Shown here: one piece after another, positions 1 through 64,000 of the stretch
Position numbering within the stretch: position 1 is the first letter of the stretch
How the letters are laid out: each line of letters opens with the position of its first letter
Source of the DNA: Terracoccus sp. 273MFTsu3.1
Lineage (GTDB): Bacteria > Actinomycetota > Actinomycetes > Actinomycetales > Dermatophilaceae
Direction: 5' to 3'
NCBI RefSeq assembly: GCF_000383675.1
Contig: NZ_KB911824.1
Span: forward strand, 248,001-312,000
DNA: 64,000 nt
Notes under the pieces: generated by a model
Databases searched by the model: none
Told to the model about the DNA's origin: nothing
Seen by the model: the letters and a program-made list of their open reading frames with translations, nothing else
Translations under genes and position numbers: made by a program

Positions 1-104
1 CGCCGACGACATGCCCGACGAGGCGGTCGGGATCCGAGCGGGCCGACCGTCGCGGGTGGAGGATGAACGGGTCGGACACCGCTGCTCCGCGCGAGAGGAC
101 TGCC

Positions 105-1490
105 ATGGCCATCCCGAGTCCTGGGTACTCGATCACCGTCCGGGTCGAGGTGCCGGCCGCCGCCAACGCGACCGCGGCCCTCACGACCGCCGTCTCGTCC
201 ACCGGCGGAGCCCTCACGGCGCTCGACGTCGCCGAGAGCCGCACCGACCGGCTCGTCGTCGACGTCACGTGCGACACGCGGGACGAGGCGCACGGTCACC
301 TCATCACCGAGGCGATCGCCGCGATCCCGGGCGCGGTCGTCCGCAAGGTCAGCGACCAGACGTTCCTGCTCCATCTCGGCGGCAAGATCGAGGTGAACCC
401 GAAGGTGCCCCTCAAGCACCGCGACGACCTGTCGCGCGCGTACACGCCGGGAGTCGCTCGCATCTGTCAGGCGATCGTCGACCACCCGGAGGACGCCCGC
501 CGACTCACCGTCAAGCGCAACACCGTCGCCGTCGTCACCGACGGCTCGGCCGTCCTGGGACTGGGCAACATCGGCCCGCTCGCGGCCCTCCCGGTCATGG
601 AGGGCAAGGCCGCGCTCTTCAAGCAGTTCGGGGGCGTGGACGCCTGGCCGGTCTGCCTCGACACCCAGGACCCCGACGCGATCGTCGAGATCGTGCGCGC
701 AATCGCCCCGGTCTACGGCGGCATCAACCTCGAGGACATCTCTGCCCCAAGGTGTTTCGAGATCGAGTCACGCCTGCGTGAGCTCCTCGACATCCCCGTC
801 TTCCACGATGACCAGCACGGCACCGCGATCGTCGTCCTCGCTGCGCTGAAGAACGCCCTGCGCGTCGTCAACAAGTCCATGGACGACGTGCACATCGTCG
901 TCTCCGGCGTCGGCGCCGCGGGTCATGCGATCATCCGTCTCCTGCTCACCCAGGGCGCCCGCAACATCATCGCCTGCGGTCGCACGGGTGCGGTCCACAA
1001 CGGCAACGAGGGCATGGAGCCCTTCCGGCAGTGGATCGCCGACCACACCAACACCGGTCACCGGAGCGGCACCCTCAAGGAGGTCCTCGTCGGTGCGGAC
1101 GTCTTCATCGGCGTGTCGGCGCCGGACCTGCTGACGGGTGACGACATCGCCCTCATGGCTCCTGACGCGATCGTCTTCGCCCTCGCCAACCCCGTGCCCG
1201 AGGTCGACCCGATCGCCGCGAGCGAGCACGCCGCTGTCGTCGCGACGGGCCGCTCGGACCACCCGAACCAGATCAACAACGTCCTCGTCTTCCCGGGTTT
1301 CTTCCGCGGGCTGCTCGATGCCGGCGTCTCCGACATCACGGACGCCATGATGGTCGCCGCGGCGAGCGCGATCGCCGACTCGGTCGAGCCGGGCGAGATC
1401 AACCCGAGCTTCATCATCCCCAGCGTCTTCGACGCGAGCGTCGCGCCGGCGGTCGCCGCAGCGGTGTGCCGGGTGGCCGGCACCCGCTGA
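105..1490 (+). CDS. NAD(P)-dependent malic enzyme with N-terminal ACT domain
   Basis: Oxidatively decarboxylates L-malate to pyruvate and CO2 with NAD(P)H production, in the cytoplasm. The 461-residue protein has an ACT-like regulatory domain at about residues 9-80, then the malic-enzyme catalytic domain with the YTPGVA motif (Tyr113) and the conserved [10 protein letters not shown] segment (Lys168), then a Rossmann NAD domain with GVGAAG at 268-273. The ATG at 105 is preferred over an in-frame ATG at 63 because GAGAGGA lies just upstream and the ACT domain begins right after it. It ends 12 bases before a convergent gene. The ACT domain suggests allosteric control by a small molecule, ligand unknown. 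The family call is firm; NAD versus NADP is not decidable here. Confidence 0.93.
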
Positions 1491-1502
1491 ACGGACCGAG
1501 AT

Positions 1503-1910
1503 TCAGGCGGCGCGTCGGCGCTGCGAGCCGGCGCGGACGACAGAGCCCTCGGAGACGACGTCGTCGCTGTCGACGCGGACGCCGTCCCAGACGCGAGCGT
1601 TGGCGCCGATCTTGGCGCGTGCGCCGACCCGGGCATCGCGCCCGATGACGGCGCCGGGCGCCACGTGTGCCGTGGTGCCGATGCTGGCTCCGGCGTGGAC
1701 GATCGCACCGCGGTCGATCCAGGCGCCGGTCGCGATGCGGGCTCCTGCGCCGACGACCGCGCCGCGGTCGACGTAGGCGTTCTCGGCGACGTAGGCCGCG
1801 GGGTCGACGTGGGCGTGCGACTCGACGAAACCGCCACCGTTGTCGTGGCGGGCGTAGCGCAGCACGGTTCCGTTGTCCTCTTCGAACTCCTCGTACTTCC
1901 TTCGCCTCAT
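1503..1910 (-). CDS. Hexapeptide-repeat (left-handed beta-helix) protein
   Basis: A 135-residue protein. From about residue 30 onward it is a run of six-residue turns such as VVGAGA, RIATGA, WIDRGA, IVHAGA and SIGTTA, the signature of a left-handed parallel beta-helix. Such proteins include acyltransferases and gamma-carbonic anhydrases, but the histidines of a carbonic anhydrase and an acyl-acceptor motif are not obvious, so substrate and reaction stay open. The ATG at 1910 has a GAAGGGGG ribosome site; a longer frame to 1970 lacks one. A GGAAT-N18-GTT promoter at 1969-1994 suggests control by a SigH/SigR-type sigma factor. The gene converges on the malic enzyme gene with only 12 bases between stops. 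Confidence 0.8.
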   Translation of the reverse strand: MRRRKYEEFEEDNGTVLRYARHDNGGGFVESHAHVDPAAYVAENAYVDRGAVVGAGARIATGAWIDRGAIVHAGASIGTTAHVAPGAVIGRDARVGARAKIGANARVWDGVRVDSDDVVSEGSVVRAGSQRRRAA

Positions 1911-1968
1911 GGTGCACCCCCTTCGGGTCGTGCGTGGACCGGGCGTCCACGCGGGCCTCACGGTGGTC

Positions 1969-1995
1969 AACGTTCAAGTGAACATGAAGATTCCG
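1969..1995 (-). promoter_or_regulatory. Candidate SigH/SigR-type ECF promoter
   Basis: Read on the minus strand: CGGAAT, exactly 18 bases, then GTT. This matches the GGAAT-N18-GTT consensus of thiol-oxidative/heat stress sigma factors (SigR of Streptomyces, SigH of Mycobacterium). It lies about 60 bases upstream of the hexapeptide gene start. The same spaced motif precedes the PAC2 gene and the DUF1232 gene in this window. Confidence 0.55.
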
Positions 1996-2133
1996 GTGAG
2001 GTGATGAGTGGTTTCTACCCGCCCAACGCACGGGCCAACCGTGCGGTTCCATCGGCTGGGACGACGCCGGGACGACGCCGGGACGACCCACGGGATGACG
2101 GGTCGGTGACCGCGTCGAGGCATGACGACGGGG

Positions 2134-2167
2134 CCGTATGCCGTCACCTCGGGGTGGCGGCATACGG
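2134..2167 (-). terminator. Hairpin built from an inverted GTATGCC pair
   Basis: A 15-bp stem with one mismatch (T opposite G), CCGTATGCCGTCACC against GGTGGCGGCATACGG, around a four-base loop. It lies 40 bases past the stop of the DUF4242 gene, with no T-tract. The two arms carry the window's over-represented 7-mer in opposite orientation. Confidence 0.7.
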
Positions 2168-2207
2168 CTGTCTCGTCGTGTGGTCGGCGGTGGTGCGGGT
2201 GGGGCGG

Positions 2208-2459
2208 TCAGACGCCTTCCTGCACCTCGTAGATGGCGTCGGCGACGAGCCCGTGCGCGTCGCGGTGCACGGTGTTGGCTGCCTCGGCGTCGGGGGCCTC
2301 CACGAGGCAGAAGATCTGGCCCCGGTGCTCGTCGACCCAGTAGCGCAGGTAGTTGACGCCGTGGGGGTCCTGCGTGGCGAGGTCGGCGCGGTGTGCCTGG
2401 GCGACCGCGTCCATCGTGACCCCGTCGCCCAGGGAGTGGACGTCCATGAAGAGCGGCAT
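2208..2459 (-). CDS. DUF4242 / SCO4226-like nickel-binding protein
   Basis: An 83-residue protein starting MPLFMDVHSL and ending in a YEVQEGV strand, with conserved histidines in the HRADLATQDPHGVNYLRYW region and in NTVHRDAHGL. This size and pattern match the DUF4242 family, whose Streptomyces member SCO4226 is a small ferredoxin-like-fold nickel-binding protein. The ATG at 2459 has GAAAGGA upstream; the longer frame to 2528 has no comparable site. It lies just upstream (in genome order) of the LuxR regulator gene, on the same strand, with a 78-base gap. Metal binding here is inferred from the family only. Confidence 0.8.
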   Translation of the reverse strand: MPLFMDVHSLGDGVTMDAVAQAHRADLATQDPHGVNYLRYWVDEHRGQIFCLVEAPDAEAANTVHRDAHGLVADAIYEVQEGV

Positions 2460-2537
2460 GCTCGTGGTCCTTTCGGGATGGGAGAGCTTGGATGTCTCCA
2501 GCGTCGCTCCCGCCGAACCGCAGGTCATGGGTGCCGA

Positions 2538-5204
2538 CTACCCACTCATCTCGTTCGTCCCACCCATCTTGAGCAGCTCACGTCGGCTCTCGAGCCCGAG
2601 CTTGGTCAGGACCGACGAGACGTGGTGCTCTGCGGTGCGTCGGGAGATGACGAGACGCTCGGCGATCCCCGCGTCCGTGTAGCCCTTCGTCAACAGCTCC
2701 ATCACCTCGGTCTCGCGCGGCGTCAGGCCAGCGGGGTGCTCGCGCGTCGTGGCTCTCGGGGCGCGAGGCGCGGTCCAGCCACGAGCGCGCAGCTCCGCGC
2801 GCGATCGCGCTGCCGCGGCACGGGCACCGACCCGCTCGAAGATCGCGACGGACTCCGTCAGTGGCTCGCGCTCGCCGCTGCGCGCCAGCGCCAGACCCTC
2901 GTCGAACGGGCACCCGAGCGACCTCCAGATGTCGGCGGCCTCACGCCACGCACCGGCCACCTCCGCGGCGAAGGGGGGAGCGAGTGGGCCGTCCAGCTCG
3001 GGGCGGGTGAACGACACGTCGGGCTCGACCAGCGCGTCGATGCCGTCGCCGACGAGCCACCGCGCCACGGCGCCGCGGTTCCACGGGCAGTCGGCCGAGA
3101 CCGCGAGCGGCCAAGCCTCTGCCGCCACGCGTGCGGCTGCGCCGAGGTCGCCGGCGAGCCAGGCGGCTTCGCAGCGCACGGCGACCACCGGCGCCACCCG
3201 TTGCAGCTCACGCATCCCCGAGGCCAGGGACCACGCCCGCGCCATCAGCTCGTCGCCGCCCGGCTCGCCCGTGCGACCGCGGACGTGGGCGAGCGTGACG
3301 AGCGGCTCGACCTCGCCGACGCTCGCGATGTCGGGATGGCGGAGCAGGGACTCGGCCCGGTCGCGGGCCGCGGAGAGGTCACCACGGTCGAGGTGCAGGT
3401 GTGCCTCCCATCCCTCGAGATACAGGGTCCACGAGTCGAGATCTCGCTCGGAGCAGTACTCGATGCCCTCGAGGAAGTAGCGGCGCGCGTCCTCGTGCCG
3501 TCGCTGGAGCACGGCGCTCGACGCGAGGTTGCAGTAGGCGCGAGCCGCGTGCTCGTGGAGGTCGGCCGCGCGTGCCTGCTGGAGGCTGTCGTCGAGCATC
3601 GCCGCCCCGGACGCGAAGTCGCCGGCCGCGATCTCGATGGTGCCGAGGTTGTTGAGGGCGTGCACGCGCACCTCGGTCTGCTGCAACGGGTCGTCGAGGG
3701 AGTCGGCGAGGTCCAGCGTGCGGTGCGCCCACTCCCGGGTGCCGGCCAGGTCGGTGGCCAGCATGCGGAGCTGCGCGAGGTTGCTGTAGGCCAACGCCAG
3801 CTCGAAGGACGAGCTCCCCTCGAGCACGTCGACGGCGACAGCCGCCTGCGTCTCGGCCTCGGCCTTGCGCCCTGCGAACCAGCTGAGCCGTGACAGGCAG
3901 CGCCACGCGTCGCCGACCCGGGTGGCGTCGTCTGCGTCGTCCCAGATCCGGCGAGCGGCGTCGACCGCCTCGATGGCGCCGTCGATGCGGTCGGTGAGAT
4001 AGAGCTCGTAGCCGAGGGCCCAGAGCAGGTCGGCCCTGCGTCGAGCGGGCACCTCGGTGTCCGGCAGGGAGTCCGCGTGCTGCAGGGCGCGGCGGTACTG
4101 GTCGACGGCCTCCCGGTGCGCGCCGAGACGGGCGGCGCGCGCTCCGGCCTCGGGTGCGTGGGCCAGCACAGCCCGGCTGTCCCCGGCTGCGTCGGCGTGG
4201 TGCGCCAGCCGCGCCGGGTCGGCGTCGCGACTCTCGAGCGCCGCGAGCAGTCGGCGGTGGATGTGCAGTCGTCGTCCGGCCGGAACCTCGTCGGCGACGG
4301 CGAGCCTGCCCAGCTCGTGACGGAAGGTGACCTCCCGGCCCGACATGACGACCAGTCCCCGGGCAAGGGGCTCGTCGAGCACGCCCAGGCCCTCGCTCAG
4401 GAGTCCTTCGAGCAGGTCGGTCTCGGCTCTCGACCCGGTCAGGGCAACCACCTCGAGGGCTCGCTGCGACGACTCGGGGAGACGGGCGACGCGGGCGAGC
4501 ACCGCGTCGCGCACGGTCGGGGGCACACCGACCGCGTCACCGGAGAGCACCTCCGTGACGAAGAAGGCGTTCCCGCCCGTCACGTCGTGCAGTCGCTCCA
4601 CGTCGATCCGCGTCGGCGACGGACGGTCCCGCGAACGTTCGGCCACGAGGGTCGCCACGGCGCGGGGGCTGAGCGGCGGCAGGTCGATCCGACGGGTCCC
4701 GCTGGCGGATGCCGTGTCCCCCAAGAGGATTCGCAGGGGACTGCCGGTACCCGCGTCCTCGGGGCGGTAGGTGACGAGCACGAGGGCTCGACACCCGTGG
4801 ACGCGACGGGCCACGTGCCGCAGGAGGTCCAGAGTGGCCTCGTCGGCCCAGTGCGCGTCCTCGACGACGAGCAGGTAGGGCCGGTCGGGCGGTGCACCAC
4901 GGAGGCTGTCGACGAGTCGGGTGAAGACGTCCTGCCGACTCGCATCCTCCGGCCACAGGTCGGCCGGGAGCGACGGCATCATGTCGTGCAGCGGGCCGAG
5001 CGGTGCCGGCGTGGCGGACCCGTCGCAGCTGCCGAGAGCGACGCGTGCGTCGGCGCCGAGCTCGGAGGCTGCGGCGGTGACGAAGGTGGTCTTGCCGATC
5101 CCCGCCTCGCCCGAGACGTAGACCAGCCGCCCGTGTCCGGCGCGGGCGTCGTCCAGGTACCCGGCGACTGCGCGTAGCTGCTCGACGCGCTCGAGAAGCG
5201 TCAC
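2538..5204 (-). CDS. LAL-type LuxR transcriptional regulator with AAA ATPase
   Basis: An 888-residue LAL regulator: N-terminal STAND/AAA ATPase with Walker A GEAGIGKT at residues 32-39 and a Walker B-like LLVVEDAHWAD segment, a long helical TPR-like sensor region, and a C-terminal LuxR helix-turn-helix (GLTPRETEVMELL to SRREL). Such proteins bind an inducer through the repeats and activate transcription in an ATP-dependent way. I place the start at a GTG at 5204: TACGAT sits exactly six bases upstream, the layout of a leaderless actinobacterial gene. An ATG at 5267 would lack a ribosome site and leave 11 bases before the divergent aldo/keto reductase. Inducer and targets are unknown; the divergent reductase is an obvious candidate target. 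Confidence 0.9.
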   Translation of the reverse strand: MTLLERVEQLRAVAGYLDDARAGHGRLVYVSGEAGIGKTTFVTAAASELGADARVALGSCDGSATPAPLGPLHDMMPSLPADLWPEDASRQDVFTRLVDSLRGAPPDRPYLLVVEDAHWADEATLDLLRHVARRVHGCRALVLVTYRPEDAGTGSPLRILLGDTASASGTRRIDLPPLSPRAVATLVAERSRDRPSPTRIDVERLHDVTGGNAFFVTEVLSGDAVGVPPTVRDAVLARVARLPESSQRALEVVALTGSRAETDLLEGLLSEGLGVLDEPLARGLVVMSGREVTFRHELGRLAVADEVPAGRRLHIHRRLLAALESRDADPARLAHHADAAGDSRAVLAHAPEAGARAARLGAHREAVDQYRRALQHADSLPDTEVPARRRADLLWALGYELYLTDRIDGAIEAVDAARRIWDDADDATRVGDAWRCLSRLSWFAGRKAEAETQAAVAVDVLEGSSSFELALAYSNLAQLRMLATDLAGTREWAHRTLDLADSLDDPLQQTEVRVHALNNLGTIEIAAGDFASGAAMLDDSLQQARAADLHEHAARAYCNLASSAVLQRRHEDARRYFLEGIEYCSERDLDSWTLYLEGWEAHLHLDRGDLSAARDRAESLLRHPDIASVGEVEPLVTLAHVRGRTGEPGGDELMARAWSLASGMRELQRVAPVVAVRCEAAWLAGDLGAAARVAAEAWPLAVSADCPWNRGAVARWLVGDGIDALVEPDVSFTRPELDGPLAPPFAAEVAGAWREAADIWRSLGCPFDEGLALARSGEREPLTESVAIFERVGARAAAARSRAELRARGWTAPRAPRATTREHPAGLTPRETEVMELLTKGYTDAGIAERLVISRRTAEHHVSSVLTKLGLESRRELLKMGGTNEMSG

Positions 5205-5210
5205 CTGGCG

Positions 5211-5216
5211 ATCGTA
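5211..5216 (-). promoter_or_regulatory. -10 box, leaderless start of LuxR regulator
   Basis: TACGAT (TANNNT) on the minus strand, six bases before the GTG at 5204. This fixes the regulator start and makes the mRNA leaderless. Confidence 0.55.
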
Positions 5217-5266
5217 CGTGCGTCCGCTCGACAGGGAGGGGGGTCCGGGCGACATCGGCGGCAGCA

Positions 5267-5272
5267 TACGGT
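5267..5272 (+). promoter_or_regulatory. -10 box, leaderless start of aldo/keto reductase
   Basis: TACGGT six bases before the ATG at 5279. With the divergent box at 5211-5216 it leaves about 50 bases for two overlapping promoters, so one regulator could act on both. Confidence 0.6.
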
Positions 5273-5278
5273 GGACGA

Positions 5279-6289
5279 ATGAACTTCCGATACCTCGGCA
5301 ACAGCGGACTCAAGATCTCCGAGATCACGTACGGCAACTGGCTGACCCACGGCTCGCAGGTCGAGAACGACGTCGCCACCCAGTGTGTGCGCGCCGCGCT
5401 CGACGCCGGCATCAGCACGTTCGACACGGCTGACGTCTACGCGAACACCAAGGCCGAGAGCGTCCTCGGCGACGCCCTCAAGGGCGAGCGGCGCGAGAGC
5501 CTCGAGATCTTCACGAAGGTCTACTGGCCCACCGGCCCGGGCGGCAAGAACGACACGGGCCTGTCCCGCAAGCACATCATGGAGTCGATCAACGGCTCGC
5601 TCGAGCGACTCCAGACCGACTACGTCGACCTCTACCAGGCGCACCGCTACGACACCGAGACGCCGCTCGAGGAGACCATGCAGGCCTTCGCCGACGTCGT
5701 CCGACAGGGCAAGGCGCTCTACATCGGCGTCAGCGAGTGGACCGCAGACCAGATCCGCGAGGGCGTCGCTCTCGCAAAGGAGCTCGGCTTCCAGCTCATC
5801 TCGAGCCAGCCGCAGTACTCCATGCTGTGGCGTGTCATCGAGGGCGAGGTCGTGCCGACGTGCGAGGAGCTCGGCGTCAGCCAGATCGTGTGGAGCCCCA
5901 TCGCCCAGGGCGTGCTGACGGGGAAGTACCAGCCCGGCCAGCAGCCGCCCGAGGGCTCGCGTGCCGCTGACGAGAAGGGCGGTGCCGACATGATCAAGCG
6001 CTTCATGAACGACGACGTGCTGACGCGCGTGCAGAACCTCAAGCCGATCGCCGACGAGGCCGGTCTGACCATGGCCCAGCTCGCCGTCGCCTGGGTGCTC
6101 CAGAACCCGAACGTGGCGGCTGCCCTCGTCGGCGCCTCGCGTCCCGAGCAGGTCGCCGAGAACGTCAAGGCGGCCGGCGTGACGCTCGAGCCCGAGCTCA
6201 TGACGAAGATCGACGACGTGCTCGGCGACATCGTCGAGAAGGACCCGGCCAAGACGAAGGAGACGGCGCCGCAGCAGCGCGTCGCCTGA
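5279..6289 (+). CDS. Aldo/keto reductase (Kv-beta/YghZ-like)
   Basis: A 336-residue NADPH-dependent oxidoreductase of the AKR superfamily, cytoplasmic TIM barrel. The catalytic tetrad is visible: Asp49 and Tyr54 in FDTADVY, Lys80 in IFTKVYW, His122 in YQAHRYD. The C-terminal NADPH-binding region LVGASRPEQVAEN is intact. The sequence most resembles the potassium-channel beta-subunit/YghZ subgroup, which reduces aldehydes such as methylglyoxal; the substrate cannot be read from sequence. Start ATG 5279 is supported by the leaderless promoter and by full family length. It is divergent from the LuxR regulator and ends at a bidirectional hairpin. Confidence 0.93.
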   Translation: MNFRYLGNSGLKISEITYGNWLTHGSQVENDVATQCVRAALDAGISTFDTADVYANTKAESVLGDALKGERRESLEIFTKVYWPTGPGGKNDTGLSRKHIMESINGSLERLQTDYVDLYQAHRYDTETPLEETMQAFADVVRQGKALYIGVSEWTADQIREGVALAKELGFQLISSQPQYSMLWRVIEGEVVPTCEELGVSQIVWSPIAQGVLTGKYQPGQQPPEGSRAADEKGGADMIKRFMNDDVLTRVQNLKPIADEAGLTMAQLAVAWVLQNPNVAAALVGASRPEQVAENVKAAGVTLEPELMTKIDDVLGDIVEKDPAKTKETAPQQRVA

Positions 6290-6313
6290 CGTCCGAGCCG
6301 GATGCCCGACAAC

Positions 6314-6353
6314 GTATGCCGCCCAGCCGGTTTCGCGAGGCTGGGCGGCACAC
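6314..6353. terminator. Bidirectional terminator hairpin
   Basis: An 11-bp perfect GC core (6318-6328 with 6339-6349), extended by GTAT against ACAC with one mismatch, around a 10-base loop. It lies between the convergent aldo/keto reductase and secreted-protein genes. One arm carries GTATGCC, the other a degenerate GGCACAC. Confidence 0.75.
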
Positions 6354-6379
6354 GGTGTGGCCGCGTGGTCAGGCGGTCC

Positions 6380-8320
6380 CTACGGCGTGAGCTTCGTCAG
6401 GCGCGTGGACCAGTTGCCGAGAGAGGTCCGCGTGCCGCCGCAGCTGCCGATCGGAGGAGTCAGGTACTGCGCCAGGGTGCAGGTCTGGGCGATGTACTCC
6501 GACGCGATCCAGATGGACCGGCCGTCGGTGACGGCCGCCCCGTAGTCGCCCCAACGGGTGCGGATCGGGGTGCCGACGAAGGCCTTGTAGCTGGTGAAGC
6601 CGTCCGCCGGGCCGACGCCCTCGCCCACGATGTGGATCGGGCCGACTGCTCCGCTCGACGAGATCGGTGCGTAGCCCGCGCTCGGGTAGTGGTCGCGTCC
6701 GACGACGGTGAAGGCGATGGCGCCCTGACCGGTGGTCAGCATCGTGAGGGCCGGGTAGGTCAGGTTGTTGCCCGCGAGGGCCAGGTAGCCCTGCTTCTTG
6801 ATGTTGCCGCCGACCTTGCCCGCCCCGTTGATCTTCGGCTCCACCGAGAACCAGGCGATGCCGGCCCGCAGCTCGCCGTTGACCCGCACCGCGGTGTCGA
6901 GCGAGCCCCAGAGGACGCCGTTCGTGAACCACGTCTGCTGCATGCGGGTGTCGTTGGAGTCGAGGTGCGAGATGACCTCGTCGTGCGCCGGCTCGGGCGG
7001 GTCGAAGAAGAGCTGCCAGCACCCGGGACCGAACGGGGTCGCGATCGTCGTGTCGTTGATGCACTGGCCGAGCGGGAAGTCGCCGGCCTTCTGGTCGGCC
7101 TTCGGCGGGAAGACGTACGTCTCGCTGTTGACCAGCTTGTTCGTGACCGCCAGCGCCGGGGTGGCCGCGTCGAGCGATGCGGTGTTGGTCAGCGCCCACA
7201 GGCCGATGCGCCGCGCGGTCCCGGTGGGGTTGCCCGTCTCGGAGCCGTCACCGGCGGCCGAGCTGAGCAGGTACTCGCTGCCGTTGGCGGCGCTCTCGTA
7301 CTGGCCCGCGGGTGAGGTCGCCGGCCACACGGTGAAGCCTGGCGTGCCGGCCAGGTCGAGGTTCGGCACCAGGGTCACGCGGACCGCTGCCGGGTGGGTG
7401 GCGAGCTGCGCCTTCGAGAACGCGAAGACCTGGGCGGCGTTGAAGTTCGGGCCGAAGAGGTCATACTCGTTGGTCGTGATGTAGATGCCGTTGGCGTCCC
7501 CGCCGATGTGCGGGTAGTCCTGGAAGCACGGGCCGGGTGTGACGCCGTCGGTCGTGCAGCCGTGGTTTGGTGTGCCTTCCGTGCCGTCGTTCTGGGCAGG
7601 CACCGAGTAGATGGTCCAGGTGCCCGTCGGGTTGCTCGTGTTGGAGACGGCCACGTCGATGGTGTTCCGCCCGTTGAAGTCACCGTTCCCGTCCACGTGC
7701 AGCGTCGTGATGGCCACGACGAAGCGCTGGAAGTCGGGGTCGTAGTGGCATACCGGGTCGATGACGTTGGGCCCGACGACGCCGGTCGTCCGGTCGATGG
7801 CCGCGGGGTAGCCGAAGAAGGTGTTGAGGTCCTGGACGCCGGTGAGGGCAGCGGCGTTCGAGTCGTAGACCCGCAGCACGCTGTTGACCGACTCGACGGT
7901 GAAGCCGTTACCGACGCACAGGGCCTGGTCCGGCGGTTCGAGCGAGAACTGGTTGCCGCCGTTCGCGAGCCGCTGGTCGCGGTGGTTGAGGCCCTGGATG
8001 CTGGCCTGGACCGCCGGGTTCGTCGCGGCGACGGCGCTGGACGCCACCACGGGCGCCTCGAGCGGGTGCTTGGGGAAGATGCCGTGCTTGAAGTTCGGGT
8101 CGGGGCGGGTGGACGGGACGCCATCCTGCTCGTCGTCGGGTCCGGCTCTGAGCTCGGGCTGCTGGAGCCCGTCGGCGCCGGTGCCGAGGCTGCGGATACT
8201 GGTCGTGCCAGAGGACGTGATCTGGCGGGTGTCAGAAGGGGCGGCGTTCGCGGCTCCTGGCAGACTCAGCAGCGCTGCGGCGATGGCCGCGGCTCCGCTG
8301 GTGGCGATGATCTTTCGCAT
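6380..8320 (-). CDS. Secreted protein of unknown function, probable beta-propeller
   Basis: A 646-residue protein with a clear Sec signal (MRKIIATSGAAAIAAALLS, cleavage near ANAA). The rest has repeated blade-like segments rich in Gly, Asp, Thr and aromatics (DPVCHYDPDFQRF, DYPHIGGDANGIYI, HIVGEGVGPADG), suggesting an extracellular all-beta or propeller fold. I recognise no catalytic motif and assign no function. Start ATG 8320 has GGAGGTG upstream and opens directly into the signal peptide; a longer frame to 8410 does not. Pairs of cysteines (CVGN, CHYD, CTTDGVTPGPC) may form disulfides. Single gene, ending at the hairpin shared with the convergent aldo/keto reductase gene. Confidence 0.75.
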   Translation of the reverse strand: MRKIIATSGAAAIAAALLSLPGAANAAPSDTRQITSSGTTSIRSLGTGADGLQQPELRAGPDDEQDGVPSTRPDPNFKHGIFPKHPLEAPVVASSAVAATNPAVQASIQGLNHRDQRLANGGNQFSLEPPDQALCVGNGFTVESVNSVLRVYDSNAAALTGVQDLNTFFGYPAAIDRTTGVVGPNVIDPVCHYDPDFQRFVVAITTLHVDGNGDFNGRNTIDVAVSNTSNPTGTWTIYSVPAQNDGTEGTPNHGCTTDGVTPGPCFQDYPHIGGDANGIYITTNEYDLFGPNFNAAQVFAFSKAQLATHPAAVRVTLVPNLDLAGTPGFTVWPATSPAGQYESAANGSEYLLSSAAGDGSETGNPTGTARRIGLWALTNTASLDAATPALAVTNKLVNSETYVFPPKADQKAGDFPLGQCINDTTIATPFGPGCWQLFFDPPEPAHDEVISHLDSNDTRMQQTWFTNGVLWGSLDTAVRVNGELRAGIAWFSVEPKINGAGKVGGNIKKQGYLALAGNNLTYPALTMLTTGQGAIAFTVVGRDHYPSAGYAPISSSGAVGPIHIVGEGVGPADGFTSYKAFVGTPIRTRWGDYGAAVTDGRSIWIASEYIAQTCTLAQYLTPPIGSCGGTRTSLGNWSTRLTKLTP

Positions 8321-8493
8321 GAGCACCTCCGAGAGAATCTGCGCGGATGTGTCGAGCGGAGCCTGGCCACCTTTCGGACGTTCGCTGCTGTGGGAGCGCC
8401 GCTCGCACAACTTTCGAGCGTACGCCGGTGCTGCGGACGCGGGTGCGATTCGACGGATCTGCGCAACGTCGAGGTCGGTTCGTGCAGCACGGC

Positions 8494-8499
8494 TACCCT
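8494..8499 (+). promoter_or_regulatory. -10 box, leaderless start of NERD-helicase
   Basis: TACCCT, six bases before the ATG at 8506; no ribosome site is present, consistent with a leaderless transcript. Confidence 0.6.
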
Positions 8500-8505
8500 G
8501 CGGTC

Positions 8506-10164
8506 ATGGCACAGGGGGAGGGCGCGCGGTTCACGCACGAGTCGGAGCGTCTTGTCTGGGAGCGGCTGGCGCGTGGCGTCGCGGAGGGCACGGTGCTGCT
8601 GCCCAACATCCGTCTCACCTCACAGCGCAAGGACCACGAGCTCGACGTCGTCGTCCTCATGCCCGGCGTGGGCGTCGTCGTCGTCGAGGTCAAGGGCGGC
8701 AGCGTCTCCGTGGACGCGCAGGGCCACTGGTGGTCCGGTGGCGGTGCGCGCCGGAGCCGGGTGCGCCCCGTCGAGCAGTGCCGCGACGGCAAGTACGCCC
8801 TGCGCGACTTCGTGGAGGCCGACCCCCGCTGGAAGAACCACCGGAGCCGGGTCCGGTTCGGCCACGCGGTCGTCGTCCCGTTCACCGACGTCCCGGACGA
8901 CTTCGCCACCCCGGACTGCCCCCGCTGGATGATCAGTGGCCGCGGAGACCTCGACGACCTCGCTGGCCGGGTCCACGACGTCGCGGCCCTGCAGGAGAAC
9001 GACCAGCGCGTCCCTACTGCTGAGGACGTCGAGCTGATCGTCGAGATCCTCACGGGCAGAGGCTTCCCCGTACCCGACATCGCCGCCGACGCGGACGAGC
9101 GGGAGGCCACGGCGGACCGGCTGACCCAGGAGCAGGCGGCTCTGCTCCAGGTCACACGGCTCATCAGGCGGATGGAGATCCGGGGTGGTGCCGGCAGCGG
9201 CAAGACGATCCTGGCCCTCACCCAGGCCAAGGACCTCACCCGCGGCCAGGGCGACCGCAAGGCGCAGCGAGTGGCGCTCGTCTGCTACTCGATCGGCCTC
9301 TCGCAGTACTTCAAACGGCAGCTCGCCGGAGTGCCGCGGCACCATCGGCCGGCCTTCGTCGGTTCCTTCGAGGACCTCGCCAACGAGTGGGGGATCGACA
9401 CCGCGTCGCACGACCGCAACGACGCCGCCTTCTGGGAGCGCGACCTGGCAGCCCGGATGACCGAGATAGCCGCGGCCCTGCCCGACGGCAAGAAGTTCGA
9501 CGCCGTCATCGTCGACGAGGCCCAGGACTTCGCCGACCACTGGTGGTACCCCCTCATGAAGGCGCTGCGCGACGAGGACGAGGGCGGTCTCTACGTCTAC
9601 TCCGACGAGAACCAGCGGATCTTCGCCCGCTTCGGCCAGCCCCCGGTGCCCCTCGTCCCACTCGTCCTCGACCACAACCTTCGCAACACGCAGCAGATCG
9701 CCCGGACCTTCGGGCCCCTCGCACCGATGCGGATGCACCTGCGTGGAGGCGTCGGCGCCGACGTCCGCTTCGTCGCCTGTCCTCCGGACGAGGCGATCGG
9801 GAGCGCCGACGACCAGGTCGACCTGCTCCTCGAGCAGGGCTGGCGGCCGCAGCACGTCGCGCTGCTGACGATGGGGTCGCGGCACCCGGCACAGGTCGAG
9901 CGTCAGGAGGTGGACGGTCAGGTCGGCTACTGGCGGTCCTTCTGGGACGACGACGACGTCTTCTACGGCCACGTCCTCGGCTGCAAGGGACTCGAACGCC
10001 GCGCGGTCGTCCTCTGCGTCAACGCGACGAAGACCGAGCGTGCCCGCGAGATGCTCTACGTGGGCATGTCGCGCGCCACCGACGAGCTCGTCGTCGTGGG
10101 GGACCCGGACTTCATCCGCGAGATCGGTGGCGCCCAGGTGGCTCACCGGCTCGGCATCGGGTGA
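8506..10164 (+). CDS. NERD nuclease-related domain fused to UvrD-like helicase
   Basis: A 552-residue fusion. Residues about 10-115 form a NERD domain (RFTHESERLVWERL, then HELDVVVLMPGVGVVVVEVKGG), a restriction-endonuclease-like fold in which the D and ExK residues are present. Residues about 210-550 form an SF1 ATPase/helicase core with Walker A GGAGSGKT at 227-234, VDEAQDF near 336-342, LRNTQQIARTF, and the C-terminal MSRATDELVVVGD motif. The likely role is DNA or RNA processing in repair or defence; no partner is encoded beside it, so function is inferred from domains only. Start ATG 8506 is fixed by the leaderless promoter; a frame extending to 8347 is only read-through. Confidence 0.88.
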   Translation: MAQGEGARFTHESERLVWERLARGVAEGTVLLPNIRLTSQRKDHELDVVVLMPGVGVVVVEVKGGSVSVDAQGHWWSGGGARRSRVRPVEQCRDGKYALRDFVEADPRWKNHRSRVRFGHAVVVPFTDVPDDFATPDCPRWMISGRGDLDDLAGRVHDVAALQENDQRVPTAEDVELIVEILTGRGFPVPDIAADADEREATADRLTQEQAALLQVTRLIRRMEIRGGAGSGKTILALTQAKDLTRGQGDRKAQRVALVCYSIGLSQYFKRQLAGVPRHHRPAFVGSFEDLANEWGIDTASHDRNDAAFWERDLAARMTEIAAALPDGKKFDAVIVDEAQDFADHWWYPLMKALRDEDEGGLYVYSDENQRIFARFGQPPVPLVPLVLDHNLRNTQQIARTFGPLAPMRMHLRGGVGADVRFVACPPDEAIGSADDQVDLLLEQGWRPQHVALLTMGSRHPAQVERQEVDGQVGYWRSFWDDDDVFYGHVLGCKGLERRAVVLCVNATKTERAREMLYVGMSRATDELVVVGDPDFIREIGGAQVAHRLGIG

Positions 10165-10230
10165 CGCCCGGCACGGGTGGCTGGGGACAACGTCGGCGCG
10201 CCTCCGCGGGTGCGGGTGACGATGGCGGGC

Positions 10231-10659
10231 ATGACCTTCGAAGACCTGCCCCATCGGGCGAGCGAGATCCCGCTGACCAACCGTCGCGTCGCCGCGGACG
10301 TCATCGACCTCATCATCGGCGACACCGACCGCGCCAGCGGATGTGTCGCCCTGATGATCTGCGACTCCGAGGACCGGGGCATCCAACCGATCCTGCTGCA
10401 CGACGTGCTGCCGGACGCCACGGCCGGCGGCCTGGCCCAGCTGCTCGGGATGCTCCTCCCGCTCGTGGCCGACAACGGCGGGTCCGTCCTCATCGGTCGG
10501 GGCCGACCGCGGGGAACGGCGCCCGACGACGTCGACCGGGCCTGGCACCAGCTGGCGATCGACCGGTGCGCCGAGCACGACGTCGACCTGCTCGGCTTCT
10601 ACATTGCCACGCGTGACGGGGTCTTCCGGCTGCCCGAGCCGCTCACCGCCGCGTCGTGA
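10231..10659 (+). CDS. Small conserved orphan protein (paralogue of 31014-31448)
   Basis: A 142-residue protein starting MTFEDLPHRASEIPLT. I do not recognise the family. It shares its layout with the protein at 31014-31448: M-x-F-(E/D)-(D/E)-LP at the N-terminus, a Pro-(I/L)-Thr seven residues on, (I/V)DLI(I/V), then a C-terminal IxRxRPxx-TPxxxD segment and a final AxxDxV/A stretch. It appears globular and cytoplasmic with no signal or membrane segment. ATG 10231 is chosen by alignment to the paralogue and by GACGAT seven bases upstream; ATGs at 10177 and 10222 are in frame. It follows the NERD-helicase by 66 bases and is followed by a tandem-repeat array. Confidence 0.7.
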   Translation: MTFEDLPHRASEIPLTNRRVAADVIDLIIGDTDRASGCVALMICDSEDRGIQPILLHDVLPDATAGGLAQLLGMLLPLVADNGGSVLIGRGRPRGTAPDDVDRAWHQLAIDRCAEHDVDLLGFYIATRDGVFRLPEPLTAAS

Positions 10660-10675
10660 GGGTGCCAGGCAGGGC

Positions 10676-10812
10676 ACCACCGCACGTTCAGATGATCACG
10701 CGTTCAGAATCTCCGCACGTTCGGGACCCGACCGTTCGGGATCACCACACGTTCAGGATCACCGCACGTTCTGGATCACCGCACGTTCTGGATCACCGCA
10801 CGTTCAGAAGGG
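10676..10812. repeat. 17-bp tandem repeat array, eight degenerate units
   Basis: Units of about 17 bases with consensus ATCACCGCACGTTCNGG. Units at 10741-10757, 10758-10774 and 10775-10791 are nearly identical; flanking copies are shorter or diverged. The last copy contains the stop codon of the HNH gene (10804-10806). There are no unique spacers, so it is not a CRISPR array. It could be slippage-generated, a protein-binding array or a mobile-element edge. Confidence 0.85.
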
Positions 10813-12441
10813 TGGCTGCTCGAGGTCGGTCGAGCGATGCCTGATCGCGAGATCTCGGGCTGACGGCGGGAGCGACGTGTCTCGGACGCTGTCGAGCCAG
10901 TCCTTCGGGTAGGTGTCGTAGATGCGACCGGCCTTGGTGCGCCATCGAACCCGGTCGCCGTCACGGCGCACGAGCCAGTGGCCGTTGGTGTGCAGGTTGT
11001 GGTGCGGCCGGTGCTTGCTCGTGAGGTTCGTGACCTCGGTCGGCCCGTGCGGCCACGGTATGTCGTGGTCGAGGTCGCACCGTGCGGCAGGCACGGTGCA
11101 CCCCGGCGCCCGGCACGTCCCGTCGACGGCCTCGACGTGTGCTCGCATCGCCGGCGTCGGACGATAGGCGTGCGTCTCGAGGTGAGCGGCGGCGCCGCTG
11201 TCGGCGTCGACGGCCAGGCGGCGCCACGTCGAGCCGTCGTTGAGCATGATCCGGCGGGCGTGCTCGGCCGTCACCCAGCCGTGGCCCGGGACCTCGCACG
11301 GGGCATCCGTGAGTCCGACCGCCGTCGTGAACGGGACCACCAGGGTCACGGTCGCTGCGGGCCGTCGACCCAGACGCCGGAACCACTCATCGCCGGCACG
11401 GCCCACGTCGTCACCGGCGGCGGCCGAACTGGACGCCGACGGATCGGTGCCGACGCGGGCGGGCCAGCCGAACATCAGGGTGTCGGTGATGACGTCGGCA
11501 CGCAGTGAGTCGAGATCGCGCGGGTCGCCCTGGGCCCGAGCGGCCCGAGCGACGGCGTCCGCTCGCTCCATCGCGGCGATGATCTTGTCGGCGTCGTTGA
11601 CGACGGTGAGCACGCCGAGGCCCTCGTGGTCGATCTGCGCGTGGGCGCCGCGACGCCGTCGGGCTGCACGTCGCCGTGCGGCCGCGTCGCGGTCGGCGGC
11701 GAGGCAGGCGCGCGTGAGGCGCTGGCGGAAGAGGCTGGGTGAGGGCGGAGCGCCGTCCTTCGACCGGAGCACGGAGTCGACGATGCCGGGCCCGCAGTCC
11801 GACGGCAGCGCGGCGATCTCGCCCTGGATCGTGCACGCACGGTAGACCGTGACCGCGCCCTGCTGCAGGCGACCGCGGAGCGCGGCGGCTCCCGGTGTGC
11901 GCGCGGTCGCGAGGTCGAGTCGAGAGCTCACCTCGTGGGTGCCGAGGCCGGTGGCGGTGGACACCTCCATCGCGGTCAGCTGGGCGGCATCGATCCAGCC
12001 CGCAGGGCGAGGGCGGCCGAGGTCGGCGAAGCGCGCCAGCTCACCTGCCTCGATGGTCGAGCGAAGCCGTGCCAGGGCCTCCAGCGCGACGGCGTCGAGG
12101 ATCGCCTTGCAGCGCTCGACGGACTCGACGACCCTCAGGTCGGCGTCGGCCATCGCCTCGAGCTCGGTCCGTGCCTCGTCGGGCTGCGCTGCCAGGAGGT
12201 CGTCCGCCGCCGCCTCGACCAGCTCGCTCACGAGTGTCGGCAGCACGTGGGTGAGCACCGCCTCGGCCAGGTGGTGGCGGAGCGTGCGCTCGAGAAGTGG
12301 CAGGTCACCCTGCCGGACGGGGACGCGGAGCTCGGCGCGCGACCGGTAGAGGTCGGCGAGGTGGTCGAGGTCGACGACGGCATCGGCGTCCTCGACAGCA
12401 GCGGGCCAGGAGTGGCTCCCCACTGCCATCGCCCTGTCCAT
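10804..12441 (-). CDS. DUF222 / 13E12-repeat family HNH endonuclease
   Basis: A 545-residue protein of the actinobacterial DUF222-HNH family (REP13E12 in Mycobacterium). The N-terminal two thirds is the helical DUF222 region. The HNH nuclease lies near the C-terminus: CRAPGC, then CDLDHDIPWPHGPT and HRPHHNLHT, giving the Cys pair, DH, N and H metal ligands. Members are commonly repeated in genomes and suspected to be mobile, but their target is unknown. The upstream LexA box overlaps the promoter, so the gene should be DNA-damage induced, as reported for M. tuberculosis 13E12 genes. Start ATG 12441 lies five bases after TCTAAT; ATG 12429 is an alternative. A 17-bp tandem array covers its stop. 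Confidence 0.9.
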   Translation of the reverse strand: MDRAMAVGSHSWPAAVEDADAVVDLDHLADLYRSRAELRVPVRQGDLPLLERTLRHHLAEAVLTHVLPTLVSELVEAAADDLLAAQPDEARTELEAMADADLRVVESVERCKAILDAVALEALARLRSTIEAGELARFADLGRPRPAGWIDAAQLTAMEVSTATGLGTHEVSSRLDLATARTPGAAALRGRLQQGAVTVYRACTIQGEIAALPSDCGPGIVDSVLRSKDGAPPSPSLFRQRLTRACLAADRDAAARRRAARRRRGAHAQIDHEGLGVLTVVNDADKIIAAMERADAVARAARAQGDPRDLDSLRADVITDTLMFGWPARVGTDPSASSSAAAGDDVGRAGDEWFRRLGRRPAATVTLVVPFTTAVGLTDAPCEVPGHGWVTAEHARRIMLNDGSTWRRLAVDADSGAAAHLETHAYRPTPAMRAHVEAVDGTCRAPGCTVPAARCDLDHDIPWPHGPTEVTNLTSKHRPHHNLHTNGHWLVRRDGDRVRWRTKAGRIYDTYPKDWLDSVRDTSLPPSARDLAIRHRSTDLEQPPF

Positions 12442-12446
12442 GCTCC

Positions 12447-12452
12447 ATTAGA
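12447..12452 (-). promoter_or_regulatory. -10 box of the HNH gene
   Basis: TCTAAT on the minus strand, five bases from the ATG at 12441 and overlapping the LexA box, so repressor binding would block transcription directly. Confidence 0.45.
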
Positions 12453-12464
12453 ACAAACGTTCGA
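12449..12464 (-). promoter_or_regulatory. LexA SOS box
   Basis: TAGAAC-AAAC-GTTCGA matches the actinobacterial SOS box TCGAAC-N4-GTTCGA at 11 of 12 fixed positions. It overlaps the -10 box of the DUF222-HNH gene. Confidence 0.8.
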
Positions 12465-12610
12465 ACGATGGTCAAGACGCCTCACGGACCAGTTGCTCTG
12501 TGCGGCAGTCCGATCGGTTTCTGAGATCATCGCCGACCTTGTGCGGACCGGTCGTGCCAAGCGTCGGCCGAACCTTGCGCGCTGCCCGTGTCGCGGAGGA
12601 CCGTGCGGGG

Positions 12611-14029
12611 ATGGACGTCGACCTGGACCAGCTCTACGCTCGCGCGGCTGCCGAAGGTGCTCGACACCGCGCCACCGTCGCAGACCGGCCGGTGGCGGCA
12701 TCACCCGACCGTGCGGCAATGGCGGCCGCGTTCGGCGGGCCACTACCCGCGACGCGGACCGACCCCAGCGTCGTCGTCGACGATCTGATCACCGCCGCGC
12801 GCCCCGGTCTCGTCGGCACCGTCGGTCCGCGCTTCTTCGGCTTCGTCATCGGGGGAGCCTCACCGGCAGCCACGGCCGCCGACCTGCTCGCCGCCGGCTG
12901 GGACCAGTGCGCCTACAACGAGGTCCTCTCACCGGCCGCGGCGGCCGCCGAACGGGCGGCCGGAGGCTGGGCGAAGCACCTGCTGGGCCTGCCCGAGGCC
13001 GCTTCGGTCGGCTTCGTCACCGGCGCTCAGGCCGCGAACACCGTGGGCCTCGCCGTCGGACGGCAGCGCGTGCTCGCGGACGTCGGGTGGGACGTCGCGC
13101 GGGACGGTCTCTTCGGCGCTCCCCGGATCGCTGTGGTCGCGAGCGAGGAGCGGCACGCCACGATCGACCGGGCCGCTCGGCTGCTCGGGTTCGGCACGGG
13201 CAGCATCGAGCCCGTGGCCGCCACCCCGCAGGGCGCCATCGACGTCGGCCATCTCCGAACCACCCTCGAGTCCGTCGGCGAACGGCCGGTCATCGTGTGC
13301 CTTCAGGCTGGCAACGTCAACACCGGGGCGTGCGACGACCTCAGGGCCGCGACGACGGTGGCGCACGAGCACGGCGCGTGGGTCCACGTCGACGGTGCCT
13401 TCGGACTCTGGGCGGCCGCCAGCCCCCGGACCGCTCATCTCGTCGACGGGGTCGAGCTGGCCGACTCGTGGGGCACGGACGCCCACAAGTGGCTCAATGT
13501 CCCCTATGACTGCGGACTCGCCTTCTGTGCCGACGCGGACCTGCACGCGGCAACGATGTCGTACGCGGCGGCATACCTCACCGGGTCGGGCTCGGGGGCC
13601 GACCACGTCCTCGGCGACCTGACGCCCGAGTCCTCCAGGCGGGCAAGGGGTTTCGCGGTCTGGGCCGCCCTGCGCGAGCTCGGCACCGAGGGTGTGGCCG
13701 AGCTCGTCGACCGGTCCTGCGCCCTGGCGACGCGCATGGCCGAGCGTCTCGCAGCCGGCGGTGCCACCGTCCACAACGCCGTCGTGCTCAACCAGGTCCT
13801 CGTCAGCATCGGCGATCCCGGACGCACGGACGCCATCGTCGAGGCCGTCCAGCGCGACGGCACGTGCTGGGTCGGTGCGACGACGTGGCACGGCCAGCGA
13901 CTCATCCGCGTCTCGGTGTCCAACGCCACGACCGGCGAGCACGACGTCGACATCTCGGCCGATGCCATCCTGCGTGTCGCGGGAGCCGTGTCCTCAGCGG
14001 ACGTCCAGCAGAATCCCAGCCCTTCCTGA
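12611..14029 (+). CDS. Group II pyridoxal-dependent decarboxylase-like enzyme
   Basis: A 472-residue PLP enzyme of the aromatic-L-amino-acid/glutamate decarboxylase family. The Schiff-base lysine is Lys293 in TDAHKWLNVPYDCG, and the cofactor-binding region VHVDGAFGLWA is present about 30 residues before it. An N-terminal helical arm (RAAAEGARH) and the EVLSPAAAAAERAAGGW region fit the decarboxylase fold. The amino-acid substrate cannot be told; an aspartate aminotransferase-fold lyase of another specificity is possible. ATG 12611 has GGAGGA about ten bases upstream; a frame open to 12500 runs into the intergenic region. It is divergent from the SOS-controlled HNH gene. Confidence 0.85.
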   Translation: MDVDLDQLYARAAAEGARHRATVADRPVAASPDRAAMAAAFGGPLPATRTDPSVVVDDLITAARPGLVGTVGPRFFGFVIGGASPAATAADLLAAGWDQCAYNEVLSPAAAAAERAAGGWAKHLLGLPEAASVGFVTGAQAANTVGLAVGRQRVLADVGWDVARDGLFGAPRIAVVASEERHATIDRAARLLGFGTGSIEPVAATPQGAIDVGHLRTTLESVGERPVIVCLQAGNVNTGACDDLRAATTVAHEHGAWVHVDGAFGLWAAASPRTAHLVDGVELADSWGTDAHKWLNVPYDCGLAFCADADLHAATMSYAAAYLTGSGSGADHVLGDLTPESSRRARGFAVWAALRELGTEGVAELVDRSCALATRMAERLAAGGATVHNAVVLNQVLVSIGDPGRTDAIVEAVQRDGTCWVGATTWHGQRLIRVSVSNATTGEHDVDISADAILRVAGAVSSADVQQNPSPS

Positions 14030-14172
14030 CCGATTCTTGACCCGTGCAGCCGTAGCCGCCCGGTCCTCCGACTCGTTGAACCCGTCGAGCGAGGCCCTCG
14101 TGTCCTCTCTCGACGGTCTCCGGACCGGACGCCTCGGGGGTGTCATCCACTTCGGATCAAGGAGCTGCACCC

Positions 14173-16287
14173 ATGCTGCCGACCTTTCCCTCGCGGGGCC
14201 GCCCCCGCTCCTGCGCCGGCGCCCGGGGCAGAGCCATCCCGCTCGTCGCTGCGGCCGGCCTCGTCGCCGCCCTGGGGGTGGCCGCCCCCGCGCTGGCCGC
14301 CACACCCACCGGGGGAGCCGTCACCGACACGAGCACCAGCACCCAGTGGACCGCCGGCCCCTTCGTCGCCCCCAACGTCACCGGGACGACGGGCGACGTC
14401 ACGTGCGGGCCCGGGCTATGCGACGACTTCGCGCTGCACGTGTCGACCCCGAGCGGCTACGGGGACACCCACCAGCTCTCGGTCAAGGTGGGCTGGGCCA
14501 ACGCTGCTGCCGACTTCGACATCTACCTGCTCGACCAGAACGGCTCGGTCCTGGCGTCGTCCGCCTCGAGCGCGGACCCCGAGACCATCCTCGTGGCACC
14601 GACGAGCGGGGACTACACGGTCAGGGTCGTGCCGTATGCCCCGCTCGGTGAGTCCGTCACGGGCACAGCGACCTTGACCGATGTCCCGGCCAATCCCGCG
14701 CCGAGCACGGCCACGCCGCCGACCTACAGCCAGTACGGCGCCCCCCAATCCTTCGGCCGCGCGCACGACGCGGGCGAGCCGTCGATCGGCAGCAGCCACA
14801 AGACCGGTTCGACGTTCTACCAGGCCCTGTACGACACCTACCGGGCGACGTGGGACGACAGCGTCACCCCGTCAGCGGTGACGTGGTCCGACGTCTCCGC
14901 GAAGCCGGCCAACGGCTGTGCCACGGGCGGATCGACGTCGCTCGACCCCATCGGCTTCACCGACCGCGCGACCGGACGTGTCTTCGAGAGCCAGCTCGCC
15001 GGCAAGACCTCGCTCATGTGCTACTCCGACGACGAGGGCGCCACGTGGTCGCCCAGCCAGGGCGGCGGGCTCAACTCCGGTGTCGACCACCAGACCGTGG
15101 GTGGAGGTCCCTACTCGCCCAACGGCGTCGGAGCGCTGCCGACGTCCAGCTTCCCGAACGCCGTCTACTACTGCAGCCAGGACATCGCGGACGCCAACTG
15201 CGCGTCGAGCCATGACGGCGGTGTCACCTTCGGACCAGCCGTCCCGATGTACTCGCTCCTCGACTGTGGTGGCCTGCACGGTCACGTCAAGGTGGCCCCG
15301 GACGACGGCACGGTCTATGTGCCCAACAAGTCGTGCGGAGGCAACCAGGCGGTCGCCGTCTCCGAGGACGGCGGCACGACGTGGTCGGTCCGCAAGGACC
15401 CCGCCAGCACCGCCGGCGACTCCGACCCCAGCGTCGGCATCGGCTCCAAGGGCACGGTCTACCTGGGATACCAGGCCGCGGACGGGACCCCCCGGATGGC
15501 CGTGAGCCGCGACAAGGGCAGGACGTGGACCGACGACCAGAACGTCGGCGCAGGCCTCGGGGTGCACAACACCGTGTTCCCCGCCGTCGTGGCCGGTGAC
15601 GACGACCGCGCCTCGTTCGCGTTCATCGGCACGACCACGGCCGGGAACTACCAGGACGCCACGACCTTCAAGGGCGACTGGCACCTCTACGTCGCGACGA
15701 CCTACGACGGCGGCAAGAGCTGGGTCACCGTCGACACCACTCCCGGCGACCCCGTCCAGCGTGGCTCCATCTGCACGGGTGGCACCACCTGCGGCAACGA
15801 CCGCAACCTCCTCGACTTCATGGACGTCACCGTCGACCGAACCGGTCGGGTCGAGGTCGGTTATGCCGACGGGTGCACCGGCGCCTGCGCGCAGCCGGGC
15901 GGTGCCCAGAACTTCGACGCCTATGCGACGATCGCACGCCAGCAGTCGGGCAACACCCTGTATGCCGCCTACGACGCCCTGCCGAACGTCACCCCGACCT
16001 CTCTGTCCGTCGCGAAGGCCAGCGGCCTCTATGCCGCGTCGACGACCGTCGCCAACCCGGGTAAGGCGGTCGCCCGGGGCGTCACGACACGCCTTCTCGT
16101 CGACGGGGTCGACGTCGCCACCTCGTCGCCGGTCGACGTCCAGCCCGGCCGCTCGACGACCGTCACGTTCCCCGGCGTGCGTCTCGGCAAGGGCGCGCAC
16201 GTCGTCGCCGTCGTCGTCGACCCGGACGGACGCATCCGGGAGTCCGACGAGGCCGACAACAACCGCCAGCTGCAGGTGACGAGATGA
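14173..16287 (+). CDS. Secreted sialidase-like propeller protein with PPC-like and CARDB domains
   Basis: A 704-residue exported protein. The order is a signal peptide with a hydrophobic core (IPLVAAAGLVAALGVAAPALA), a PPC-like beta domain around residues 80-170 (DFDIYLLDQNGSVLASS), a central BNR/sialidase-like region with Asp-box-like turns (CYSDDEGATWSPSQ, VSEDGGTTWS, VSRDKGRTWTDD, TTYDGGKSWVTV), and a C-terminal CARDB adhesion-type domain ending in PDGRIRESDEADNNRQL. No catalytic sialidase residues were checked, so it is best called a secreted binding or glycan-related protein. ATG 14173 follows AAGGAG by eight bases. Its TGA overlaps the ATG of the next lipoprotein gene, so the two are translationally coupled. 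Confidence 0.8.
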   Translation: MLPTFPSRGRPRSCAGARGRAIPLVAAAGLVAALGVAAPALAATPTGGAVTDTSTSTQWTAGPFVAPNVTGTTGDVTCGPGLCDDFALHVSTPSGYGDTHQLSVKVGWANAAADFDIYLLDQNGSVLASSASSADPETILVAPTSGDYTVRVVPYAPLGESVTGTATLTDVPANPAPSTATPPTYSQYGAPQSFGRAHDAGEPSIGSSHKTGSTFYQALYDTYRATWDDSVTPSAVTWSDVSAKPANGCATGGSTSLDPIGFTDRATGRVFESQLAGKTSLMCYSDDEGATWSPSQGGGLNSGVDHQTVGGGPYSPNGVGALPTSSFPNAVYYCSQDIADANCASSHDGGVTFGPAVPMYSLLDCGGLHGHVKVAPDDGTVYVPNKSCGGNQAVAVSEDGGTTWSVRKDPASTAGDSDPSVGIGSKGTVYLGYQAADGTPRMAVSRDKGRTWTDDQNVGAGLGVHNTVFPAVVAGDDDRASFAFIGTTTAGNYQDATTFKGDWHLYVATTYDGGKSWVTVDTTPGDPVQRGSICTGGTTCGNDRNLLDFMDVTVDRTGRVEVGYADGCTGACAQPGGAQNFDAYATIARQQSGNTLYAAYDALPNVTPTSLSVAKASGLYAASTTVANPGKAVARGVTTRLLVDGVDVATSSPVDVQPGRSTTVTFPGVRLGKGAHVVAVVVDPDGRIRESDEADNNRQLQVTR

Positions 16288-16757
16288 GACGGCCCGCGCA
16301 GTGGTCGGGACCCCGCGTCGCCCTCGCCGCCGGGGTGCTCGTCACGGCGGTCGTCCTCGCCGGGTGCGAGAACGACGAGCTGGAGTCGGCCATGGCGGCC
16401 CAGTCGAGCTCGACCAGCGCAGCCCTGGTCTGTGCGAAGGACGCCAAGCCGGTGACGGTGCCGGCGTCGTTCCCTGCGAGCGCGGCCGTGCCGGAGGGGT
16501 ACGTCGTCACTGGCGTCGAGGCCCGCAGCGGTGGTCGGACGGTCGTCACCGCGGTTTCGCCCAAGCCGTTCACGCAGACGCTCGCCGACATGCAGACCGC
16601 TTACTCGACCCGTGGGTGGTCGGCGTCCGAGGGTGAGGTGGAGGAGCGGGACGCCGAGTCCAACTTCGACGGCAACGGGCTCCGCGGCCGCTGGGCCATC
16701 CGCGAGATCCCCGACTGCACCGACAACACGTCGGTGAGCGTGCTCATCGGCACCTGA
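16284..16757 (+). CDS. Putative lipoprotein
   Basis: A 157-residue exported lipoprotein: the N-terminal hydrophobic stretch ends in the lipobox VLAGC, predicting lipidation on that cysteine. The mature part is small and mixed alpha/beta (VTVPASFPASAAVPEGY, then FTQTLADMQTAYSTRGWSAS), with two further cysteines. I do not recognise a named family. The ATGA overlap with the upstream secreted CARDB protein implies co-expression and perhaps a shared extracytoplasmic role. A strong GC hairpin follows. Confidence 0.75.
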   Translation: MRRPAQWSGPRVALAAGVLVTAVVLAGCENDELESAMAAQSSSTSAALVCAKDAKPVTVPASFPASAAVPEGYVVTGVEARSGGRTVVTAVSPKPFTQTLADMQTAYSTRGWSASEGEVEERDAESNFDGNGLRGRWAIREIPDCTDNTSVSVLIGT

Positions 16758-16762
16758 CAGCT

Positions 16763-16798
16763 GGCCGGCGGCGGGATTGCCCACCCCCGTCGCCGGCC
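16763..16798 (+). terminator. GC hairpin after lipoprotein gene
   Basis: GGCCGGCGGCGGG pairs with CCCGTCGCCGGCC with a single mismatch; GACAG/CTGTC can extend the base of the stem. The extension overlaps the CRP-like site that begins at 16799. Confidence 0.65.
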
Positions 16799-16814
16799 TG
16801 TCTGAGCAGTCACA
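16799..16814 (+). promoter_or_regulatory. CRP/FNR-family-like operator upstream of USP gene
   Basis: TGTCT-GAGCAG-TCACA agrees with TGTGA-N6-TCACA at 8 of 10 fixed positions. A near-copy lies at 24794-24809, also upstream of a USP gene and also exactly 28 bases before a GACGAT element. Confidence 0.55.
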
Positions 16815-16842
16815 ACTCTCTGCCGACGCGCGCCCGACGCGG

Positions 16843-16848
16843 GACGAT
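16843..16848 (+). promoter_or_regulatory. Conserved GACGAT element (probable -10) of USP gene
   Basis: GACGAT in the context CGGGACGATGG. The same words occur at the same distance from the operator in the second USP promoter (24838-24843). Confidence 0.45.
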
Positions 16849-16896
16849 GGGAGTGGCCGGAGCATGCGGCCCCGACCGCCGTGGAAGGGGAGAGCG

Positions 16897-17838
16897 ATGA
16901 GCGCCGCAGTCAGCTCGACGAAGGAGTCGACCCACGAGGCGACCGACGAGACGATGAACCCCGGCATCGTCGTGGGCTACGACGGGTCACCGGGAGCACG
17001 GCTCGCCCTCGACTGGGCGATCGAGACCGCGAAGCGTGACGACCGCCAGCTGACGCTGCTGCACTGCGTCGGACTGACGATGACGCCGACCTTCCGGGCC
17101 TACGATCCTGGGGTCCAGGCCCACGCGTACGACGAGATGTCGCGCGGCGTCCTCGCGGAGGCCATCGACATCGCCACGAAGACGCTGGACCGCAAGGACG
17201 TCCACCCGCTCAGCGTCATCGGCGGCGCCGCCGCCGAGCTCGTCGGCATCTCGTCCCGGGCCGACCTCGTCGTCACCGGGTCGCGCGGTCACGGAGCGGT
17301 CTCCGGTGGCTTGTTGGGCTCGACCGCGTATGCCGTCACGGCTCACGCACACTGCCCCGCGGTCGTCGTCCGGGGGGCCTCCGTGGTCCACGCGGGTCCG
17401 TCGCACCCTGTCGTCGTCGCCTTCGACGACTCCAAGAACTCCCAGAAGGCGCTCGAGACAGCCGTCCAGATCGCCACGGCCGCGGAGGCGTCGCTGCACG
17501 TCGTCGCCGTCGACAACGTCGGTGGCCTCGAGGCGTGGCCGGAGACCGACACGATCCTGGGTCGCGAGGAGATGATCGACCAGATGCACCTCCACGTCGG
17601 CCAGGTGCTGCGCGACGTCGCGGAGGATGCGCGGCGCGCCCACCCGGGTCTCGACGTGCAGACCAGCGTCCTCGGTGGAGGGCCCGGTGCAGCGGTGGCC
17701 GCCTACGCCGTGGACGTCAGGGCCGGCCTCATCGTCATGGGGTCGCGCGGTCACGGAGGCTTCACCGGAATGCTGCTCGGCTCGGTCAGTCACCGGGTCG
17801 TCCACGACGCGCCGTGCCCCGTCATGGTGATTCGCTGA
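16897..17838 (+). CDS. Tandem universal stress protein (UspA family)
   Basis: A 313-residue protein of two USP domains. Each ends with the ATP-binding G-x2-G-x9-G-(S/T) motif: TGSRGHGAVSGGLLGST in the first and MGSRGHGGFTGMLLGSV in the second; each starts with a VVGYDGS or VVAFDDS strand-loop. Such proteins bind ATP and modulate survival under hypoxia, starvation or other stress. ATG 16897 follows AAGGGGAGAG; an upstream in-frame ATG at 16777 would run through the promoter. The upstream region carries a CRP-like site and a GACGAT element shared with the paralogue at 24896. A second USP gene follows by 25 bases, probably in the same transcript. Confidence 0.93.
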   Translation: MSAAVSSTKESTHEATDETMNPGIVVGYDGSPGARLALDWAIETAKRDDRQLTLLHCVGLTMTPTFRAYDPGVQAHAYDEMSRGVLAEAIDIATKTLDRKDVHPLSVIGGAAAELVGISSRADLVVTGSRGHGAVSGGLLGSTAYAVTAHAHCPAVVVRGASVVHAGPSHPVVVAFDDSKNSQKALETAVQIATAAEASLHVVAVDNVGGLEAWPETDTILGREEMIDQMHLHVGQVLRDVAEDARRAHPGLDVQTSVLGGGPGAAVAAYAVDVRAGLIVMGSRGHGGFTGMLLGSVSHRVVHDAPCPVMVIR

Positions 17839-17863
17839 CGCGGCCGATGACTCGACGACACTG

Positions 17864-18763
17864 GTGGTCAAGGGAACTCGCACGCAGCATGCCGACCCAG
17901 CCTGCGGCCAGATCGTCGTGGGCTACGAGGGTCCCCGGGCCTCGCAGTGCGCCCTGGTCTGGGCCGCCGCAGTCTCCCGCGCTCTCGACGACAGCCTGAA
18001 GATCGTCCACGCCGTCGAGCTCGACCTGGTGCCGAGCCGGCGCGGCTACGCGTTGCGCCCGCTGAGCCCCTCGCTGGAGACGGTGGTCGAGACGCTCGTC
18101 GGCGGCCCGTCGACCTGGTCGGGCCCAGCGCTGGCCCGAGGGCGGGTGCATGCGGTCCACGCCGTCGGCGGGCCGGCCGCCGCGCTGGTCGATGCCTCGA
18201 TGTCCGCCGAGCTCGTCGTGCTCGGGACCCGCGGCCGCGGACGTACCCGCAGCGCGATCATCGGCTCCGTCTCCAACGCCGTGGTCGCCCATGCGTACTG
18301 CCCCGTCGTCGTCCTGCACACCTTCGGCCGCTTCTCGCCCGGCGCGAGCGGTGACGCCCGCGTCCCGGGTCCGCGCGGCGAGGTCGTGTGCGCCGTCGGC
18401 GGCGGGGACGGTGACGGGCATGCTGCGCGCACGGAGCGGATCGTGTCCGCCGCGGTCCGCATCGCCGTCGCCTGCGGCGCCGCGTTGCGGCTCGTCACCG
18501 TCGCACGTGGAGGTGCCAGTGACGCTGCGGGACAGAGGATTCCGTATGCCGTCGGGGCCTTGACGTCACAGCACCCCGAGCTCGTCGTCACCGCTGACAT
18601 CCTCGCCGGCGAACCGGTCACCGCCCTGGCCCAGGCCACCGCGGGGAGCGGGCTGCTCGTCGTCGGTGCCCCGGACCGTGGCGGGGTCGGAGCCGTCCTG
18701 GCCGGGCACTTGCCCTACCAGCTCATCCACGACGCGACCTGCCCCGTCATGCTCGTGCCCTGA
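17864..18763 (+). CDS. Universal stress protein, second domain degenerate
   Basis: A 299-residue tandem USP. The first domain keeps the nucleotide motif (LGTRGRGRTRSAIIGSV). The second has GAPDRGGVGAVLAGHLP, in which the canonical glycine/serine pattern is broken, so only one site probably binds ATP. The likely start is GTG 17864, 25 bases after the previous USP stop, without a clear ribosome site; expression may depend on coupling to the upstream gene. It belongs to the same probable transcript, and so to the same CRP-like control. It ends 23 bases before the convergent NERD membrane protein. Confidence 0.85.
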   Translation: MVKGTRTQHADPACGQIVVGYEGPRASQCALVWAAAVSRALDDSLKIVHAVELDLVPSRRGYALRPLSPSLETVVETLVGGPSTWSGPALARGRVHAVHAVGGPAAALVDASMSAELVVLGTRGRGRTRSAIIGSVSNAVVAHAYCPVVVLHTFGRFSPGASGDARVPGPRGEVVCAVGGGDGDGHAARTERIVSAAVRIAVACGAALRLVTVARGGASDAAGQRIPYAVGALTSQHPELVVTADILAGEPVTALAQATAGSGLLVVGAPDRGGVGAVLAGHLPYQLIHDATCPVMLVP

Positions 18764-18786
18764 CGGATGACTCTCCAGGTCGCGGG

Positions 18787-20106
18787 TCAGTTTCCGGATC
18801 GAGCCGACAGCGCCCTCGCGAGCTCTTCGGCCAGTCGCGCCACCTTCTTCTCGGCCGTCGCCTCGACAGCCCGGGCCGTGGCTTCGCTTGCGCCTTCGGG
18901 ATAGCTGAAGCGGTAGGAGATCATGAACGGCTGACTGGTGCGGAGGCCCGACTTCCAGCCCGGCAGCGAGGTGTTCCGGGGAAGCCATGCCGACGCCCCG
19001 CCCGGGCTCATGTCGGTACGAGCGCTCGTGGTGCCAGAGACTGCAAAACGAACCTCGACCACTCGCCCCATCTCGACTGTGACGTCCGAACCATCCGTCG
19101 AGTAGCGCGGTTTGGACAGCCACCACATACAGATGTCGTTGCTGGAGCTGGGCTTCTCGAGCGCAGTCGTAGCGCCGGTCACCTTCTGGATGCTCGCGCG
19201 ATGCAGAGCCAGGCAGGGCTTCGGCGCCAGCGGTGTCGTTCCTGCTCGGGCCGACGACGAGGCAGAGCTGATTCCTGGTGGAGCCATGAGAGAGGTGATG
19301 ATGTGTGGACCCACCTGGCTGAAGGCCCAGAGGGCGAGGAGCCCGACGAGCCCGGCCAGCATCGAGCCACGACGACGGGGCCTGCGGCGAGCGCCCTGTC
19401 TGCCCCGAGGTCGGGAGCTGCCGCGGGGGACCGGTGACGGGGCGCGTCGTGCGGTGGATTGCCCCGCTGCGAGCACGTCGGCGACCGTGAGGACGTCCAG
19501 ATCAGCGCCAGCAGGTTCCGTCGACGCGCACGGATAGGTGTGGGCGACCCTTCGGGCGATCACCTCGGCGTCCTCGGTCCCTGACGTCTTGCTCTGCGCC
19601 TGAAGCCAGGCGATCAGACCACTCACGGGGATGATCTCCACCCCCCGCACGCGCTGGCTCGGGAAGGACGCGGAATGCCCTCCGGCGAGGGCGATGACCG
19701 GAACGACGGGCAGGCCCAGCGTCCTCTCCATCTCGCCCGCGAAGCGGGCCACGGAGTCGAGCTCTCGCCCCTTGGCTGAGCTGCTGCTCGCGTGCTGCCA
19801 CAGGTTGCCCTCGTGCACGCTGGTGCCACCCGCCCAGTTCTTCGTGTCGACGAGGTAGACGCCAGATGGCCCGATGACGACGTGGTCGAGGTTCGTCTGC
19901 GCGCGTCCGGGACGGAGCAGGCGGTCGTGGTGGACATGCCACGTGGGCGGTAGGGCGTGTAGCGCGGCGGCTACGCGCCGCTCGCCGTCGGCACCGGCCG
20001 CCCAGGCCCCTGCCTGCGCCTCGAGGGCCTCCGCTTGAGCGCGCGCCTGCGCGGCCCGAGCCCTCAGTTCCTCGGCGCGCGACTGCGCCGACCCACCTGC
20101 TGCCAT
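18787..20106 (-). CDS. NERD-domain membrane protein
   Basis: A 439-residue protein with an unusual layout: an N-terminal Ala/Gln/Arg-rich coiled coil (SRAEELRARAAQARAQAEALE, residues about 7-30), a NERD nuclease-related domain at about 45-175 (LDHVVIGPSGVYLVDTKNW holds the D and DxK residues), an Arg-rich linker, one transmembrane segment at about 249-270, and a C-terminal domain of about 165 residues outside the membrane. This places a nuclease-like domain on the cytoplasmic face. ATG 20106 has AGGGGG upstream and matches the start of the coiled coil; the frame to 20214 has no site. Function unknown; a role in nucleic-acid surveillance at the membrane is conjecture. Confidence 0.82.
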   Translation of the reverse strand: MAAGGSAQSRAEELRARAAQARAQAEALEAQAGAWAAGADGERRVAAALHALPPTWHVHHDRLLRPGRAQTNLDHVVIGPSGVYLVDTKNWAGGTSVHEGNLWQHASSSSAKGRELDSVARFAGEMERTLGLPVVPVIALAGGHSASFPSQRVRGVEIIPVSGLIAWLQAQSKTSGTEDAEVIARRVAHTYPCASTEPAGADLDVLTVADVLAAGQSTARRAPSPVPRGSSRPRGRQGARRRPRRRGSMLAGLVGLLALWAFSQVGPHIITSLMAPPGISSASSSARAGTTPLAPKPCLALHRASIQKVTGATTALEKPSSSNDICMWWLSKPRYSTDGSDVTVEMGRVVEVRFAVSGTTSARTDMSPGGASAWLPRNTSLPGWKSGLRTSQPFMISYRFSYPEGASEATARAVEATAEKKVARLAEELARALSARSGN

Positions 20107-20246
20107 CCGAGCCCCCTGTGCCCCTATCGTCGGTGACTCTAGGCAAGCGTGCTGGGCCCGGGGCCCGAATCGGTGCAACTCGCAGAGGATTCGGGTCCCG
20201 GGACCGGGGCACACGGCATACGGCCGCGTGAGAGGTAGCGAGGGCG

Positions 20247-20801
20247 TCAGCGTGATGGCGGGCGCTGGAAGCCGGGGCGCCCGGCAGTGCCGGCGGCACG
20301 TTCGATCGAGCGGCCGAAGCTGCTGGCGGCTGCCCCGAGCGGGCTCGACCCGCGGTCGCCGAGCGCCGGTGGGACGACGACGACAGGGCAGTGCGCCGCG
20401 CGCACGAGACGGCTGCCGAGCCAGCGGGCGCCGACCTCGGTGGAGTGACCGGCGTCGATGACGACGAGGTCGGCGGTGCGGCTCTCCTCGACGAGGACGG
20501 CGCGACGCTTGCCCGCCACGACGCGGGCCTCGACGAGGTGGTCCCGGCCGAGGACGTGCGCAACGTCCTCGGCCAAGCGCGACTGCTCGGCGGCGAGGGC
20601 GCTGTCGTCGGAGATGACCGACGGGACGCGGCCGCCGGTCGCCGTCTCGGGTGCGTGCGGGCGCCAGGCACGCACCGCCACGACCCGACCACCCCTCACC
20701 GCGGCCTCCTCGACGGCCCAGCGAAGGGCGCCGGGGGAGCCGCTCGTCGGGCTCACGCCGACGACGATCGTGTGCTCGCGTCCGAGGTCCGCGACGTTCA
20801 T
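20247..20801 (-). CDS. Single-domain universal stress protein
   Basis: A 184-residue USP with one domain (TIVVGVSPTSGSPGALRWAVEEA at the N-terminus). The C-terminal region DAGHSTEVGARWLGSRLVRAAHCPVVVVP lacks the first glycines of the ATP motif, so it may be a non-ATP-binding USP. A tail of about 35 residues, rich in Arg, Ser and Gly, follows. Its ATG overlaps the TGA of the MFS transporter gene by four bases, so it is coupled to the transporter and may tune it, as reported for some USP-transporter pairs. That functional link is inference. Confidence 0.85.
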   Translation of the reverse strand: MNVADLGREHTIVVGVSPTSGSPGALRWAVEEAAVRGGRVVAVRAWRPHAPETATGGRVPSVISDDSALAAEQSRLAEDVAHVLGRDHLVEARVVAGKRRAVLVEESRTADLVVIDAGHSTEVGARWLGSRLVRAAHCPVVVVPPALGDRGSSPLGAAASSFGRSIERAAGTAGRPGFQRPPSR

Positions 20802-22261
20802 GCCCTGGCCCCCGACTCCTCCGAGACCTTGCTCAGCGGGTCGGCGACGTCCTCGAGGGACTTCTGCTCCGCGTCGATCCCGATCGCCAGGGCCACGGCT
20901 CCGCCGATGATCATGATCACCGCACCGGCGACGTAGCCCCACGTGAGCGGGCCGCGGTCCTTGCCCTCCCCGATGAGGGCGCCGTAGAGCACGGGCGCGA
21001 CGGCGCCGGCGCACTGCGCGACGACGAAGAAGTAGCTGATCGCCTGACCGCGCACCTCGATCGGGAAGATCTCGCTCACGGTGAGGTAGGCGGCGGACGC
21101 GCCGGCCGACGCGAAGAAGAACGACACGCACCAGAAGATCGTGTGCGTCGTCGCGGTGAGGATCTCGGCGTGGAAGGCCCAGGCCGACACGAGCAGGACG
21201 AGACCCGCGATCGTGTAGGTGCTGAAGATCATCTTGCGACGCCCGATGGTGTCGAAGAGATGACCGAGGAGCAGCGGGCCCATCAGGTTGCCGGCCGCGA
21301 ACGGCAGGAAGTAGAGCGAGGTCTGGGCCTTGCTGATGCCGTAGAAGTTCGTCAGCACCAACGCGTACGTGAAGAAGATGGCGTTGTAGAGGAAGCTCTG
21401 CGTCACCATCATCGTCAGGCCGAGCACCGTGCGCCGTCCGTAGCGCCGGACGAACACGTCCCACAGCACCTTCGGCCCCATGCGGTCCTCGGGCTTGACG
21501 AGGATCGCCTTGCTGTCGTCGACCTCCGGGATCTCGCCACCCTCGCGGCGGACCCGCTCCTCGATCTCGTCGACCGTGCGCTCGGCCTCCTCCGCGCGGC
21601 CGTGGGTGAGCAGCCAGCGCGGGCTCTCCGGGATGTGCCGGCGCAGCCAGATGATTGACAGGCCGAGGATCGGGCCGATGAAGAACGCCAGGCGCCAGCC
21701 GATGTTCTCGGCGACGTTGTCGGGGTTGAGCAGGTAGAGGTTCGCGAGCGCGCCGAAGAAGGCGCCGAACCAGTAGGTCCCGTTGATCGCGATGTCGACC
21801 CGGCCCCGGAAGCGGGACGGGATCAGCTCGTCGATGGCCGAGTTGATCGCGGTGTACTCACCGCCGATGCCCATACCGGCGACGAACCGGCAGACCCAGA
21901 GGAACCACATGTTCGGGGAGAGGCCGGCGAGGCCCGACCCGATCAGGTAGATCACTAGGGTCATGATGAACAGCTTGCGGCGACCGAGCCGGTCGGTCAG
22001 ACGACCGAACGTCAGGGCTCCCACCACCTGGCCGACGAGGTAGACGGTGCCCGTCAGCCCCACCTGCGCGGCGGACATGCCGAGCGTCTTCTGGAAGCCC
22101 GACTCGGACACGATCTGGATCTCGAGTCCGTCGAGGATCCACGACACCCCGAGTCCGAGAACGACCGACCAGTGGAACTTCGTCCACGGGAGCCGGTCCA
22201 TGCGGGCGGGCACCAGACTCCTGATGGCACCGTCCGTGCGTTGTGCGACAGCCTCGCTCAT
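20798..22261 (-). CDS. MFS transporter, sugar/metabolite porter type
   Basis: A 487-residue, 12-helix major facilitator. The A-like loop motif GRLTDRLGRRKLFI follows helix 2, GRVDIAINGTYW and ESPRWLLTHGR follow helices 4 and 6, and the second half has the repeated loop GHLFDTIGRRKMIF. The ESPRWL segment is typical of sugar-porter and metabolite:H+ symporter families; substrate cannot be read. ATG 22261 has AAGGAGATGGG directly upstream, a strong ribosome site. It is followed by a coupled universal stress protein. It is divergent from the ChaB-like gene, with a 232-base shared promoter region. Confidence 0.9.
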   Translation of the reverse strand: MSEAVAQRTDGAIRSLVPARMDRLPWTKFHWSVVLGLGVSWILDGLEIQIVSESGFQKTLGMSAAQVGLTGTVYLVGQVVGALTFGRLTDRLGRRKLFIMTLVIYLIGSGLAGLSPNMWFLWVCRFVAGMGIGGEYTAINSAIDELIPSRFRGRVDIAINGTYWFGAFFGALANLYLLNPDNVAENIGWRLAFFIGPILGLSIIWLRRHIPESPRWLLTHGRAEEAERTVDEIEERVRREGGEIPEVDDSKAILVKPEDRMGPKVLWDVFVRRYGRRTVLGLTMMVTQSFLYNAIFFTYALVLTNFYGISKAQTSLYFLPFAAGNLMGPLLLGHLFDTIGRRKMIFSTYTIAGLVLLVSAWAFHAEILTATTHTIFWCVSFFFASAGASAAYLTVSEIFPIEVRGQAISYFFVVAQCAGAVAPVLYGALIGEGKDRGPLTWGYVAGAVIMIIGGAVALAIGIDAEQKSLEDVADPLSKVSEESGARA

Positions 22262-22376
22262 CCCATCTCCTTCGATCCGAATCGCAGTGAACCGTCGGGT
22301 CAGGGCGCGCGGCGCCGCGTCCTCACCGCCGGAGTCCGTACCCCGTGGCCGGGCACGACGAACGTGCTTCGTGACG

Positions 22377-22401
22377 GTTTGCCCACCAGCCTCCCGAGTA
22401 C
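22377..22401 (+). promoter_or_regulatory. Possible SigB/SigF-type promoter for ChaB-like gene
   Basis: GTTT, 15 bases, then GAGTAC, one mismatch from the GTTT-N15-17-GGGTAY pattern of general-stress sigma factors in actinobacteria. It lies 92 bases upstream of the ChaB-like gene. A weak match. Confidence 0.3.
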
Positions 22402-22493
22402 GTATGCCGTCGGGTGGTCACATGCCGTCCCGCCGGGTACGTCACGGTTGCGGGGGCACAGGCGCCCTCCCTCGACAGTGCAGGAGGTACGAC

Positions 22494-22931
22494 ATGCCGG
22501 CCAGGAAGCCAACGCGCGGAAGCACGGACCTGCCCTCCACCCTCGAGCGGTCGTCGACGAAGGCGCAGGAGACGTGGCTCGCGACGCACGACGCTGCGGT
22601 CGAGCAGTACGGCGAGGGCGAGCGAGCCCACCGCACGGCGTTCGCCTCGCTCAAGCACTCCTTCGAGAAGGTCGGCGACCACTGGGAGGAGAAGGCGGAG
22701 AAGGGACCGAGCGACCGGCAGGCCGAACGGCGCGGCGCCGAGGCCAGGGCGCATCGCGACGACGGGGACACGGCCGGCGGCGTCGACGCCAACGCCTCGA
22801 AGCGGCACCTCTACGACATCGCCAAGCGCCTCGAGGTCTCGGGGCGCTCGAGCATGAGCAAGGCCGAGCTCGTCGAGGCGATCCAGCGCGCCAACGACCG
22901 GGCGACGGCCGCGGCGCGGGACTCGAGCTGA
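22494..22931 (+). CDS. ChaB-like protein with C-terminal Rho_N/SAP-like domain
   Basis: A 145-residue, highly charged cytoplasmic protein. Residues about 13-65 (TLERSSTKAQETWLATHDAAVEQYGEGERAH, shortened here as TLERSSTKAQETW...) match the ChaB fold, and residues about 98-135 (KRHLYDIAKRLEVSGRSSMSK) form a Rho_N/SAP-like helical nucleic-acid-binding motif. Proteins of this architecture are widespread in actinobacteria with stress-related annotation but no proven role. ATG 22494 has a perfect AGGAGGT five to six bases upstream. A possible general-stress promoter lies further upstream. Confidence 0.8.
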   Translation: MPARKPTRGSTDLPSTLERSSTKAQETWLATHDAAVEQYGEGERAHRTAFASLKHSFEKVGDHWEEKAEKGPSDRQAERRGAEARAHRDDGDTAGGVDANASKRHLYDIAKRLEVSGRSSMSKAELVEAIQRANDRATAAARDSS

Positions 22932-23050
22932 CGAGTCCTCGACGCGAGTCCTCCACTCGCGCCCTCCACGCGAGCCCTCCACGGGCACGGGAGAATTCGC
23001 TCGCGGACGCCCCAAACACGTGAATCGTTCCCAGCGATCGCCGAGCGGAC

Positions 23051-23066
23051 TCTCAGGCTCCTGAGA
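23051..23066 (+). promoter_or_regulatory. Perfect palindrome upstream of subtilase promoter
   Basis: TCTCAGG-CT-CCTGAGA, seven-base arms with a two-base centre. It ends 27 bases before the TAGCGT -10 box at 23094-23099, a position suited to an activator or a repressor acting on the secreted protease gene. Confidence 0.5.
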
Positions 23067-23093
23067 AGGCCGGTGCCGACGAGCCGACGGCCC

Positions 23094-23099
23094 TAGCGT
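23094..23099 (+). promoter_or_regulatory. -10 box of subtilase gene
   Basis: TAGCGT, giving a predicted start near 23106 and a leader of about 67 bases before the ATG at 23173. Confidence 0.45.
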
Positions 23100-23172
23100 G
23101 GACAACTGGGCCGCCACAGGAGTCGGCCCGGAGCGGTGGGACGCACACGCCGCCACCGCGGAGGAGAGAACC

Positions 23173-24720
23173 ATGTCCGTGTCACGAAGGGGTGGATCTC
23201 GGGGGACTGCAGTACTCGGGGCGGTCGCGGTCGTCGCGGCCGCCGCACTCGCGACCGGGGTGGCGTCGGCCGACGCCTCCACGACCAGCGCGAGCTCGAC
23301 CTATCTGGTCGTCTACAAGGAGAAGACCTCCACGAGCGGCGCGGGCAGCGCCGTCGCAGCAGCGGGCGGTCAGGTCGTCGCGACCTACGCCCCCATCAGC
23401 GTCGTCGTCGCACGGTCGGCCAGCCCCGACTTCGCAGCGAAGATGCGCCAGGTCAAGGGTGTCGAGGGTGCCGTCGCCACGACGAGGTTCGCCAGCGCGG
23501 TCGACGGCGGAGCGGTCTCGGCCGACACCGCAGCCGACGCGACCACCAGCCAGACCACCCAGAACGGGGCAGGACTCCCGGGCCTCAACGACTCGCTGTC
23601 GGGGCTGCAGTGGGACATGACCCAGATCAAGGTCGGCGAGGCACACGCCGTCAGCACCGGTGACCCCTCGATCCTCGTGGGAGACATCGACACCGGCCTC
23701 GACTACACGCACCCGGACCTCGCGCCGAACGTCGACTCCGCCGCGAGCGCCAACTGCGTCAGCGGGGCGCCCGTGCCCGGTGCGGCGGCCGCAGCCGACG
23801 ACAACGGCCACGGCACCCACACGGCCGGGACGATCGCGGCAGCCGCGAACGGCATCGGCATCGTCGGGGTGGCGCCGAGCGTGAAGATCGCCGGCATCAA
23901 GGCCGGCAACGCCGCCGGCTTCTTCTTCCCCGAGGCCGTCGTCTGCTCGTTCATGTGGGCGGCCGACCACGGCGTCGACGTGACGAACAACAGCTACTTC
24001 GCCGACCCGTGGCTCTTCAACTGCCGCAACGACGTCGAGCAGCGGGCCATCTGGACCGCCGAGCGTCGTGCCATCAAGTACGCCCAGAACAGAGGTGTGC
24101 TCGTCGTCGCGGCCGAGGGCAACCAGGCCGACGACCTGTCGCACCCGACGCTGGACGCGACGAGTCCCGACGACTCGAACCCGGTCCTGCGGGCGATCAG
24201 CAACGCGTGTGCCGTCGTGCCGACCGAGGTCCCCGGCGTCGTCGGGGTCAGCGCCACCGGCAACAAGGAGATGAAGTCGTTCTACTCGTCCTACGGCATC
24301 TCCGCGGTCGACGTCGCGGCGCCGGGCGGCGACTCCATCCTCCAGCTGACCCCAGCCGCGCCGAACGGACGGGTGCTCTCGACCTGGCCCGCGTCCCTGC
24401 TCACCGTGACGTGCCTCGCCTCACGGCGCGTCGTCGACGTGAGCGGAGCGACGTACTGCTACCAGCAGGGCACCTCGATGGCCTCGCCGCACGCAGCAGG
24501 AGTCGCAGCCCTCATCGCCAGCGTCACCGGCAAGACGGGAGGGGCGCTCTCGGCGGCCCTGCAGAACGCCGTCAACCCGATGCCGTGCCCGGCCGACGTC
24601 TCGCCGTACGCCTTCTTCCCGGGTGTCGACGACGGCGTGCCGCAGACATGTGAGGGCACGCTGGCCCAGAACAGCTGGTTCGGGGCGGGCGAGATCGACG
24701 CGCTCAAGGCCGTCGGCTGA
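23173..24720 (+). CDS. Secreted subtilisin-like serine protease (S8)
   Basis: A 515-residue secreted peptidase. A Sec signal (VLGAVAVVAAAALATGVASA) is followed by an inhibitor-I9-like propeptide (YLVVYKEKTS) and the S8 catalytic domain. The triad is Asp173 (DIDTGLDYTHPDL), His213 (NGHGTHTAG) and Ser435 (GTSMASPHAAG). The oxyanion Asn probably lies in AAEGNQADD. Start ATG 23173 has GGAGGAGAG upstream. A palindrome sits above its promoter and a perfect 26-base palindromic hairpin follows it, so it is a monocistronic, separately regulated unit. Confidence 0.93.
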   Translation: MSVSRRGGSRGTAVLGAVAVVAAAALATGVASADASTTSASSTYLVVYKEKTSTSGAGSAVAAAGGQVVATYAPISVVVARSASPDFAAKMRQVKGVEGAVATTRFASAVDGGAVSADTAADATTSQTTQNGAGLPGLNDSLSGLQWDMTQIKVGEAHAVSTGDPSILVGDIDTGLDYTHPDLAPNVDSAASANCVSGAPVPGAAAAADDNGHGTHTAGTIAAAANGIGIVGVAPSVKIAGIKAGNAAGFFFPEAVVCSFMWAADHGVDVTNNSYFADPWLFNCRNDVEQRAIWTAERRAIKYAQNRGVLVVAAEGNQADDLSHPTLDATSPDDSNPVLRAISNACAVVPTEVPGVVGVSATGNKEMKSFYSSYGISAVDVAAPGGDSILQLTPAAPNGRVLSTWPASLLTVTCLASRRVVDVSGATYCYQQGTSMASPHAAGVAALIASVTGKTGGALSAALQNAVNPMPCPADVSPYAFFPGVDDGVPQTCEGTLAQNSWFGAGEIDALKAVG

Positions 24721-24738
24721 GCCCACCACCAAGGCCGT

Positions 24739-24764
24739 CGGGCCGGGTCGCGCGACCCGGCCCG
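24739..24764 (+). terminator. Perfect GC palindrome after subtilase gene
   Basis: A 26-base fully self-complementary sequence, CGGGCCGGGTCGC joined to its complement, 18 bases after the stop. It is followed at once by GGCATAC (24767). Confidence 0.7.
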
Positions 24765-24793
24765 GCGGCATACGCCATCGGTGACGGCTGCCC

Positions 24794-24809
24794 TGTCTGA
24801 GTGGTCACA
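24794..24809 (+). promoter_or_regulatory. CRP/FNR-family-like operator, second copy
   Basis: TGTCT-GAGTGG-TCACA, differing from the 16799 site only at two central bases and also preceded by C. It lies exactly 28 bases upstream of GACGAT (24838). Confidence 0.55.
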
Positions 24810-24837
24810 AAGGACCTGCGGCGTCCGGGCCCGGCGG

Positions 24838-24843
24838 GACGAT
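24838..24843 (+). promoter_or_regulatory. Conserved GACGAT element of second USP promoter
   Basis: GACGAT in CGGGACGATGG, same context and spacing as at 16843-16848. Confidence 0.45.
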
Positions 24844-24895
24844 GGAGGTGGACGGAGCAGAGGCCCGGCCACGCGAACGAGAGAAGGGGAGCGCC

Positions 24896-25819
24896 ATGAA
24901 CGGCCAGGTGCGGACCACGAACGGGATCGTCGTCGCCTACGACGGTTCGGCATCAGCACAGCTCGCACTCGAGTGGGCCGCGGAGACGGCTCGGCAGCAG
25001 GGCAGGCACCTGACCCTCGTGCACAGCGTCAACCTGGCGTCCACCCCGGCGTTCCCGGCCATGGACCTCTCGGAGATCGAGCCCTCGCTCGAGCACGCCG
25101 CCAAGGCGATCGTCGACGAGGGTGCGGTCCGGGCCGGCGCCACGCTCGAGGCGTCCCAGGTGACGACGCAGTACTGGCTCGGCAGCCCGGCCGCCCAGCT
25201 CGTCGAGATGTCCAAGGACGCCGACCTCGTCGTCGTCGGCAGCCGCGGGCGCGGACGCATCCTGGCCGGCCTGCTCGGCTCGACGTCGTATGCCGTCGCC
25301 GCACACGCGCACTGCCCCGTCGTCGTCGTGCGCGGACCGGAGGGCACGACCCCCGACGACGTGCCGATGCCGCCCCGTCCGGGGCGCGGGCACGACGTCG
25401 TCGTCGGCATCGACGACTCGGACGCCGCGATGCGGGCGGTCGACGCGGCCGTCGAGGTCGCCGAGCGCGAGGGTGCCGTGCTGCACATCGTGCGGGTCGC
25501 GCACTCGCGGTCGATGGAGGCGTGGACGTACGCGGAGACCGCCAAGGGCGGGACGGAGGAGACGCACGCGATCCGCGACAACGCCGAACAGTCGGTGCTG
25601 CGCGCGGCCGAGCGGGTGCGGGCGCGGCACCCGAAGGTCATCGTCACGACCGAGGTGCTCTACGGGGACCCCGGCCAGTCGCTCGCCGACCTGGGCGCGA
25701 CGGCAGGACTGATCGTCGTCGGCTCGCGAGGGCACGGCGGGTTCACGGGCATGCTGCTCGGGTCGGTCAGCCACCGCGCCATCCACGACGCCACCTGCCC
25801 CGTCATGGTCGTCCGCTGA
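24896..25819 (+). CDS. Tandem universal stress protein (UspA family)
   Basis: A 307-residue protein of two USP domains with intact ATP motifs GSRGRGRILAGLLGSTS and GSRGHGGFTGMLLGSVS. It is closely similar to the USP at 16897 in both halves, and its promoter region is conserved too, so the pair probably arose by duplication and stayed under one regulator. ATG 24896 follows GAGAAGGGGAG; an in-frame ATG at 24842 lies in the promoter. Likely role: ATP-binding stress survival protein. Ends before a convergent SRPBCC gene. Confidence 0.92.
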   Translation: MNGQVRTTNGIVVAYDGSASAQLALEWAAETARQQGRHLTLVHSVNLASTPAFPAMDLSEIEPSLEHAAKAIVDEGAVRAGATLEASQVTTQYWLGSPAAQLVEMSKDADLVVVGSRGRGRILAGLLGSTSYAVAAHAHCPVVVVRGPEGTTPDDVPMPPRPGRGHDVVVGIDDSDAAMRAVDAAVEVAEREGAVLHIVRVAHSRSMEAWTYAETAKGGTEETHAIRDNAEQSVLRAAERVRARHPKVIVTTEVLYGDPGQSLADLGATAGLIVVGSRGHGGFTGMLLGSVSHRAIHDATCPVMVVR

Positions 25820-25871
25820 GGGCCGCTGACGGTCCGTGGCGTGCGCGAGGGCGTCGTCCCTGTGAGGTCTT

Positions 25872-25892
25872 GGCGCCCTGCGTCGGGGCGCC
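25872..25892. terminator. Hairpin between convergent genes
   Basis: GGCGCCC, seven bases, GGGCGCC, between the USP and SRPBCC genes. Confidence 0.45.
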
Positions 25893-25896
25893 GGGG

Positions 25897-26331
25897 TCAG
25901 GCGTCGAGGGCCTGCGCGAAGCGGTCGAGGGCGTCGTCCCAGCGCGACTTGTCGCCGGCGCCGTCCTCGGCGATGCCCTGGCCCTCGTGGTAGAGGTCGA
26001 CGCGCGTGCCGTCACCGTCCGGCTTGAGCTGGAGGTCGACGATGCTGAGCGGGCCGTCCGCATGGGGGTGCCACGACACGCGTACCTGCTCCATCGGGTG
26101 GTAGCTGCGCACGACGCCATGGGGGCCGTCGGAGCTGTGCCACGACTCGCCCTTGTTGCCGAGCGTGACGCCGGGGCCGAGGAGCGCCTCGGTGCCGCGG
26201 GCGCTGATGAGGTGCTGCCACACCCGGTCGACGGGCGCACCGACGGTCAGGCTCGAGTGCACGCCCGCGGGAGATCCTTCGAGCTCTGCGTCCTCTGCGT
26301 TCTCGGGGATCGACTGCGTTGAACTGCTCAT
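25897..26331 (-). CDS. SRPBCC (AHSA1/START-like) domain protein
   Basis: A 144-residue protein. After an acidic N-terminal tail the SRPBCC ligand-binding fold begins at VHSSLTVGAPVDRVWQHL, with the strands RVSWHPHADGPLSIVDLQL and TRVDLYHEGQG and a long C-terminal helix (RWDDALDRFAQALDA). This matches the activator-of-Hsp90-ATPase-homologue type found widely in actinobacteria, often acting on hydrophobic ligands or as a stress helper. ATG 26331 has GGAGGTG upstream. No ligand can be named. Confidence 0.82.
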   Translation of the reverse strand: MSSSTQSIPENAEDAELEGSPAGVHSSLTVGAPVDRVWQHLISARGTEALLGPGVTLGNKGESWHSSDGPHGVVRSYHPMEQVRVSWHPHADGPLSIVDLQLKPDGDGTRVDLYHEGQGIAEDGAGDKSRWDDALDRFAQALDA

Positions 26332-26460
26332 GGGCACCTCCGGGTCGTACGGACCGGCCCCCTGATGGGCCGGACCCACCACAGACAGTCGACCAAAGAC
26401 TGGGCCGGAAGACAATGGGTCGAGACGGCCTCTTCGGCGCCGCTCGATGAGCATCGGGCC

Positions 26461-26466
26461 TAGCCT
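26461..26466 (+). promoter_or_regulatory. -10 box, leaderless start of VOC gene
   Basis: TAGCCT six bases before the ATG at 26473; no ribosome site. Confidence 0.65.
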
Positions 26467-26472
26467 CGGGGC

Positions 26473-26853
26473 ATGATCGACCACTTCGGCATCAACTGCT
26501 CCGACCTCGACGCCAGCGCCCGCTTCTACGACGCGGTGCTCGGCACCCTCGGCTACAGCCGACAGATGGACGTCGGCGTGGCCATCGGCTACGGCACCGA
26601 GGGCCACCCGGACTTCTGGATCAGCCGATGGCAGGGGACCGAGCCCAACCGCGAGATGCACTGCGCGTTCCAAGCGGACGGTGTCGAGGCGGTGCGAGCC
26701 TTCCACGCGAAGGCGCTCGAGCTCGGCGCCGAGTCGCTGCACGATCCGCGCCTGTGGCCGGAGTACCACCCCGGCTACTACGGCGCCTTCGTGCGCGACC
26801 CCGACGGCAACAACGTCGAGGCCGTCTTCCATGGAGCCGCTCCCGACGCCTGA
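26473..26853 (+). CDS. VOC-family (glyoxalase/bleomycin-resistance-like) protein
   Basis: A 126-residue single-chain VOC fold with paired beta-alpha-beta-beta-beta modules: MIDHFGINCSDLDASARFYDAVLG at the front, and the closing FVRDPDGNNVEAVFHG with the usual metal-ligand Glu. A His near the N-terminus (IDHFGI) and the late Glu fit a divalent metal site. The family includes glyoxalases, dioxygenases and resistance proteins; the reaction is unknown. The start is fixed by the leaderless promoter. It stands alone between two minus-strand genes. Confidence 0.88.
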   Translation: MIDHFGINCSDLDASARFYDAVLGTLGYSRQMDVGVAIGYGTEGHPDFWISRWQGTEPNREMHCAFQADGVEAVRAFHAKALELGAESLHDPRLWPEYHPGYYGAFVRDPDGNNVEAVFHGAAPDA

Positions 26854-26885
26854 GGTTCGGTCACCGCGCCGTCCGCGCCTCTGCA

Positions 26886-26910
26886 CTGACCGCGCCTTCC
26901 GCGCGGTCAG
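26886..26910 (-). terminator. Hairpin at the tex stop codon
   Basis: CTGACCGCGC, CTTCC, GCGCGGTCAG: a perfect 10-bp stem overlapping the last codons of tex and serving the convergent VOC gene as well. Confidence 0.6.
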
Positions 26911-29306
26911 CCGGTGAAACCGGCGCGGCGCAGGGCGTCGGCCATGGCGCTGTTGGCAGGCGCCTCGTCCCGGCGGGTCCGGCTGCCCTGGGCTCCCGAG
27001 CCCTGACCTCCACGGCCCTGGCCGCCGCGGCCCTGGCCGCCGCGGCCCTGTCCACCGCGCGGCTGGCCTCCCGAGCCCTGACCCGTCCGCTCCTTCGGGG
27101 AGCCCGGGGCCACCTCGTCGTCGAGGCGCAGGGTCAGCGAGATCCGCTTCCGCGGCACGTCGACGTCGAGGACCTTGACCATGACGACGTCGCCGGACTT
27201 CACGACGTCGTGCGGATCGCGCACGAAGCTCTTCGAGAGGGCCGACACGTGGGCCAGTCCGTCCTGGTGGACGCCGATGTCGATGAAGGCACCGAACGCT
27301 GCGACGTTGGTCACGACGCCCTCGAGCGTCATCCCCGGCTTGAGGTGCTTGATCTCCTCGACGCCGTCCTTGAAGGTCGCCGTCTTGAAGGTCGGTCGCG
27401 GGTCGCGCCCCGGCTTGTCGAGCTCGCTGATGATGTCGGTGACGGTCGGCAGGCCGAAGCTGTCGTCGACGTAGTCAGCGGGCCGGAGCGCCTGCAGCGC
27501 CACGGTGTTGCCGATGAGCGAGGTCAGCTTCTGCCCGGTCGACTCGAGCATGCGCCGGACGACGGGGTAGGCCTCGGGATGCACGGCCGACGCGTCCAGC
27601 GGGTCGTCGCCTCCTGGGATCCGGAGGAAGCCGGCCGCCTGCTCGAACGCCTTGGGCCCGAGGCGCGGCACGTCCTTGAGGGCCTTGCGCGTGCGGAACG
27701 GGCCGGTCGCGTCGCGGTGGGCGACGATGCTCTCGGCGAGACCGGGGGTGATGCCCGAGACGCGGGTGAGCAGGGGAGCCGACGCCGTGTTGACGTCGAC
27801 GCCGACGGCGTTGACACAGTCCTCGACGACCGCGTCGAGCGAGCGCGAGAGGGCCGTCTGGCTGATGTCGTGCTGGTACTGGCCGACGCCGATCGACTTC
27901 GGGTCGATCTTGACGAGCTCGGCGAGCGGGTCCTGCAGGCGCCGCGCGATCGAGACGGCGCCGCGCAGCGACACGTCCATGCCGGGCAGCTCCTGCGACG
28001 CGAACGCCGACGCGGAGTAGACCGAGGCGCCGGCCTCGGAGACGACGGCCGACGTCAGCTTGAGCTCGGGGTGTGCCTTGATGAGGTCGGCGGCGAGGCG
28101 GTCGGTCTCACGCGAGGCGGTGCCGTTGCCGATCGCGATGAGGTCGACCGAGTGCTCCTTGGCGAGCCGCGCGAGGGTCGCGAGGGACCGGTCCCACTGG
28201 TGCTGCGGGACGTGCGGATAGATGACCTCGGTGGCGACGACCCGGCCGGTGCTGTCGACGACGGCGACCTTGACGCCCGTGCGGAAGCCCGGGTCGAGGC
28301 CCATCGTCGCGCGCGCACCGGCGGGGGCAGCGAGGAGCAGGTCGCGCAGGTTGGCCGCGAACACGCGTACCGCCTCCTCCTCGGCGGCCCGGCGCAGCTG
28401 CATCCGGGCGTCGATGCCGAGGTGGACGAGGATCTTCGTGCGCCAGGCCCAACGGACGGTGTCGGCGAGCCACTGGTCGGCCGGGCGCCCAGCGTTCTCG
28501 ATGCCGAAACGCCGAGCGATGGCGCGTTCGTATGCCGTCGGGCCGGGCTGCTGCTCGGCCGCCGGGTCCTCGGGGTTGATCTCGAGCGAGAGGACGTCCT
28601 CCTTCTCGCCGCGGAAGAGGGCGAGGATGCGGTGCGAGGGGAGCTTGGCGAGGGGCTCGGTGAAGTCGAAGTAGTCGGAGAACTTCGCGCCCTCATCCTC
28701 CTTGCCGGAGCGCACGCGCGAGCCGACGTGGCCCTGCTGCCAGACGCGCTCGCGCAGGTCGCCGATGAGGTCCGCGTCCTCGGCGAAGCGCTCGACGAGG
28801 ATCGCCCGGGCGCCGTCGAGAGCGGCAGCGGCGTCCACAACTTCACGGTCGGCGTCGACGAAACGCGCTGCGGCGGTGGCGGGGTCGGTGCCGGGGTCTC
28901 CGAGCAGCAGCTCGGCAAGGGGCTCGAGCCCGGCCTCACGGGCGATCTGCGCCTTGGTGCGGCGCTTGGGCTTGAACGGCAGGTAGATGTCCTCGAGCCG
29001 GGCCTTGGTCTCGGCGGCGAGGATCTGCGCGCGCAGGAGGTCGTCGAGCTTGCCCTGCTCCTCGACGGAGGCGAGCACGGCAGCGCGCCGCTCCTCGAGC
29101 TCGCGGAGGTAGCCGAGACGCTCCTCCAGCGTGCGCAGCTGGGCGTCGTCGAGACCGCCCGTGACCTCCTTGCGGTAGCGCGCGACGAAGGGGACGGTCG
29201 AGCCGCCGTCGAGCAGGCCCACAGCCGCAGCCACCTGTCCGTCGCGGACACCGAGCTCCTCTGCGATGCGACGTTCGATGGACGGCACCTTCACCTGCAC
29301 GCTCAC
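26907..29306 (-). CDS. tex: Tex-family transcription accessory / S1 RNA-binding protein
   Basis: A 799-residue Tex protein: N-terminal helical Tex region ([29 protein letters not shown]), the YqgF/RNase H-like domain ([17 protein letters not shown]), helix-hairpin-helix motifs ([16 protein letters not shown]) and an S1 domain ([31 protein letters not shown], split here as [10 protein letters not shown] and [13 protein letters not shown]). Tex binds nucleic acid and affects transcription fidelity in several bacteria. The C-terminus is an unusual Gly/Gln/Arg tail encoded by a 15-bp tandem repeat. Start: GTG 29306 with AGGAG ten bases upstream, giving normal family length; the ORF extends to 29459 without support. 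Confidence 0.93.
27001..27075 (-). repeat. 15-bp tandem repeat encoding GGQGR units in Tex tail
   Basis: Five units of 15 bases, consensus CCCTGGCCGCCGCGG; the units at 27016-27030 and 27031-27045 are identical. They encode the repeated pentapeptide GGQGR at the C-terminus of Tex, an RGG-like RNA-binding tail that can change length by slippage without frameshift. Confidence 0.9.
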
Positions 29307-29422
29307 GGGGGCTGAACTCCTAGACGTCGACGACACACCGGGGCCACGCATTCTGCCGTGCGAGCCCGGTCGCCCCTCGGGCGGGCCTCGAGGACTGCCG
29401 CGGATGCCGGGGTTCGAGCGTG

Positions 29423-30853
29423 TCAGGGGCGCATCGTCCCCCGCTCGGGGATGGGCCATCGAGGCGCTGCCGAGCTGGCGCGGTGGCGCTCGTACCAGTC
29501 GACGCCGCGGAGCACCCCGAGGTCGTCGAAGCGCCGCCCGGACACCTGCAGGCCGATGGTGCGCCCGTCGGGGGTGAAACCGCAGTTCACCGATGCCGCG
29601 GGCTGGCCGGACATGTTGTAGGGCACGGTGAAGCCGATGTGGGCCATGCCTTGGTCGTCATCGCCCCACGGCATCGGCCACGCGGCAGGAAACGCCGTCA
29701 TCGGTGCGACGGGGGAGAGCACGAGGTCGAAGGGCTCGGTGGCGGCGACCGTGGCCTGCTGGAGGGACATGATGCTCGCGTAGTCACGCAGGACGGACGG
29801 GCCGTCGACGTCGCGCACGGCGAGCACCCACCGCCGGATGAACGGGAGCACTCGGTCGCGCGCCTCCGGCTTCAGGGCGTCGAAGTCGGTGAGCGATCGC
29901 ACCCGCCAGAACTCGTCGAGATCCCGCAGCATCCTGGGCGTCATGAACGGGCTGAGCGGCACCACCTCCGCCCCCGAGTCGGCGAAGAGGGCTGCAGCGG
30001 CCTCGACCGCGTGCGCCACGACAGGATCCACCGGCAGCCCGCACCCGGCATCGAGCAGCAGGCCGATGCGCAGCCGGCGGATGTCGACGGGTTCCCCGGG
30101 CAGTATGGCGTGGAGGTCGGCGGGCGGGAGGCTCGTCCAGTCGCGCGGGTCGGGGCGGCTGATCACCGACAGCAGCAGCGCCGCGTCCGCGGCCGACCGG
30201 ACGATCGGGCCGGCCACTCGACCGAGGTACGGAGCGTCGAGGGGGACGCGTCCGGCGCTCGGCTTGAGGGTCGTCAGGCCGAGCCAGGTGCCCGGCAGAC
30301 GGATCGAGCCACCGATGTCGGTGCCGACGTGCAGCGGCCCGTAGCCACCTGCGGCGGCGGCTCCAGCCCCCGAGCTCGAACCTCCCGTCGTCAGGGAGGG
30401 GTCCCAGGGCGAACGGGTGATGCCGTGCAGGCTCGAGACGCCCGAGCTGAGCATCCCCCAGTCGGGCATCACCGTGGAGCCGAGCACGACACCGCCGGAC
30501 TCCTCGACCCGCTCGACGACCGGGCTGCTCCGTGTCGGGACGACGGGTTCGACGCCGGCGTTGCCGAAGGGCATGGGGACGCCGGCCCGACCGAGGTTCT
30601 CCTTGACCGTCACGGGCACGCCGTCAATCGGACCCGCGGGTTCACCCCTGTGCCAGCGGGCCTCACTCTCCCGGGCGGCGGCCTCGGCACCCTCGAGGTC
30701 GAGCCGCCAGAACGCGTTGAGCAGCGGCTCACGGGTCTCGATGACGTCGGCGACATCGTGCAGCACGTCGACGGGTGAGAGGTCGCCAGAGGCGTACGCA
30801 GCGACGAGCTCGGTGGCGGTGAGGCTGGCCGGTCGACCAGACGTGTGCGGCAT
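29423..30853 (-). CDS. Amidase-signature family amidohydrolase
   Basis: A 476-residue amidase-signature enzyme. The Ser-cisSer-Lys triad is visible: Lys84 in [10 protein letters not shown], Ser159 in [16 protein letters not shown], and the nucleophile Ser183 in [10 protein letters not shown]; the 24-residue gap between the serines is the family norm. It hydrolyses an amide, but the substrate (free amide, aryl amide or glutamine-type) is not evident, and no GatB/GatC neighbours exist, so it is probably not the tRNA amidotransferase subunit. ATG 30853 has GAAGGACG upstream. It lies 116 bases downstream of tex on the same strand orientation but upstream in transcription. Confidence 0.9.
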
Positions 30854-31001
30854 GGGCGTCCTTCCGCGGCGGTCGACCTCGCGCCGCCTGCTGGCGAGGA
30901 GATCGTGGCATCGGGCCTGGTGGCAGAACGCTACCTCCCGCGGCCAGTCGTGGTCCGTCCGTCCGTGTGGACAACGCCGGACGGCTGTCACCGGTGGCCG
31001 C

Positions 31002-31007
31002 CATGCT
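31002..31007 (+). promoter_or_regulatory. Possible -10 box, leaderless start of orphan paralogue
   Basis: CATGCT, six bases before the ATG at 31014; a weaker version of the leaderless layout. Confidence 0.3.
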
Positions 31008-31013
31008 CTTGCC

Positions 31014-31448
31014 ATGCGCTTCGACGAGCTTCCGCGAGACTGGGCCCAGCGACCGATCACCGACCCCGACGTCTTCGAGGGGGTGGTCGACCTCATCGTC
31101 ACCGAACAGACGAGATCCGACGGTGCGACCTACCTGCTGCTCATGCACGACAACGGCCGGCTGCTGCAGCCGATCTGCCTGCCCGACGAGCCGCACCGCG
31201 TCGACGTCGGCGAGGTCCTCGAGGGCGTCGGGGCACTGCTCGCGGAGGTGGGGCGGCACGACGTGCACGACGTGGTCATCGTGATCGCCCGGCCGGGGCG
31301 CGCGACACCCACACCGCGCGACCGTGACCTGCGCGCCGCCTTCGAAGATGCCTGCCGCACGGCCGGACTCACGCTGCACGCCGTCGCGATCGCGGCCCCG
31401 GAGGCCGTCGCGGTGATGCCGGCCGAGGGCGGCTGCGCCGCGGCCTGA
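31014..31448 (+). CDS. Small conserved orphan protein (paralogue of 10231-10659)
   Basis: A 144-residue protein starting MRFDELPRDWAQRPIT. No family recognised. Aligned with the protein at 10231, the N-terminal M-x-F-(E/D)-(D/E)-LP, the Pro-(I/L)-Thr, the (I/V)DLI segment, ILL/ICLPDE, and the VIxRPGRATPTPRDRD region correspond in order and spacing. It carries a hydrophobic core but no membrane segment. It lies between the divergent amidase and a membrane-protein pair. Having two members in one 64-kb window with unrelated neighbours suggests a lineage-specific family worth defining. Confidence 0.7.
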   Translation: MRFDELPRDWAQRPITDPDVFEGVVDLIVTEQTRSDGATYLLLMHDNGRLLQPICLPDEPHRVDVGEVLEGVGALLAEVGRHDVHDVVIVIARPGRATPTPRDRDLRAAFEDACRTAGLTLHAVAIAAPEAVAVMPAEGGCAAA

Positions 31449-31519
31449 GACGGCGGGATGGTCGCGACGGCGTGACGAGCATGCCGTGGCGTTCCCTGCC
31501 TCGTCGAGGGTGGGCGGGG

Positions 31520-31525
31520 TAGCGT
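31520..31525 (+). promoter_or_regulatory. -10 box for the membrane-protein pair
   Basis: TAGCGT, about 35 bases before the ATG at 31561, which has its own GGAGGA ribosome site. Confidence 0.4.
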
Positions 31526-31560
31526 CGTCGCGACCGCGACGTCTGACCCGTGGAGGACCG

Positions 31561-31842
31561 ATGGCCCAGCAGGCCCACACCAGTGGGAAGACCGTGACCC
31601 GTTCGTACCGGACCGGCATCGGTGGCGCGTGGTGGACGGCCCTCGTCGTCGTGACCGTGCTGCTCGGCTTCCTCGGCCGTAGCGACAGCGGCTTCTGGAG
31701 CGGCTTCCTGTGGAGCATCGTCGGGTTCGTCGTGGGCTCGCTCGTGGCCATCGCGGTGGCCGCACGGCTCGTGCCGGCACGGTCCGCGGACGAGGCGTTC
31801 GCCGATCTCGGCGACGCGAGCGGTTCGGGGGTCACGCGATGA
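31561..31842 (+). CDS. Small two-helix membrane protein
   Basis: A 93-residue protein. After a short polar N-terminus come two hydrophobic segments (WWTALVVVTVLLGFLG and FLWSIVGFVVGSLVAIAVAA) joined by a short loop (SDSGFWSG), then a short cytoplasmic tail. I do not recognise the family. ATG 31561 follows GGAGGACC; upstream in-frame starts lack this. Its TGA overlaps the ATG of the next gene, so the two are coupled, and they may form a membrane complex. Confidence 0.75.
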   Translation: MAQQAHTSGKTVTRSYRTGIGGAWWTALVVVTVLLGFLGRSDSGFWSGFLWSIVGFVVGSLVAIAVAARLVPARSADEAFADLGDASGSGVTR

Positions 31843-32801
31843 AGTGGCTGCTCCTGGTGCTGGCGTTCGTCCTCGGTGCTGCGTTCACGTGGTTCCTCAC
31901 CGTGAGGCGCGTGAGCCGCACGGTCCAGGCCGGCGCGGGACCGGTCACGGGCACCGACGTGGGTGCGGCGCCGGAACGGACCGGGCTCGACGGCGTCCAC
32001 GCGGAGACCGGTGGCGAGCCCGCGGGGCCCGAGCTCACTCCCGTGGTCTCCCCGGGCGAGCCTGTGGCAGGCGCCGTGGGCATCGCCGGTGGCGCCGACC
32101 TCGCCGCCGCGGCTGGCGCAGGGGTCCTGGCAACCGAGCACGACGAGAGTGTGGAGGCCACGCACGACGTCGGCGAGCACGTGGAGCCCGAGGGCACGGC
32201 CAGAGGCGTGCAGGACGAGGCGGGCGAGGACGAGATGGTGGACGAGGCCGAGGTGGTGGACGAGGCCGGCTTCGGCGGGGCGCACACCCCGATCTCGGAG
32301 TCTCCGGGCGCGGCGGAGGCGTGGGACCGCAATGCCGAGGACGAGGACGCGCTGCTGCCGAGGTCCGCCGCACAGGCCGCCGTCGCGGCACCCGTGCGCG
32401 AGACCACCCCGGACGATGACGTGGCTCCTCACACCCCACCTGTTGCCGACGCGACCCCGAACGATGACGTGGCCGCTGGCGTCGCACCTGTGGACGGCGC
32501 GACCCCGAACGGCGACCTGGCCGGCGTGGGTGAGCCCGAGGCTGTGGCGGCCCTCGACGAGGCAGCTGGGAGGGACGTCTCTGGTTCATGGGCGGACGAG
32601 GTGCCGGAGGTCGATCCGAGCTCAGCGGACGACCTGGACGCGGCCGCGTCGGAGAGGCCGGCCGTCGACGTCGCGCCCGTCGCCGACACCACCCCGAGCG
32701 GCGATCTGGCCGGGGTCGCTGGACCCGGAGCACGGCCGACGCAGGGCGAGCTCACCTTCGACGAGCCCGACGACTCCGTCCCTCCGGAGGAGAAGCCCTG
32801 A
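31839..32801 (+). CDS. Membrane-anchored acidic repeat protein
   Basis: A 320-residue protein: an N-terminal signal-anchor (WLLLVLAFVLGAAFTWFLT), then about 290 residues of low-complexity, strongly acidic sequence rich in Asp, Glu, Ala, Pro and Val. A repeat of the type (A/T)TP(D/N)(D/G)DVA, about 13-20 residues apart, recurs around residues 188-225 and again at 284-292. There is no recognisable enzyme domain. The tail could be extended and intrinsically disordered; whether it lies inside or outside depends on anchor topology. Coupled by ATGA overlap with the two-helix membrane protein upstream. Confidence 0.7.
   Translation: MKWLLLVLAFVLGAAFTWFLTVRRVSRTVQAGAGPVTGTDVGAAPERTGLDGVHAETGGEPAGPELTPVVSPGEPVAGAVGIAGGADLAAAAGAGVLATEHDESVEATHDVGEHVEPEGTARGVQDEAGEDEMVDEAEVVDEAGFGGAHTPISESPGAAEAWDRNAEDEDALLPRSAAQAAVAAPVRETTPDDDVAPHTPPVADATPNDDVAAGVAPVDGATPNGDLAGVGEPEAVAALDEAAGRDVSGSWADEVPEVDPSSADDLDAAASERPAVDVAPVADTTPSGDLAGVAGPGARPTQGELTFDEPDDSVPPEEKP
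32398..32535 (+). repeat. Imperfect coding repeats in acidic anchored protein
   Basis: Three degenerate copies of a 45- to 60-base unit centred on ACCCCG(A/G)ACG-style cores, encoding TPDDDVA, TPNDDVA and TPNGDLA. A further copy (TPSGDLA) lies near 32690. Confidence 0.6.
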
Positions 32802-32898
32802 CCCGGCTCGCCCTCGGCACGGGACCCTGGGTGCACTGAACGGTGCCCCGGCAACGCTCGCCGCACACTCCATCAGGTGAGGACGGCTCGGCCTGGCG

Positions 32899-33807
32899 TC
32901 AGTGGTTGACGAGCACGCCCTTCGCCTCACGCACCGTCACGGTCGTGGACGGGCCGGGCACGGTGACGGTCGAGGGGATCTCGTCCCAGGTCGAACCATC
33001 GAGGCTGAAGTCGGCGCCGAACGTGGTGTCGACGCGAACGGGGTACTCGCCCTTGGCGCGGTAGAGGTGCGTGACGTCGCCGTCCGGGTAGACGCCCCCG
33101 GTCGAGGTGGTGGGGCCTGCGCTCGAGCCGTCGCCGAACACGTACGTGAACCCGACGAGCTTCGGACGGATCTGGACCGGGATGCCGCGCAGGACGGAAC
33201 GGTCGACCTCCCCGGGCTGGAACCCCTGCGTCGTCCAGTTGACCTTATAGAAGGTGCGGAGGTTGACGAGCGTCGTGTTCCCGGCCGGCTGGCTGGAGAT
33301 CTGCGGCTTCGACCACGGCGTCCTCATGAACGCGGCCTTGAGATCAGCCATCGTCAACGTCGGCCGGGCTCCCGGTGCGACATCAGACGCACAGGTGAGG
33401 CCCCGCGTGCGCCATGGCTCGGTCACCTCGCCCGCCGTCATGGTCCGTCGCCAGATCCGGAGCAAAGGACCGAGCTCGCCTTCAGGGCAGTCGCGCAGAG
33501 CATGCGCACACGAAACCTGCTCGGTGATGGAGTCCGGCCTTGTTTGTGGGCAGTCGTTGAGGGACAGGTATTCGTAGACAGGGGCGTCCTTGGGCCGGTC
33601 CACGATGGGGCCACCCTTGTCCCCGGGGAACTTCTCAAGCGCCAGCACCTGCTTCCGCGACATGAGACCAGTCACAACGGCGGTGTCATCCACCTCGCAG
33701 ACATCTAGTTGATCGCAGCTCCCATCAGCGGCCAACGCTGGCAGAGACGGGCCGGATGCGAAGACAGCAATGGCGACGCATGCGATCCACCCAGCTCGTG
33801 ACGTCAC
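32899..33807 (-). CDS. Secreted protein with PKD-like domain
   Basis: A 302-residue exported protein with a Sec signal (WIACVAIAVFASGPSLPALA). The C-terminal half looks like a PKD-type beta domain (FTYVFGDGSSAGPTTSTGG, THLYRAKGEYPVRV), typical of extracellular interaction modules. Cysteines at CDQLDVC, CPQ, CAHALRDC and CASD suggest disulfides. Function unknown. Its start overlaps the stop of the DUF6318 lipoprotein gene upstream by four bases, so the two are one transcript and probably act together at the cell surface. It lies in a stretch of lower GC and less biased codon use than its neighbours. Confidence 0.72.
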   Translation of the reverse strand: MTSRAGWIACVAIAVFASGPSLPALAADGSCDQLDVCEVDDTAVVTGLMSRKQVLALEKFPGDKGGPIVDRPKDAPVYEYLSLNDCPQTRPDSITEQVSCAHALRDCPEGELGPLLRIWRRTMTAGEVTEPWRTRGLTCASDVAPGARPTLTMADLKAAFMRTPWSKPQISSQPAGNTTLVNLRTFYKVNWTTQGFQPGEVDRSVLRGIPVQIRPKLVGFTYVFGDGSSAGPTTSTGGVYPDGDVTHLYRAKGEYPVRVDTTFGADFSLDGSTWDEIPSTVTVPGPSTTVTVREAKGVLVNH

Positions 33808-34430
33808 GACGTGGCCTTTTGAAGGCGCGTGATGATCCAGCGCTTGTCGAACTCGACTGTCGCTACCAAGGCCAACTTCGCCGAGCGGGTCGTGTCGACT
33901 CTTCGCCCGGACCCGTCGAGGACAGGAACGGCTTTCTGGTTGAGGTCGACTAAGACCTGGCGCGTCTTTGGGGAGAACTCAGTGGTAGACGCATAGTTCA
34001 CCTTGGTGAGGTCACCGCCGTAGTGATGCCCAGCCTTCTTGACGTCGGCCACACCGTTACTTAGGGCGGCGCACATCTTGCACGCAGGGCTGGAAAGGTT
34101 CAACAAGACTGCGGGGTCCGCGGCCTTGAAGGCCTCGTTCAACTGAGTGAAGTAAAACGTTGTGTAAGCAGCGGCCCCCTCAATGGTCTCTGTTCGGGCC
34201 GCTGCGGGGATCTTGGCGATGACGGGGTCGACCGTGGCGGTGGGCCTCGGCGCGGTTGAGGTGCTGGCCGTCGGCGTGGGGGAGCTGGTGACGGCCGAGC
34301 TCGTTAGGGGAGTCGTCACCGCGGGACCGGGGTCGCTGCCCGTGCACGCACCGAGCGTCACGAGCGCGACGGGGGCGACGGCATACGCAAGGAACGTGCG
34401 GTGTCGGTGCGGGCGTGCGGCGGCGGTCAT
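33804..34430 (-). CDS. DUF6318-family lipoprotein
   Basis: A 208-residue lipoprotein with the lipobox VTLGAC followed by a Ser/Thr/Pro linker and a compact domain. Features of DUF6318 are visible: the AAAYTTFYFTQLNEAFKAAD helix, the LSSPACKMCAALSNGV pair of cysteines, and a closing RWIITRLQ strand. The fold resembles NTF2-like domains; role unknown. ATG 34430 has CAGGGGAC upstream; a frame to 34538 exists without a site. It is the first gene of the pair with the PKD-like secreted protein, and is divergent from the McrBC operon. Confidence 0.75.
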   Translation of the reverse strand: MTAAARPHRHRTFLAYAVAPVALVTLGACTGSDPGPAVTTPLTSSAVTSSPTPTASTSTAPRPTATVDPVIAKIPAAARTETIEGAAAYTTFYFTQLNEAFKAADPAVLLNLSSPACKMCAALSNGVADVKKAGHHYGGDLTKVNYASTTEFSPKTRQVLVDLNQKAVPVLDGSGRRVDTTRSAKLALVATVEFDKRWIITRLQKATS

Positions 34431-34701
34431 CGGCGTCCCCTGTCGATCGTCGATCATCGTGCGGTTGCGTCGTCTGAGGTGCGTTGTGCACCCTTTGTTC
34501 CACGACGGCAACCTACGACGATCGTCCCGCACCCGCACGCCGAGGCCGGTCCGTCATCCACAGGCACCCCGGGTGCGCAGTGTCCGGGTGCTCGGGTCAC
34601 AATGGTGGCGATTCGCTGCCGTCAGGGGCCGTTCGACGCTGCGATTACTGGGGTCTCACCGGCGACACACCCACGAGTTCGGAGCATGGGCGACCGGCAG
34701 G

Positions 34702-34707
34702 TAACCT
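34702..34707 (+). promoter_or_regulatory. -10 box of McrBC operon
   Basis: TAACCT, predicting a start near 34714 and a leader of about 67 bases that contains the inverted repeat. Confidence 0.4.
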
Positions 34708-34721
34708 TTTCGCGGTCCTGC

Positions 34722-34739
34722 GCGCACCTCCACGTGCGC
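34722..34739 (+). promoter_or_regulatory. Inverted repeat in McrBC leader
   Basis: GCGCAC-N6-GTGCGC, just past the predicted transcription start; an operator or leader hairpin. A related palindrome occurs in the leader of the large subtilase gene (43903-43921). Confidence 0.45.
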
Positions 34740-34780
34740 AGTAGCTATGCGCCCTAGAAGTGGGCGTGCAAGGGAGCCCC

Positions 34781-37597
34781 ATGTCTCGCACCGACACCGT
34801 CGACGTCAAGCGTTGGCGTGCCAAGTACGCCCTCATCGAGCGCGCCGCCGAGGCGGACAAGGACGCCCAGGCCCTCTTCGCCGAGCTCGACTCCGAGCGG
34901 GCCGCGCGCAACGGCGAGCTGCGCGAGATCCTCGCCGACCTCGTGGCCTCGAGCGACCTCGTCGCCTTCAAGGAGGCGATGAACCAGTGGACCCGCAAGG
35001 ACGGTCCCTACGTCGGCTTCGGCCCCATCGGCGGCCCGTGGCTCGCCTCGCTCATGCGCCGCTCCGAGGAGGAGTACGCCGAGGTCGTCGGCCTGCTCAA
35101 GCTCACCCTCCAGACCCCGGCCTCCCCGCAGGACGCCGGCGACAAGCTCCAGGCCATGGAGGCCTTCCTCGCCCGCGGTGGCTCCCGCGGCCAGCGCGCC
35201 CCCGGGCCCGGCCACACGGCATACGTGCTCTCGCTCTTCTGGTCCACCGACGACGGCGGCGAGTGGCCGCTCATGTGGGAGAACGCCCCGCACATGCTCC
35301 AGCGGCTCGGCTGGCTCGAGCGCGGCCTGAGCCACGCGGAGCGCTACGTCGCCTTCGCCGACCTCTGTGCGGCGCTGCGGCCCGAGGACCCGAAGTACGC
35401 CGCCCGCATCCTCTGGTACCTCAAGGAGACCGAGGCGTTCGTCGGCATCGCCCCCAAGGTGCTCGACGTGTGCGTCGAGGCTGCCGAGATCGCGGCGGAC
35501 TTCCGCCCGTCGACCGGCTACGGCGACGGCCGGCGCGAGGACCGCGCCGCTGATCTCGCACGCCAGCTGCGCGGCGAGGCCGACCACATCAGCGACAGCC
35601 TCATCGACCGGCTCTCCGCCGAGACGGGCCTCTACCTCGAGGCTCCGACCCTCGCGCTGCAGCAGCACACGGGGGAGGACGCCGCCTACCGCTCCGACCT
35701 GTATGCCGCGTGGATCCTCGTCGGCGGCGCCGGCGCACCCGGCTTCCGCCTGTGGGTCACCCCGTCGGGCGTCGCGTTCGGACTGCACGGCGGCTGGGAG
35801 GGCGAGAGCGACCAGCAGCACCGCGAGGTCGGCACCATCGTCCAGGAGCACCTCCCGCGCGGCCTCAGCTTCCTGCGCGTCCACGAGGACGGCCGCACCG
35901 ACCGGCTCGAGCCCGTCGGGCGCGAGTACCCCGGCGGCGAGGCCTTCGTCGGCCGCTGGTGGAAGGGCGACGAGGCGGTCGGACGCGCCGACTTCGCCGA
36001 CGACGTCATCGCGACCGCCCGGGCGCTGACGCCGCTGCTGCGCTTCATGACCTCCAGCCAGCGCGGCCCCCTCGACGACCCCAGCCTCGAGCTCGCCTCC
36101 ATGGTCGACCTCGACGGCGAGGTCGAGATCTTCAAGGCCGAGCGGCCCTACCCGAGCGAGCGCGACGCCTGGCACCAGGAGCAGCGCCGCGTCTTCGCCG
36201 CCTGCCTGTCGCGTGAGGGTCTCGAGGCCTTCGACCTGCCGACGTTCAAGCGGATCGTGTCGACACGCGGCTACGGTGACATCGGCGCGCAGTCCGTCCT
36301 CATCAGCAGCATCAACGCCCTCGACGCCGCCGGCATCGACGAGCTGCGCGTCATGGTGCGCGACCTGCTCTGGGGCGAGGGGCGTGACGAGGAGCGCATC
36401 AACCGCGTGCTCGGCTCCGACGACGTCCCGGTCCAGGGCTTCGGCGAGAGCGTCGTGCTCAAGCTCTTCGCCATCGCCCACCCCGAGCACTGGCTGCCCC
36501 TCTTCGCCCTGGGCGGGGACTCCGGCAAGATCGCGATGCTCGGCCGCCTCGGCGGGCCGGCGCGCTGGACCGAGGGCAAGTCCCGCGGCCGCACGCACGT
36601 CGAGACCAACGCCCTGCTCAAGCAGACGCTCGACCCGCTGCTGCCGGACGACCCGTGGGGCCAGGCGCAGCTCGCGTACTGGCTCATGCGACGCTCCGAC
36701 AAGGCGCTCATGCCCGACCACGACGCGCTCGGCGAGGCCGCCGCGGAGCTGCTCATCGAGGAGGACTTCCTCCGCGAGATCCAGGGCCTGCTCGAGGAGA
36801 AGAAGCAGGTCATCTTCTACGGCCCTCCCGGCACCGGCAAGACCTACCTCGCCCAGCGGTTCGCGCAGGCGCTGCAGCCCGACCCCGCCAAGCGCGACAT
36901 CGTCCAGTTCCACCCGAGCAGCAGCTACGAGGACTTCTTCGAAGGCTTCCGGCCGCAGATCGACCACCAGGGCCAGATGGTCTACGAGCTGCGCAAGGGC
37001 CCGCTCGCCCTCCTCGCCGAGGCGGCCGAGGCGGACCCGCTGACGCCGCACATCATGATCATCGACGAGATCAACCGCGCGAACCTCCCGCGTGTCTTCG
37101 GTGAGCTGCTCTTCCTGCTCGAGTACCGCTCGCACTCGGTCAAGACGAGCTACCGGCCCGACGAGGGTTTCGAGCTGCCGCCCAACCTCTACTTCATCGG
37201 CACGATGAACACCGCCGACCGCTCCATCGCGCTCGTCGACGCGGCCCTGCGCCGGCGCTTCGACTTCGTCCCGTTCATGCCGCACGACGGGCCGATGGAG
37301 GGCCTGCTGCGTCGGTGGCTCGAGGTCCACGACGGCCCCGTCTGGGTGGCCGAGCTCGTCGACCGCGTCAACGAGGACCTGCGCCGGGCGCTGCGCGGCC
37401 CGCACCTGCAGATCGGCCACAGCTACTTCATGCGCCCTGGTCTCGACGGCGACGAGGCCACCCTGCGCCGCATCTGGGACTACAACGTCTACCCGTTCAT
37501 CGAGGACCAGCTCTACGGGCGCGAGCACGAGCTGGCCCAGTTCCGCTGGGAGAACGTCCGAGCCCGCTACGGCCAGTTCGACCTGACGAGGCCGTGA
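34781..37597 (+). CDS. McrB-like AAA+ ATPase of a type IV restriction system
   Basis: A 938-residue protein. The C-terminal third is an McrB-type motor: Walker A GPPGTGKT at 681-688, Walker B MIIDEINRANLPRVFGELL, and the signature MNTADRSIALVDAALRRRF. About 640 residues precede it, with a first helical region and a second segment (FDLPTFKRIVSTRGYG to YWLMRR) that I do not recognise; these should hold the DNA-modification recognition function. Classical E. coli McrB is about 460 residues, so this N-terminus is much enlarged. ATG 34781 follows AGGGAG. The mcrC-like gene follows by 19 bases in an operon. Confidence 0.88.
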   Translation: MSRTDTVDVKRWRAKYALIERAAEADKDAQALFAELDSERAARNGELREILADLVASSDLVAFKEAMNQWTRKDGPYVGFGPIGGPWLASLMRRSEEEYAEVVGLLKLTLQTPASPQDAGDKLQAMEAFLARGGSRGQRAPGPGHTAYVLSLFWSTDDGGEWPLMWENAPHMLQRLGWLERGLSHAERYVAFADLCAALRPEDPKYAARILWYLKETEAFVGIAPKVLDVCVEAAEIAADFRPSTGYGDGRREDRAADLARQLRGEADHISDSLIDRLSAETGLYLEAPTLALQQHTGEDAAYRSDLYAAWILVGGAGAPGFRLWVTPSGVAFGLHGGWEGESDQQHREVGTIVQEHLPRGLSFLRVHEDGRTDRLEPVGREYPGGEAFVGRWWKGDEAVGRADFADDVIATARALTPLLRFMTSSQRGPLDDPSLELASMVDLDGEVEIFKAERPYPSERDAWHQEQRRVFAACLSREGLEAFDLPTFKRIVSTRGYGDIGAQSVLISSINALDAAGIDELRVMVRDLLWGEGRDEERINRVLGSDDVPVQGFGESVVLKLFAIAHPEHWLPLFALGGDSGKIAMLGRLGGPARWTEGKSRGRTHVETNALLKQTLDPLLPDDPWGQAQLAYWLMRRSDKALMPDHDALGEAAAELLIEEDFLREIQGLLEEKKQVIFYGPPGTGKTYLAQRFAQALQPDPAKRDIVQFHPSSSYEDFFEGFRPQIDHQGQMVYELRKGPLALLAEAAEADPLTPHIMIIDEINRANLPRVFGELLFLLEYRSHSVKTSYRPDEGFELPPNLYFIGTMNTADRSIALVDAALRRRFDFVPFMPHDGPMEGLLRRWLEVHDGPVWVAELVDRVNEDLRRALRGPHLQIGHSYFMRPGLDGDEATLRRIWDYNVYPFIEDQLYGREHELAQFRWENVRARYGQFDLTRP

Positions 37598-37616
37598 CCG
37601 TGGAGGCGACGCGCCG

Positions 37617-38849
37617 ATGACCATCGAGCTGGCCCCGATCCCCGAGCACGGACGCTCGGGCCCGGTCCGGCTGTCCCGCGAGACCCGAGCGGCTCTCGTC
37701 GCGGCAGCGGGGGAGCGGCTCGTCATCCACGCGACCGCCGACCCCGACGTCGTCACGATCGGTGCGACGAGCTGGGTCGGCGCGCTCGCCGTGCCCGGCC
37801 TCGTCGTGCGCGTCACGCCCAAGGTCTCGGTCACGAACTTCTTCGCGATGCTCGGCGCGGGCGTCTCGCCCGACGCGTTCGACCACGAGCACGTGACGTG
37901 GAGCGACACCGACGAGCTCATCGACGGCGTCGCCTACTTCGCGATCCGGCTCATCGACTCGTCGACGATGCGCGGTCTCGTGCACGGCTACGTCCCGCGC
38001 GAGGAGCGGATGCGGACCATCCGGGGGCGGCTGCTCGTCGAGGAGTTCGCGCGCCGGCCGTGGAGCGCCGCCGAGCCGCAGTGCCGCTTCGACGACTTCA
38101 CGGCCGACATCGTCGAGAACCAGCTCTTCCGCTGCACGCTGCAGGCGATGCTGTCGTGGCCCCAGCTCGCGCCGCACGTCCGCCGGGAGGCGCTGCGCGT
38201 GCTCGGCCGCTTCGACGGCGTCGCCGACACCCCGGCGACGAAGCATGCTGCACCGCTGCCGATCACCCGCCTCAACGAGCACTACGAGGACGCGATGCGG
38301 CTCAGTCGCCTTGTCCTGCAAGCGATGTCGCTGAGCCACGAGGCCGGCGACCAGCAGGCCAACAGCCTCATGGTCGACATGGACGACCTCTTCCAGCGCT
38401 GGATCGCCCAGGAGCTGGACCTGCGTCTGGCCCCGGAGATGCGCATCGAGCGCGACGAGGACGTCTGGCTCGACGAGGGCCGGGCCGTCACGATGGCCCC
38501 CGACCTCGTCGTGCGCCGTGGCAGCGAGGTCGTCCTCGTCGGCGACGCGAAGTACTCGATGGGCGCCGACGGCTACATGGCCTCGCGGGACTACCTCGAG
38601 CTCGTGGCCTACACGACCGCCATGGGGCTGCCGACGGGCCTGCTCATCCACTGCAACAGCGACCGTGCGCCGGAGTCGGAGATCGTCATCCGCAACGCGG
38701 GCACCCGGATCCTCTGCCGTCCGATCCGTCTCGACGGGTCGTATGCCGCCGTGTGCCGTTCGCTCGACGCGCTCGCCGAGCTGGTGCGCGAGCTCGCCGA
38801 CGCCCCAGGGGAACTCGAGGTCCCGACCCTCATCCGCTCGCGCCGCTGA
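37617..38849 (+). CDS. McrC-like nuclease subunit of a type IV restriction system
   Basis: A 410-residue McrC homologue. The N-terminal part (VRVTPKVSVTNFFAMLG, RLLVEEFARRPW) is the region that contacts the McrB ring; the C-terminal part is a PD-(D/E)xK nuclease with Asp296 in APDLVV and Asp310-x-Lys312 in VGDAKYS. Together with the McrB-like ATPase it should cut DNA carrying foreign base modification. ATG 37617 has GGAGG upstream within the 19-base spacer, and the two genes are clearly one operon. Both active sites look intact. The recognised modification is unknown. Confidence 0.88.
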   Translation: MTIELAPIPEHGRSGPVRLSRETRAALVAAAGERLVIHATADPDVVTIGATSWVGALAVPGLVVRVTPKVSVTNFFAMLGAGVSPDAFDHEHVTWSDTDELIDGVAYFAIRLIDSSTMRGLVHGYVPREERMRTIRGRLLVEEFARRPWSAAEPQCRFDDFTADIVENQLFRCTLQAMLSWPQLAPHVRREALRVLGRFDGVADTPATKHAAPLPITRLNEHYEDAMRLSRLVLQAMSLSHEAGDQQANSLMVDMDDLFQRWIAQELDLRLAPEMRIERDEDVWLDEGRAVTMAPDLVVRRGSEVVLVGDAKYSMGADGYMASRDYLELVAYTTAMGLPTGLLIHCNSDRAPESEIVIRNAGTRILCRPIRLDGSYAAVCRSLDALAELVRELADAPGELEVPTLIRSRR

Positions 38850-38989
38850 CGCGGCGCACCCTCGGCGCTGACGCGGCGCTGACGCGGCGGGTCGTCTGCC
38901 GCCGGAGCGGTCTGAGCGCTGTCTCGCGGCGGGGTGCCCCGGTGTCCGGCAGATCACACCGCGATGGGGGAGCGCTGTGGACCAGCTAC

Positions 38990-39006
38990 TACTACGCTGT
39001 GTAGTA
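38990..39006 (+). promoter_or_regulatory. Palindromic operator-like site upstream of DoxX gene
   Basis: TACTAC-GCTGT-GTAGTA, six-base perfect arms. It contains TACGCT (38993-38998), a possible -10 box, so a repressor bound here would block it. Confidence 0.5.
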
Positions 39007-39023
39007 CCGACAGAGAAGCTGCC

Positions 39024-39048
39024 GGAACACACACCGAGTTCTGGAGTT
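39024..39048 (+). promoter_or_regulatory. Possible ECF-sigma promoter of DoxX gene
   Basis: GGAAC, 17 bases, GTT, with the GTT seven bases before the ATG at 39056, which would give a leaderless transcript. An alternative to the TACGCT box in the palindrome just upstream. Confidence 0.35.
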
Positions 39049-39055
39049 GAGTTCC

Positions 39056-39643
39056 ATGGGCACCATCCCGCGCGACACGCACACCGAAGGTAGTGCGACG
39101 ACCACCACGCACGACCCCACCAAGGGTGTCGTCACCTTCCAGGAGGAGGTGGTCCGCTCGGCCGTTGCCCGCAAGTTCCTCGCTGGTCTGCGCATCGTGC
39201 TCGGCTTCACCTTCCTCTGGCCCTTCCTCGACAAGCTGTTCGGGCTCGGCTACATGACCCCGTCGGCCAAGGCCTGGATCCACGGCGGCACGCCCGCCCA
39301 GGGCTTCATGAAGCACGCCGAAGGCCCGTTCGCCTCCTTCTTCAACAACATCGCCGGCCCGTGGGCCGACTGGCTGTTCATGGCCGGTCTCCTCGGCATC
39401 GGCATCGCTCTCCTCGCCGGCGCCGGCCTCAAGATCGCCGCCTGGACCGCTGCACTCCTCCTGGCGCTGATGTACCTCGCCGAGTTCCCCCTCGGCACCA
39501 CCGGCGTCTACACGAACCCACTCATCGACAGCCACTGGATCGAGGCACTGGGCGTCGCGGTTCTCGCCACGACGCTCGCCGGGGACACCTGGGGCCTTGG
39601 CAAGTGGTGGGGCCGCCACGTCGGTAACGGCTTCCTGCGGTGA
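39056..39643 (+). CDS. DoxX-family membrane protein
   Basis: A 195-residue protein. After a polar N-terminus of about 40 residues there are four hydrophobic helices (FLAGLRIVLGFTFLWPFLDKL, the amphipathic GGTPAQGF region, WADWLFMAGLLGIGIALLAGA, WTAALLLALMYLAEF, and IEALGVAVLATTLAG). The order and the FLWPFLDK motif fit the DoxX/DoxD family, whose archaeal members are thiosulfate:quinone oxidoreductase subunits; bacterial members take part in redox stress or export, and no enzyme activity is claimed here. ATG 39056 is the chosen start; a TTG at 39047 is also in frame. It is a single gene between a regulated promoter and strong terminators. Confidence 0.82.
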   Translation: MGTIPRDTHTEGSATTTTHDPTKGVVTFQEEVVRSAVARKFLAGLRIVLGFTFLWPFLDKLFGLGYMTPSAKAWIHGGTPAQGFMKHAEGPFASFFNNIAGPWADWLFMAGLLGIGIALLAGAGLKIAAWTAALLLALMYLAEFPLGTTGVYTNPLIDSHWIEALGVAVLATTLAGDTWGLGKWWGRHVGNGFLR

Positions 39644-39700
39644 GTCGGGTCGGTGGCCGCGTCCCTGACCCGGCCACCAGCCCGGGCCTTCGGGCCCGAG

Positions 39701-39739
39701 CAGCAAGGCGGTCCTCCTCGGAGGGCCGCCTTCCTGCTG
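39701..39739 (+). terminator. Terminator hairpin after DoxX gene
   Basis: AAGGCGG pairs with CCGCCTT and the stem continues through TCCTC/GAGGG; outer CAGC/GCTG arms frame it. It lies about 60 bases past the stop. Confidence 0.65.
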
Positions 39740-39782
39740 TGTCCGGCGGGCCCGGGCGGGGCGACCCACGCCCCGGGGACAG

Positions 39783-39821
39783 ACGTATGCCGCCCGGCCG
39801 AGGTGGCCGGACGGCATACGT
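39783..39821. terminator. 17-bp hairpin built from an inverted GTATGCC pair
   Basis: Left arm 39783-39799, right arm 39805-39821, with one mismatch (C opposite A) and a five-base loop. It lies between the convergent DoxX and large-subtilase genes; each arm contains the over-represented 7-mer. Confidence 0.85.
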
Positions 39822-39846
39822 CGTCCTGATGGTGCGAGGTGACCGC

Positions 39847-42800
39847 TCAGCCCACGCGGAGCGTCACCTTCGACGAGGCGGACGGGTAGTAGCGTCCGGA
39901 CCCGTTGTAGGTGGCCGTCACCGAGTGCGTGCCGCGCGAGAGGATCGGCGCCTTGAACGACGCCTTGCCCTTCGAGACCGTCGACGTGCCGAGGACCCGG
40001 CTGCCGTCACGGAAGGTGACGGTGCCCGTGGCGGTCGACGGCGAGAGCGTCGCGGTCAGCGTCGGGCGCCCGCCGTAGCGGTAGCTCGTGCTGCTCGACG
40101 TCAGGGACGTCGCCGAGGCGACACCCTTGACGGTGACCTTGACCGCCGCCGAGGTGCTGGCGAGGGTCGTGGCGTCACCGGAGTAGCGCGCGACGAACGT
40201 CTGCGTGCCGCGCGACAGGCCGGTGACGGGGAGGACCGCCTTGCCGCCCGAGACCGCGACCGTCCGCAGCGCCTTGCCGTTCCAGTCGAACGTCACGGTG
40301 CCGGTGGCACTCGACGGGGACACCGTCGCGGTCAGCACCGTCCTGCCGCCCTGCGTGAAGCTCGACGGGCTGGCCGTCAGCTTCGTGGTCGACGTCGTGC
40401 GCACCGTGACGACCTTGGCCCGGGAGCCGTCGGTGTTGAGGTGGTGCAGCAGGAGCAGACCCTGCGGCTTGTCGACCGCGGCGGAGGCCTCGTCACGTCG
40501 GACCTCGAGCTTCTCGCCGGGGAGGTCGCTGTTGAGGAGGGTGCCGAAGTCCCCGTAGGCCGACAGGCCGGGGGACGCGAGGCTGATCGTCATCGGCTTG
40601 GCAGCCGAGCCGAGCGCGTCCACGGCGGAGCCCTGGGCGAGCGAGCTGACCCAGTAGCGGACCTTGGGCGCGGCACCCGTCACGAGACCCTCGTTCTGGA
40701 GGACCTCGACGGAGACGGGCATGACGAGCGAGTCGCTGTTGAAGACGTTCGTGTCGAACGACCCGTCGACCCCGTTGATGAGCTCCTGGTCGAGCACGTC
40801 GCCGAAGCCGGCACCTGCCCGCAGGTCGACGAGCTCGGCCACGAAGTAGTCGTAGTCGTCGGTCGTCGACAGCCGCGTGTTGTAGACCACGGCGTCGGCC
40901 GTCCCGTCGGCGTTCGTGTCGAGGAAGACGTCGAACTCCGTGGACGTGGCCGGCGTGCGCCACGGGCCGTGGGTGTTGATGCCGAAGGTCAGCATCGACT
41001 TGGCGAGGCCGAAGACCGGCGCGTCCGTGGCCGCACCGACGTAGCGCAGGTCGGCGCCGCGGTCGTCTGCGGTCGCGTTGCAGTCGACGATGCGGGTCGA
41101 CGAGCAGTCCGCGCGGCGCGGGCTCGTGCCCTGCAGCTCGAAGATCGAGACCGTGGAGACGTACGACGTGCTGCCACTGCCCTGGTCGATGCCGGTGCCC
41201 GTGAGCGGGAGCATCGAGGTGGCGATGCCGGCCGGGAGGCCGGACTGCTTGGTCACCGTCGTGCTCGACGGCGACGACATCGTCGACGCCGCGCGCGGAG
41301 CGGACCAGACCGGCACGCGCAGCGTGCCACCGGACGTGCCCTGGACGGGCTCGAGCAGCATGCGGCCGCTCGCGTCGGCGCGGTAGCTGCGCTGGATGCC
41401 GATCTCGAGCGGGTCGGCCACGGTCGTCGGGTCGGCGACGGCCCGCAGTGCCGAACGCGTGAAGGTCGCCGTGACCTTGACGTCGACCGAGCCGTTGCCC
41501 GGAACGCGGACCTGCGACGGGCTGAACGAGTACGTCACACCCGGTGTCGGGTGCGCGGCGTCGTAGGACAGGACGTAGGCCGCCGACGTCACCGGGCGCT
41601 TGTTGACGATGCGCACGGTCTTCGTCAGGGTCTGCGTCGGCGCGGTCACGGCGACGGGACCGAACGAGACGCTCACGGCGCCCTTGTCGTCGGTGACGTA
41701 GGCGAGCGTGCTCGTCCCGACGGCGGCGTCGGCGACGACGCGACCGGCGCCCACGCGCTCGGGACCGTAGACGTCACCCGTGTGGTCGGGACCGACGAAG
41801 ACGTCCTGGGTCGCGGTGTTCATGATCGAGGCCTTGACCTCCTCGACCGTCCACGTCGGGTGCGAGCCACGCACGAGCGCGGCCTCACCGGCCACGTGCG
41901 GCGATGCCATCGAGGTGCCGCTCTCGGCGATGCCCTCGTTGCCCGTGCCGACGGCCGCGGAGAACGTCGTGACTCCGGGGGCCGCGACGTCGGGCTTGAC
42001 GCCACCGGCCACGCCGACGCCTCGCGACGAGAAGTCGGCGAGCTGGTCGATCGCCTTGGGGTTGCGGATGGAGACGGCGTTGCGGAGGTCGTTCGTCATC
42101 GTGACGCGGACCTCGTTGGACGCGTCGAGCTGGGCCTTGATGGCCTGCGTCGCCTGGTTGACGGTGAGCATCGCGGGGATGTCGGCGTCGCCGGTGACAC
42201 CGGCCGAGAAGGCGTTGACGTCGCTGCCGTAGATGACGCCGACGGCGCCCGCGTCCTGCGCGAGCTGGGCGCGTGCGGCCGAGCCGCAGCGACGACCGGT
42301 GCCGTCGAGCCACATCTGCATGACGACCTTGCCGGTCACCTTGGCCTGGTCCGCGAGGGAGTAGGCCGAGCAGCCGTCGGTATTGTTGCCGGCGTTGGGG
42401 TCCTGCGACCAGTCACCGACCGTGACGACCGGGACGTTCGTGACGCCCGGCTCGGCGGTCCAGTCGTAGGCGACCGACTTGAGAGCGGCGAAGACGTTGT
42501 CCCGGGTGCCGTCGACGGTGTCGGCCGGCTCGATGCCGGCGGGGGAGTCGACCTTGAGACCGTCGACGACGTCGTTGCCATCGTCGGACGCGGCGACCGC
42601 GAGCACGCGCGGCGCGTCACCCGGGGAACCACCGACCTCGTAGACGTCGCCGGAGTTGCCCATGGAGGCGACGACGACGGTGCCGAGCGCGGCGAGGTTG
42701 TTCGCGGCGACGGCGTCGGGGTCCTCGGGCGAGCCGTAGGAGCTGCCGAGCGACATGTTGACGACGTCGAGGTGGTCGGACAGGTCGCCGTCACCGTTGG

Positions 42801-43863
42801 GGTCGGCCGCCCAGTCGAGCGCCTCCCCGACGACGTTGGTCGAGCCGTCGCAGCCGAAGACCTTGAGGGCGTAGAGGCTCGCCTCGGGGGCGACGCCGGG
42901 GCCGATGTCGAGGCTGGCCGGGTCGATGTCCGACGCGTAGCCACCGGACCACGTCTTGCCGTCGGACGCGACGCCGAAACCGGCGGTCGTGCCGGCGACG
43001 TGCGAGCCGTGGCCGTTGCAGTCGAGCGGGTTGGGGTCGGGCTGCGGGTTCGGGTCGTAGGTGTCCGAGGTCGGGTCGGCGTTGTAGGCGTCACCCGCGA
43101 AGTCGTAGCCGCCGACGACCTTGGCCGTCGGCGTGAAGGTGTTGGAGGCGCCCGCAGCCGTGAACGCGTCGACCGTGCCGGGGCCGCCGAAGTCGGCGTG
43201 GGTGTAGTCGATGCCGGTGTCGATGATGCCGACCCGCACACCCTGGCCCGTCTGCGACAGTGCCTTCCACACCTTCGGCGCACCGATGAGGGGCACGGAG
43301 GAGGAGTTGGTCGGGGCCTTGGGCGTCAGGCGGTGGATCGCCTTGACGCCGGGGATGCCCGCGAGGGCGGTGAGCTTCGCGGCGTCCGTGCGGACCGCGA
43401 TGCCGGCGTATGCCGCGTGCACCTTGTAGAGCGTCCGTGCCTTCGTCGCGGTGGCCGCGAAACGGGACTCGACGCCCTTCTGGGCCGCCTTGACGGCGGA
43501 GGTCTGGGAGCGTGCCGCGCTCTTGGCGGCAGCGAGGCCGCGTCCGCGGGCCTGGCCGAACGCCGTCGTCGCAGGAGCGGCGTCGAGCTCGATCATGACG
43601 TCGACGGGCCCGGTGGCCTTGCGCAGGCCGGCGTCCACCTTGTCGCCCGAGGCCACGCGCTGGGTGCCGAGGCCGAGGGAGCCGGCGCTCGTGAGACCGT
43701 CGGGAACCGAGGCGTTGCTGCGGTGCTTGACGGACGGGTCAGGGCTCGCCGACACCGGCGTGGCCCCGAGGGTGGTGGCGGCCAGGGCCGCGATGGCTCC
43801 TGCGCTCACCGAGCTCATCACGCCACGGCGCGAGCGCCATGGTCCCCGAGTGTTGTCGGACAA
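39847..43863 (-). CDS. Large secreted subtilisin-like protease with C-terminal Ig-like domains
   Basis: A 1338-residue exported protease. A signal peptide (VMSSVSAGAIAALAATTLGATP) is followed by an I9-like propeptide, the S8 domain with Asp in GIIDTGIDYTHADF, His in CNGHGSHVAGT and Ser in GTSMASPHVAGE, with a PA-like insertion between (VVMQMWLDGTGRRCG, AVGVIYG). A Fn3-like region and two Big_3-type Ig domains (SGDATTLASTS, NGSGRYYPSAS) close the C-terminus. The start is best placed at TTG 43863, where AAGGAGGAT lies six bases upstream; the ATG at 43887 would put this site inside the gene. Likely a cell-surface or secreted nutritional or processing protease. Confidence 0.92.
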   Translation of the reverse strand: MSDNTRGPWRSRRGVMSSVSAGAIAALAATTLGATPVSASPDPSVKHRSNASVPDGLTSAGSLGLGTQRVASGDKVDAGLRKATGPVDVMIELDAAPATTAFGQARGRGLAAAKSAARSQTSAVKAAQKGVESRFAATATKARTLYKVHAAYAGIAVRTDAAKLTALAGIPGVKAIHRLTPKAPTNSSSVPLIGAPKVWKALSQTGQGVRVGIIDTGIDYTHADFGGPGTVDAFTAAGASNTFTPTAKVVGGYDFAGDAYNADPTSDTYDPNPQPDPNPLDCNGHGSHVAGTTAGFGVASDGKTWSGGYASDIDPASLDIGPGVAPEASLYALKVFGCDGSTNVVGEALDWAADPNGDGDLSDHLDVVNMSLGSSYGSPEDPDAVAANNLAALGTVVVASMGNSGDVYEVGGSPGDAPRVLAVAASDDGNDVVDGLKVDSPAGIEPADTVDGTRDNVFAALKSVAYDWTAEPGVTNVPVVTVGDWSQDPNAGNNTDGCSAYSLADQAKVTGKVVMQMWLDGTGRRCGSAARAQLAQDAGAVGVIYGSDVNAFSAGVTGDADIPAMLTVNQATQAIKAQLDASNEVRVTMTNDLRNAVSIRNPKAIDQLADFSSRGVGVAGGVKPDVAAPGVTTFSAAVGTGNEGIAESGTSMASPHVAGEAALVRGSHPTWTVEEVKASIMNTATQDVFVGPDHTGDVYGPERVGAGRVVADAAVGTSTLAYVTDDKGAVSVSFGPVAVTAPTQTLTKTVRIVNKRPVTSAAYVLSYDAAHPTPGVTYSFSPSQVRVPGNGSVDVKVTATFTRSALRAVADPTTVADPLEIGIQRSYRADASGRMLLEPVQGTSGGTLRVPVWSAPRAASTMSSPSSTTVTKQSGLPAGIATSMLPLTGTGIDQGSGSTSYVSTVSIFELQGTSPRRADCSSTRIVDCNATADDRGADLRYVGAATDAPVFGLAKSMLTFGINTHGPWRTPATSTEFDVFLDTNADGTADAVVYNTRLSTTDDYDYFVAELVDLRAGAGFGDVLDQELINGVDGSFDTNVFNSDSLVMPVSVEVLQNEGLVTGAAPKVRYWVSSLAQGSAVDALGSAAKPMTISLASPGLSAYGDFGTLLNSDLPGEKLEVRRDEASAAVDKPQGLLLLHHLNTDGSRAKVVTVRTTSTTKLTASPSSFTQGGRTVLTATVSPSSATGTVTFDWNGKALRTVAVSGGKAVLPVTGLSRGTQTFVARYSGDATTLASTSAAVKVTVKGVASATSLTSSSTSYRYGGRPTLTATLSPSTATGTVTFRDGSRVLGTSTVSKGKASFKAPILSRGTHSVTATYNGSGRYYPSASSKVTLRVG

Positions 43864-43902
43864 CAGATCCTCCTTGCGTGACTCCATTCGCCCGCGATGC
43901 GT

Positions 43903-43921
43903 CTGCGCACCGCGTGCGCAG
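43903..43921 (-). promoter_or_regulatory. Leader hairpin/palindrome of large subtilase gene
   Basis: CTGCGCAC-CGC-GTGCGCAG, eight-base perfect arms, between a TAGGTT -10 box (43970-43975, minus) and the TTG start. Outer GCGTC/GACGC bases can extend the stem. Confidence 0.5.
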
Positions 43922-43969
43922 GGACGCTCGCCCCCGAACTTGCCTGCCACGCCGGATGCAACCTATCCC

Positions 43970-43975
43970 CGTTCG
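43970..43975 (-). promoter_or_regulatory. -10 box of large subtilase gene
   Basis: TAGGTT on the minus strand, about 105 bases from the TTG start, leaving a leader that carries the palindrome at 43903-43921. Confidence 0.4.
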
Positions 43976-44039
43976 AGCCGTTCGTGCGCGTTCCGGGCAA
44001 AATGATTCGCGGGGTGTCGAGGGTGTCGGTGCCGGACGG

Positions 44040-44045
44040 CATACT
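44040..44045 (+). promoter_or_regulatory. -10 box, leaderless start of nuclease-helicase
   Basis: CATACT, seven bases before the ATG at 44053. It overlaps the GGCATAC 7-mer at 44038. Confidence 0.45.
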
Positions 44046-44052
44046 CGGCGCC

Positions 44053-47000
44053 ATGCAGCGCATCGACGGTCACCTCGTCCTGAGTCCCACGGACCTGACG
44101 AAGCACGTGGCCTGTGCGCACATCACGACGCTCGACCTCGAGGCTCTCGACGCCGGCCAGGGGACGAGGGGCGGGGCGAGCGGCGCAGACGACTCGCTCA
44201 ACCTCGTCTTCGCCAAGGGGCTCGAGCACGAGCGCGCCTACCTCGAGCGTCTCGTCGCCGAGGGGCGCGTCGTCGAGGACATCGCGGCCCTGGGGGTGCG
44301 GGGTGTCGAGGCCGAGGCGGCCACGCTCGACGCCATGCGCCGGGGCGTCGACGTCATCTACCAGGCGACGTTCTTCGACGGGCACTGGGTGGGGCTGGCC
44401 GACTTCCTCCTGCGCGTCGACGAGCCGAGCGACCTCGGCCCGTGGCGCTACGACATCGCCGACACCAAGCTGGCCCGCCGGCTCAAGGTCCCCGCGCTGC
44501 TCCAGATGGCGACGTATGCCGCCCGGCTCGAGCTGCTCCAGGGCGTCCCGCCGCAGTGGCTGACCGTCGTCACCGGCGACACCGAGTCGCACCCGTGGCG
44601 GCTCGTCGACGTGGCCCCGTATGCCCGCCGCCGCCGCGCCGAGCTGCTCGACGCCATCGCCAACCCGCGCGAGACGGAGTCCGCACGCGTCCAGCACTGC
44701 GGTCAGTGCCGCTGGAAGGAGCGGTGTGCCCAGGAGTGGCTCGACCGCGACGACCTCATCCAGGTCGCGGGCATGCGCGCCGACCACCGCGCCGCGCTCA
44801 TCGACCTCGGCATCCCGACCCTCCGTTCGCTGGCCGAGTCCAGCGAGGAGCGACTGGCCCCGGCCCTGTCCATCGCGAGCCGGCGTCGGTTGCTCCAGCA
44901 GGCCCGGCTCCAGCTCGCCGAGCGCGACACCGGCCGGGCTCAGTTCGAGCTGCTCGACCCCGAGCCGGCCCGGGGCCTGCAGATGCTGCCCGTGCCCGAC
45001 GAGGGGGACGTCTACCTCGACTTCGAGGGCGACCCGTGGGCCGAGGGCGGTGCGGGGCGCGAGTACCTCGCGGGCATCTGGACGCGGCAGGGGGAGTTCG
45101 TCGAGTTCTGGGCCCACGACTTCGCCGAGGAGGGGCGCCTGACGACCGACCTCGTCGACTGGCTGACGGAGCGGTGGCAGCGCTTCCCGGACCTCCACGT
45201 CTACCACTACGCGCCCTACGAGACGACGGCTCTCAAGCGGCTCGTCGGCCAGCACGCGACCCGCGAGGCCGAGCTCGACCAGCTGCTGCGCCACGAGGTC
45301 TTTGTCGACCTCTACGCGGTCGTGCGCCAGGGCGTGCGCATCAGCAAGGGCTCCTACTCCATCAAGAAGCTCGAGGAGTTCTACTGGGGCCACACGCGAT
45401 CCGCTGACGGCGCGGGTGTCGCCGACGGTCTCTCGTCGGTCGTCGAGTACGAACGCTGGCTCGCCGGTCGCGACGACGGGTCTGCCGACCAGGCGATCCT
45501 CGACGACATCCGGCGCTACAACGAGGAGGACGTCCGCTCGACGCTCGCGCTGCACGAGTGGCTCGAGGAGCGACGCGCCGAGCTCGCACGAGCGGGGCAC
45601 ACGCTCAGCAGACCGGTACCCGAGCAGCTGCGCGAGATCAGCGACGAGGAGCGTGCCGAGATCGCGCTCTCCGAGCGGCTGGTCGCCGACGGCCACCCGC
45701 TCCTCGCCGGCCTCGTCGGGTGGCACCGCCGCGAGAAGCGCCCGGAGTGGTGGGACTTCTTCCGCTACAAGGAGCTCGAGACGGCCGAGCTCGTCGAGGA
45801 CGGCACCGCCATCGGTGACCTGGGCGAGCCCAGGGAGATGCGGATCGTCAAGCTCTCGAAGGTCTGGCGCTACCCCTTCCCTCCCCAGGACTGCAAGGTG
45901 TCGGTCGGCAAGTACGTCCCGGACGTCGACACCCACGCACCCGTCGGCAAGGTCGTCGACCTCGACCCGGTCGAGGGCTGGGTCGAGCTGTCGATGAAGA
46001 AGTCGCTGGAGCCGCCACGTCCGCGCGGCCTCGGCGGACCCGGGCCGGTCATGGACCAGGCGCTCCGTGCGAGCATCGCCCGCACCGGCGAGCTCGCGCT
46101 GGACGGGGGGTCCAACCTCGCGACGCGGCTCGTCGAGCGGGTCGTGCCGGCCCCCGACCTGCTCGCGCCCCGTGCCGGAGAGTCGCCCAAGGACGTCGTC
46201 GTCCGCGTCGGTCGCGGCCTGCGCGGCGAGGTGCTCGCCGTCCAGGGGCCACCGGGCACGGGCAAGACGTATGCCGGTTCGGCACTGATCCGCGAGCTGC
46301 TCGACGCCGGCCTGCGCGTCGGCGTCACGGCGCAGTCCCATGCTGTCGTGCTCAACCTCCTCGACGAGGTGGCCCGTCCTGCCTGGCACAAGGACGGCAC
46401 CAACGTCGAGGAGGGCGACGAGCCGGACGACCCGAACGCCCTCATCCGTCACACGTCCGACAACGCCGCCATCGCGGCCGCGCTCGCGAGCGGAGAGGCG
46501 ACCCTCGTGGGGGGCACCGCCTGGCTGTGGTCGCGCGACGACATGGTCGATGCCGTCGACGTGCTCGTCATCGACGAGGCCGGCCAGTTCTCGCTCGCCA
46601 ACGCCGTGGCCGTGGCCCCGGCCGCGCGCTCGCTCGTCCTGCTCGGTGACCCGCAGCAGCTGACCCAGCCGACCAAGGCGGTGCACCCCTACGGCTCCGG
46701 TGTCTCCGCGCTCGACCACCTCCGCGCCGGCGACGACGGGCTCGTCCACGACGTCATCCCGGCCGATCGCGGTGTCTTCCTCGACCGCACGCACCGGATG
46801 CACCCGAGCCTGACGGCGTTCGTCTCGCAGCTCGCCTACGAGGGCCGGCTCGAGTCGGCGCCGGGTCGCGAGCAGCTCCGCGTCGAGGCCCCCGGCGCGT
46901 TGTCCGGCGACGGGCTGCGCTGGGTCCCCGTCGAGCACGACACGCTGTGCGAACAGTCGAGCCGCCAGGAGGCCCGGGTCGTCCGTGCCCTCGTCGACGA

Positions 47001-47391
47001 CCTGCTCCGCGGCAGCTGGACCACCGCGGACGGCGACTCACGTCCGATCGGTCTTGCCGACATCCTCGTGGTCGCGCCCTACAACGCACACGTCGCGATC
47101 CTCGCGGCCGAGCTGCCCGACGGCGCCCGGGTCGGCACGGTCGACAAGTTCCAGGGCCAGCAGGGCGCCGTCGTCATCTACTCGATGGCGAGCACCACGG
47201 CGGCCCTCGCGCCACGTGGAGTCTCGTTCCTCTACGACCTGCACCGGCTCAACGTCGCGATCTCACGCGCCAAGGCGATGGCGGTCATCGTGGGCAGCCC
47301 CCTGCTCACCGACGCCGAGGTCCACACACCGGAGGAGCTGCGCGCCGTCAACGCGCTGTGCCGCTACGTCGACGAGGCCAAGAGCGTCTGA
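44053..47391 (+). CDS. TM0106-type RecB/Cas4-like nuclease fused to RNase H-like domain and SF1 helicase
   Basis: A 1112-residue fusion. The N-terminal 300 residues are a RecB/Cas4-like nuclease of the TM0106 family (HLVLSPTDLTKHVACAHITTLDLE, shortened as HLVLSPTDLTKHVACAH), with Cys21 and the CGQCRWKERC cluster at 216, 219 and 225 that would hold a 4Fe-4S centre. An RNase H-like segment (VYLDFEGDPWAEGG) follows near residue 320. The C-terminal half is a DNA2/NAM7-type SF1 helicase: Walker A GPPGTGKT at 732-739, VLVIDEAGQF, TVDKFQGQQGAVV and NVAISRAK. The likely role is DNA end or R-loop processing in repair or defence. Start ATG 44053 follows a leaderless -10 box. No partner genes adjoin it. 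Confidence 0.9.
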   Translation: MQRIDGHLVLSPTDLTKHVACAHITTLDLEALDAGQGTRGGASGADDSLNLVFAKGLEHERAYLERLVAEGRVVEDIAALGVRGVEAEAATLDAMRRGVDVIYQATFFDGHWVGLADFLLRVDEPSDLGPWRYDIADTKLARRLKVPALLQMATYAARLELLQGVPPQWLTVVTGDTESHPWRLVDVAPYARRRRAELLDAIANPRETESARVQHCGQCRWKERCAQEWLDRDDLIQVAGMRADHRAALIDLGIPTLRSLAESSEERLAPALSIASRRRLLQQARLQLAERDTGRAQFELLDPEPARGLQMLPVPDEGDVYLDFEGDPWAEGGAGREYLAGIWTRQGEFVEFWAHDFAEEGRLTTDLVDWLTERWQRFPDLHVYHYAPYETTALKRLVGQHATREAELDQLLRHEVFVDLYAVVRQGVRISKGSYSIKKLEEFYWGHTRSADGAGVADGLSSVVEYERWLAGRDDGSADQAILDDIRRYNEEDVRSTLALHEWLEERRAELARAGHTLSRPVPEQLREISDEERAEIALSERLVADGHPLLAGLVGWHRREKRPEWWDFFRYKELETAELVEDGTAIGDLGEPREMRIVKLSKVWRYPFPPQDCKVSVGKYVPDVDTHAPVGKVVDLDPVEGWVELSMKKSLEPPRPRGLGGPGPVMDQALRASIARTGELALDGGSNLATRLVERVVPAPDLLAPRAGESPKDVVVRVGRGLRGEVLAVQGPPGTGKTYAGSALIRELLDAGLRVGVTAQSHAVVLNLLDEVARPAWHKDGTNVEEGDEPDDPNALIRHTSDNAAIAAALASGEATLVGGTAWLWSRDDMVDAVDVLVIDEAGQFSLANAVAVAPAARSLVLLGDPQQLTQPTKAVHPYGSGVSALDHLRAGDDGLVHDVIPADRGVFLDRTHRMHPSLTAFVSQLAYEGRLESAPGREQLRVEAPGALSGDGLRWVPVEHDTLCEQSSRQEARVVRALVDDLLRGSWTTADGDSRPIGLADILVVAPYNAHVAILAAELPDGARVGTVDKFQGQQGAVVIYSMASTTAALAPRGVSFLYDLHRLNVAISRAKAMAVIVGSPLLTDAEVHTPEELRAVNALCRYVDEAKSV

Positions 47392-47461
47392 GCCGAGAGC
47401 AGGTGGCACTGCGGCTCGGTGTGCACCCGCATCGATCGCAGCTGCCCGCCACGGCTGGGCC

Positions 47462-47917
47462 TCAGACTCGGCGGGGGAGCGAGGCGAGGTCCTTCTCGAC
47501 GACCTCGCGGTCCTCCGGGCCGTCCATCGTCGCGAGCACCTCGCGGGCCTCGGCCTCGAAGCGCTCGGCGGCGTCGAAGTCGCCGCCGACCGCCGCTGCC
47601 CGCGCAGATGCCTCGAGGGCGGCCGCGAGGTCCCAGCGCTCGCCCGCACCGCCGCGCGCGATCGTGACGTACCGCCGCGCGTGGTACGCAGCGGCGTCGG
47701 GCTGCCCGAGCACGGCATGCACGCGCGAGACGAGCCAGTGGCCCCGGCCCATGTTCTCCGGCAGCACCCCCTCGAACCTGCCCCAGTGGTACATCGAGGC
47801 ATGGGCGCGGGCCAGCATCTCGTCGTCGTCCTCCGGCGACCGGTCGGTCTGCTCGAGCAGCTCCCACGTCGCGTTGTAGAGGTCCACGCCGAGGCGGCGA
47901 TGGTCGATCTCGCTCAT
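47462..47917 (-). CDS. Conserved helical hypothetical protein
   Basis: A 151-residue, almost wholly helical protein (MSEIDHRRLGVDLYNATWELLEQ, then SMYHWGRFEGVLPENMGRGHWLVSRVHAVLGQ). Its helix pairs look TPR-like, including AAYHARRYVTIAR and ERFEAEAREVLATMDG. I do not recognise a named family or function. The start is fixed by TACAGT six bases upstream of the ATG (leaderless). It is transcribed in the same direction as the ADP-ribosylglycohydrolase fusion gene, 32 bases after that gene's stop, but has its own promoter. Confidence 0.72.
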   Translation of the reverse strand: MSEIDHRRLGVDLYNATWELLEQTDRSPEDDDEMLARAHASMYHWGRFEGVLPENMGRGHWLVSRVHAVLGQPDAAAYHARRYVTIARGGAGERWDLAAALEASARAAAVGGDFDAAERFEAEAREVLATMDGPEDREVVEKDLASLPRRV

Positions 47918-47923
47918 GGCGGC

Positions 47924-47929
47924 ACTGTA
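47924..47929 (-). promoter_or_regulatory. -10 box, leaderless start of helical protein
   Basis: TACAGT on the minus strand, six bases before the ATG at 47917. Confidence 0.6.
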
Positions 47930-47949
47930 GACCGCAGCCCGCCTCGGGT

Positions 47950-49395
47950 TCAGGCCCCGTGGGCGGCGACGTCCCAGAGCCGTCCCTCCCCGCGGATGCC
48001 CGGCAGGGCCTCCCGGATCGACCGCTCGGCGAGCTCGGGAGCGACACCGAGGTCGACGGCATACCGCAGCGCGACCGCCGGGGTGCGCTGGACGCCCTGA
48101 CGGCAGTGGACGAGCACCCGCTTGCCCTCGGCACGGAACTGTCGCAGCGCCGACGAGGCGTCGTCGAGGACGAAGTCGAGGTGAGGGTTGCTCTCCTCCT
48201 GCTCCTCGTCGTTGATCCAGAACTCGATGTGGTCGCGTGCCGTCATCCCGGCTGCGGGGATGTCCTCCAGGCCGAGCGCGCAGAGCGAGACGATCGCCTG
48301 CACGTCGAGCTCGGGCACGCGTCCGAGGTCGCTGATGGTGCCCAGCACGATGTCAGGGTCGATGGGGTGCGGGATGCCCAGCGTGGGAATCCTCTCGTCA
48401 CCCATCGAGACGACCGACGGCCACTCGCCGACGCGACGTCCGCCCGCCGAGGTCGACACGGCGAGCTCGACGAGGTCGTGGGCGCGGAGCCCCGGCCACC
48501 CGTGCACCATGCGACGCCACTGGGTCGGCACCGCGGACGCTCCGTAGCGGGCGCCGAGCAGCGAGCCCGCGATGGCGGCGACCGTGTCGGTGTCGTGTCC
48601 CGCCCGGACGGCGGCCTGCAGCCCCCGCTGGAGGTGCATCGCCGAGCCGTCGCCGCGGTCGGTCGTCGTGATCGCGGCCCAGGCGTCCTGCAGCGCCGTC
48701 ACCGTGAAGCCGTTGTTGCCGAACTGGCCCGGCTCGGCGCCGGTCGCCGCCTCGATCCAGTCGCCCCAGCGTCCGACGTGCGCGGCGCTCACGAGGTCGA
48801 GACCGGCCGCGAGGTCGAGACGCCCCTCCGTGACGGCGACCCGGATCGCCTCCGACCACAGCACGGCCGAGTCGCCCGCGAGCGGGTCGGCGTGGGTGAG
48901 CAGGGCGATGGCGCGGGCCGCGCGGGCCGTCGCGTCCCGGTCGTCGAGGGCCGACAGGCCGACGATGGGTGTCCGCATCAGCGCGCCGTTGCCGGCGGTC
49001 AGCCCGGTGCGGGCGTGCAGCGCCTCGCTCGCCCGGGTCAGGCGTTGGTGCGAGCGTCCGGTCAGCTCCTTCGCCTCGGTCAGCACCGAGTGTGTCTGGA
49101 TGCCGACGTCCGTGGCGCCGCCGTCGAGCCACGCGGTGAACGCGTCGGCCACGCCGTCGAGGCCCTCGGGCGAGGTGAGGTCGATGCCCTGGGCGGCGAT
49201 GCGCGCCACGCAGAGCGTCATCTGGGTGTCATCGCTCCACTCGCCGGGCTCGTACGGCCCGAGGCCACCACCCTTCATGACGGCCTCGCCGACCGGGGGC
49301 GCCGCCATCTCGTAGGGCACGCCGAGGGCGTCGCCGCAGGCCTCGCCGAGCAGCACCCCCGCCGCGCGGTCGACGGCGATGGGGCGGATCAACAC
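47950..49395 (-). CDS. ADP-ribosylglycohydrolase fused to dual-specificity phosphatase
   Basis: A 481-residue two-enzyme fusion. Residues about 8-310 are a DraG/ARH-type ADP-ribosylhydrolase: GEACGDALGVPYE, the metal-binding EWSDDTQM, and GHDTDTVAAIAGSLLGARYG near residue 265. Residues about 350-481 are a dual-specificity phosphatase-like domain with the HCxxGxxRT loop, VLVHCRQGVQRTPAV, and an Asp-rich general-acid region before it. It could remove ADP-ribose from proteins or nucleic acid and then dephosphorylate a product; the joint reaction is inference. GTG 49395 has GAAGGAG upstream. The helical hypothetical gene follows it. Confidence 0.88.
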   Translation of the reverse strand: MLIRPIAVDRAAGVLLGEACGDALGVPYEMAAPPVGEAVMKGGGLGPYEPGEWSDDTQMTLCVARIAAQGIDLTSPEGLDGVADAFTAWLDGGATDVGIQTHSVLTEAKELTGRSHQRLTRASEALHARTGLTAGNGALMRTPIVGLSALDDRDATARAARAIALLTHADPLAGDSAVLWSEAIRVAVTEGRLDLAAGLDLVSAAHVGRWGDWIEAATGAEPGQFGNNGFTVTALQDAWAAITTTDRGDGSAMHLQRGLQAAVRAGHDTDTVAAIAGSLLGARYGASAVPTQWRRMVHGWPGLRAHDLVELAVSTSAGGRRVGEWPSVVSMGDERIPTLGIPHPIDPDIVLGTISDLGRVPELDVQAIVSLCALGLEDIPAAGMTARDHIEFWINDEEQEESNPHLDFVLDDASSALRQFRAEGKRVLVHCRQGVQRTPAVALRYAVDLGVAPELAERSIREALPGIRGEGRLWDVAAHGA

Positions 49396-49530
49396 GAGGG
49401 CTCCTTCAGAACGGTCTGGACGCGCGCGACGGTGGGGCGGTGCGTCGGGACGAAACTACCGTCAGCACCGGCAGGCCCGAGCGTCCGGTCCGACCCGCGA
49501 TGCCGCGTCGGGGAGCACGGACCGACGCCG

Positions 49531-49536
49531 TAGGCT
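49531..49536 (+). promoter_or_regulatory. -10 box, leaderless GTG start
   Basis: TAGGCT, six bases before GTG 49543. Confidence 0.6.
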
Positions 49537-49542
49537 TCTCGC

Positions 49543-49905
49543 GTGCTCCAACCCCTGACCGTCGTGCTGCTCGTCGCGAGTGGCCTGCTCGGCCTGCTGG
49601 CCGCCCACCACCTGCTCCGGGGCCGGCTCGTCGACGACCCGCTCATCATCGTGGGCGCCGCGATCGAGCTCGCGCTCGTCGTGCAGCTCGTCGTGGGGCT
49701 GACGAAGGCGTCCGCGATCGGCGACGGTGCCGAGCGGGCCACCTTCATCGCCTACCTCTTCACCGTCCTGCTCGTCATCCCCGCGACGATCGTCATCGCC
49801 GTCAAGGAGAAGACGCAGTGGGCCATGGCCGTCGTGCTCGGTGGCGCCCTCGTCGTGGCGATCCTCGTCGCCCGCCTGCAGCAGGTCTGGAGCCTCAATG
49901 TCTGA
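49543..49905 (+). CDS. Integral membrane protein, four helices
   Basis: A 120-residue, very hydrophobic protein with four predicted transmembrane helices (VVLLVASGLLGLLAAHHLL, DPLIIVGAAIELALVVQLVVGL, FIAYLFTVLLVIPATIVIAVKEK, WAMAVVLGGALVVAILVARL) and short loops. No enzyme motif and no named family recognised. GTG 49543 is supported by a leaderless -10 box. It overlaps the next gene by eight bases, so the two are coupled and may form one membrane complex. Confidence 0.75.
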   Translation: MLQPLTVVLLVASGLLGLLAAHHLLRGRLVDDPLIIVGAAIELALVVQLVVGLTKASAIGDGAERATFIAYLFTVLLVIPATIVIAVKEKTQWAMAVVLGGALVVAILVARLQQVWSLNV

Positions 49906-50380
49906 GCCGACATCCACCCCCGCAGCCTCGCCGGAGCAGCCGCTCACGGAGCGGCCGCACACCGGCCACGGCTTCGGCCGCGTGCTCGTCGCCGTCTACG
50001 GTCTCCTCGCGCTCGCCGCGACGGGACGGTCGATCCTGCAGATCACCGAGTACTTCGACCGCGCCCCCGTCCCGTTCCTCCTCTCGGCGCTCGCGGCGCT
50101 CATCTACCTCGTCGCGACCATCGGCCTGGCCCGCGGCGACCGGGCGTCCGTGCGCCTCGCCACCATCGCCCTCACGGTCGAGCTCGTGGGCGTGCTCGTG
50201 GTCGGGACCTGGAGCGTCGTGCGGCCGGAGGCGTTCCCCGAGAAGACCGTCTGGTCACACTTCGGCGCTGGCTACGGCTACGTCCCTCTCGTGCTACCGC
50301 TCGTCGGCCTGTGGTGGATCCGTCGCACGGCCCGGGCCACGGCGGCCTCCGACGCCGAGGTGGCGCGGTCGGCGGACTGA
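49898..50380 (+). CDS. Integral membrane protein, four helices
   Basis: A 160-residue protein. After a Pro/Ser/Glu-rich N-terminus come four hydrophobic helices (RVLVAVYGLLALAATGRSI, FLLSALAALIYLVATIGLA, LATIALTVELVGVLVVGTW, VPLVLPLVGLWWIRR) with a short charged tail. The family is not recognised. ATG 49898 lies inside the end of the upstream gene (eight-base overlap), indicating translational coupling; it has no separate promoter. Followed by the leaderless FemAB-like gene. Confidence 0.75.
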   Translation: MSEPTSTPAASPEQPLTERPHTGHGFGRVLVAVYGLLALAATGRSILQITEYFDRAPVPFLLSALAALIYLVATIGLARGDRASVRLATIALTVELVGVLVVGTWSVVRPEAFPEKTVWSHFGAGYGYVPLVLPLVGLWWIRRTARATAASDAEVARSAD

Positions 50381-50391
50381 CGCGCCGCCGC

Positions 50392-50397
50392 TAGGGT
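50392..50397 (+). promoter_or_regulatory. -10 box, leaderless start of FemAB gene
   Basis: TAGGGT, seven bases before the ATG at 50405. Confidence 0.65.
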
Positions 50398-50404
50398 TGC
50401 CGCC

Positions 50405-51646
50405 ATGACCGAGCAGACTCCTGCCCCTGCGCCGACCACACAGGTGACGGCTGTCGCCGGCCCGCTGACGGTGCGCGAGATCAGCGCCGACGAGGCCGTC
50501 GAGACGCTCCTCGAGGTCGGAGGCAGCTTCCTCCAGACGCCTGCCTGGGGACGGGCGAAGGCAGGCTGGCGGCGCACGCACCTGGGCTGGTTCGACGCCT
50601 CCGGGGCCCGCGTCGGTGCTGGCCTCGTCCTCTCGCGGACCATCCCGCGCCTGTCCCGGTCCTACGCCTACCTGCCCGAGGGCCCGGGGCTGCCGTGGGA
50701 CGTCGTGGCGACCGACCCGGCGGCGTGGCTCGACCCGCTCGTCGCGTGGGCCAAGGCCAACAAGGCGTTCGCGCTCCGGCTCGGCTACCCCGTCGTCTCC
50801 CGGGTCTGGGACCGCGAGCCGGTCAAGAAGCAGGTCGTCGACAACGGCCTGCTCAGCTTCACCACCCTGCCCGCAGCGGTCGACAACCCGACCGCCCGGA
50901 CCCTCGAGGCCTGGCTCGACCGCAACGACTGGCTCCAGCTCGGCGCCGACGGCGTCGCGGTGGGGCAGCCCCGCCTGCTCTGCATCGTCGACCTGCGTGG
51001 CCGCTCCGACGCCGAGCTGCTCAAGGGCATGAACCAGCAGTGGCGGCGGAACGTCAAGAAGGCCGAGAAGGCCGGTGTCCAGGTGCGCGCGGTCGGGCCC
51101 GAGGGGCTCGACACCTTCCACGCGCTCTACGTCGAGTCGGCCGACCGCGACAACTTCCTGCCCCGACCCAAGGCGTACTTCGACGTCATGGCTCGCTCGT
51201 TCGCGTCCGACGGCGCGGACGGTGACGGTCCGGTGTCAGCGCGCTTCTACGAGGCCCACGTCGACGGCGACGTGCTCGCGTCGGCGTTGATGATCCGCTT
51301 CGGTCGGACGTTCTCCTACCTCTACGGCGGCTCGACCGAGCGCAACCGCGACGCACGGGCCTCGAACGCCCTCCAGTGGCAGGCGATGCGGGATGCCGCC
51401 GCAGCCGGGTGCGAGTCCTACGACTTCAGGGGGTTCAACACCTCCCTCGGTGCCACGAGCCCGCTCACCGGCCTGCTGCTCTTCAAGCTCGGCGCCGGCG
51501 CCGACGTCGTCGAGATGGTGGGCGAGCGCGAGCTCGTCATCAGCAGGTTCTGGCACCTCGCCTTCGAGAAGGCCATGGCTGCCCGGATCGCGATCAACAA
51601 GCGCCGCAAGGCGGCCCGCGCCTCCGCCGACGCCGCCGACATCTGA
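50405..51646 (+). CDS. FemAB-family peptidoglycan bridge aminoacyltransferase
   Basis: A 413-residue Fem ligase of the tRNA-dependent aminoacyltransferase family with two GNAT-like modules. Signature segments are SFLQTPAWGRAKAGWRRTHLG, YLPEGPGLPWD, LKGMNQQWRRNVKKAEKAGV and the second-module SYLYGGSTERNRDARASNALQWQAM with YDFRGFNT. In Gram-positives these enzymes add amino acids to the stem-peptide cross-bridge; the actinobacterial members are FemX-like. The amino acid cannot be read. Start ATG 50405 is leaderless. It stands alone between the membrane pair and a convergent gene. Confidence 0.9.
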   Translation: MTEQTPAPAPTTQVTAVAGPLTVREISADEAVETLLEVGGSFLQTPAWGRAKAGWRRTHLGWFDASGARVGAGLVLSRTIPRLSRSYAYLPEGPGLPWDVVATDPAAWLDPLVAWAKANKAFALRLGYPVVSRVWDREPVKKQVVDNGLLSFTTLPAAVDNPTARTLEAWLDRNDWLQLGADGVAVGQPRLLCIVDLRGRSDAELLKGMNQQWRRNVKKAEKAGVQVRAVGPEGLDTFHALYVESADRDNFLPRPKAYFDVMARSFASDGADGDGPVSARFYEAHVDGDVLASALMIRFGRTFSYLYGGSTERNRDARASNALQWQAMRDAAAAGCESYDFRGFNTSLGATSPLTGLLLFKLGAGADVVEMVGERELVISRFWHLAFEKAMAARIAINKRRKAARASADAADI

Positions 51647-51649
51647 GCA

Positions 51650-51663
51650 ACCGCCGCGGCGGT
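51650..51663. terminator. Short palindrome between convergent genes
   Basis: ACCGCCGCGGCGGT, fully self-complementary without a loop, four bases past the FemAB stop. A weak terminator candidate. Confidence 0.3.
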
Positions 51664-51680
51664 AGCCGACCGACCGCGCC

Positions 51681-52658
51681 TCAGCGGCGCTGGATGTCGA
51701 AGTACGGGCTGATGTAGCACGTGGCGTAGCCCTGTCCCTGCTGCGCCGTGACGACGATCCCGTCGACGAGCACCCGGCACGACACCGCGCCGCGGACCCC
51801 TGACCCGGTCGGGTCGCTCGTGCGCACCCTGAGGCTGAAGTAGTCGTTGCTCGTCGCGCCGGGTCTGACCGGCACCTCGAAGGCGAGGGGCGCGGTCTGC
51901 GCGGGGTAGTCGTGGCGCTGGTGCGTCGCATCCGAGAGGGACACCTCGATGCGGGCGCCCGTCTCGGCATACGCCTCGAAGCGGATGGTCCGGGCGTTCG
52001 AAGGTACGGGGGTCACGGGAACGGCCGGGACCGGGATGAGCGTGGGGGGCGAGGTCATGACGCCGCGGGTCGGGGTGGTCGGCCTCGCGGTCGCTCCGGG
52101 GACCGACCGGGTCGGGCTGGCGCCGGGCACCTGGGGTGTGATCGTCGGGACCGGGAACGTGCGGGTCACGGCGGGTCGGTTGCGGGTGACGCTGATCGCG
52201 GGTCGGGCGACCGGGTCGAGGTCGTCGACGAGGCTCGTCGACGCCCAGAACCCGAGCGGGACGAGCAGCCCGACGACGATCGCCACGACGTGCCACGCCT
52301 GGAGACGCCCGCCGAGCGAGCGTCCCGCGGCCCCCGGGAGGGTCACGGTGCGCAGCCGCTCGGTCACGGGGGGTGAGGTGGGTGCGGCCGGCGGGGGTGG
52401 TGGCGACGCGTGGTCGGCCCCGACCTTCTGCGGCACCCAGCTCGTCGCCGGGGGTGGCTCGAGGCCGAAGGTCGTGTCGTATGCCGTCGCGCCCTCCCGC
52501 GTCCCGGGCTCGGTGGGGAGGTCGGCCGGGTCGGCGGGGCCGGAGGGGTCGCGACCGCCGGCACCGGTCGACCCGTCACGCAGGTCGGTCGGGTCCGGGC
52601 CGACGTCTCCCGTCGTGTCACGGGTCGGGTCGGGCTCGTGCGGCGGAGTCTCAGACAC
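51681..52658 (-). CDS. Membrane-anchored protein with MmpS-like C-terminal domain
   Basis: A 325-residue protein: a Pro/Asp/Thr-rich cytoplasmic N-terminus, one transmembrane helix (WHVVAIVVGLLVPLGFWAS, residues about 122-140), a Pro/Thr linker outside, then a compact beta domain ending VSCRVLVDGIVVTAQQGQGYATCYIS. That two-cysteine pattern resembles mycobacterial MmpS accessory proteins of membrane lipid transporters, but no MmpL gene is nearby. Start GTG 52658 follows GAGGGG. The neighbouring gene at 52723 encodes a protein with a similar beginning (MSxxxHxPDP) and end, so the two are probably paralogues. Confidence 0.68.
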   Translation of the reverse strand: MSETPPHEPDPTRDTTGDVGPDPTDLRDGSTGAGGRDPSGPADPADLPTEPGTREGATAYDTTFGLEPPPATSWVPQKVGADHASPPPPPAAPTSPPVTERLRTVTLPGAAGRSLGGRLQAWHVVAIVVGLLVPLGFWASTSLVDDLDPVARPAISVTRNRPAVTRTFPVPTITPQVPGASPTRSVPGATARPTTPTRGVMTSPPTLIPVPAVPVTPVPSNARTIRFEAYAETGARIEVSLSDATHQRHDYPAQTAPLAFEVPVRPGATSNDYFSLRVRTSDPTGSGVRGAVSCRVLVDGIVVTAQQGQGYATCYISPYFDIQRR

Positions 52659-52722
52659 GGGGTCCCCTCGTCTCGTGCGTGCGGCTGCTCAATCTACTGA
52701 GGCGGGTTGTTGCATACGGCGG

Positions 52723-53529
52723 TCACAGCGCAAGGCTGCAGATGGCCTGATGGTCCGACGTGTCGACGGCCACGAGCGTGCGGCCCGCGTAGACGCGGCA
52801 CTGGATCGTGCCCGGTCCGGTCACGACCGTCGCCGTGACCTGCAGCTCGGGCGGTCGACTGTCGAGGGTGATCCTGGCGGCGTACGGGCCGAGCCCCTGG
52901 TGCCCGTCGAGGACGACGCCGCCCGAGGTGATGTCGACGCCGGCGACGAGCCCTGCGCTGGGGGAGCTCGCCGTCGACACCACCTCGACGGTCAGCGAGG
53001 AGGCGTCCGCCGGCACCGGGGACACCTCGGGCGTACCGCCGAGCATCGGGGCGAAGGCCGTCGAGGACGTGACGTCCCTGGCGTAGACGCCGATCACGGA
53101 TCCGGGGGCGTCTGCGCTGCCGCCGGACGTGCCGTCGAGGGTCCCGTCCATCGTTCCGTCGCAGCCGGGGGTGCCAGGGTCTGCGCTCGTGTCGTACGAC
53201 CAGCAGTCATAGCTCTCGGTCGCGTCGTTGTGGCTCGACAGACCGAGGAGCAGGGGCGGGATGAGGAAGAACGCGGCCCAGCCCGGCAGGCGTCGCCGGG
53301 GCGCTCGCCGGATCGGCGGGGTGGTGAGGACCAACGGCACGGGAGCCTGCCACGAGGACGGCGTCGGTGACGCAGGACCGGGTCCGGAGGAGCGGGGCGC
53401 CCACGCCTCCGGGGGCAGGGAGGGGCCCGGCGTGACGGGGTCGGCGCTGGGCGCGTCGTCCGGGAAGGAGACGTGCCGGTCCCGCTGGGGGTCCGGCAGG
53501 GCCGGGCGCGTGTGGTCGGGATCGGACAA
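52723..53529 (-). CDS. Membrane-anchored protein, paralogue of the 51681 protein
   Basis: A 268-residue protein with the same plan: Pro-rich N-terminus, a transmembrane helix (GWAAFFLIPPLLLGLSS), a short linker with a Cys pair (YDCWSYDT and GCDG), and a C-terminal beta domain ending IQCRVYAGRTLVAVDTSDHQAICSL, whose two cysteines match the MmpS-like pattern of the neighbour. The start is uncertain: TTG 53529 is chosen because GCGAGG lies upstream and the beginning then matches the neighbour; the frame is open to 53691. Function unknown. Confidence 0.62.
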   Translation of the reverse strand: MSDPDHTRPALPDPQRDRHVSFPDDAPSADPVTPGPSLPPEAWAPRSSGPGPASPTPSSWQAPVPLVLTTPPIRRAPRRRLPGWAAFFLIPPLLLGLSSHNDATESYDCWSYDTSADPGTPGCDGTMDGTLDGTSGGSADAPGSVIGVYARDVTSSTAFAPMLGGTPEVSPVPADASSLTVEVVSTASSPSAGLVAGVDITSGGVVLDGHQGLGPYAARITLDSRPPELQVTATVVTGPGTIQCRVYAGRTLVAVDTSDHQAICSLAL

Positions 53530-53665
53530 CGATGCCTCGCTTCGGACGGGTGGGACCACGGTAGGTCCTCGGGTGCCGCAGTCGTCGCACCTCTGACCGT
53601 CCCCGGCCCCGGCGCGTTCCGTGCGGCTGCCGAGGCCCGAGCAGGGATGCCCCACACGGTGGCGG

Positions 53666-54367
53666 TCAGTCGGCGCCGGGCCGCCAGCCACCGACCCGGA
53701 TCTCGGTGCCGTCGACGATGTCGACGGGCGAGGTCGGGTCCAGCGGGACGGCCACCGGGGACGACCCGTCGCTCACGACGATCGTCATCGACGCGGTCTG
53801 CTCGACGCCGGCGGCGGCGAGGTCGCCCCGCCACCCGAGGTCGACATGGGCGATGTCACCCGGATCGAGGGGCACCGTCCTCGCACTCGAGGTCTCCGCG
53901 TCGTGCATGCGACCACGAGGGTTGGCGAACACGGTTCCGGAGGGTCCTCGAGCGGACACCACGGCATACCCGGTGAGCACGCACGGCACCCGGCTGGAGT
54001 TGGTGACCCGCACCCGCATCTGCCGATAGCCCAGTGCGGGATCGACCGGGCTCGCCGTGACGTCGAGCTGGCTCGGCTGGCACGGCCCGTCCGGGAAGAG
54101 CGGCGCCGCAGGGTCAGCCGGCCCCGTGGACGGACCGGCGTCGCGGCTGGGCGGCAGCACGAGCGGAGGCTCGGTGGGCAGGGCCGTCGGCGTCTGCTCG
54201 GTCGGGGCCGCGATGGCCGGCGGCGGGTCCGCATCGATGGTGGAGTCAGGTGGCGGGCTCGCGCAGCCACCGACGAGGAGGGCGAGGAGCGCCGGGGCTG
54301 CGACCGCGGACACGATGGAGCCGGCCGGCGTCCTGCCCGCCTCCCGGTGCACCCCTGACCTCCTCAT
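53666..54367 (-). CDS. DUF4232-domain lipoprotein
   Basis: A 233-residue lipoprotein with the lipobox LLVGGC, a long Pro/Thr linker, and a DUF4232 immunoglobulin-like domain from about residue 92 (CQPSQLDVTASPVDPALGY, RVTNSSRVPCVLTGYAVVSARG), with the usual disulfide-forming cysteine pair. Such proteins are common cell-surface lipoproteins of actinobacteria without a known role. The start is fixed by TAGCGT six bases upstream (leaderless). It is divergent from hrpA. Confidence 0.82.
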   Translation of the reverse strand: MRRSGVHREAGRTPAGSIVSAVAAPALLALLVGGCASPPPDSTIDADPPPAIAAPTEQTPTALPTEPPLVLPPSRDAGPSTGPADPAAPLFPDGPCQPSQLDVTASPVDPALGYRQMRVRVTNSSRVPCVLTGYAVVSARGPSGTVFANPRGRMHDAETSSARTVPLDPGDIAHVDLGWRGDLAAAGVEQTASMTIVVSDGSSPVAVPLDPTSPVDIVDGTEIRVGGWRPGAD

Positions 54368-54373
54368 GGCTCC

Positions 54374-54379
54374 ACGCTA
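54374..54379 (-). promoter_or_regulatory. -10 box, leaderless start of DUF4232 lipoprotein
   Basis: TAGCGT on the minus strand, six bases before the ATG at 54367. Confidence 0.6.
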
Positions 54380-54491
54380 GGCGAGCCAGCAGGCGCGTCG
54401 CGCCGGGTCCCACGAGTCCTCGACGACGTCTTCACCGACACCACACAGGTCCGGGTCGGATATCCGTTCGGAGCCACCCTCCCCGCCCGCC

Positions 54492-54497
54492 TATCCT
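54492..54497 (+). promoter_or_regulatory. -10 box, leaderless start of hrpA
   Basis: TATCCT, seven bases before the ATG at 54505. Confidence 0.65.
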
Positions 54498-54504
54498 GTC
54501 GAGC

Positions 54505-57500
54505 ATGTCCGACGAGCCTGCGAACGCACCCGCGCGCTCGCGGCCACCCCGTCGACGCGGACGTCGCCGACCGTCAGGCGCCGAGCCGTCTCCGGCCCAG
54601 ACCTCTTCGGCCCACACCGCGCCCTCGGACCCGGCGGCTCCATCGGCGCCCACAGCCGCCCAGGGCCCGACCGGTCGTCCGAGCCAGCGCGCCAGGGCCA
54701 CGGAGCGTGACCGGCGCGACCTCGGTCGCCCGCCGACGGCGCGCCGTCAGGGCGGCCGCACCCTGACGCCCGAGCAGCGGGAAGCCCGACGCGCCGCCAG
54801 GGCGGCGACCCTTCCGCCCATCACCTATCCCGAGCACCTGCCGGTCGTCGAGCGCCGCGACGACATCGCCGCGGCCGTCCGGGACCACCAGGTCGTCGTC
54901 ATCGCCGGTGAGACGGGATCGGGCAAGACGACCCAGATCCCGAAGATCTGCCTCGAGCTCGGTCGCGGCCTCGACGGCGTCATCGGGCACACCCAACCGC
55001 GTCGTATCGCGGCGCGAGCCGTCGCCGAGCGGCTCTCCGAGGAGCTCGCCGTCGAGCTGGGCACCGCTGTCGGCTACCAGGTGCGCTTCACCGACCAGAG
55101 CAGCCGCGACACGCTCGTCAAGGTCATGACCGACGGCATCCTGCTCGCCGAGATGCAGCGTGACCGAGAGCTGCGCCGCTACGACACGATCATCATCGAC
55201 GAGGCCCACGAGCGCAGCCTCAACATCGACTTCATCCTCGGCTACCTCAAGCAGCTGCTGCCACGACGCCCTGACCTCAAGGTCATCATCACCTCGGCGA
55301 CGATCGACCCGCAGCGCTTCGCCGAGCACTTCGCCGACCCGGCGACGGGCGAGCCGGCCCCGATCATCGAGGTCTCGGGCCGCACGTTCCCGGTCGAGAT
55401 CCGCTACCGACCCCTCGTCGACCCCGACCGCCCCGACGCGGAGGAGCGCGACATGGTGACGGGCGTCTGCGAGGCGGTCGAGGAGCTGTGGACCGAGCGC
55501 CACTCGGGCACGAGCAGCGACATCCTCGTCTTCTTCTCCGGCGAGCGAGAGATCCGCGACGCCGCCGACGCGCTCAACGGCATGAAGCTGCCCGTCACCG
55601 AGGTCGTCCCGCTCTACGGCCGGCTCTCGGCCGCCGAGCAGCACCGCGTCTTCTCACCGCACACCGGCCGCCGGATCGTGCTGGCCACCAACGTCGCCGA
55701 GACCTCGCTGACCGTCCCGGGCATCCGCTACGTCATCGACACCGGGACGGCGCGCATCAGCCGCTACAGCCAGCGCACCAAGGTCCAGCGCCTGCCCATC
55801 GAACCGGTCAGCCAGGCGTCCGCCAACCAGCGGTCCGGACGCTGCGGGCGCGTCTCCGACGGCATCGCCATCCGCCTCTACTCCGAGGACGACTACGACA
55901 GTCGCCCCGAGTTCACCGACCCCGAGATCCTGCGCACCAACCTCGCCTCGGTCATCCTCCAGATGACCAGCCTCGGTCTCGGCGACATCGCACGCTTCCC
56001 CTTCGTCGACCCGCCGGACAGCCGCCAGATCACCGACGGCGTCCGGCTCCTCGAGGAGCTCCAGGCCTTCGCACCCGAGGACGACGAGCCCGCCCCGGCC
56101 CGCGGGAGGCGACGTCCGGGACGCCGCCTCACGGCATACGGCCGCACCATCGCGACGCTGCCGATCGACCCGCGGCACGCTCGCATGGTCATCGAGGCCG
56201 ACCAGCGCGGCGTGCTCCGCGAGGTGCTCGTCATCGTCGCCGCCCTCTCGATCCAGGACCCGCGGGAGCGACCGCAGGACAAGCAGGAGCTCGCGAACGC
56301 CTCGCACAAGCGCTTCGCCGACGAGACGAGCGACTTCGTCACGTGGCTCAACCTCTGGGCCTACCTCAGGGAGCAGCAGCACGAGCTGAGCAGCAGCGCC
56401 TTCCGCCGCCTCTGCAAGGCCGAGTTCCTCCACTACCTGCGCATCCGTGAGTGGCAGGACCTCCACAGCCAGGTCAAGCAGGCCGCCAAGCAGGCCGGTC
56501 TCGACCTGAGCCGCGGGAGCACCCACGTGGCCCAGGGCGAGATCGACGTCGACGCGATCCACCAGTCGCTGCTCGCCGGACTCCTCTCGCACGTCGGCGT
56601 CCGGGACGAGCAGAAGCGGGAGTATGCCGGTGCGCGCGGCACGCGATTCGGCATCAGTCCCGGGTCGGCGCTCTTCCGCAAGCAGCCGCAGTTCGTCATG
56701 GCCGAGGAGCTCGTCGAGACGAGCCGCCTGTGGGCGCGAGTCAACGCCCGCATCGACCCCGTCTGGGCCGAGCAGCTCGGCGAGCACCTCGTCAAGCGGC
56801 AGTACTCCGAACCGCGGTGGTCGGGCAAACGGGGCTCGGCGGTCGCGACCGAGCGGGTCACGCTCTACGGCGTGCCGCTCGTCGTCGGCCGCGTCGTCGG
56901 CCTCGGCCGCATCGACCCCGAGCTCGCGCGCGACCTCTTCATCCGGCACGCTCTGGTCGAGGGCGACTGGCACACCGAGCACGCCTTCCTGCGCGAGAAC
57001 GCCGCCCTCGTCGAGCGCCTCGGCGAGCTCGAGGCCCGCACCCGGCGCCGCGACATCGTCGTCGACGACAGCACGTTGATCGCGTTCTACGACAAGCGGA
57101 TTCCTGCCGACGTCGTCTCGGGACGTCACTTCGATACGTGGTGGAGGAAGACGCGCCGTCAGACACCGGACCTGCTCACCTTCACCGAGGAGCTGCTCCT
57201 GCGCGAGAGCGCGGGCAGCATCGCCGACGAGGACCACCCGACGACGTGGACCCAGGGCGAGAACGTCCTGTCGGTGACCTACCAGTTCGAGCCGGGATCG
57301 GCACAGGACGGCGTGACCGTGCACATCCCCGTCGAGCGCCTCAACCAGGTGACTCCCGACGGCTTCGACTGGCAGGTCCCGGGCTTCCGCGAGGAGCTCG
57401 TCACCGCACTGATCCGCAGCCTTCCCAAGGGGATCCGTCGCAACCTCGTGCCGGCGCCCGACCACGCCCGCGCCGTCCTACCCGAGCTCGACCCGACGTC

Positions 57501-58608
57501 GGGACCTCTCCTCGTGGCGCTCGCGACCGTGCTGCGGCGCCGGGCGGGCGTGGCCGTCACTCCTGCGGACTTCGACGTGGAGCGCATCCCGCCGCACCTG
57601 CAGGTCACCTTCAGCGTCGACGGTGCCGACGGTCGACCGGTCGCCACCGGCAAGGACCTCGAGGCGGTCCGTGACACGGCCGCGCCGCAGCTGCGCCGGC
57701 AGGTCAGCCGCGCCGGCTCCGGACTCGAACGCGCGGGCCTCACGTCGTTCCCCGACGAGGGCGTTGCCGAGTCGTTCGAGAGCGCGCAGGGCGTCCACGG
57801 TTATCCGGCCCTCGTCGACACGGGCTCGGCCGTCGACCTCCGGGTGCTCCCGACGCGCGCCGAGGCAGACGCCGAGCACCGCCTCGGGGTCCGGCGTCTC
57901 CTCCTGCTCGGCATCTCGCCGCCGTGGAAGCAGATCCTCGCCCGCCTGACGAACACCCAGAAGCTCGCCCTCGGCCACAACCCGCACGGCAGCGTCCCGG
58001 CCCTGCTCGACGACTGCCTCGCCGCCGCCATCGACGCGATCCGCGACGACGCCGTCACCGACAGGGCGGACCACACGGTGCGCACCCGTGAGGACTTCGA
58101 GTGGGCCCTGTCGGCCGTGCGCACCCACACGACCGCCAAGGTCGTGCAGGTCGTCGGGCTCGTCGAGCCGATCCTCGCCAAGCACCTCGCCCTCACGAAC
58201 CGGCTCGCCGAGCTCGACCGGTCGAGCAACCCCGCCATCAGGCCGATGCTCGCCGACGTCCGGGCGCAGCTGCGCGAGCTGGTGCGCCCCGGCTTCGTCG
58301 CCGACACCGGACTGCGCCGCCTGCCCGACCTCGACCGCTACCTCCGGGCCATCACCCACCGCCTCGACAAGGCGCCGGCCAACCTGGCGCGCGACGCCCA
58401 GGCCCTCGAACAGGTCGACCTCGTCGAGGGCCGCTACGCCGACCTGCTCGACACGCTGCGGCCTGCCCAGCGCGGCGCCGCCGACGTCGTCGACATCGGC
58501 TGGATGATCGAGGAGCTGCGGGTCTCGCTCTTCGCGCAGACGGTCGGGACGGCGTACAGCGTCTCGCCGCAGCGCATCCTCAGGGCGATCGCCAAGGTGG
58601 ACGCCTGA
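54505..58608 (+). CDS. hrpA: ATP-dependent DEAH-box RNA helicase HrpA
   Basis: A 1367-residue DEAH RNA helicase, the usual length for HrpA (about 1300). An Arg/Pro-rich disordered N-terminus of about 100 residues precedes the helicase core: Walker A GETGSGKT at 135-142, TQPRRIAA, DEAH at 232-235, SATI, then TNVAETSLTVPGIRYV and QRSGRCGRVSDG. The HA2 and OB-like regions and the long DUF3418 C-terminus follow. It unwinds structured RNA, and E. coli HrpA resolves stalled ribosomes. Start ATG 54505 is leaderless. No operon partner; a GGAAT-N18-GTT promoter and the PAC2 gene follow. Confidence 0.95.
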   Translation: MSDEPANAPARSRPPRRRGRRRPSGAEPSPAQTSSAHTAPSDPAAPSAPTAAQGPTGRPSQRARATERDRRDLGRPPTARRQGGRTLTPEQREARRAARAATLPPITYPEHLPVVERRDDIAAAVRDHQVVVIAGETGSGKTTQIPKICLELGRGLDGVIGHTQPRRIAARAVAERLSEELAVELGTAVGYQVRFTDQSSRDTLVKVMTDGILLAEMQRDRELRRYDTIIIDEAHERSLNIDFILGYLKQLLPRRPDLKVIITSATIDPQRFAEHFADPATGEPAPIIEVSGRTFPVEIRYRPLVDPDRPDAEERDMVTGVCEAVEELWTERHSGTSSDILVFFSGEREIRDAADALNGMKLPVTEVVPLYGRLSAAEQHRVFSPHTGRRIVLATNVAETSLTVPGIRYVIDTGTARISRYSQRTKVQRLPIEPVSQASANQRSGRCGRVSDGIAIRLYSEDDYDSRPEFTDPEILRTNLASVILQMTSLGLGDIARFPFVDPPDSRQITDGVRLLEELQAFAPEDDEPAPARGRRRPGRRLTAYGRTIATLPIDPRHARMVIEADQRGVLREVLVIVAALSIQDPRERPQDKQELANASHKRFADETSDFVTWLNLWAYLREQQHELSSSAFRRLCKAEFLHYLRIREWQDLHSQVKQAAKQAGLDLSRGSTHVAQGEIDVDAIHQSLLAGLLSHVGVRDEQKREYAGARGTRFGISPGSALFRKQPQFVMAEELVETSRLWARVNARIDPVWAEQLGEHLVKRQYSEPRWSGKRGSAVATERVTLYGVPLVVGRVVGLGRIDPELARDLFIRHALVEGDWHTEHAFLRENAALVERLGELEARTRRRDIVVDDSTLIAFYDKRIPADVVSGRHFDTWWRKTRRQTPDLLTFTEELLLRESAGSIADEDHPTTWTQGENVLSVTYQFEPGSAQDGVTVHIPVERLNQVTPDGFDWQVPGFREELVTALIRSLPKGIRRNLVPAPDHARAVLPELDPTSGPLLVALATVLRRRAGVAVTPADFDVERIPPHLQVTFSVDGADGRPVATGKDLEAVRDTAAPQLRRQVSRAGSGLERAGLTSFPDEGVAESFESAQGVHGYPALVDTGSAVDLRVLPTRAEADAEHRLGVRRLLLLGISPPWKQILARLTNTQKLALGHNPHGSVPALLDDCLAAAIDAIRDDAVTDRADHTVRTREDFEWALSAVRTHTTAKVVQVVGLVEPILAKHLALTNRLAELDRSSNPAIRPMLADVRAQLRELVRPGFVADTGLRRLPDLDRYLRAITHRLDKAPANLARDAQALEQVDLVEGRYADLLDTLRPAQRGAADVVDIGWMIEELRVSLFAQTVGTAYSVSPQRILRAIAKVDA

Positions 58609-58629
58609 CTCCCGCCGCGCCCGGACGTG

Positions 58630-58656
58630 GGGAATCATGGGATGAAACGGAGCGTT
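58630..58656 (+). promoter_or_regulatory. Candidate SigH/SigR-type ECF promoter
   Basis: GGGAAT, exactly 18 bases, GTT, 35 bases upstream of the PAC2 gene start at 58692. Confidence 0.6.
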
Positions 58657-58691
58657 GCACGAAGGACCCCGTACGACGAAAGGCCAGACCC

Positions 58692-59642
58692 GTGCAGGAC
58701 CCGACCGAGCTCTTCCAGTTCGAGAGCGACACCTCACCGAGCCAGCTCCAGCAGCTGCAGGCGTCGGTGCTCGTGGTCGCCCTCGGCGGATTCATCGACG
58801 CCGGCCACACCCAGCGACTCATGGCCGACCACATCCTCGAGACGCACGAGTCGCGCGTCATCGCCTCCTTCGACGTCGACCAGCTGCTCGACTACCGCGG
58901 CCGCCGTCCCGTCATGGTCTTCGACCGCGACCACTGGAGCAGCTACGACGACCCGAGCCTGCTGCTGCACCGCGTCGTCGACAAGGAGGGCGTGCCCTTC
59001 CTGCTCCTCGTCGGCCCCGAGCCCGACTACCAGTGGAACCGGATGGTCGAGGCGACCACGATGCTCGTCAAGGCGTTCGGCGTCGACCTCACCGTCAGCG
59101 TGCACGGCATCCCCATGGCCGTCCCGCACACCCGACCGCTCGGCGTCACGGCGCACGGCACCAACCCGCGTCTCGTGACCGGCAACGACCCGGCGTTCGG
59201 CACGGTCCAGGTGCCGGCGAGCTTCTCGTCGCTGCTCGAGCTGCGGCTCGGCGAGGCGGGTCTCGACGCCATCGGTTTCGCCGTCCACGTGCCGCACTAC
59301 CTCGGTCAGAGCGAGTTCGCCGATGCGGCCGTGCTCGGACTCGAGCGGGTGCGCGCAGCGACGGGTCTCGACCTCGACCTGCGCGAGCTCGCCGCGACGG
59401 CCGGACTCAACCGCGCCGAGATCACCCGGCAGATGGAGGAGTCCGACGAGATCTCCGCGGTGGTGCACGCCCTCGAGCAGCAGTACGACACCTTCCTCGA
59501 GGGTCGCCAGCAGCGCAACCTGCTCGCCACCGACCTCTCGGACCTGCCGACGGCCGATGAGATCGGCGCCGAGTTCGAGGCCTTCCTCAAGGACGTCACC
59601 GACGACGAGTCCGGCGAGCAGCCCGGCGACGCCCGCGGCTGA
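58692..59642 (+). CDS. PAC2-family (proteasome assembly chaperone-like) protein
   Basis: A 316-residue PAC2/DUF75 protein. Recognisable pieces are VLVVALGGFIDAGHTQRL near the N-terminus, the DYRGRRPVMVFDRDHWSSY stretch, LLLVGPEPDYQW, VHGIPMAVPHTRPLGVTAHG, FAVHVPHYLGQSEF, and a Glu-rich helical tail (EQQYDTFLEGRQQRN). In eukaryotes PAC2 helps assemble proteasomes; in actinobacteria the role is unproven. GTG 58692 has AAAGG upstream. A SigH/SigR-type promoter lies ahead, which would fit a protein-quality-control role under oxidative or heat stress. Confidence 0.85.
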   Translation: MQDPTELFQFESDTSPSQLQQLQASVLVVALGGFIDAGHTQRLMADHILETHESRVIASFDVDQLLDYRGRRPVMVFDRDHWSSYDDPSLLLHRVVDKEGVPFLLLVGPEPDYQWNRMVEATTMLVKAFGVDLTVSVHGIPMAVPHTRPLGVTAHGTNPRLVTGNDPAFGTVQVPASFSSLLELRLGEAGLDAIGFAVHVPHYLGQSEFADAAVLGLERVRAATGLDLDLRELAATAGLNRAEITRQMEESDEISAVVHALEQQYDTFLEGRQQRNLLATDLSDLPTADEIGAEFEAFLKDVTDDESGEQPGDARG

Positions 59643-59650
59643 GCCCACTG

Positions 59651-59697
59651 TGACGAGAGGCGGGTCCGACCATCTGGTCGGCCCACCTTTGTCGTGT
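59651..59697. terminator. Hairpin between convergent genes
   Basis: CCGACC-ATCT-GGTCGG core with imperfect outer pairing (GACGA with TCGT), between PAC2 and the pol I-like gene. Confidence 0.4.
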
Positions 59698-59731
59698 CGC
59701 CAGGCGCTCGCGTTCGGCCGGACGCCTCGAG

Positions 59732-61483
59732 TCAGGCCTTGGCCTCGCTCCAGCGGCGGACGATCGAGGTGTCGGCGACGAAGCGGACCTCGTCGGTGCC
59801 GGCCCACGTCCGCGCCGCGCTCGTCAGGGTGCCCTCGACGGCGGCAGCCGCGGCCGTGGCGTGCTGCTCGGGCACGTGGACGAGGAGCTCGTCGTGCAGG
59901 CACAGCACGATCTGGCCGCCGAGCGGGCGCACCGCGTGGCGCACCGTCGCCGCCCACGCCTTGAAGAGCTCGGCCGCGGAGCCCTGGATGATGGCGTTGC
60001 GCGCGTAGCGTCCCCGCGCTCCGTCCGCGCCCGTCGCCGAGAACTCGGCGCTCCCGGAGGGCTCGGGCGCACCCGGCTCGAGGGCGGGCACGGGCACCCC
60101 GCCGAAGCGGATGAGCCGGCCGCCCCACGTCCGAACCGGGCGGCGGGCGACCCCGTCGGCGTACGCCCGGTCGAGCAGGCTCATGGCCACGGGATAGGCG
60201 CGCTCGAGGTCCTTGAGGGCCTCGCCCGCAGCCCCGGAGCGCTGGCCGTACATGGCTGCCAGCACGGCGACCTTGGCGCGAGGTCGGTCGGCGCCCAGCT
60301 TGGCGGCGACGGGAGCGTAGAGGTCGTCGGCACGGGTGGCCTCGGCGAACGCCCGGTCGGCGCTGACGACCGCGAGCACGCGCGGCTCGATCTGGCCGAG
60401 GTCGGCGCGGACGAAGACGTGGCCGGGGGCAGCGCAGATGGCCGGGCGCAGGGGAGCCGGGAGGTTGTGGAGCCCGTTCTGCGCGGTCATGCGCCCGGCC
60501 GCCCCGTCGCACGCCGTCCACCCGCCACGGAGCCGGTCGTCGGCGCCGACGTGGTCGTCGAGCCAGCGGTAGCCGTAGGTCGTCGCGATCCGCTCGTCCT
60601 TGCGCCATCGCAGCAGCGCGTCGACGAGTGGGTGGGTGTGCCGGTAGGGCTCGAGCACCCAGGCGCGAGTGTTGGGGACGTCGACACCGACGGAGAGCAG
60701 CAGGTCGCGCACCTGGCCGGGGTTGCGCAGGTCGGTGCGCTCCCGGCCCGGGGCGAGGCGCAGCACGGCGGCGTCGCGCTCGGCCCGGATGCGTGCCGCG
60801 TCGGCCTCGTCGCGGGGTCGCGCCCCGGCGGACGCCGCGATGAGGTCCTCGGCGGCGGGCCGGTCGACGGGGAGCCCGTCGCGCTCGAGCTCGAGGCAGA
60901 GCACGGCCGCGGCGGACTCGGACCACACGGTGCGCTCGAGGCGGCTCGCGTGGACGCCGCCGATGCGCACGAGGGCCTCGAGCTGCGCCGACCGGCAGTC
61001 GAGGGCGAGCACCGCCAGCTCGCGCAGCCGAGCGTCCTCGGTCGCCCACGCGAGGGCATCCGCACGGAGGTGGCCGGCATCCGTCAGCAGGGACACGTCC
61101 TCGCCGGCGACGACGTCGAAGAGGTCGCCGTCGAAGCCGCTCAGCCGCGGCGCGCGTGGTGCGGGCACGTCGGCCTCGTCGAGCCCGCGGCACCCGGCCA
61201 GGACATGACCGGGCGTCGCCCACCAGCCGCCGTGGACGATGCGGTGGGCCTCGGCGAGGTCCCACGTGCGGGAGACGTCGACACCGGCACCGACGACGGG
61301 CCGCAGCGTCGAGGCGGCCGACCACACGACCCACCGTGGACCGAGCCGCGCCGTCGTGTCGACGAACCGGCGCACCACGTCGCCGAGCGGCCACGGCTCG
61401 TCGACGTCCGGCCCGACGGCATACGCCCCTCGAGGGCCCACCACGAGCGCGACGAGCGGTGGACCGGAAGCCTTGTCAGTCAA
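59732..61483 (-). CDS. DNA polymerase I-like protein (bifunctional 3'-5' exonuclease/polymerase type)
   Basis: A 583-residue family-A polymerase of the short actinobacterial type. Motif A is RADLGQIEPR with Asp361, motif B is RAKVAVLAAMYGQR, motif C is CLHDELLVHV with Asp531 and Glu532. The N-terminal 200 residues take the place of the exonuclease domain but its acidic residues are hard to find, so exonuclease activity is doubtful. The start is probably TTG 61483, which overlaps the MalY-type gene by eight bases and implies coupling; no clear ribosome site is seen. The role is probably accessory repair synthesis. Confidence 0.85.
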   Translation of the reverse strand: MTDKASGPPLVALVVGPRGAYAVGPDVDEPWPLGDVVRRFVDTTARLGPRWVVWSAASTLRPVVGAGVDVSRTWDLAEAHRIVHGGWWATPGHVLAGCRGLDEADVPAPRAPRLSGFDGDLFDVVAGEDVSLLTDAGHLRADALAWATEDARLRELAVLALDCRSAQLEALVRIGGVHASRLERTVWSESAAAVLCLELERDGLPVDRPAAEDLIAASAGARPRDEADAARIRAERDAAVLRLAPGRERTDLRNPGQVRDLLLSVGVDVPNTRAWVLEPYRHTHPLVDALLRWRKDERIATTYGYRWLDDHVGADDRLRGGWTACDGAAGRMTAQNGLHNLPAPLRPAICAAPGHVFVRADLGQIEPRVLAVVSADRAFAEATRADDLYAPVAAKLGADRPRAKVAVLAAMYGQRSGAAGEALKDLERAYPVAMSLLDRAYADGVARRPVRTWGGRLIRFGGVPVPALEPGAPEPSGSAEFSATGADGARGRYARNAIIQGSAAELFKAWAATVRHAVRPLGGQIVLCLHDELLVHVPEQHATAAAAAVEGTLTSAARTWAGTDEVRFVADTSIVRRWSEAKA

Positions 61484-62642
61484 GGCAGCCCGCGATCCGC
61501 TCGATGGCCTCGCGGAGGATGTCGGGGGAGGTCGCGTAGTTGAGCCTCGCGTGCCCCGCGCCGCCGGAGCCGAAGATCGGACCGGGGGAGAGTGCGACGC
61601 GTGCGCGGCGCAGCACCTCACCCGCGGGGTCGTCGCCCAGGCCCAGCCCGGAGAGGTCGAGCCAGGCGAGGTAGGTCGCCTCGGGCACGACGAGACGGGC
61701 TCCGGGCAGCTGTGCTTCGACGAGCTCGGCGAGGAGACGCCGGTTGGAGTCGAGCTCGCGCACGAGGCGGTGCACCCACTCGCGCCCGTCGCGGAAGGCA
61801 GCCGTCTGCGCGATGACCCCCAGGTGGCTCGCCCCGAACGTGACCCATGGGTGGAGGCGGCGCACGTCGTGGACGGCGTCGGCCCCCGGGACGATGATCG
61901 CGGCCTTGAGCCCCGCGAGGTTCCAGGCCTTGGAGGCCGACGTCACGGTGATGCCGCGCTCGGCGCCCGCCACGGCGAGGTAGGGCGTGAAGGTGCTGCT
62001 CGGCAGGACGAGCGGGCCGTGGATCTCGTCGGAGATGACTCGGACGCCGTGCTCGTCGGCGACCCGCGCGAGGGCCGCCAGCTCGTCGGGCGTGTGCACC
62101 GTGCCGGTCGGGTTGTGCGGGTTGGAGAGCAGGTAGACCGCGCGGTCGCCTCCGGCGGTCGCGTCGGCGAACCCGTCGGCGAGTCGGTCGAGGTCGAGCC
62201 GGTGGTCGGGTCCGAGCGGCGCCTCGACGACCCGCCGTCCGCACGCCTCGATCACCTCGTAGAAGGCGTTGTAGACGGGCGGGCTCACGATCACCGGGCC
62301 ACCGGGGTCGGTGAGGAGCCCGAGCAGGTGGGTCACACCGGTCAGCACGTCGGCCACGCGGGTCGTGCTGTCGTGGTCGAAGCGCCAGCCCCACTCCGCG
62401 TCGGCGAACGCGGCGACCTCGGCGGCATACTCCTGCGTCAGGGCGTAGCCCGTGTCGCCCCGGGCCACGGCGGCGCTCACGGCGTCCACGACGGCGGTGC
62501 ACGGCGCGCAGTCCATCTCGGCGATCCACATCGGGATGACGTCGGGCTCGTAGCGTCCCCACTTGACCGACGTGCGGTCGCGCCGCAGATCGGCCAGCGG
62601 GACGTCGAAGATCGTCGCGCCGTCCGCGTGCCTCTCACCCAT
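61476..62642 (-). CDS. MalY/PatB-type PLP-dependent C-S lyase or aminotransferase
   Basis: A 388-residue fold-type I PLP enzyme. The Schiff-base lysine is Lys238 in TSASKAWNLAGLK; the MWIAEMDCAPC and DTGYALTQEY segments and SNPHNPTGTVH are typical of the MalY/PatB cystathionine beta-lyase group. It may cleave cystathionine or a related C-S substrate; aminotransferase activity is also possible. Start ATG 62642 lies seven bases after TAGGGT (leaderless); a frame to 63080 has no support. Its end overlaps the start of the pol I-like gene. Confidence 0.88.
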   Translation of the reverse strand: MGERHADGATIFDVPLADLRRDRTSVKWGRYEPDVIPMWIAEMDCAPCTAVVDAVSAAVARGDTGYALTQEYAAEVAAFADAEWGWRFDHDSTTRVADVLTGVTHLLGLLTDPGGPVIVSPPVYNAFYEVIEACGRRVVEAPLGPDHRLDLDRLADGFADATAGGDRAVYLLSNPHNPTGTVHTPDELAALARVADEHGVRVISDEIHGPLVLPSSTFTPYLAVAGAERGITVTSASKAWNLAGLKAAIIVPGADAVHDVRRLHPWVTFGASHLGVIAQTAAFRDGREWVHRLVRELDSNRRLLAELVEAQLPGARLVVPEATYLAWLDLSGLGLGDDPAGEVLRRARVALSPGPIFGSGGAGHARLNYATSPDILREAIERIAGCLD

Positions 62643-62649
62643 GGGAGCG

Positions 62650-62655
62650 ACCCTA
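62650..62655 (-). promoter_or_regulatory. -10 box, leaderless start of MalY-type gene
   Basis: TAGGGT on the minus strand, seven bases before the ATG at 62642. Confidence 0.6.
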
Positions 62656-62736
62656 CGAGAGCGGGGCGACGTCGTCTCCCGCGGTCCCCGGCCGGCCCGA
62701 CTGGGTACGAGGGTGCCACGAGCGACCCGGGCGGCA

Positions 62737-62742
62737 TACGGT
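62737..62742 (+). promoter_or_regulatory. -10 box of EcsC gene, overlapping the GGCATAC motif
   Basis: TACGGT within GGCATACGGT. It gives a leader of about 55 bases before GTG 62802. Confidence 0.4.
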
Positions 62743-62801
62743 GTCGTCGGCGGCGAACCGACAGCCGCCACACAGGGACGACGGACGAAGGGGTGGAGCC
62801 G

Positions 62802-63557
62802 GTGGGCATCTTGGGTTACGGCAGGGACGAGACCGTCGAGGCATCGGACGCGACCGCGGTGAGGCTGCGCACGGCGAAGGACGCCGGCGCGCTCGAGCGG
62901 GCTGCCATGCCTGCCGAGGGAGGTCTCTCGGGAGCCGCGACCCGACTCGTCGAGCGTCTCCTCGACGTCGGCATCGACGGCAAGGGACCGTTCGACCCGG
63001 CCCACGAGATCGCCGCCAAGGCGCTCAAGCACGCCAGGGGCGACAGCGAGCAGGCGCTGCGGATCATCGTCCGCGACCACCGGCAGCTCGGCGCCATCGG
63101 CGGCTTCGCCACCGGCCTGGGCGGCTTCTTCACGATGCCCCTGTCCCTGCCGGCCAACGTGCTCGAGTTCTACCTGCTGGCCACCCGCATGACGGCGGCG
63201 ACGGCCAAGGTGCGCGGCTACGACATCGACCAGCCCGAGATCCGCTCGGCGATCCTGCTGACCCTCGCCGGCGCCGACAGCGACGACCTTCTCAAGAAGG
63301 CCGGTCTGCAGGCGGCCGGCGGCAAGCTGTCGTCCGTCGCCTTCGACCGGTTGCCTGCCCCGGCGCTCATGGTCCTCAACAAGGCCGTCGGCTTCCGCCT
63401 GCTCGGGCGCATCGGACAGGGGACCTTCGCCCGCCTCGGGCGCCTGGTGCCCGTCGTCGGTGGCCTCATCGGCGCTGCGGTCGACGTCTACATGCTGAAC
63501 CGCATCGGCAAGCAGGCGGCCAAGGAGTTCCCACCCGTCGAGACCTTCGGTCGCTGA
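62802..63557 (+). CDS. EcsC-family protein
   Basis: A 251-residue EcsC-family protein. Family features are GGFFTMPLSLPANVLEFYLLA, YDIDQPEIRSAILLTLAGAD, VLNKAVGFRLLGRIGQ and the amphipathic LVPVVGGLIGAAVDVYML. EcsC proteins are membrane-associated and of unknown function in actinobacteria; in Bacillus the name comes from an ABC transporter locus but no ABC genes occur here. GTG 62802 has AAGGGG upstream; earlier in-frame starts run through the promoter. Confidence 0.82.
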   Translation: MGILGYGRDETVEASDATAVRLRTAKDAGALERAAMPAEGGLSGAATRLVERLLDVGIDGKGPFDPAHEIAAKALKHARGDSEQALRIIVRDHRQLGAIGGFATGLGGFFTMPLSLPANVLEFYLLATRMTAATAKVRGYDIDQPEIRSAILLTLAGADSDDLLKKAGLQAAGGKLSSVAFDRLPAPALMVLNKAVGFRLLGRIGQGTFARLGRLVPVVGGLIGAAVDVYMLNRIGKQAAKEFPPVETFGR

Positions 63558-63624
63558 GCGACCGGCTGGGAAGGCTCACCGTGGGGAGCACGCAGATCGC
63601 GCTCGGCCGTCGCCGTCCGGGCCG

Positions 63625-63651
63625 GGGAATCGTGCGCGACGCCCGTTCGTT
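63625..63651 (+). promoter_or_regulatory. Candidate SigH/SigR-type ECF promoter, near-leaderless
   Basis: GGGAAT, exactly 18 bases, GTT, with the ATG of the DUF1232 gene nine bases after GTT, so the transcript would begin at or next to the start codon. Confidence 0.6.
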
Positions 63652-63660
63652 GGGCCGGGC

Positions 63661-64000
63661 ATGAAGCCCGCATCCCGGATCAAGATGGCCGCGACCGTCG
63701 CGTCGGTCGTGCGCGCCTCGACGCGCCCCGGCGCGCCCAGCCTGCCGGAGCGGCTGTCCGCCGTGCCGCGCCTGGTGCGCGCCACCGTGGACGGGACGTA
63801 TGCCGGCACGACCCTCAAGCGGCTCGGGCTCGTCGCTGGGGCGGTCGCCTATGTCGCCTCGCCCGTCGACCTGCTGCCCGAGGCGGTCCTGCCGGTCATC
63901 GGAGCGGCCGACGACGCCGTCGTCATCTCGTGGGCGGTCAAGGCCTTCTTCGAGGAGACCGAGCGCTTCATCGCCTGGGAGGTCGGTCAGGGTCTGCACC
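63661..64000 (+). CDS. DUF1232 (YkvA-like) protein, truncated by window edge
   Basis: The first 113 residues of a protein that runs off the window. After a basic N-terminus (MKPASRIKMAATVASVVRAS) comes the DUF1232 core, AYVASPVDLLPEAVLPVIG, then ADDAVVISWAVKAFFEE. DUF1232 proteins are small membrane-associated proteins of unknown function. It begins about 100 bases after EcsC, on the same strand, under its own SigH/SigR-type promoter. ATG 63661 is chosen because the promoter places the transcription start there; there is no clear ribosome site. Confidence 0.8.
   Translation, partial: MKPASRIKMAATVASVVRASTRPGAPSLPERLSAVPRLVRATVDGTYAGTTLKRLGLVAGAVAYVASPVDLLPEAVLPVIGAADDAVVISWAVKAFFEETERFIAWEVGQGLH

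Follow-up and report, generated by a model that had tools for sequence, protein, structure and literature searches.

A candidate DNA uptake sequence with one-base dialects in Terrabacter and related Actinomycetota

Introduction

What is the role of the seven-base word GTATGCC/GGCATAC, which recurs throughout a 64,000-nucleotide stretch of actinobacterial DNA (the window)? A preliminary description had read it as a candidate DNA-uptake-like or other whole-genome signal, and had named a methylation, repair or nucleoid-binding site as alternatives. The host genome is a Terrabacter, a soil bacterium of a Gram-positive family. To our knowledge, the bacteria known to have uptake sequences belong to two Gram-negative families, both of which use type IV pili. 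The accessible part of PMC12616744 names these families as the Neisseriaceae and Pasteurellaceae.

Results

We observed 35 copies of GTATGCC in the window, 19 forward and 16 reverse, and every coordinate given in the preliminary description proved exact. Its base-composition expectation of about six copies was too generous: an order-2 Markov model predicted 2.2, and 100 dinucleotide shuffles of the window gave a mean of 1.64 and a maximum of 5. In the whole genome (4,938,734 bases) the word occurred 2350 times (1184 + 1166), or about once per 2.1 kb, whereas the same letters in reverse order occurred 385 times (186 + 199). This control is imperfect, as the 8-mer retains a median ratio of 2.1 even in those family genomes that lack the excess. 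The signal is thus genome-wide as had been proposed, a local cluster is refuted, and the near-equal orientations noted earlier hold at both scales.

The true unit is not the 7-mer; it is the 8-base word GTATGCCG. The eighth base, G, was present in 32/35 window copies, the exceptions being at 7747, 14634 and 44619. When the exceptions were aligned to other Terrabacter, the one at 14634 was kept in 0/1 and the one at 44619 in 0/5, and all three are probably chance matches outside the system. The flanks of GTATGCCG showed a weak bias, and the word is not its own reverse complement. Intergenic DNA is indeed less than a tenth of the window (9.8%), as stated earlier, but gene calls placed 9/35 copies between genes and not 10. 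The copies are listed below, where "kept" gives the number of other Terrabacter genomes (up to 5) retaining the word out of those alignable at that site.

Copies of GTATGCCG
2136..2143, + strand: intergenic; 5' arm of inverted pair with 2158..2165; not alignable
2158..2165, - strand: intergenic; 3' arm of pair with 2136..2143; not alignable
6314..6321, + strand: intergenic, convergent; an inverted repeat follows; not alignable
13569..13576, - strand: genic; kept 2/3
15960..15967, + strand: genic; changed in 1/1 aligned
17328..17335, + strand: genic, in a gene we take to be universal-stress-protein-like; kept 4/5
18544..18551, + strand: genic; kept 2/2
20214..20221, - strand: intergenic; kept 5/5
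22402..22409, + strand: intergenic; kept 2/3
24766..24773, - strand: intergenic; followed by a hairpin; kept 4/4
25288..25295, + strand: in a gene paralogous to that of the 17328 copy, at the equivalent position; kept 5/5
28530..28537, + strand: genic by gene calls; kept 5/5
34379..34386, - strand: intergenic; kept 4/5
35217..35224, - strand: genic; kept 5/5
35701..35708, + strand: genic; kept 5/5
38741..38748, + strand: genic; kept 5/5
39785..39792, + strand: intergenic, convergent; 5' arm of inverted pair with 39812..39819; kept 5/5
39812..39819, - strand: intergenic; 3' arm of pair with 39785..39792; kept 5/5
43408..43415, + strand: genic; kept 4/5
44037..44044, - strand: genic; kept 5/5
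44514..44521, + strand: genic; kept 5/5
46269..46276, + strand: genic; kept 3/5
48057..48064, - strand: genic; kept 5/5
51965..51972, - strand: genic; kept 3/4
52479..52486, + strand: genic; kept 3/3
53962..53969, - strand: genic; kept 1/2
56132..56139, - strand: genic; kept 5/5
56622..56629, + strand: genic; kept 5/5
61417..61424, - strand: genic; kept 4/5
62423..62430, - strand: genic; kept 4/5
62732..62739, - strand: genic; kept 5/5
63798..63805, + strand: genic; kept 4/5

GTATGCC without the eighth G
7747..7753, - strand: not alignable
14634..14640, + strand: changed in 1/1 aligned relative
44619..44625, + strand: changed in 5/5 relatives

We further evaluated the coding context in a 404-kb sample of this genome. 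The coding copies numbered 89 sense and 61 antisense, whereas synonymous shuffles gave means of 12.7 and 9.9. A count near the codon-aware expectation had been set in advance as grounds for refutation, and the frequency lies far above it, as in DUS and USS (this control covers the 404-kb sample of the window's genome only). The effect is visible in codon choice, as TAT made up 82/137 of the Tyr codons in the context G-TAY-GCC and 81/1985 of those elsewhere in the sampled genes. Genic copies (153/209, in either direction) used a small number of frames, chiefly those read as Tyr-Ala or Ala-Tyr.

The density of the word in intergenic DNA was 2.4 times the genic density in the same sample. Of the 56 intergenic copies, 36 lay within 100 nt past a stop codon (28% of random intergenic places do so), and 19 lay within 100 nt ahead of a start, as against 37% of control places. 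Hairpins often adjoined intergenic copies, and four perfect inverted pairs of the word were found in the 404 kb. Intergenic enrichment with inverted pairs at gene ends, which is characteristic of DUS and USS, is therefore present here. Uptake sequences are expected to be scarce in newly acquired DNA, and as a proxy for such foreign DNA we looked at the four lowest-GC bins (GC <0.67). They held 1 copy in a sample of just 16 kb, of which 12 kb is one island; the density elsewhere was about 0.5 per kb. The phage TJE1 carried GTATGCCG twice where 0.9 was expected, which is no clear excess; a single phage, whatever the dialect of its host, carries little weight.

Whole-genome strand totals are uninformative on orientation along the replication arms because the two arms cancel. 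We therefore compared strands regionally, and they were balanced in 13/13 regions measuring 50-180 kb each (lowest p 0.19), matching the unbiased orientations of DUS and USS on that scale.

The word was well conserved across five other Terrabacter. Inside genes it was kept at 89/106 sites, against 26311/47226 for composition-matched 7-mers, and between genes at 25/27 against 1934/4445. The preliminary description had proposed that relatives be checked for the same word, and GTATGCCG was enriched in 106/186 family genomes, while 65/186 were word-poor. The one-base variants GGATGCCG, GAATGCCG and GTATGACG serve as dialects in some other family members, and GTATGCGG and GTACGCCG are perhaps two more. 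At least 12 of the inspected family genomes (G010, G014, G016, G017, G018, G021, G022, G075, G114, G143, G167 and G206) gave no sign of the word or of any evident dialect. The distribution of dialects fits the ComEC tree, a tree of one protein with 15/33 inner branches well supported. One-base dialects congruent with phylogeny, as known for DUS and USS, are thus found on a single-protein tree and with two dialects tentative. At similar overall identity, 46/110 copies were kept between genomes of the same dialect and 5/78 across dialects. Conservation within a dialect was uneven, from 26/52 for G000 and G029 to 0/12 for G033 against G000 and G023 (four comparisons).

ComEC was found in 57/58 genomes and the DUF4244 Flp pilin in 56/58, the host included. 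By gene content the host possesses ComEA, ComEC and a competence pilus, a property that does not discriminate: genomes lacking the word carry ComEC and the Flp pilin just as often, so the machinery does not predict the word. The competence pilus of these Gram-positives is predicted to be of the Tad type. According to the accessible part of PMC4322843, transformation of the actinobacterium Micrococcus luteus depends on both of its tad clusters. Small pilin-like genes lie beside the Flp gene and are a lead for a candidate receptor.

Discussion

From these sequence comparisons, we consider that GTATGCCG probably serves Terrabacter and many members of its family as an independently evolved DNA uptake sequence, a self-recognition mark for natural transformation. 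The observed basis is the genome-wide excess, its synonymous nature, the lack of local strand bias, the preference for gene ends, the conservation of the word, the dialects fitting the ComEC tree and the better conservation within a dialect. The uptake-like reading in the preliminary description thus gains support, including from the inverted pairs and post-stop enrichment, and its alternatives are weakened.

If uptake is the purpose of the word, a surface receptor riding on the Tad pilus would bind DNA that carries it; the likeliest candidates are a minor constituent of the Tad/Flp competence pilus and a ComEA partner. The bound DNA would be pulled through the wall, a single strand would enter the cell by way of ComEC, and the genome would acquire this strand through homologous recombination. 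We propose recombination as the driving force: it would spread and preserve the word wherever coding and regulation tolerate it, because word-bearing fragments would be taken up more often. When the specificity of the receptor drifts, the genome may be re-marked with a new one-base dialect. The broader claim, that a dialect-forming uptake system with a Tad/Flp pilus receptor extends across this family of Gram-positive Actinomycetota as a third origin besides Neisseriaceae and Pasteurellaceae, is one that we favour on balance. Against an uptake function, the same sequence marks would be left by other processes that favour a word, for example at a site of biased repair or of modification.

One such process is an enzyme of DNA modification, restriction or repair that creates or preserves its target, with dialects as changes of specificity. 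HIP1 of cyanobacteria and very-short-patch repair offer comparisons. Any word-specific enzyme bias could yield a two-strand excess with dialects, and the well-counted neighbour GTCTGCCG does fall under expectation (22 vs 38.5). However, near-misses are not generally depleted: GTATGCCG has 24 one-base neighbours, many of them seen four times or less; 16 lay at 0.6-3 times expectation, 5 exceeded that range and 3 fell short of it, and GTACGCCG, GGATGCCG and GAATGCCG were about two-fold in excess. Neither the intergenic and post-stop enrichment nor the near absence from low-GC DNA (in a sample consisting mostly of one island) would be predicted by a bias in base changes that affected all DNA alike, and the word is not a palindrome. 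We regard this explanation as unlikely.

Equally improbable is that a nucleoid-associated or regulatory protein binds the word genome-wide. Conserved positions and intergenic enrichment would suit this reading, and the dialects are compatible with a drifting DNA-binding domain, but most copies lie inside genes in either direction, the intergenic ones favour the 3' ends of genes and not the starts, and sites in the thousands are more than a regulon normally has.

A chromosome-maintenance signal, whether one that halts recombination like Chi or one that directs segregation like KOPS, is very improbable. Such signals are likewise short, non-palindromic and frequent, but Chi and KOPS are oriented along replication arms, which the regional strand balance speaks against, and terminator-like inverted pairs would be unexpected. 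Lastly, an excess arising secondarily from protein repeats, codon preferences or terminators has a negligible chance and as main cause is refuted: the few reading frames and adjoining hairpins would suit it, but the excess vanishes under synonymous shuffles preserving protein and codon use, TAT is rare outside the word, and the word is mostly lost in other-dialect genomes at similar divergence.

If GTATGCCG is indeed an uptake sequence, it would mark a third origin, in Tad-pilus Gram-positives, and a preference for self-DNA would evolve repeatedly and independently of an outer membrane or ComP. Natural transformation would be frequent and kin-selective in these bacteria, and competence would be predicted in Terrabacter, Flexivirga and relatives, with a practical rule that transforming DNA should bear the right word. 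Dialect switches inside one family would then provide a test of sex, food or a receptor-bias by-product as the purpose of uptake words.

Among known systems, HIP1, Chi and KOPS are also highly iterated short genomic words. HIP1 is palindromic, and Chi and KOPS are strand-biased along the arms; GTATGCCG shows neither property, its lack of palindromy setting it apart from HIP1-like words and its lack of orientation bias on regions of 50-180 kb from Chi and KOPS. The Pasteurellaceae USS resembles our case as a genome-wide word on both strands that is linked to transformation, as is generally held and partly set out in the accessible text of PMC12616744; it differs in being an unrelated word of Gram-negative hosts with type IV pili, where the minor pilin ComN is the proposed receptor. 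Flp/Tad transformation in Micrococcus luteus likewise involves ComEA/ComEC and tad clusters (PMC4322843, in part), which are known here from the genes. The portions of that paper that we could consult contain no mention of 'uptake sequence' or 'sequence-specific', and those of PMC8467076 none of 'uptake sequence' or 'uptake signal'.

The Neisseriaceae DUS, read by the minor pilin ComP, is also a short word in thousands of copies; no ComP was noticed in our case. A CTG core is common to all its dialects according to the accessible part of PMC3630211. Our word lacks this core and has weakly biased flanks, and it is therefore not a Neisseria DUS, although GTATGCCG with its usual flank has GCCGTC in common with the Neisseria word GCCGTCTGAA (spelled in the portion of PMC6370729 available). 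As in our family, dialects of the DUS track the core phylogeny, some members are without the word, and inverted pairs are tied to terminators (PMC3630211, in part). What differs here is the setting: Gram-positive actinobacteria of about 71% GC, an 8-base word, and Tad/Flp instead of type IVa pili.

Excess and true unit of the word

The preliminary description had counted 35 copies of GTATGCC/GGCATAC in the window, and we recovered all of them with every coordinate correct. Shuffled versions of the window contained a mean of 1.64 copies (maximum 5). The excess was also proposed to be genome-wide, and this was borne out: the complete genome (18 contigs, 4,938,734 bases) carried 1184 + 1166 copies of GTATGCC, as against 186 + 199 for the word read backwards, which served as the control. 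Neither chance nor a local cluster accounts for these numbers.

We further analyzed a 404 kb sample of the genome, made up of 17 stretches of 20 kb and the window (about 8% of the genome beyond the window was thus covered; other genomes were covered by 10-170 kb each, mostly near comEC). The top 8-mer of this sample was GTATGCCG, with 199 copies as against 9.4 expected under an order-3 Markov model. Position 8 was a G at 95% of the 7-mer sites. A C preceded the word in 65%, and positions 9 and 10 leaned to T/C and C, respectively. Thirty-two of the 35 window copies carry the eighth base. Among the three lacking it, the copy at 14634 was changed in the single aligned relative (1/1) and that at 44619 in all five (5/5), while the copy at 7747 lay outside the alignable regions. 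The spacing of the word was barely more even than random (cv 0.85). A palindromic reading of the word was also tested, and was disfavoured. A second over-represented word, CAAGGGCAA/TTGCCCTTG, was seen in the same sample (stretches L001-L017 and the window), with 21 copies as against 0.8 expected.

Coding constraint and gene context

We shuffled synonymous codons within genes, a procedure that preserves both the protein and the codon use. These shuffles gave 12.7 sense and 9.9 antisense copies in the 404 kb sample, while 89 and 61 were observed, so that the count also stands above a codon-aware expectation. In the sampled genes, the tyrosine codon TAT was used at 82 of 137 places in the context G-TAY-GCC, as compared to 81 of 1985 elsewhere, and half of all TAT codons fell within the word. 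The shuffles and the TAT usage together disfavour a codon or protein artefact.

Of 209 copies, 56 were intergenic, in 13% of the sample (1.06 per kb, as against 0.44), these intergenic figures being approximate since the gene caller was simple. The density peaked between convergent genes (12 copies in 5.3 kb; p 0.01 versus tandem and divergent arrangements), and 36 of the 56 intergenic copies lay within 100 nt downstream of a stop codon (28% for the control). Folding was more stable over the 50 nt starting at the word than at random intergenic places (-22.6 vs -17.1 kcal/mol). In this intergenic comparison the word itself was no more often paired than the control (0.45 vs 0.44). The sample contained four perfect inverted pairs, of which the window accounts for two. 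Orientation was tested by region, because the two replication arms cancel in whole-genome totals. We examined 13 regions, each 50-180 kb long, in 10 genomes and found the strands balanced in every one (p 0.19 or higher), which disfavours strand-biased signals.

Two further observations concern single loci. Paralogous genes at 16897-17838 and 24842-25819 of the window, which we take to be universal-stress-protein-like, have the word at matching positions. The word was absent from a low-GC island (0.62) at 4609-16482 of the sampled stretch L003; its genes presumably include histidine-kinase-like and P-loop products, and the island is probably acquired DNA.

Conservation within Terrabacter

Judged by its ComEC, the host is a Terrabacter, six named members of that genus matching at 76-88% identity. 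NCBI assigns the genus to Intrasporangiaceae. We aligned the window with its counterparts in five other Terrabacter genomes. Genic words were conserved in 89 of 106 cases, as against 26311 of 47226 for 7-mers of equal A+T count (Fisher p 9e-10), and intergenic words in 25 of 27, as against 1934 of 4445; these counts are non-independent, as the species pairs have common ancestry. Conversely, the window shared 113 of the 134 words that could be aligned from the relatives.

Distribution across the family

Among 58 genomes (own included), all 8 other genomes of the host genus were enriched, and the remainder of the family was patchy. Elsewhere in the order, 22 genomes of other families were counted, and none exceeded 425 copies of GTATGCC or stood clearly over the control. 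Seventeen genomes were reached through named loci. Strong enrichment was seen in all 6 Terrabacter among them, in two close relatives represented by loci L020 and L022, and in Flexivirga caeni; Intrasporangium calvum was weakly enriched (1292 vs 714 for the control), and Piscicoccus intestinalis and Arsenicicoccus piscis had few copies (115 and 83).

We also took a census of the family, which comprised 186 genomes with the host's own among them. Of these, 106 were enriched, 65 had fewer than 130 copies of GTATGCCG and 15 were intermediate; by our own thresholds, enrichment means 400 copies or more and a ratio to control of 2.4 or higher. The ratio to control across the 106 had a median of 11.9 and a maximum of 70. 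Five genomes with ratios below 4 (G023, G079, G080, G083 and G106) are marginal, because word-poor family genomes already have a median ratio of 2.1. Enriched and word-poor species occur together within three genera (g26, g52 and g69).

Dialects of the word

Where GTATGCCG is scarce, one-base variants (dialects) sometimes take its place. GGATGCCG reached 3816 copies in genome G024 (control 392) and 3949 in G034 (control 289). Most of the 58 genomes had ratios of roughly 1 to 4 for this variant, with intermediate values in G009 (4.3), G011 (5.1), G019 (6.6) and G055 of another family (8.4). GTATGACG reached 1954 copies in G035 (control 87) and 1557 in G011 (control 151), where it coexists with GTATGCCG. 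In 60 kb of G020, GAATGCCG occurred 42 times (1.9 expected) beside 16 copies of GTATGCCG. Two more dialects are tentative: GTATGCGG in a 20 kb stretch of G028 (9 vs 0.5 expected) and GTACGCCG in 80 kb of G031 (35 vs 6.3).

At least 12 sampled family genomes showed neither word nor dialect. Among word-poor genomes, no dialect was seen in the 20-49 kb sampled from each of G143, G167, G206, G075 and G114, nor a clear one in the stretches of G145 and G148; the other over-represented words in the stretches of G082 and G103 are probably local repeats. The GTATGCCG-poor G148 had CGAAGGGG/CCCCTTCG 34 times in 40 kb (L240-L241; 3.5 expected). The 9-mer CTGGCCGTA/TACGGCCAG, found 19 times in G032 (L175-L177; 0.6 expected) and 9 times in G012 (L119-L120; 0.2 expected), is unrelated to the uptake-like word. 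Outside the host's family, G055 had a similar word: CGGATGCC occurred 42 times in 60 kb (L166-L168; 6.4 expected), and GGATGCCG 1548 times in the genome (control 184).

In a ComEC tree of 36 proteins (one row omitted; good support for 15 of the 33 inner branches), G024 and G034 were sisters within a GTATGCCG-using clade, G011 and G035 grouped with Flexivirga, and G020 fell within a GTATGCCG-user clade that includes the word-poor G009.

When both genomes used GTATGCCG, 46 of 110 aligned copies of it were conserved, as against 5 of 78 where the partner was a GGATGCCG genome; GGATGCCG was conserved in 10 of 34 within its dialect and in 16 of 173 across (each pair was counted in both directions, so that p values are indicative only). 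DNA identity was similar in same-dialect (0.75-0.80) and cross-dialect pairs (0.76-0.79). As the background retention of 8-mers of equal A+T count was 0.17-0.29, cross-dialect loss of the word is even faster than average. The same-dialect signal came mostly from G029 versus G000 (26/52) and versus G023 (12/20); G033 kept 0 of 12 against G000 and G023 despite the same dialect. Retention is therefore governed largely by the word that a genome reads rather than by local protein constraint. Conversion between dialects at the same position was rare (6/78 and 6/173), so new dialects are found mostly at new places.

Predicted competence machinery

The host genome encodes ComEC and, adjoining it, a ComEA with SLBB and helix-hairpin-helix domains. 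Three T2SSE-family ATPases lie above the cut-off, and we take all three to be Tad-type from their neighbours. One cluster contains a DUF4244 Flp pilin and a small pilin-like gene that had no Pfam match and is presumably TadE-like. In the course of this gene survey we noticed no operon for type IVa or com pili. A ComEA-like sequence adjoined ComEC in 23 of 28 genomes examined, some stretches of the other five ending nearby.

ComEC was present in 57 and the Flp pilin in 56 of the 58 genomes, users and non-users of the word alike, and we therefore rejected presence or absence of the machinery as the explanation of the word. The Flp/Tad region was also laid out similarly in users and non-users among 21 genomes (own and 20 others; Flp gene pattern-matched in 16), and this comparison yielded no receptor. 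In the word-poor non-user G010 (L203), tadZABC is missing from beside the Flp (DUF4244) gene, which has two small pilin-like genes for neighbours. Since word-poor relatives have the same machinery genes, the word would need something more specific, for which a receptor is the candidate.

Interpretation

Taken on its sequence pattern, the word is probably a DNA uptake sequence. Less probably, it may be the site of a global DNA-binding protein. A repair or modification bias that generates the excess is less likely: the one-base neighbours of the word are not generally depleted, which also disfavours a general consumption of near-misses, and the word is nearly missing from low-GC DNA, of which 16 kb, including one island of 12 kb, carried a single copy. 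A segregation or recombination signal is unlikely, given that no local orientation bias was seen.

Among the entries listed from the open-licence literature for the sequence of the word itself, for uptake sequences in Actinobacteria (Actinomycetota), Intrasporangiaceae and gram-positives, for Flp-pilus transformation and for DUS dialects, we found no such word; subscription journals may still contain one. In the account given in PMC4322843, transformation of M. luteus requires two tad clusters. As for the uptake sequence that we favour, the marks of the word are as a set those of uptake sequences (cf. PMC3630211): thousands of copies, synonymous placement, inverted pairs at gene ends, balanced strands, dialects that fit the phylogeny, and absence in some relatives.
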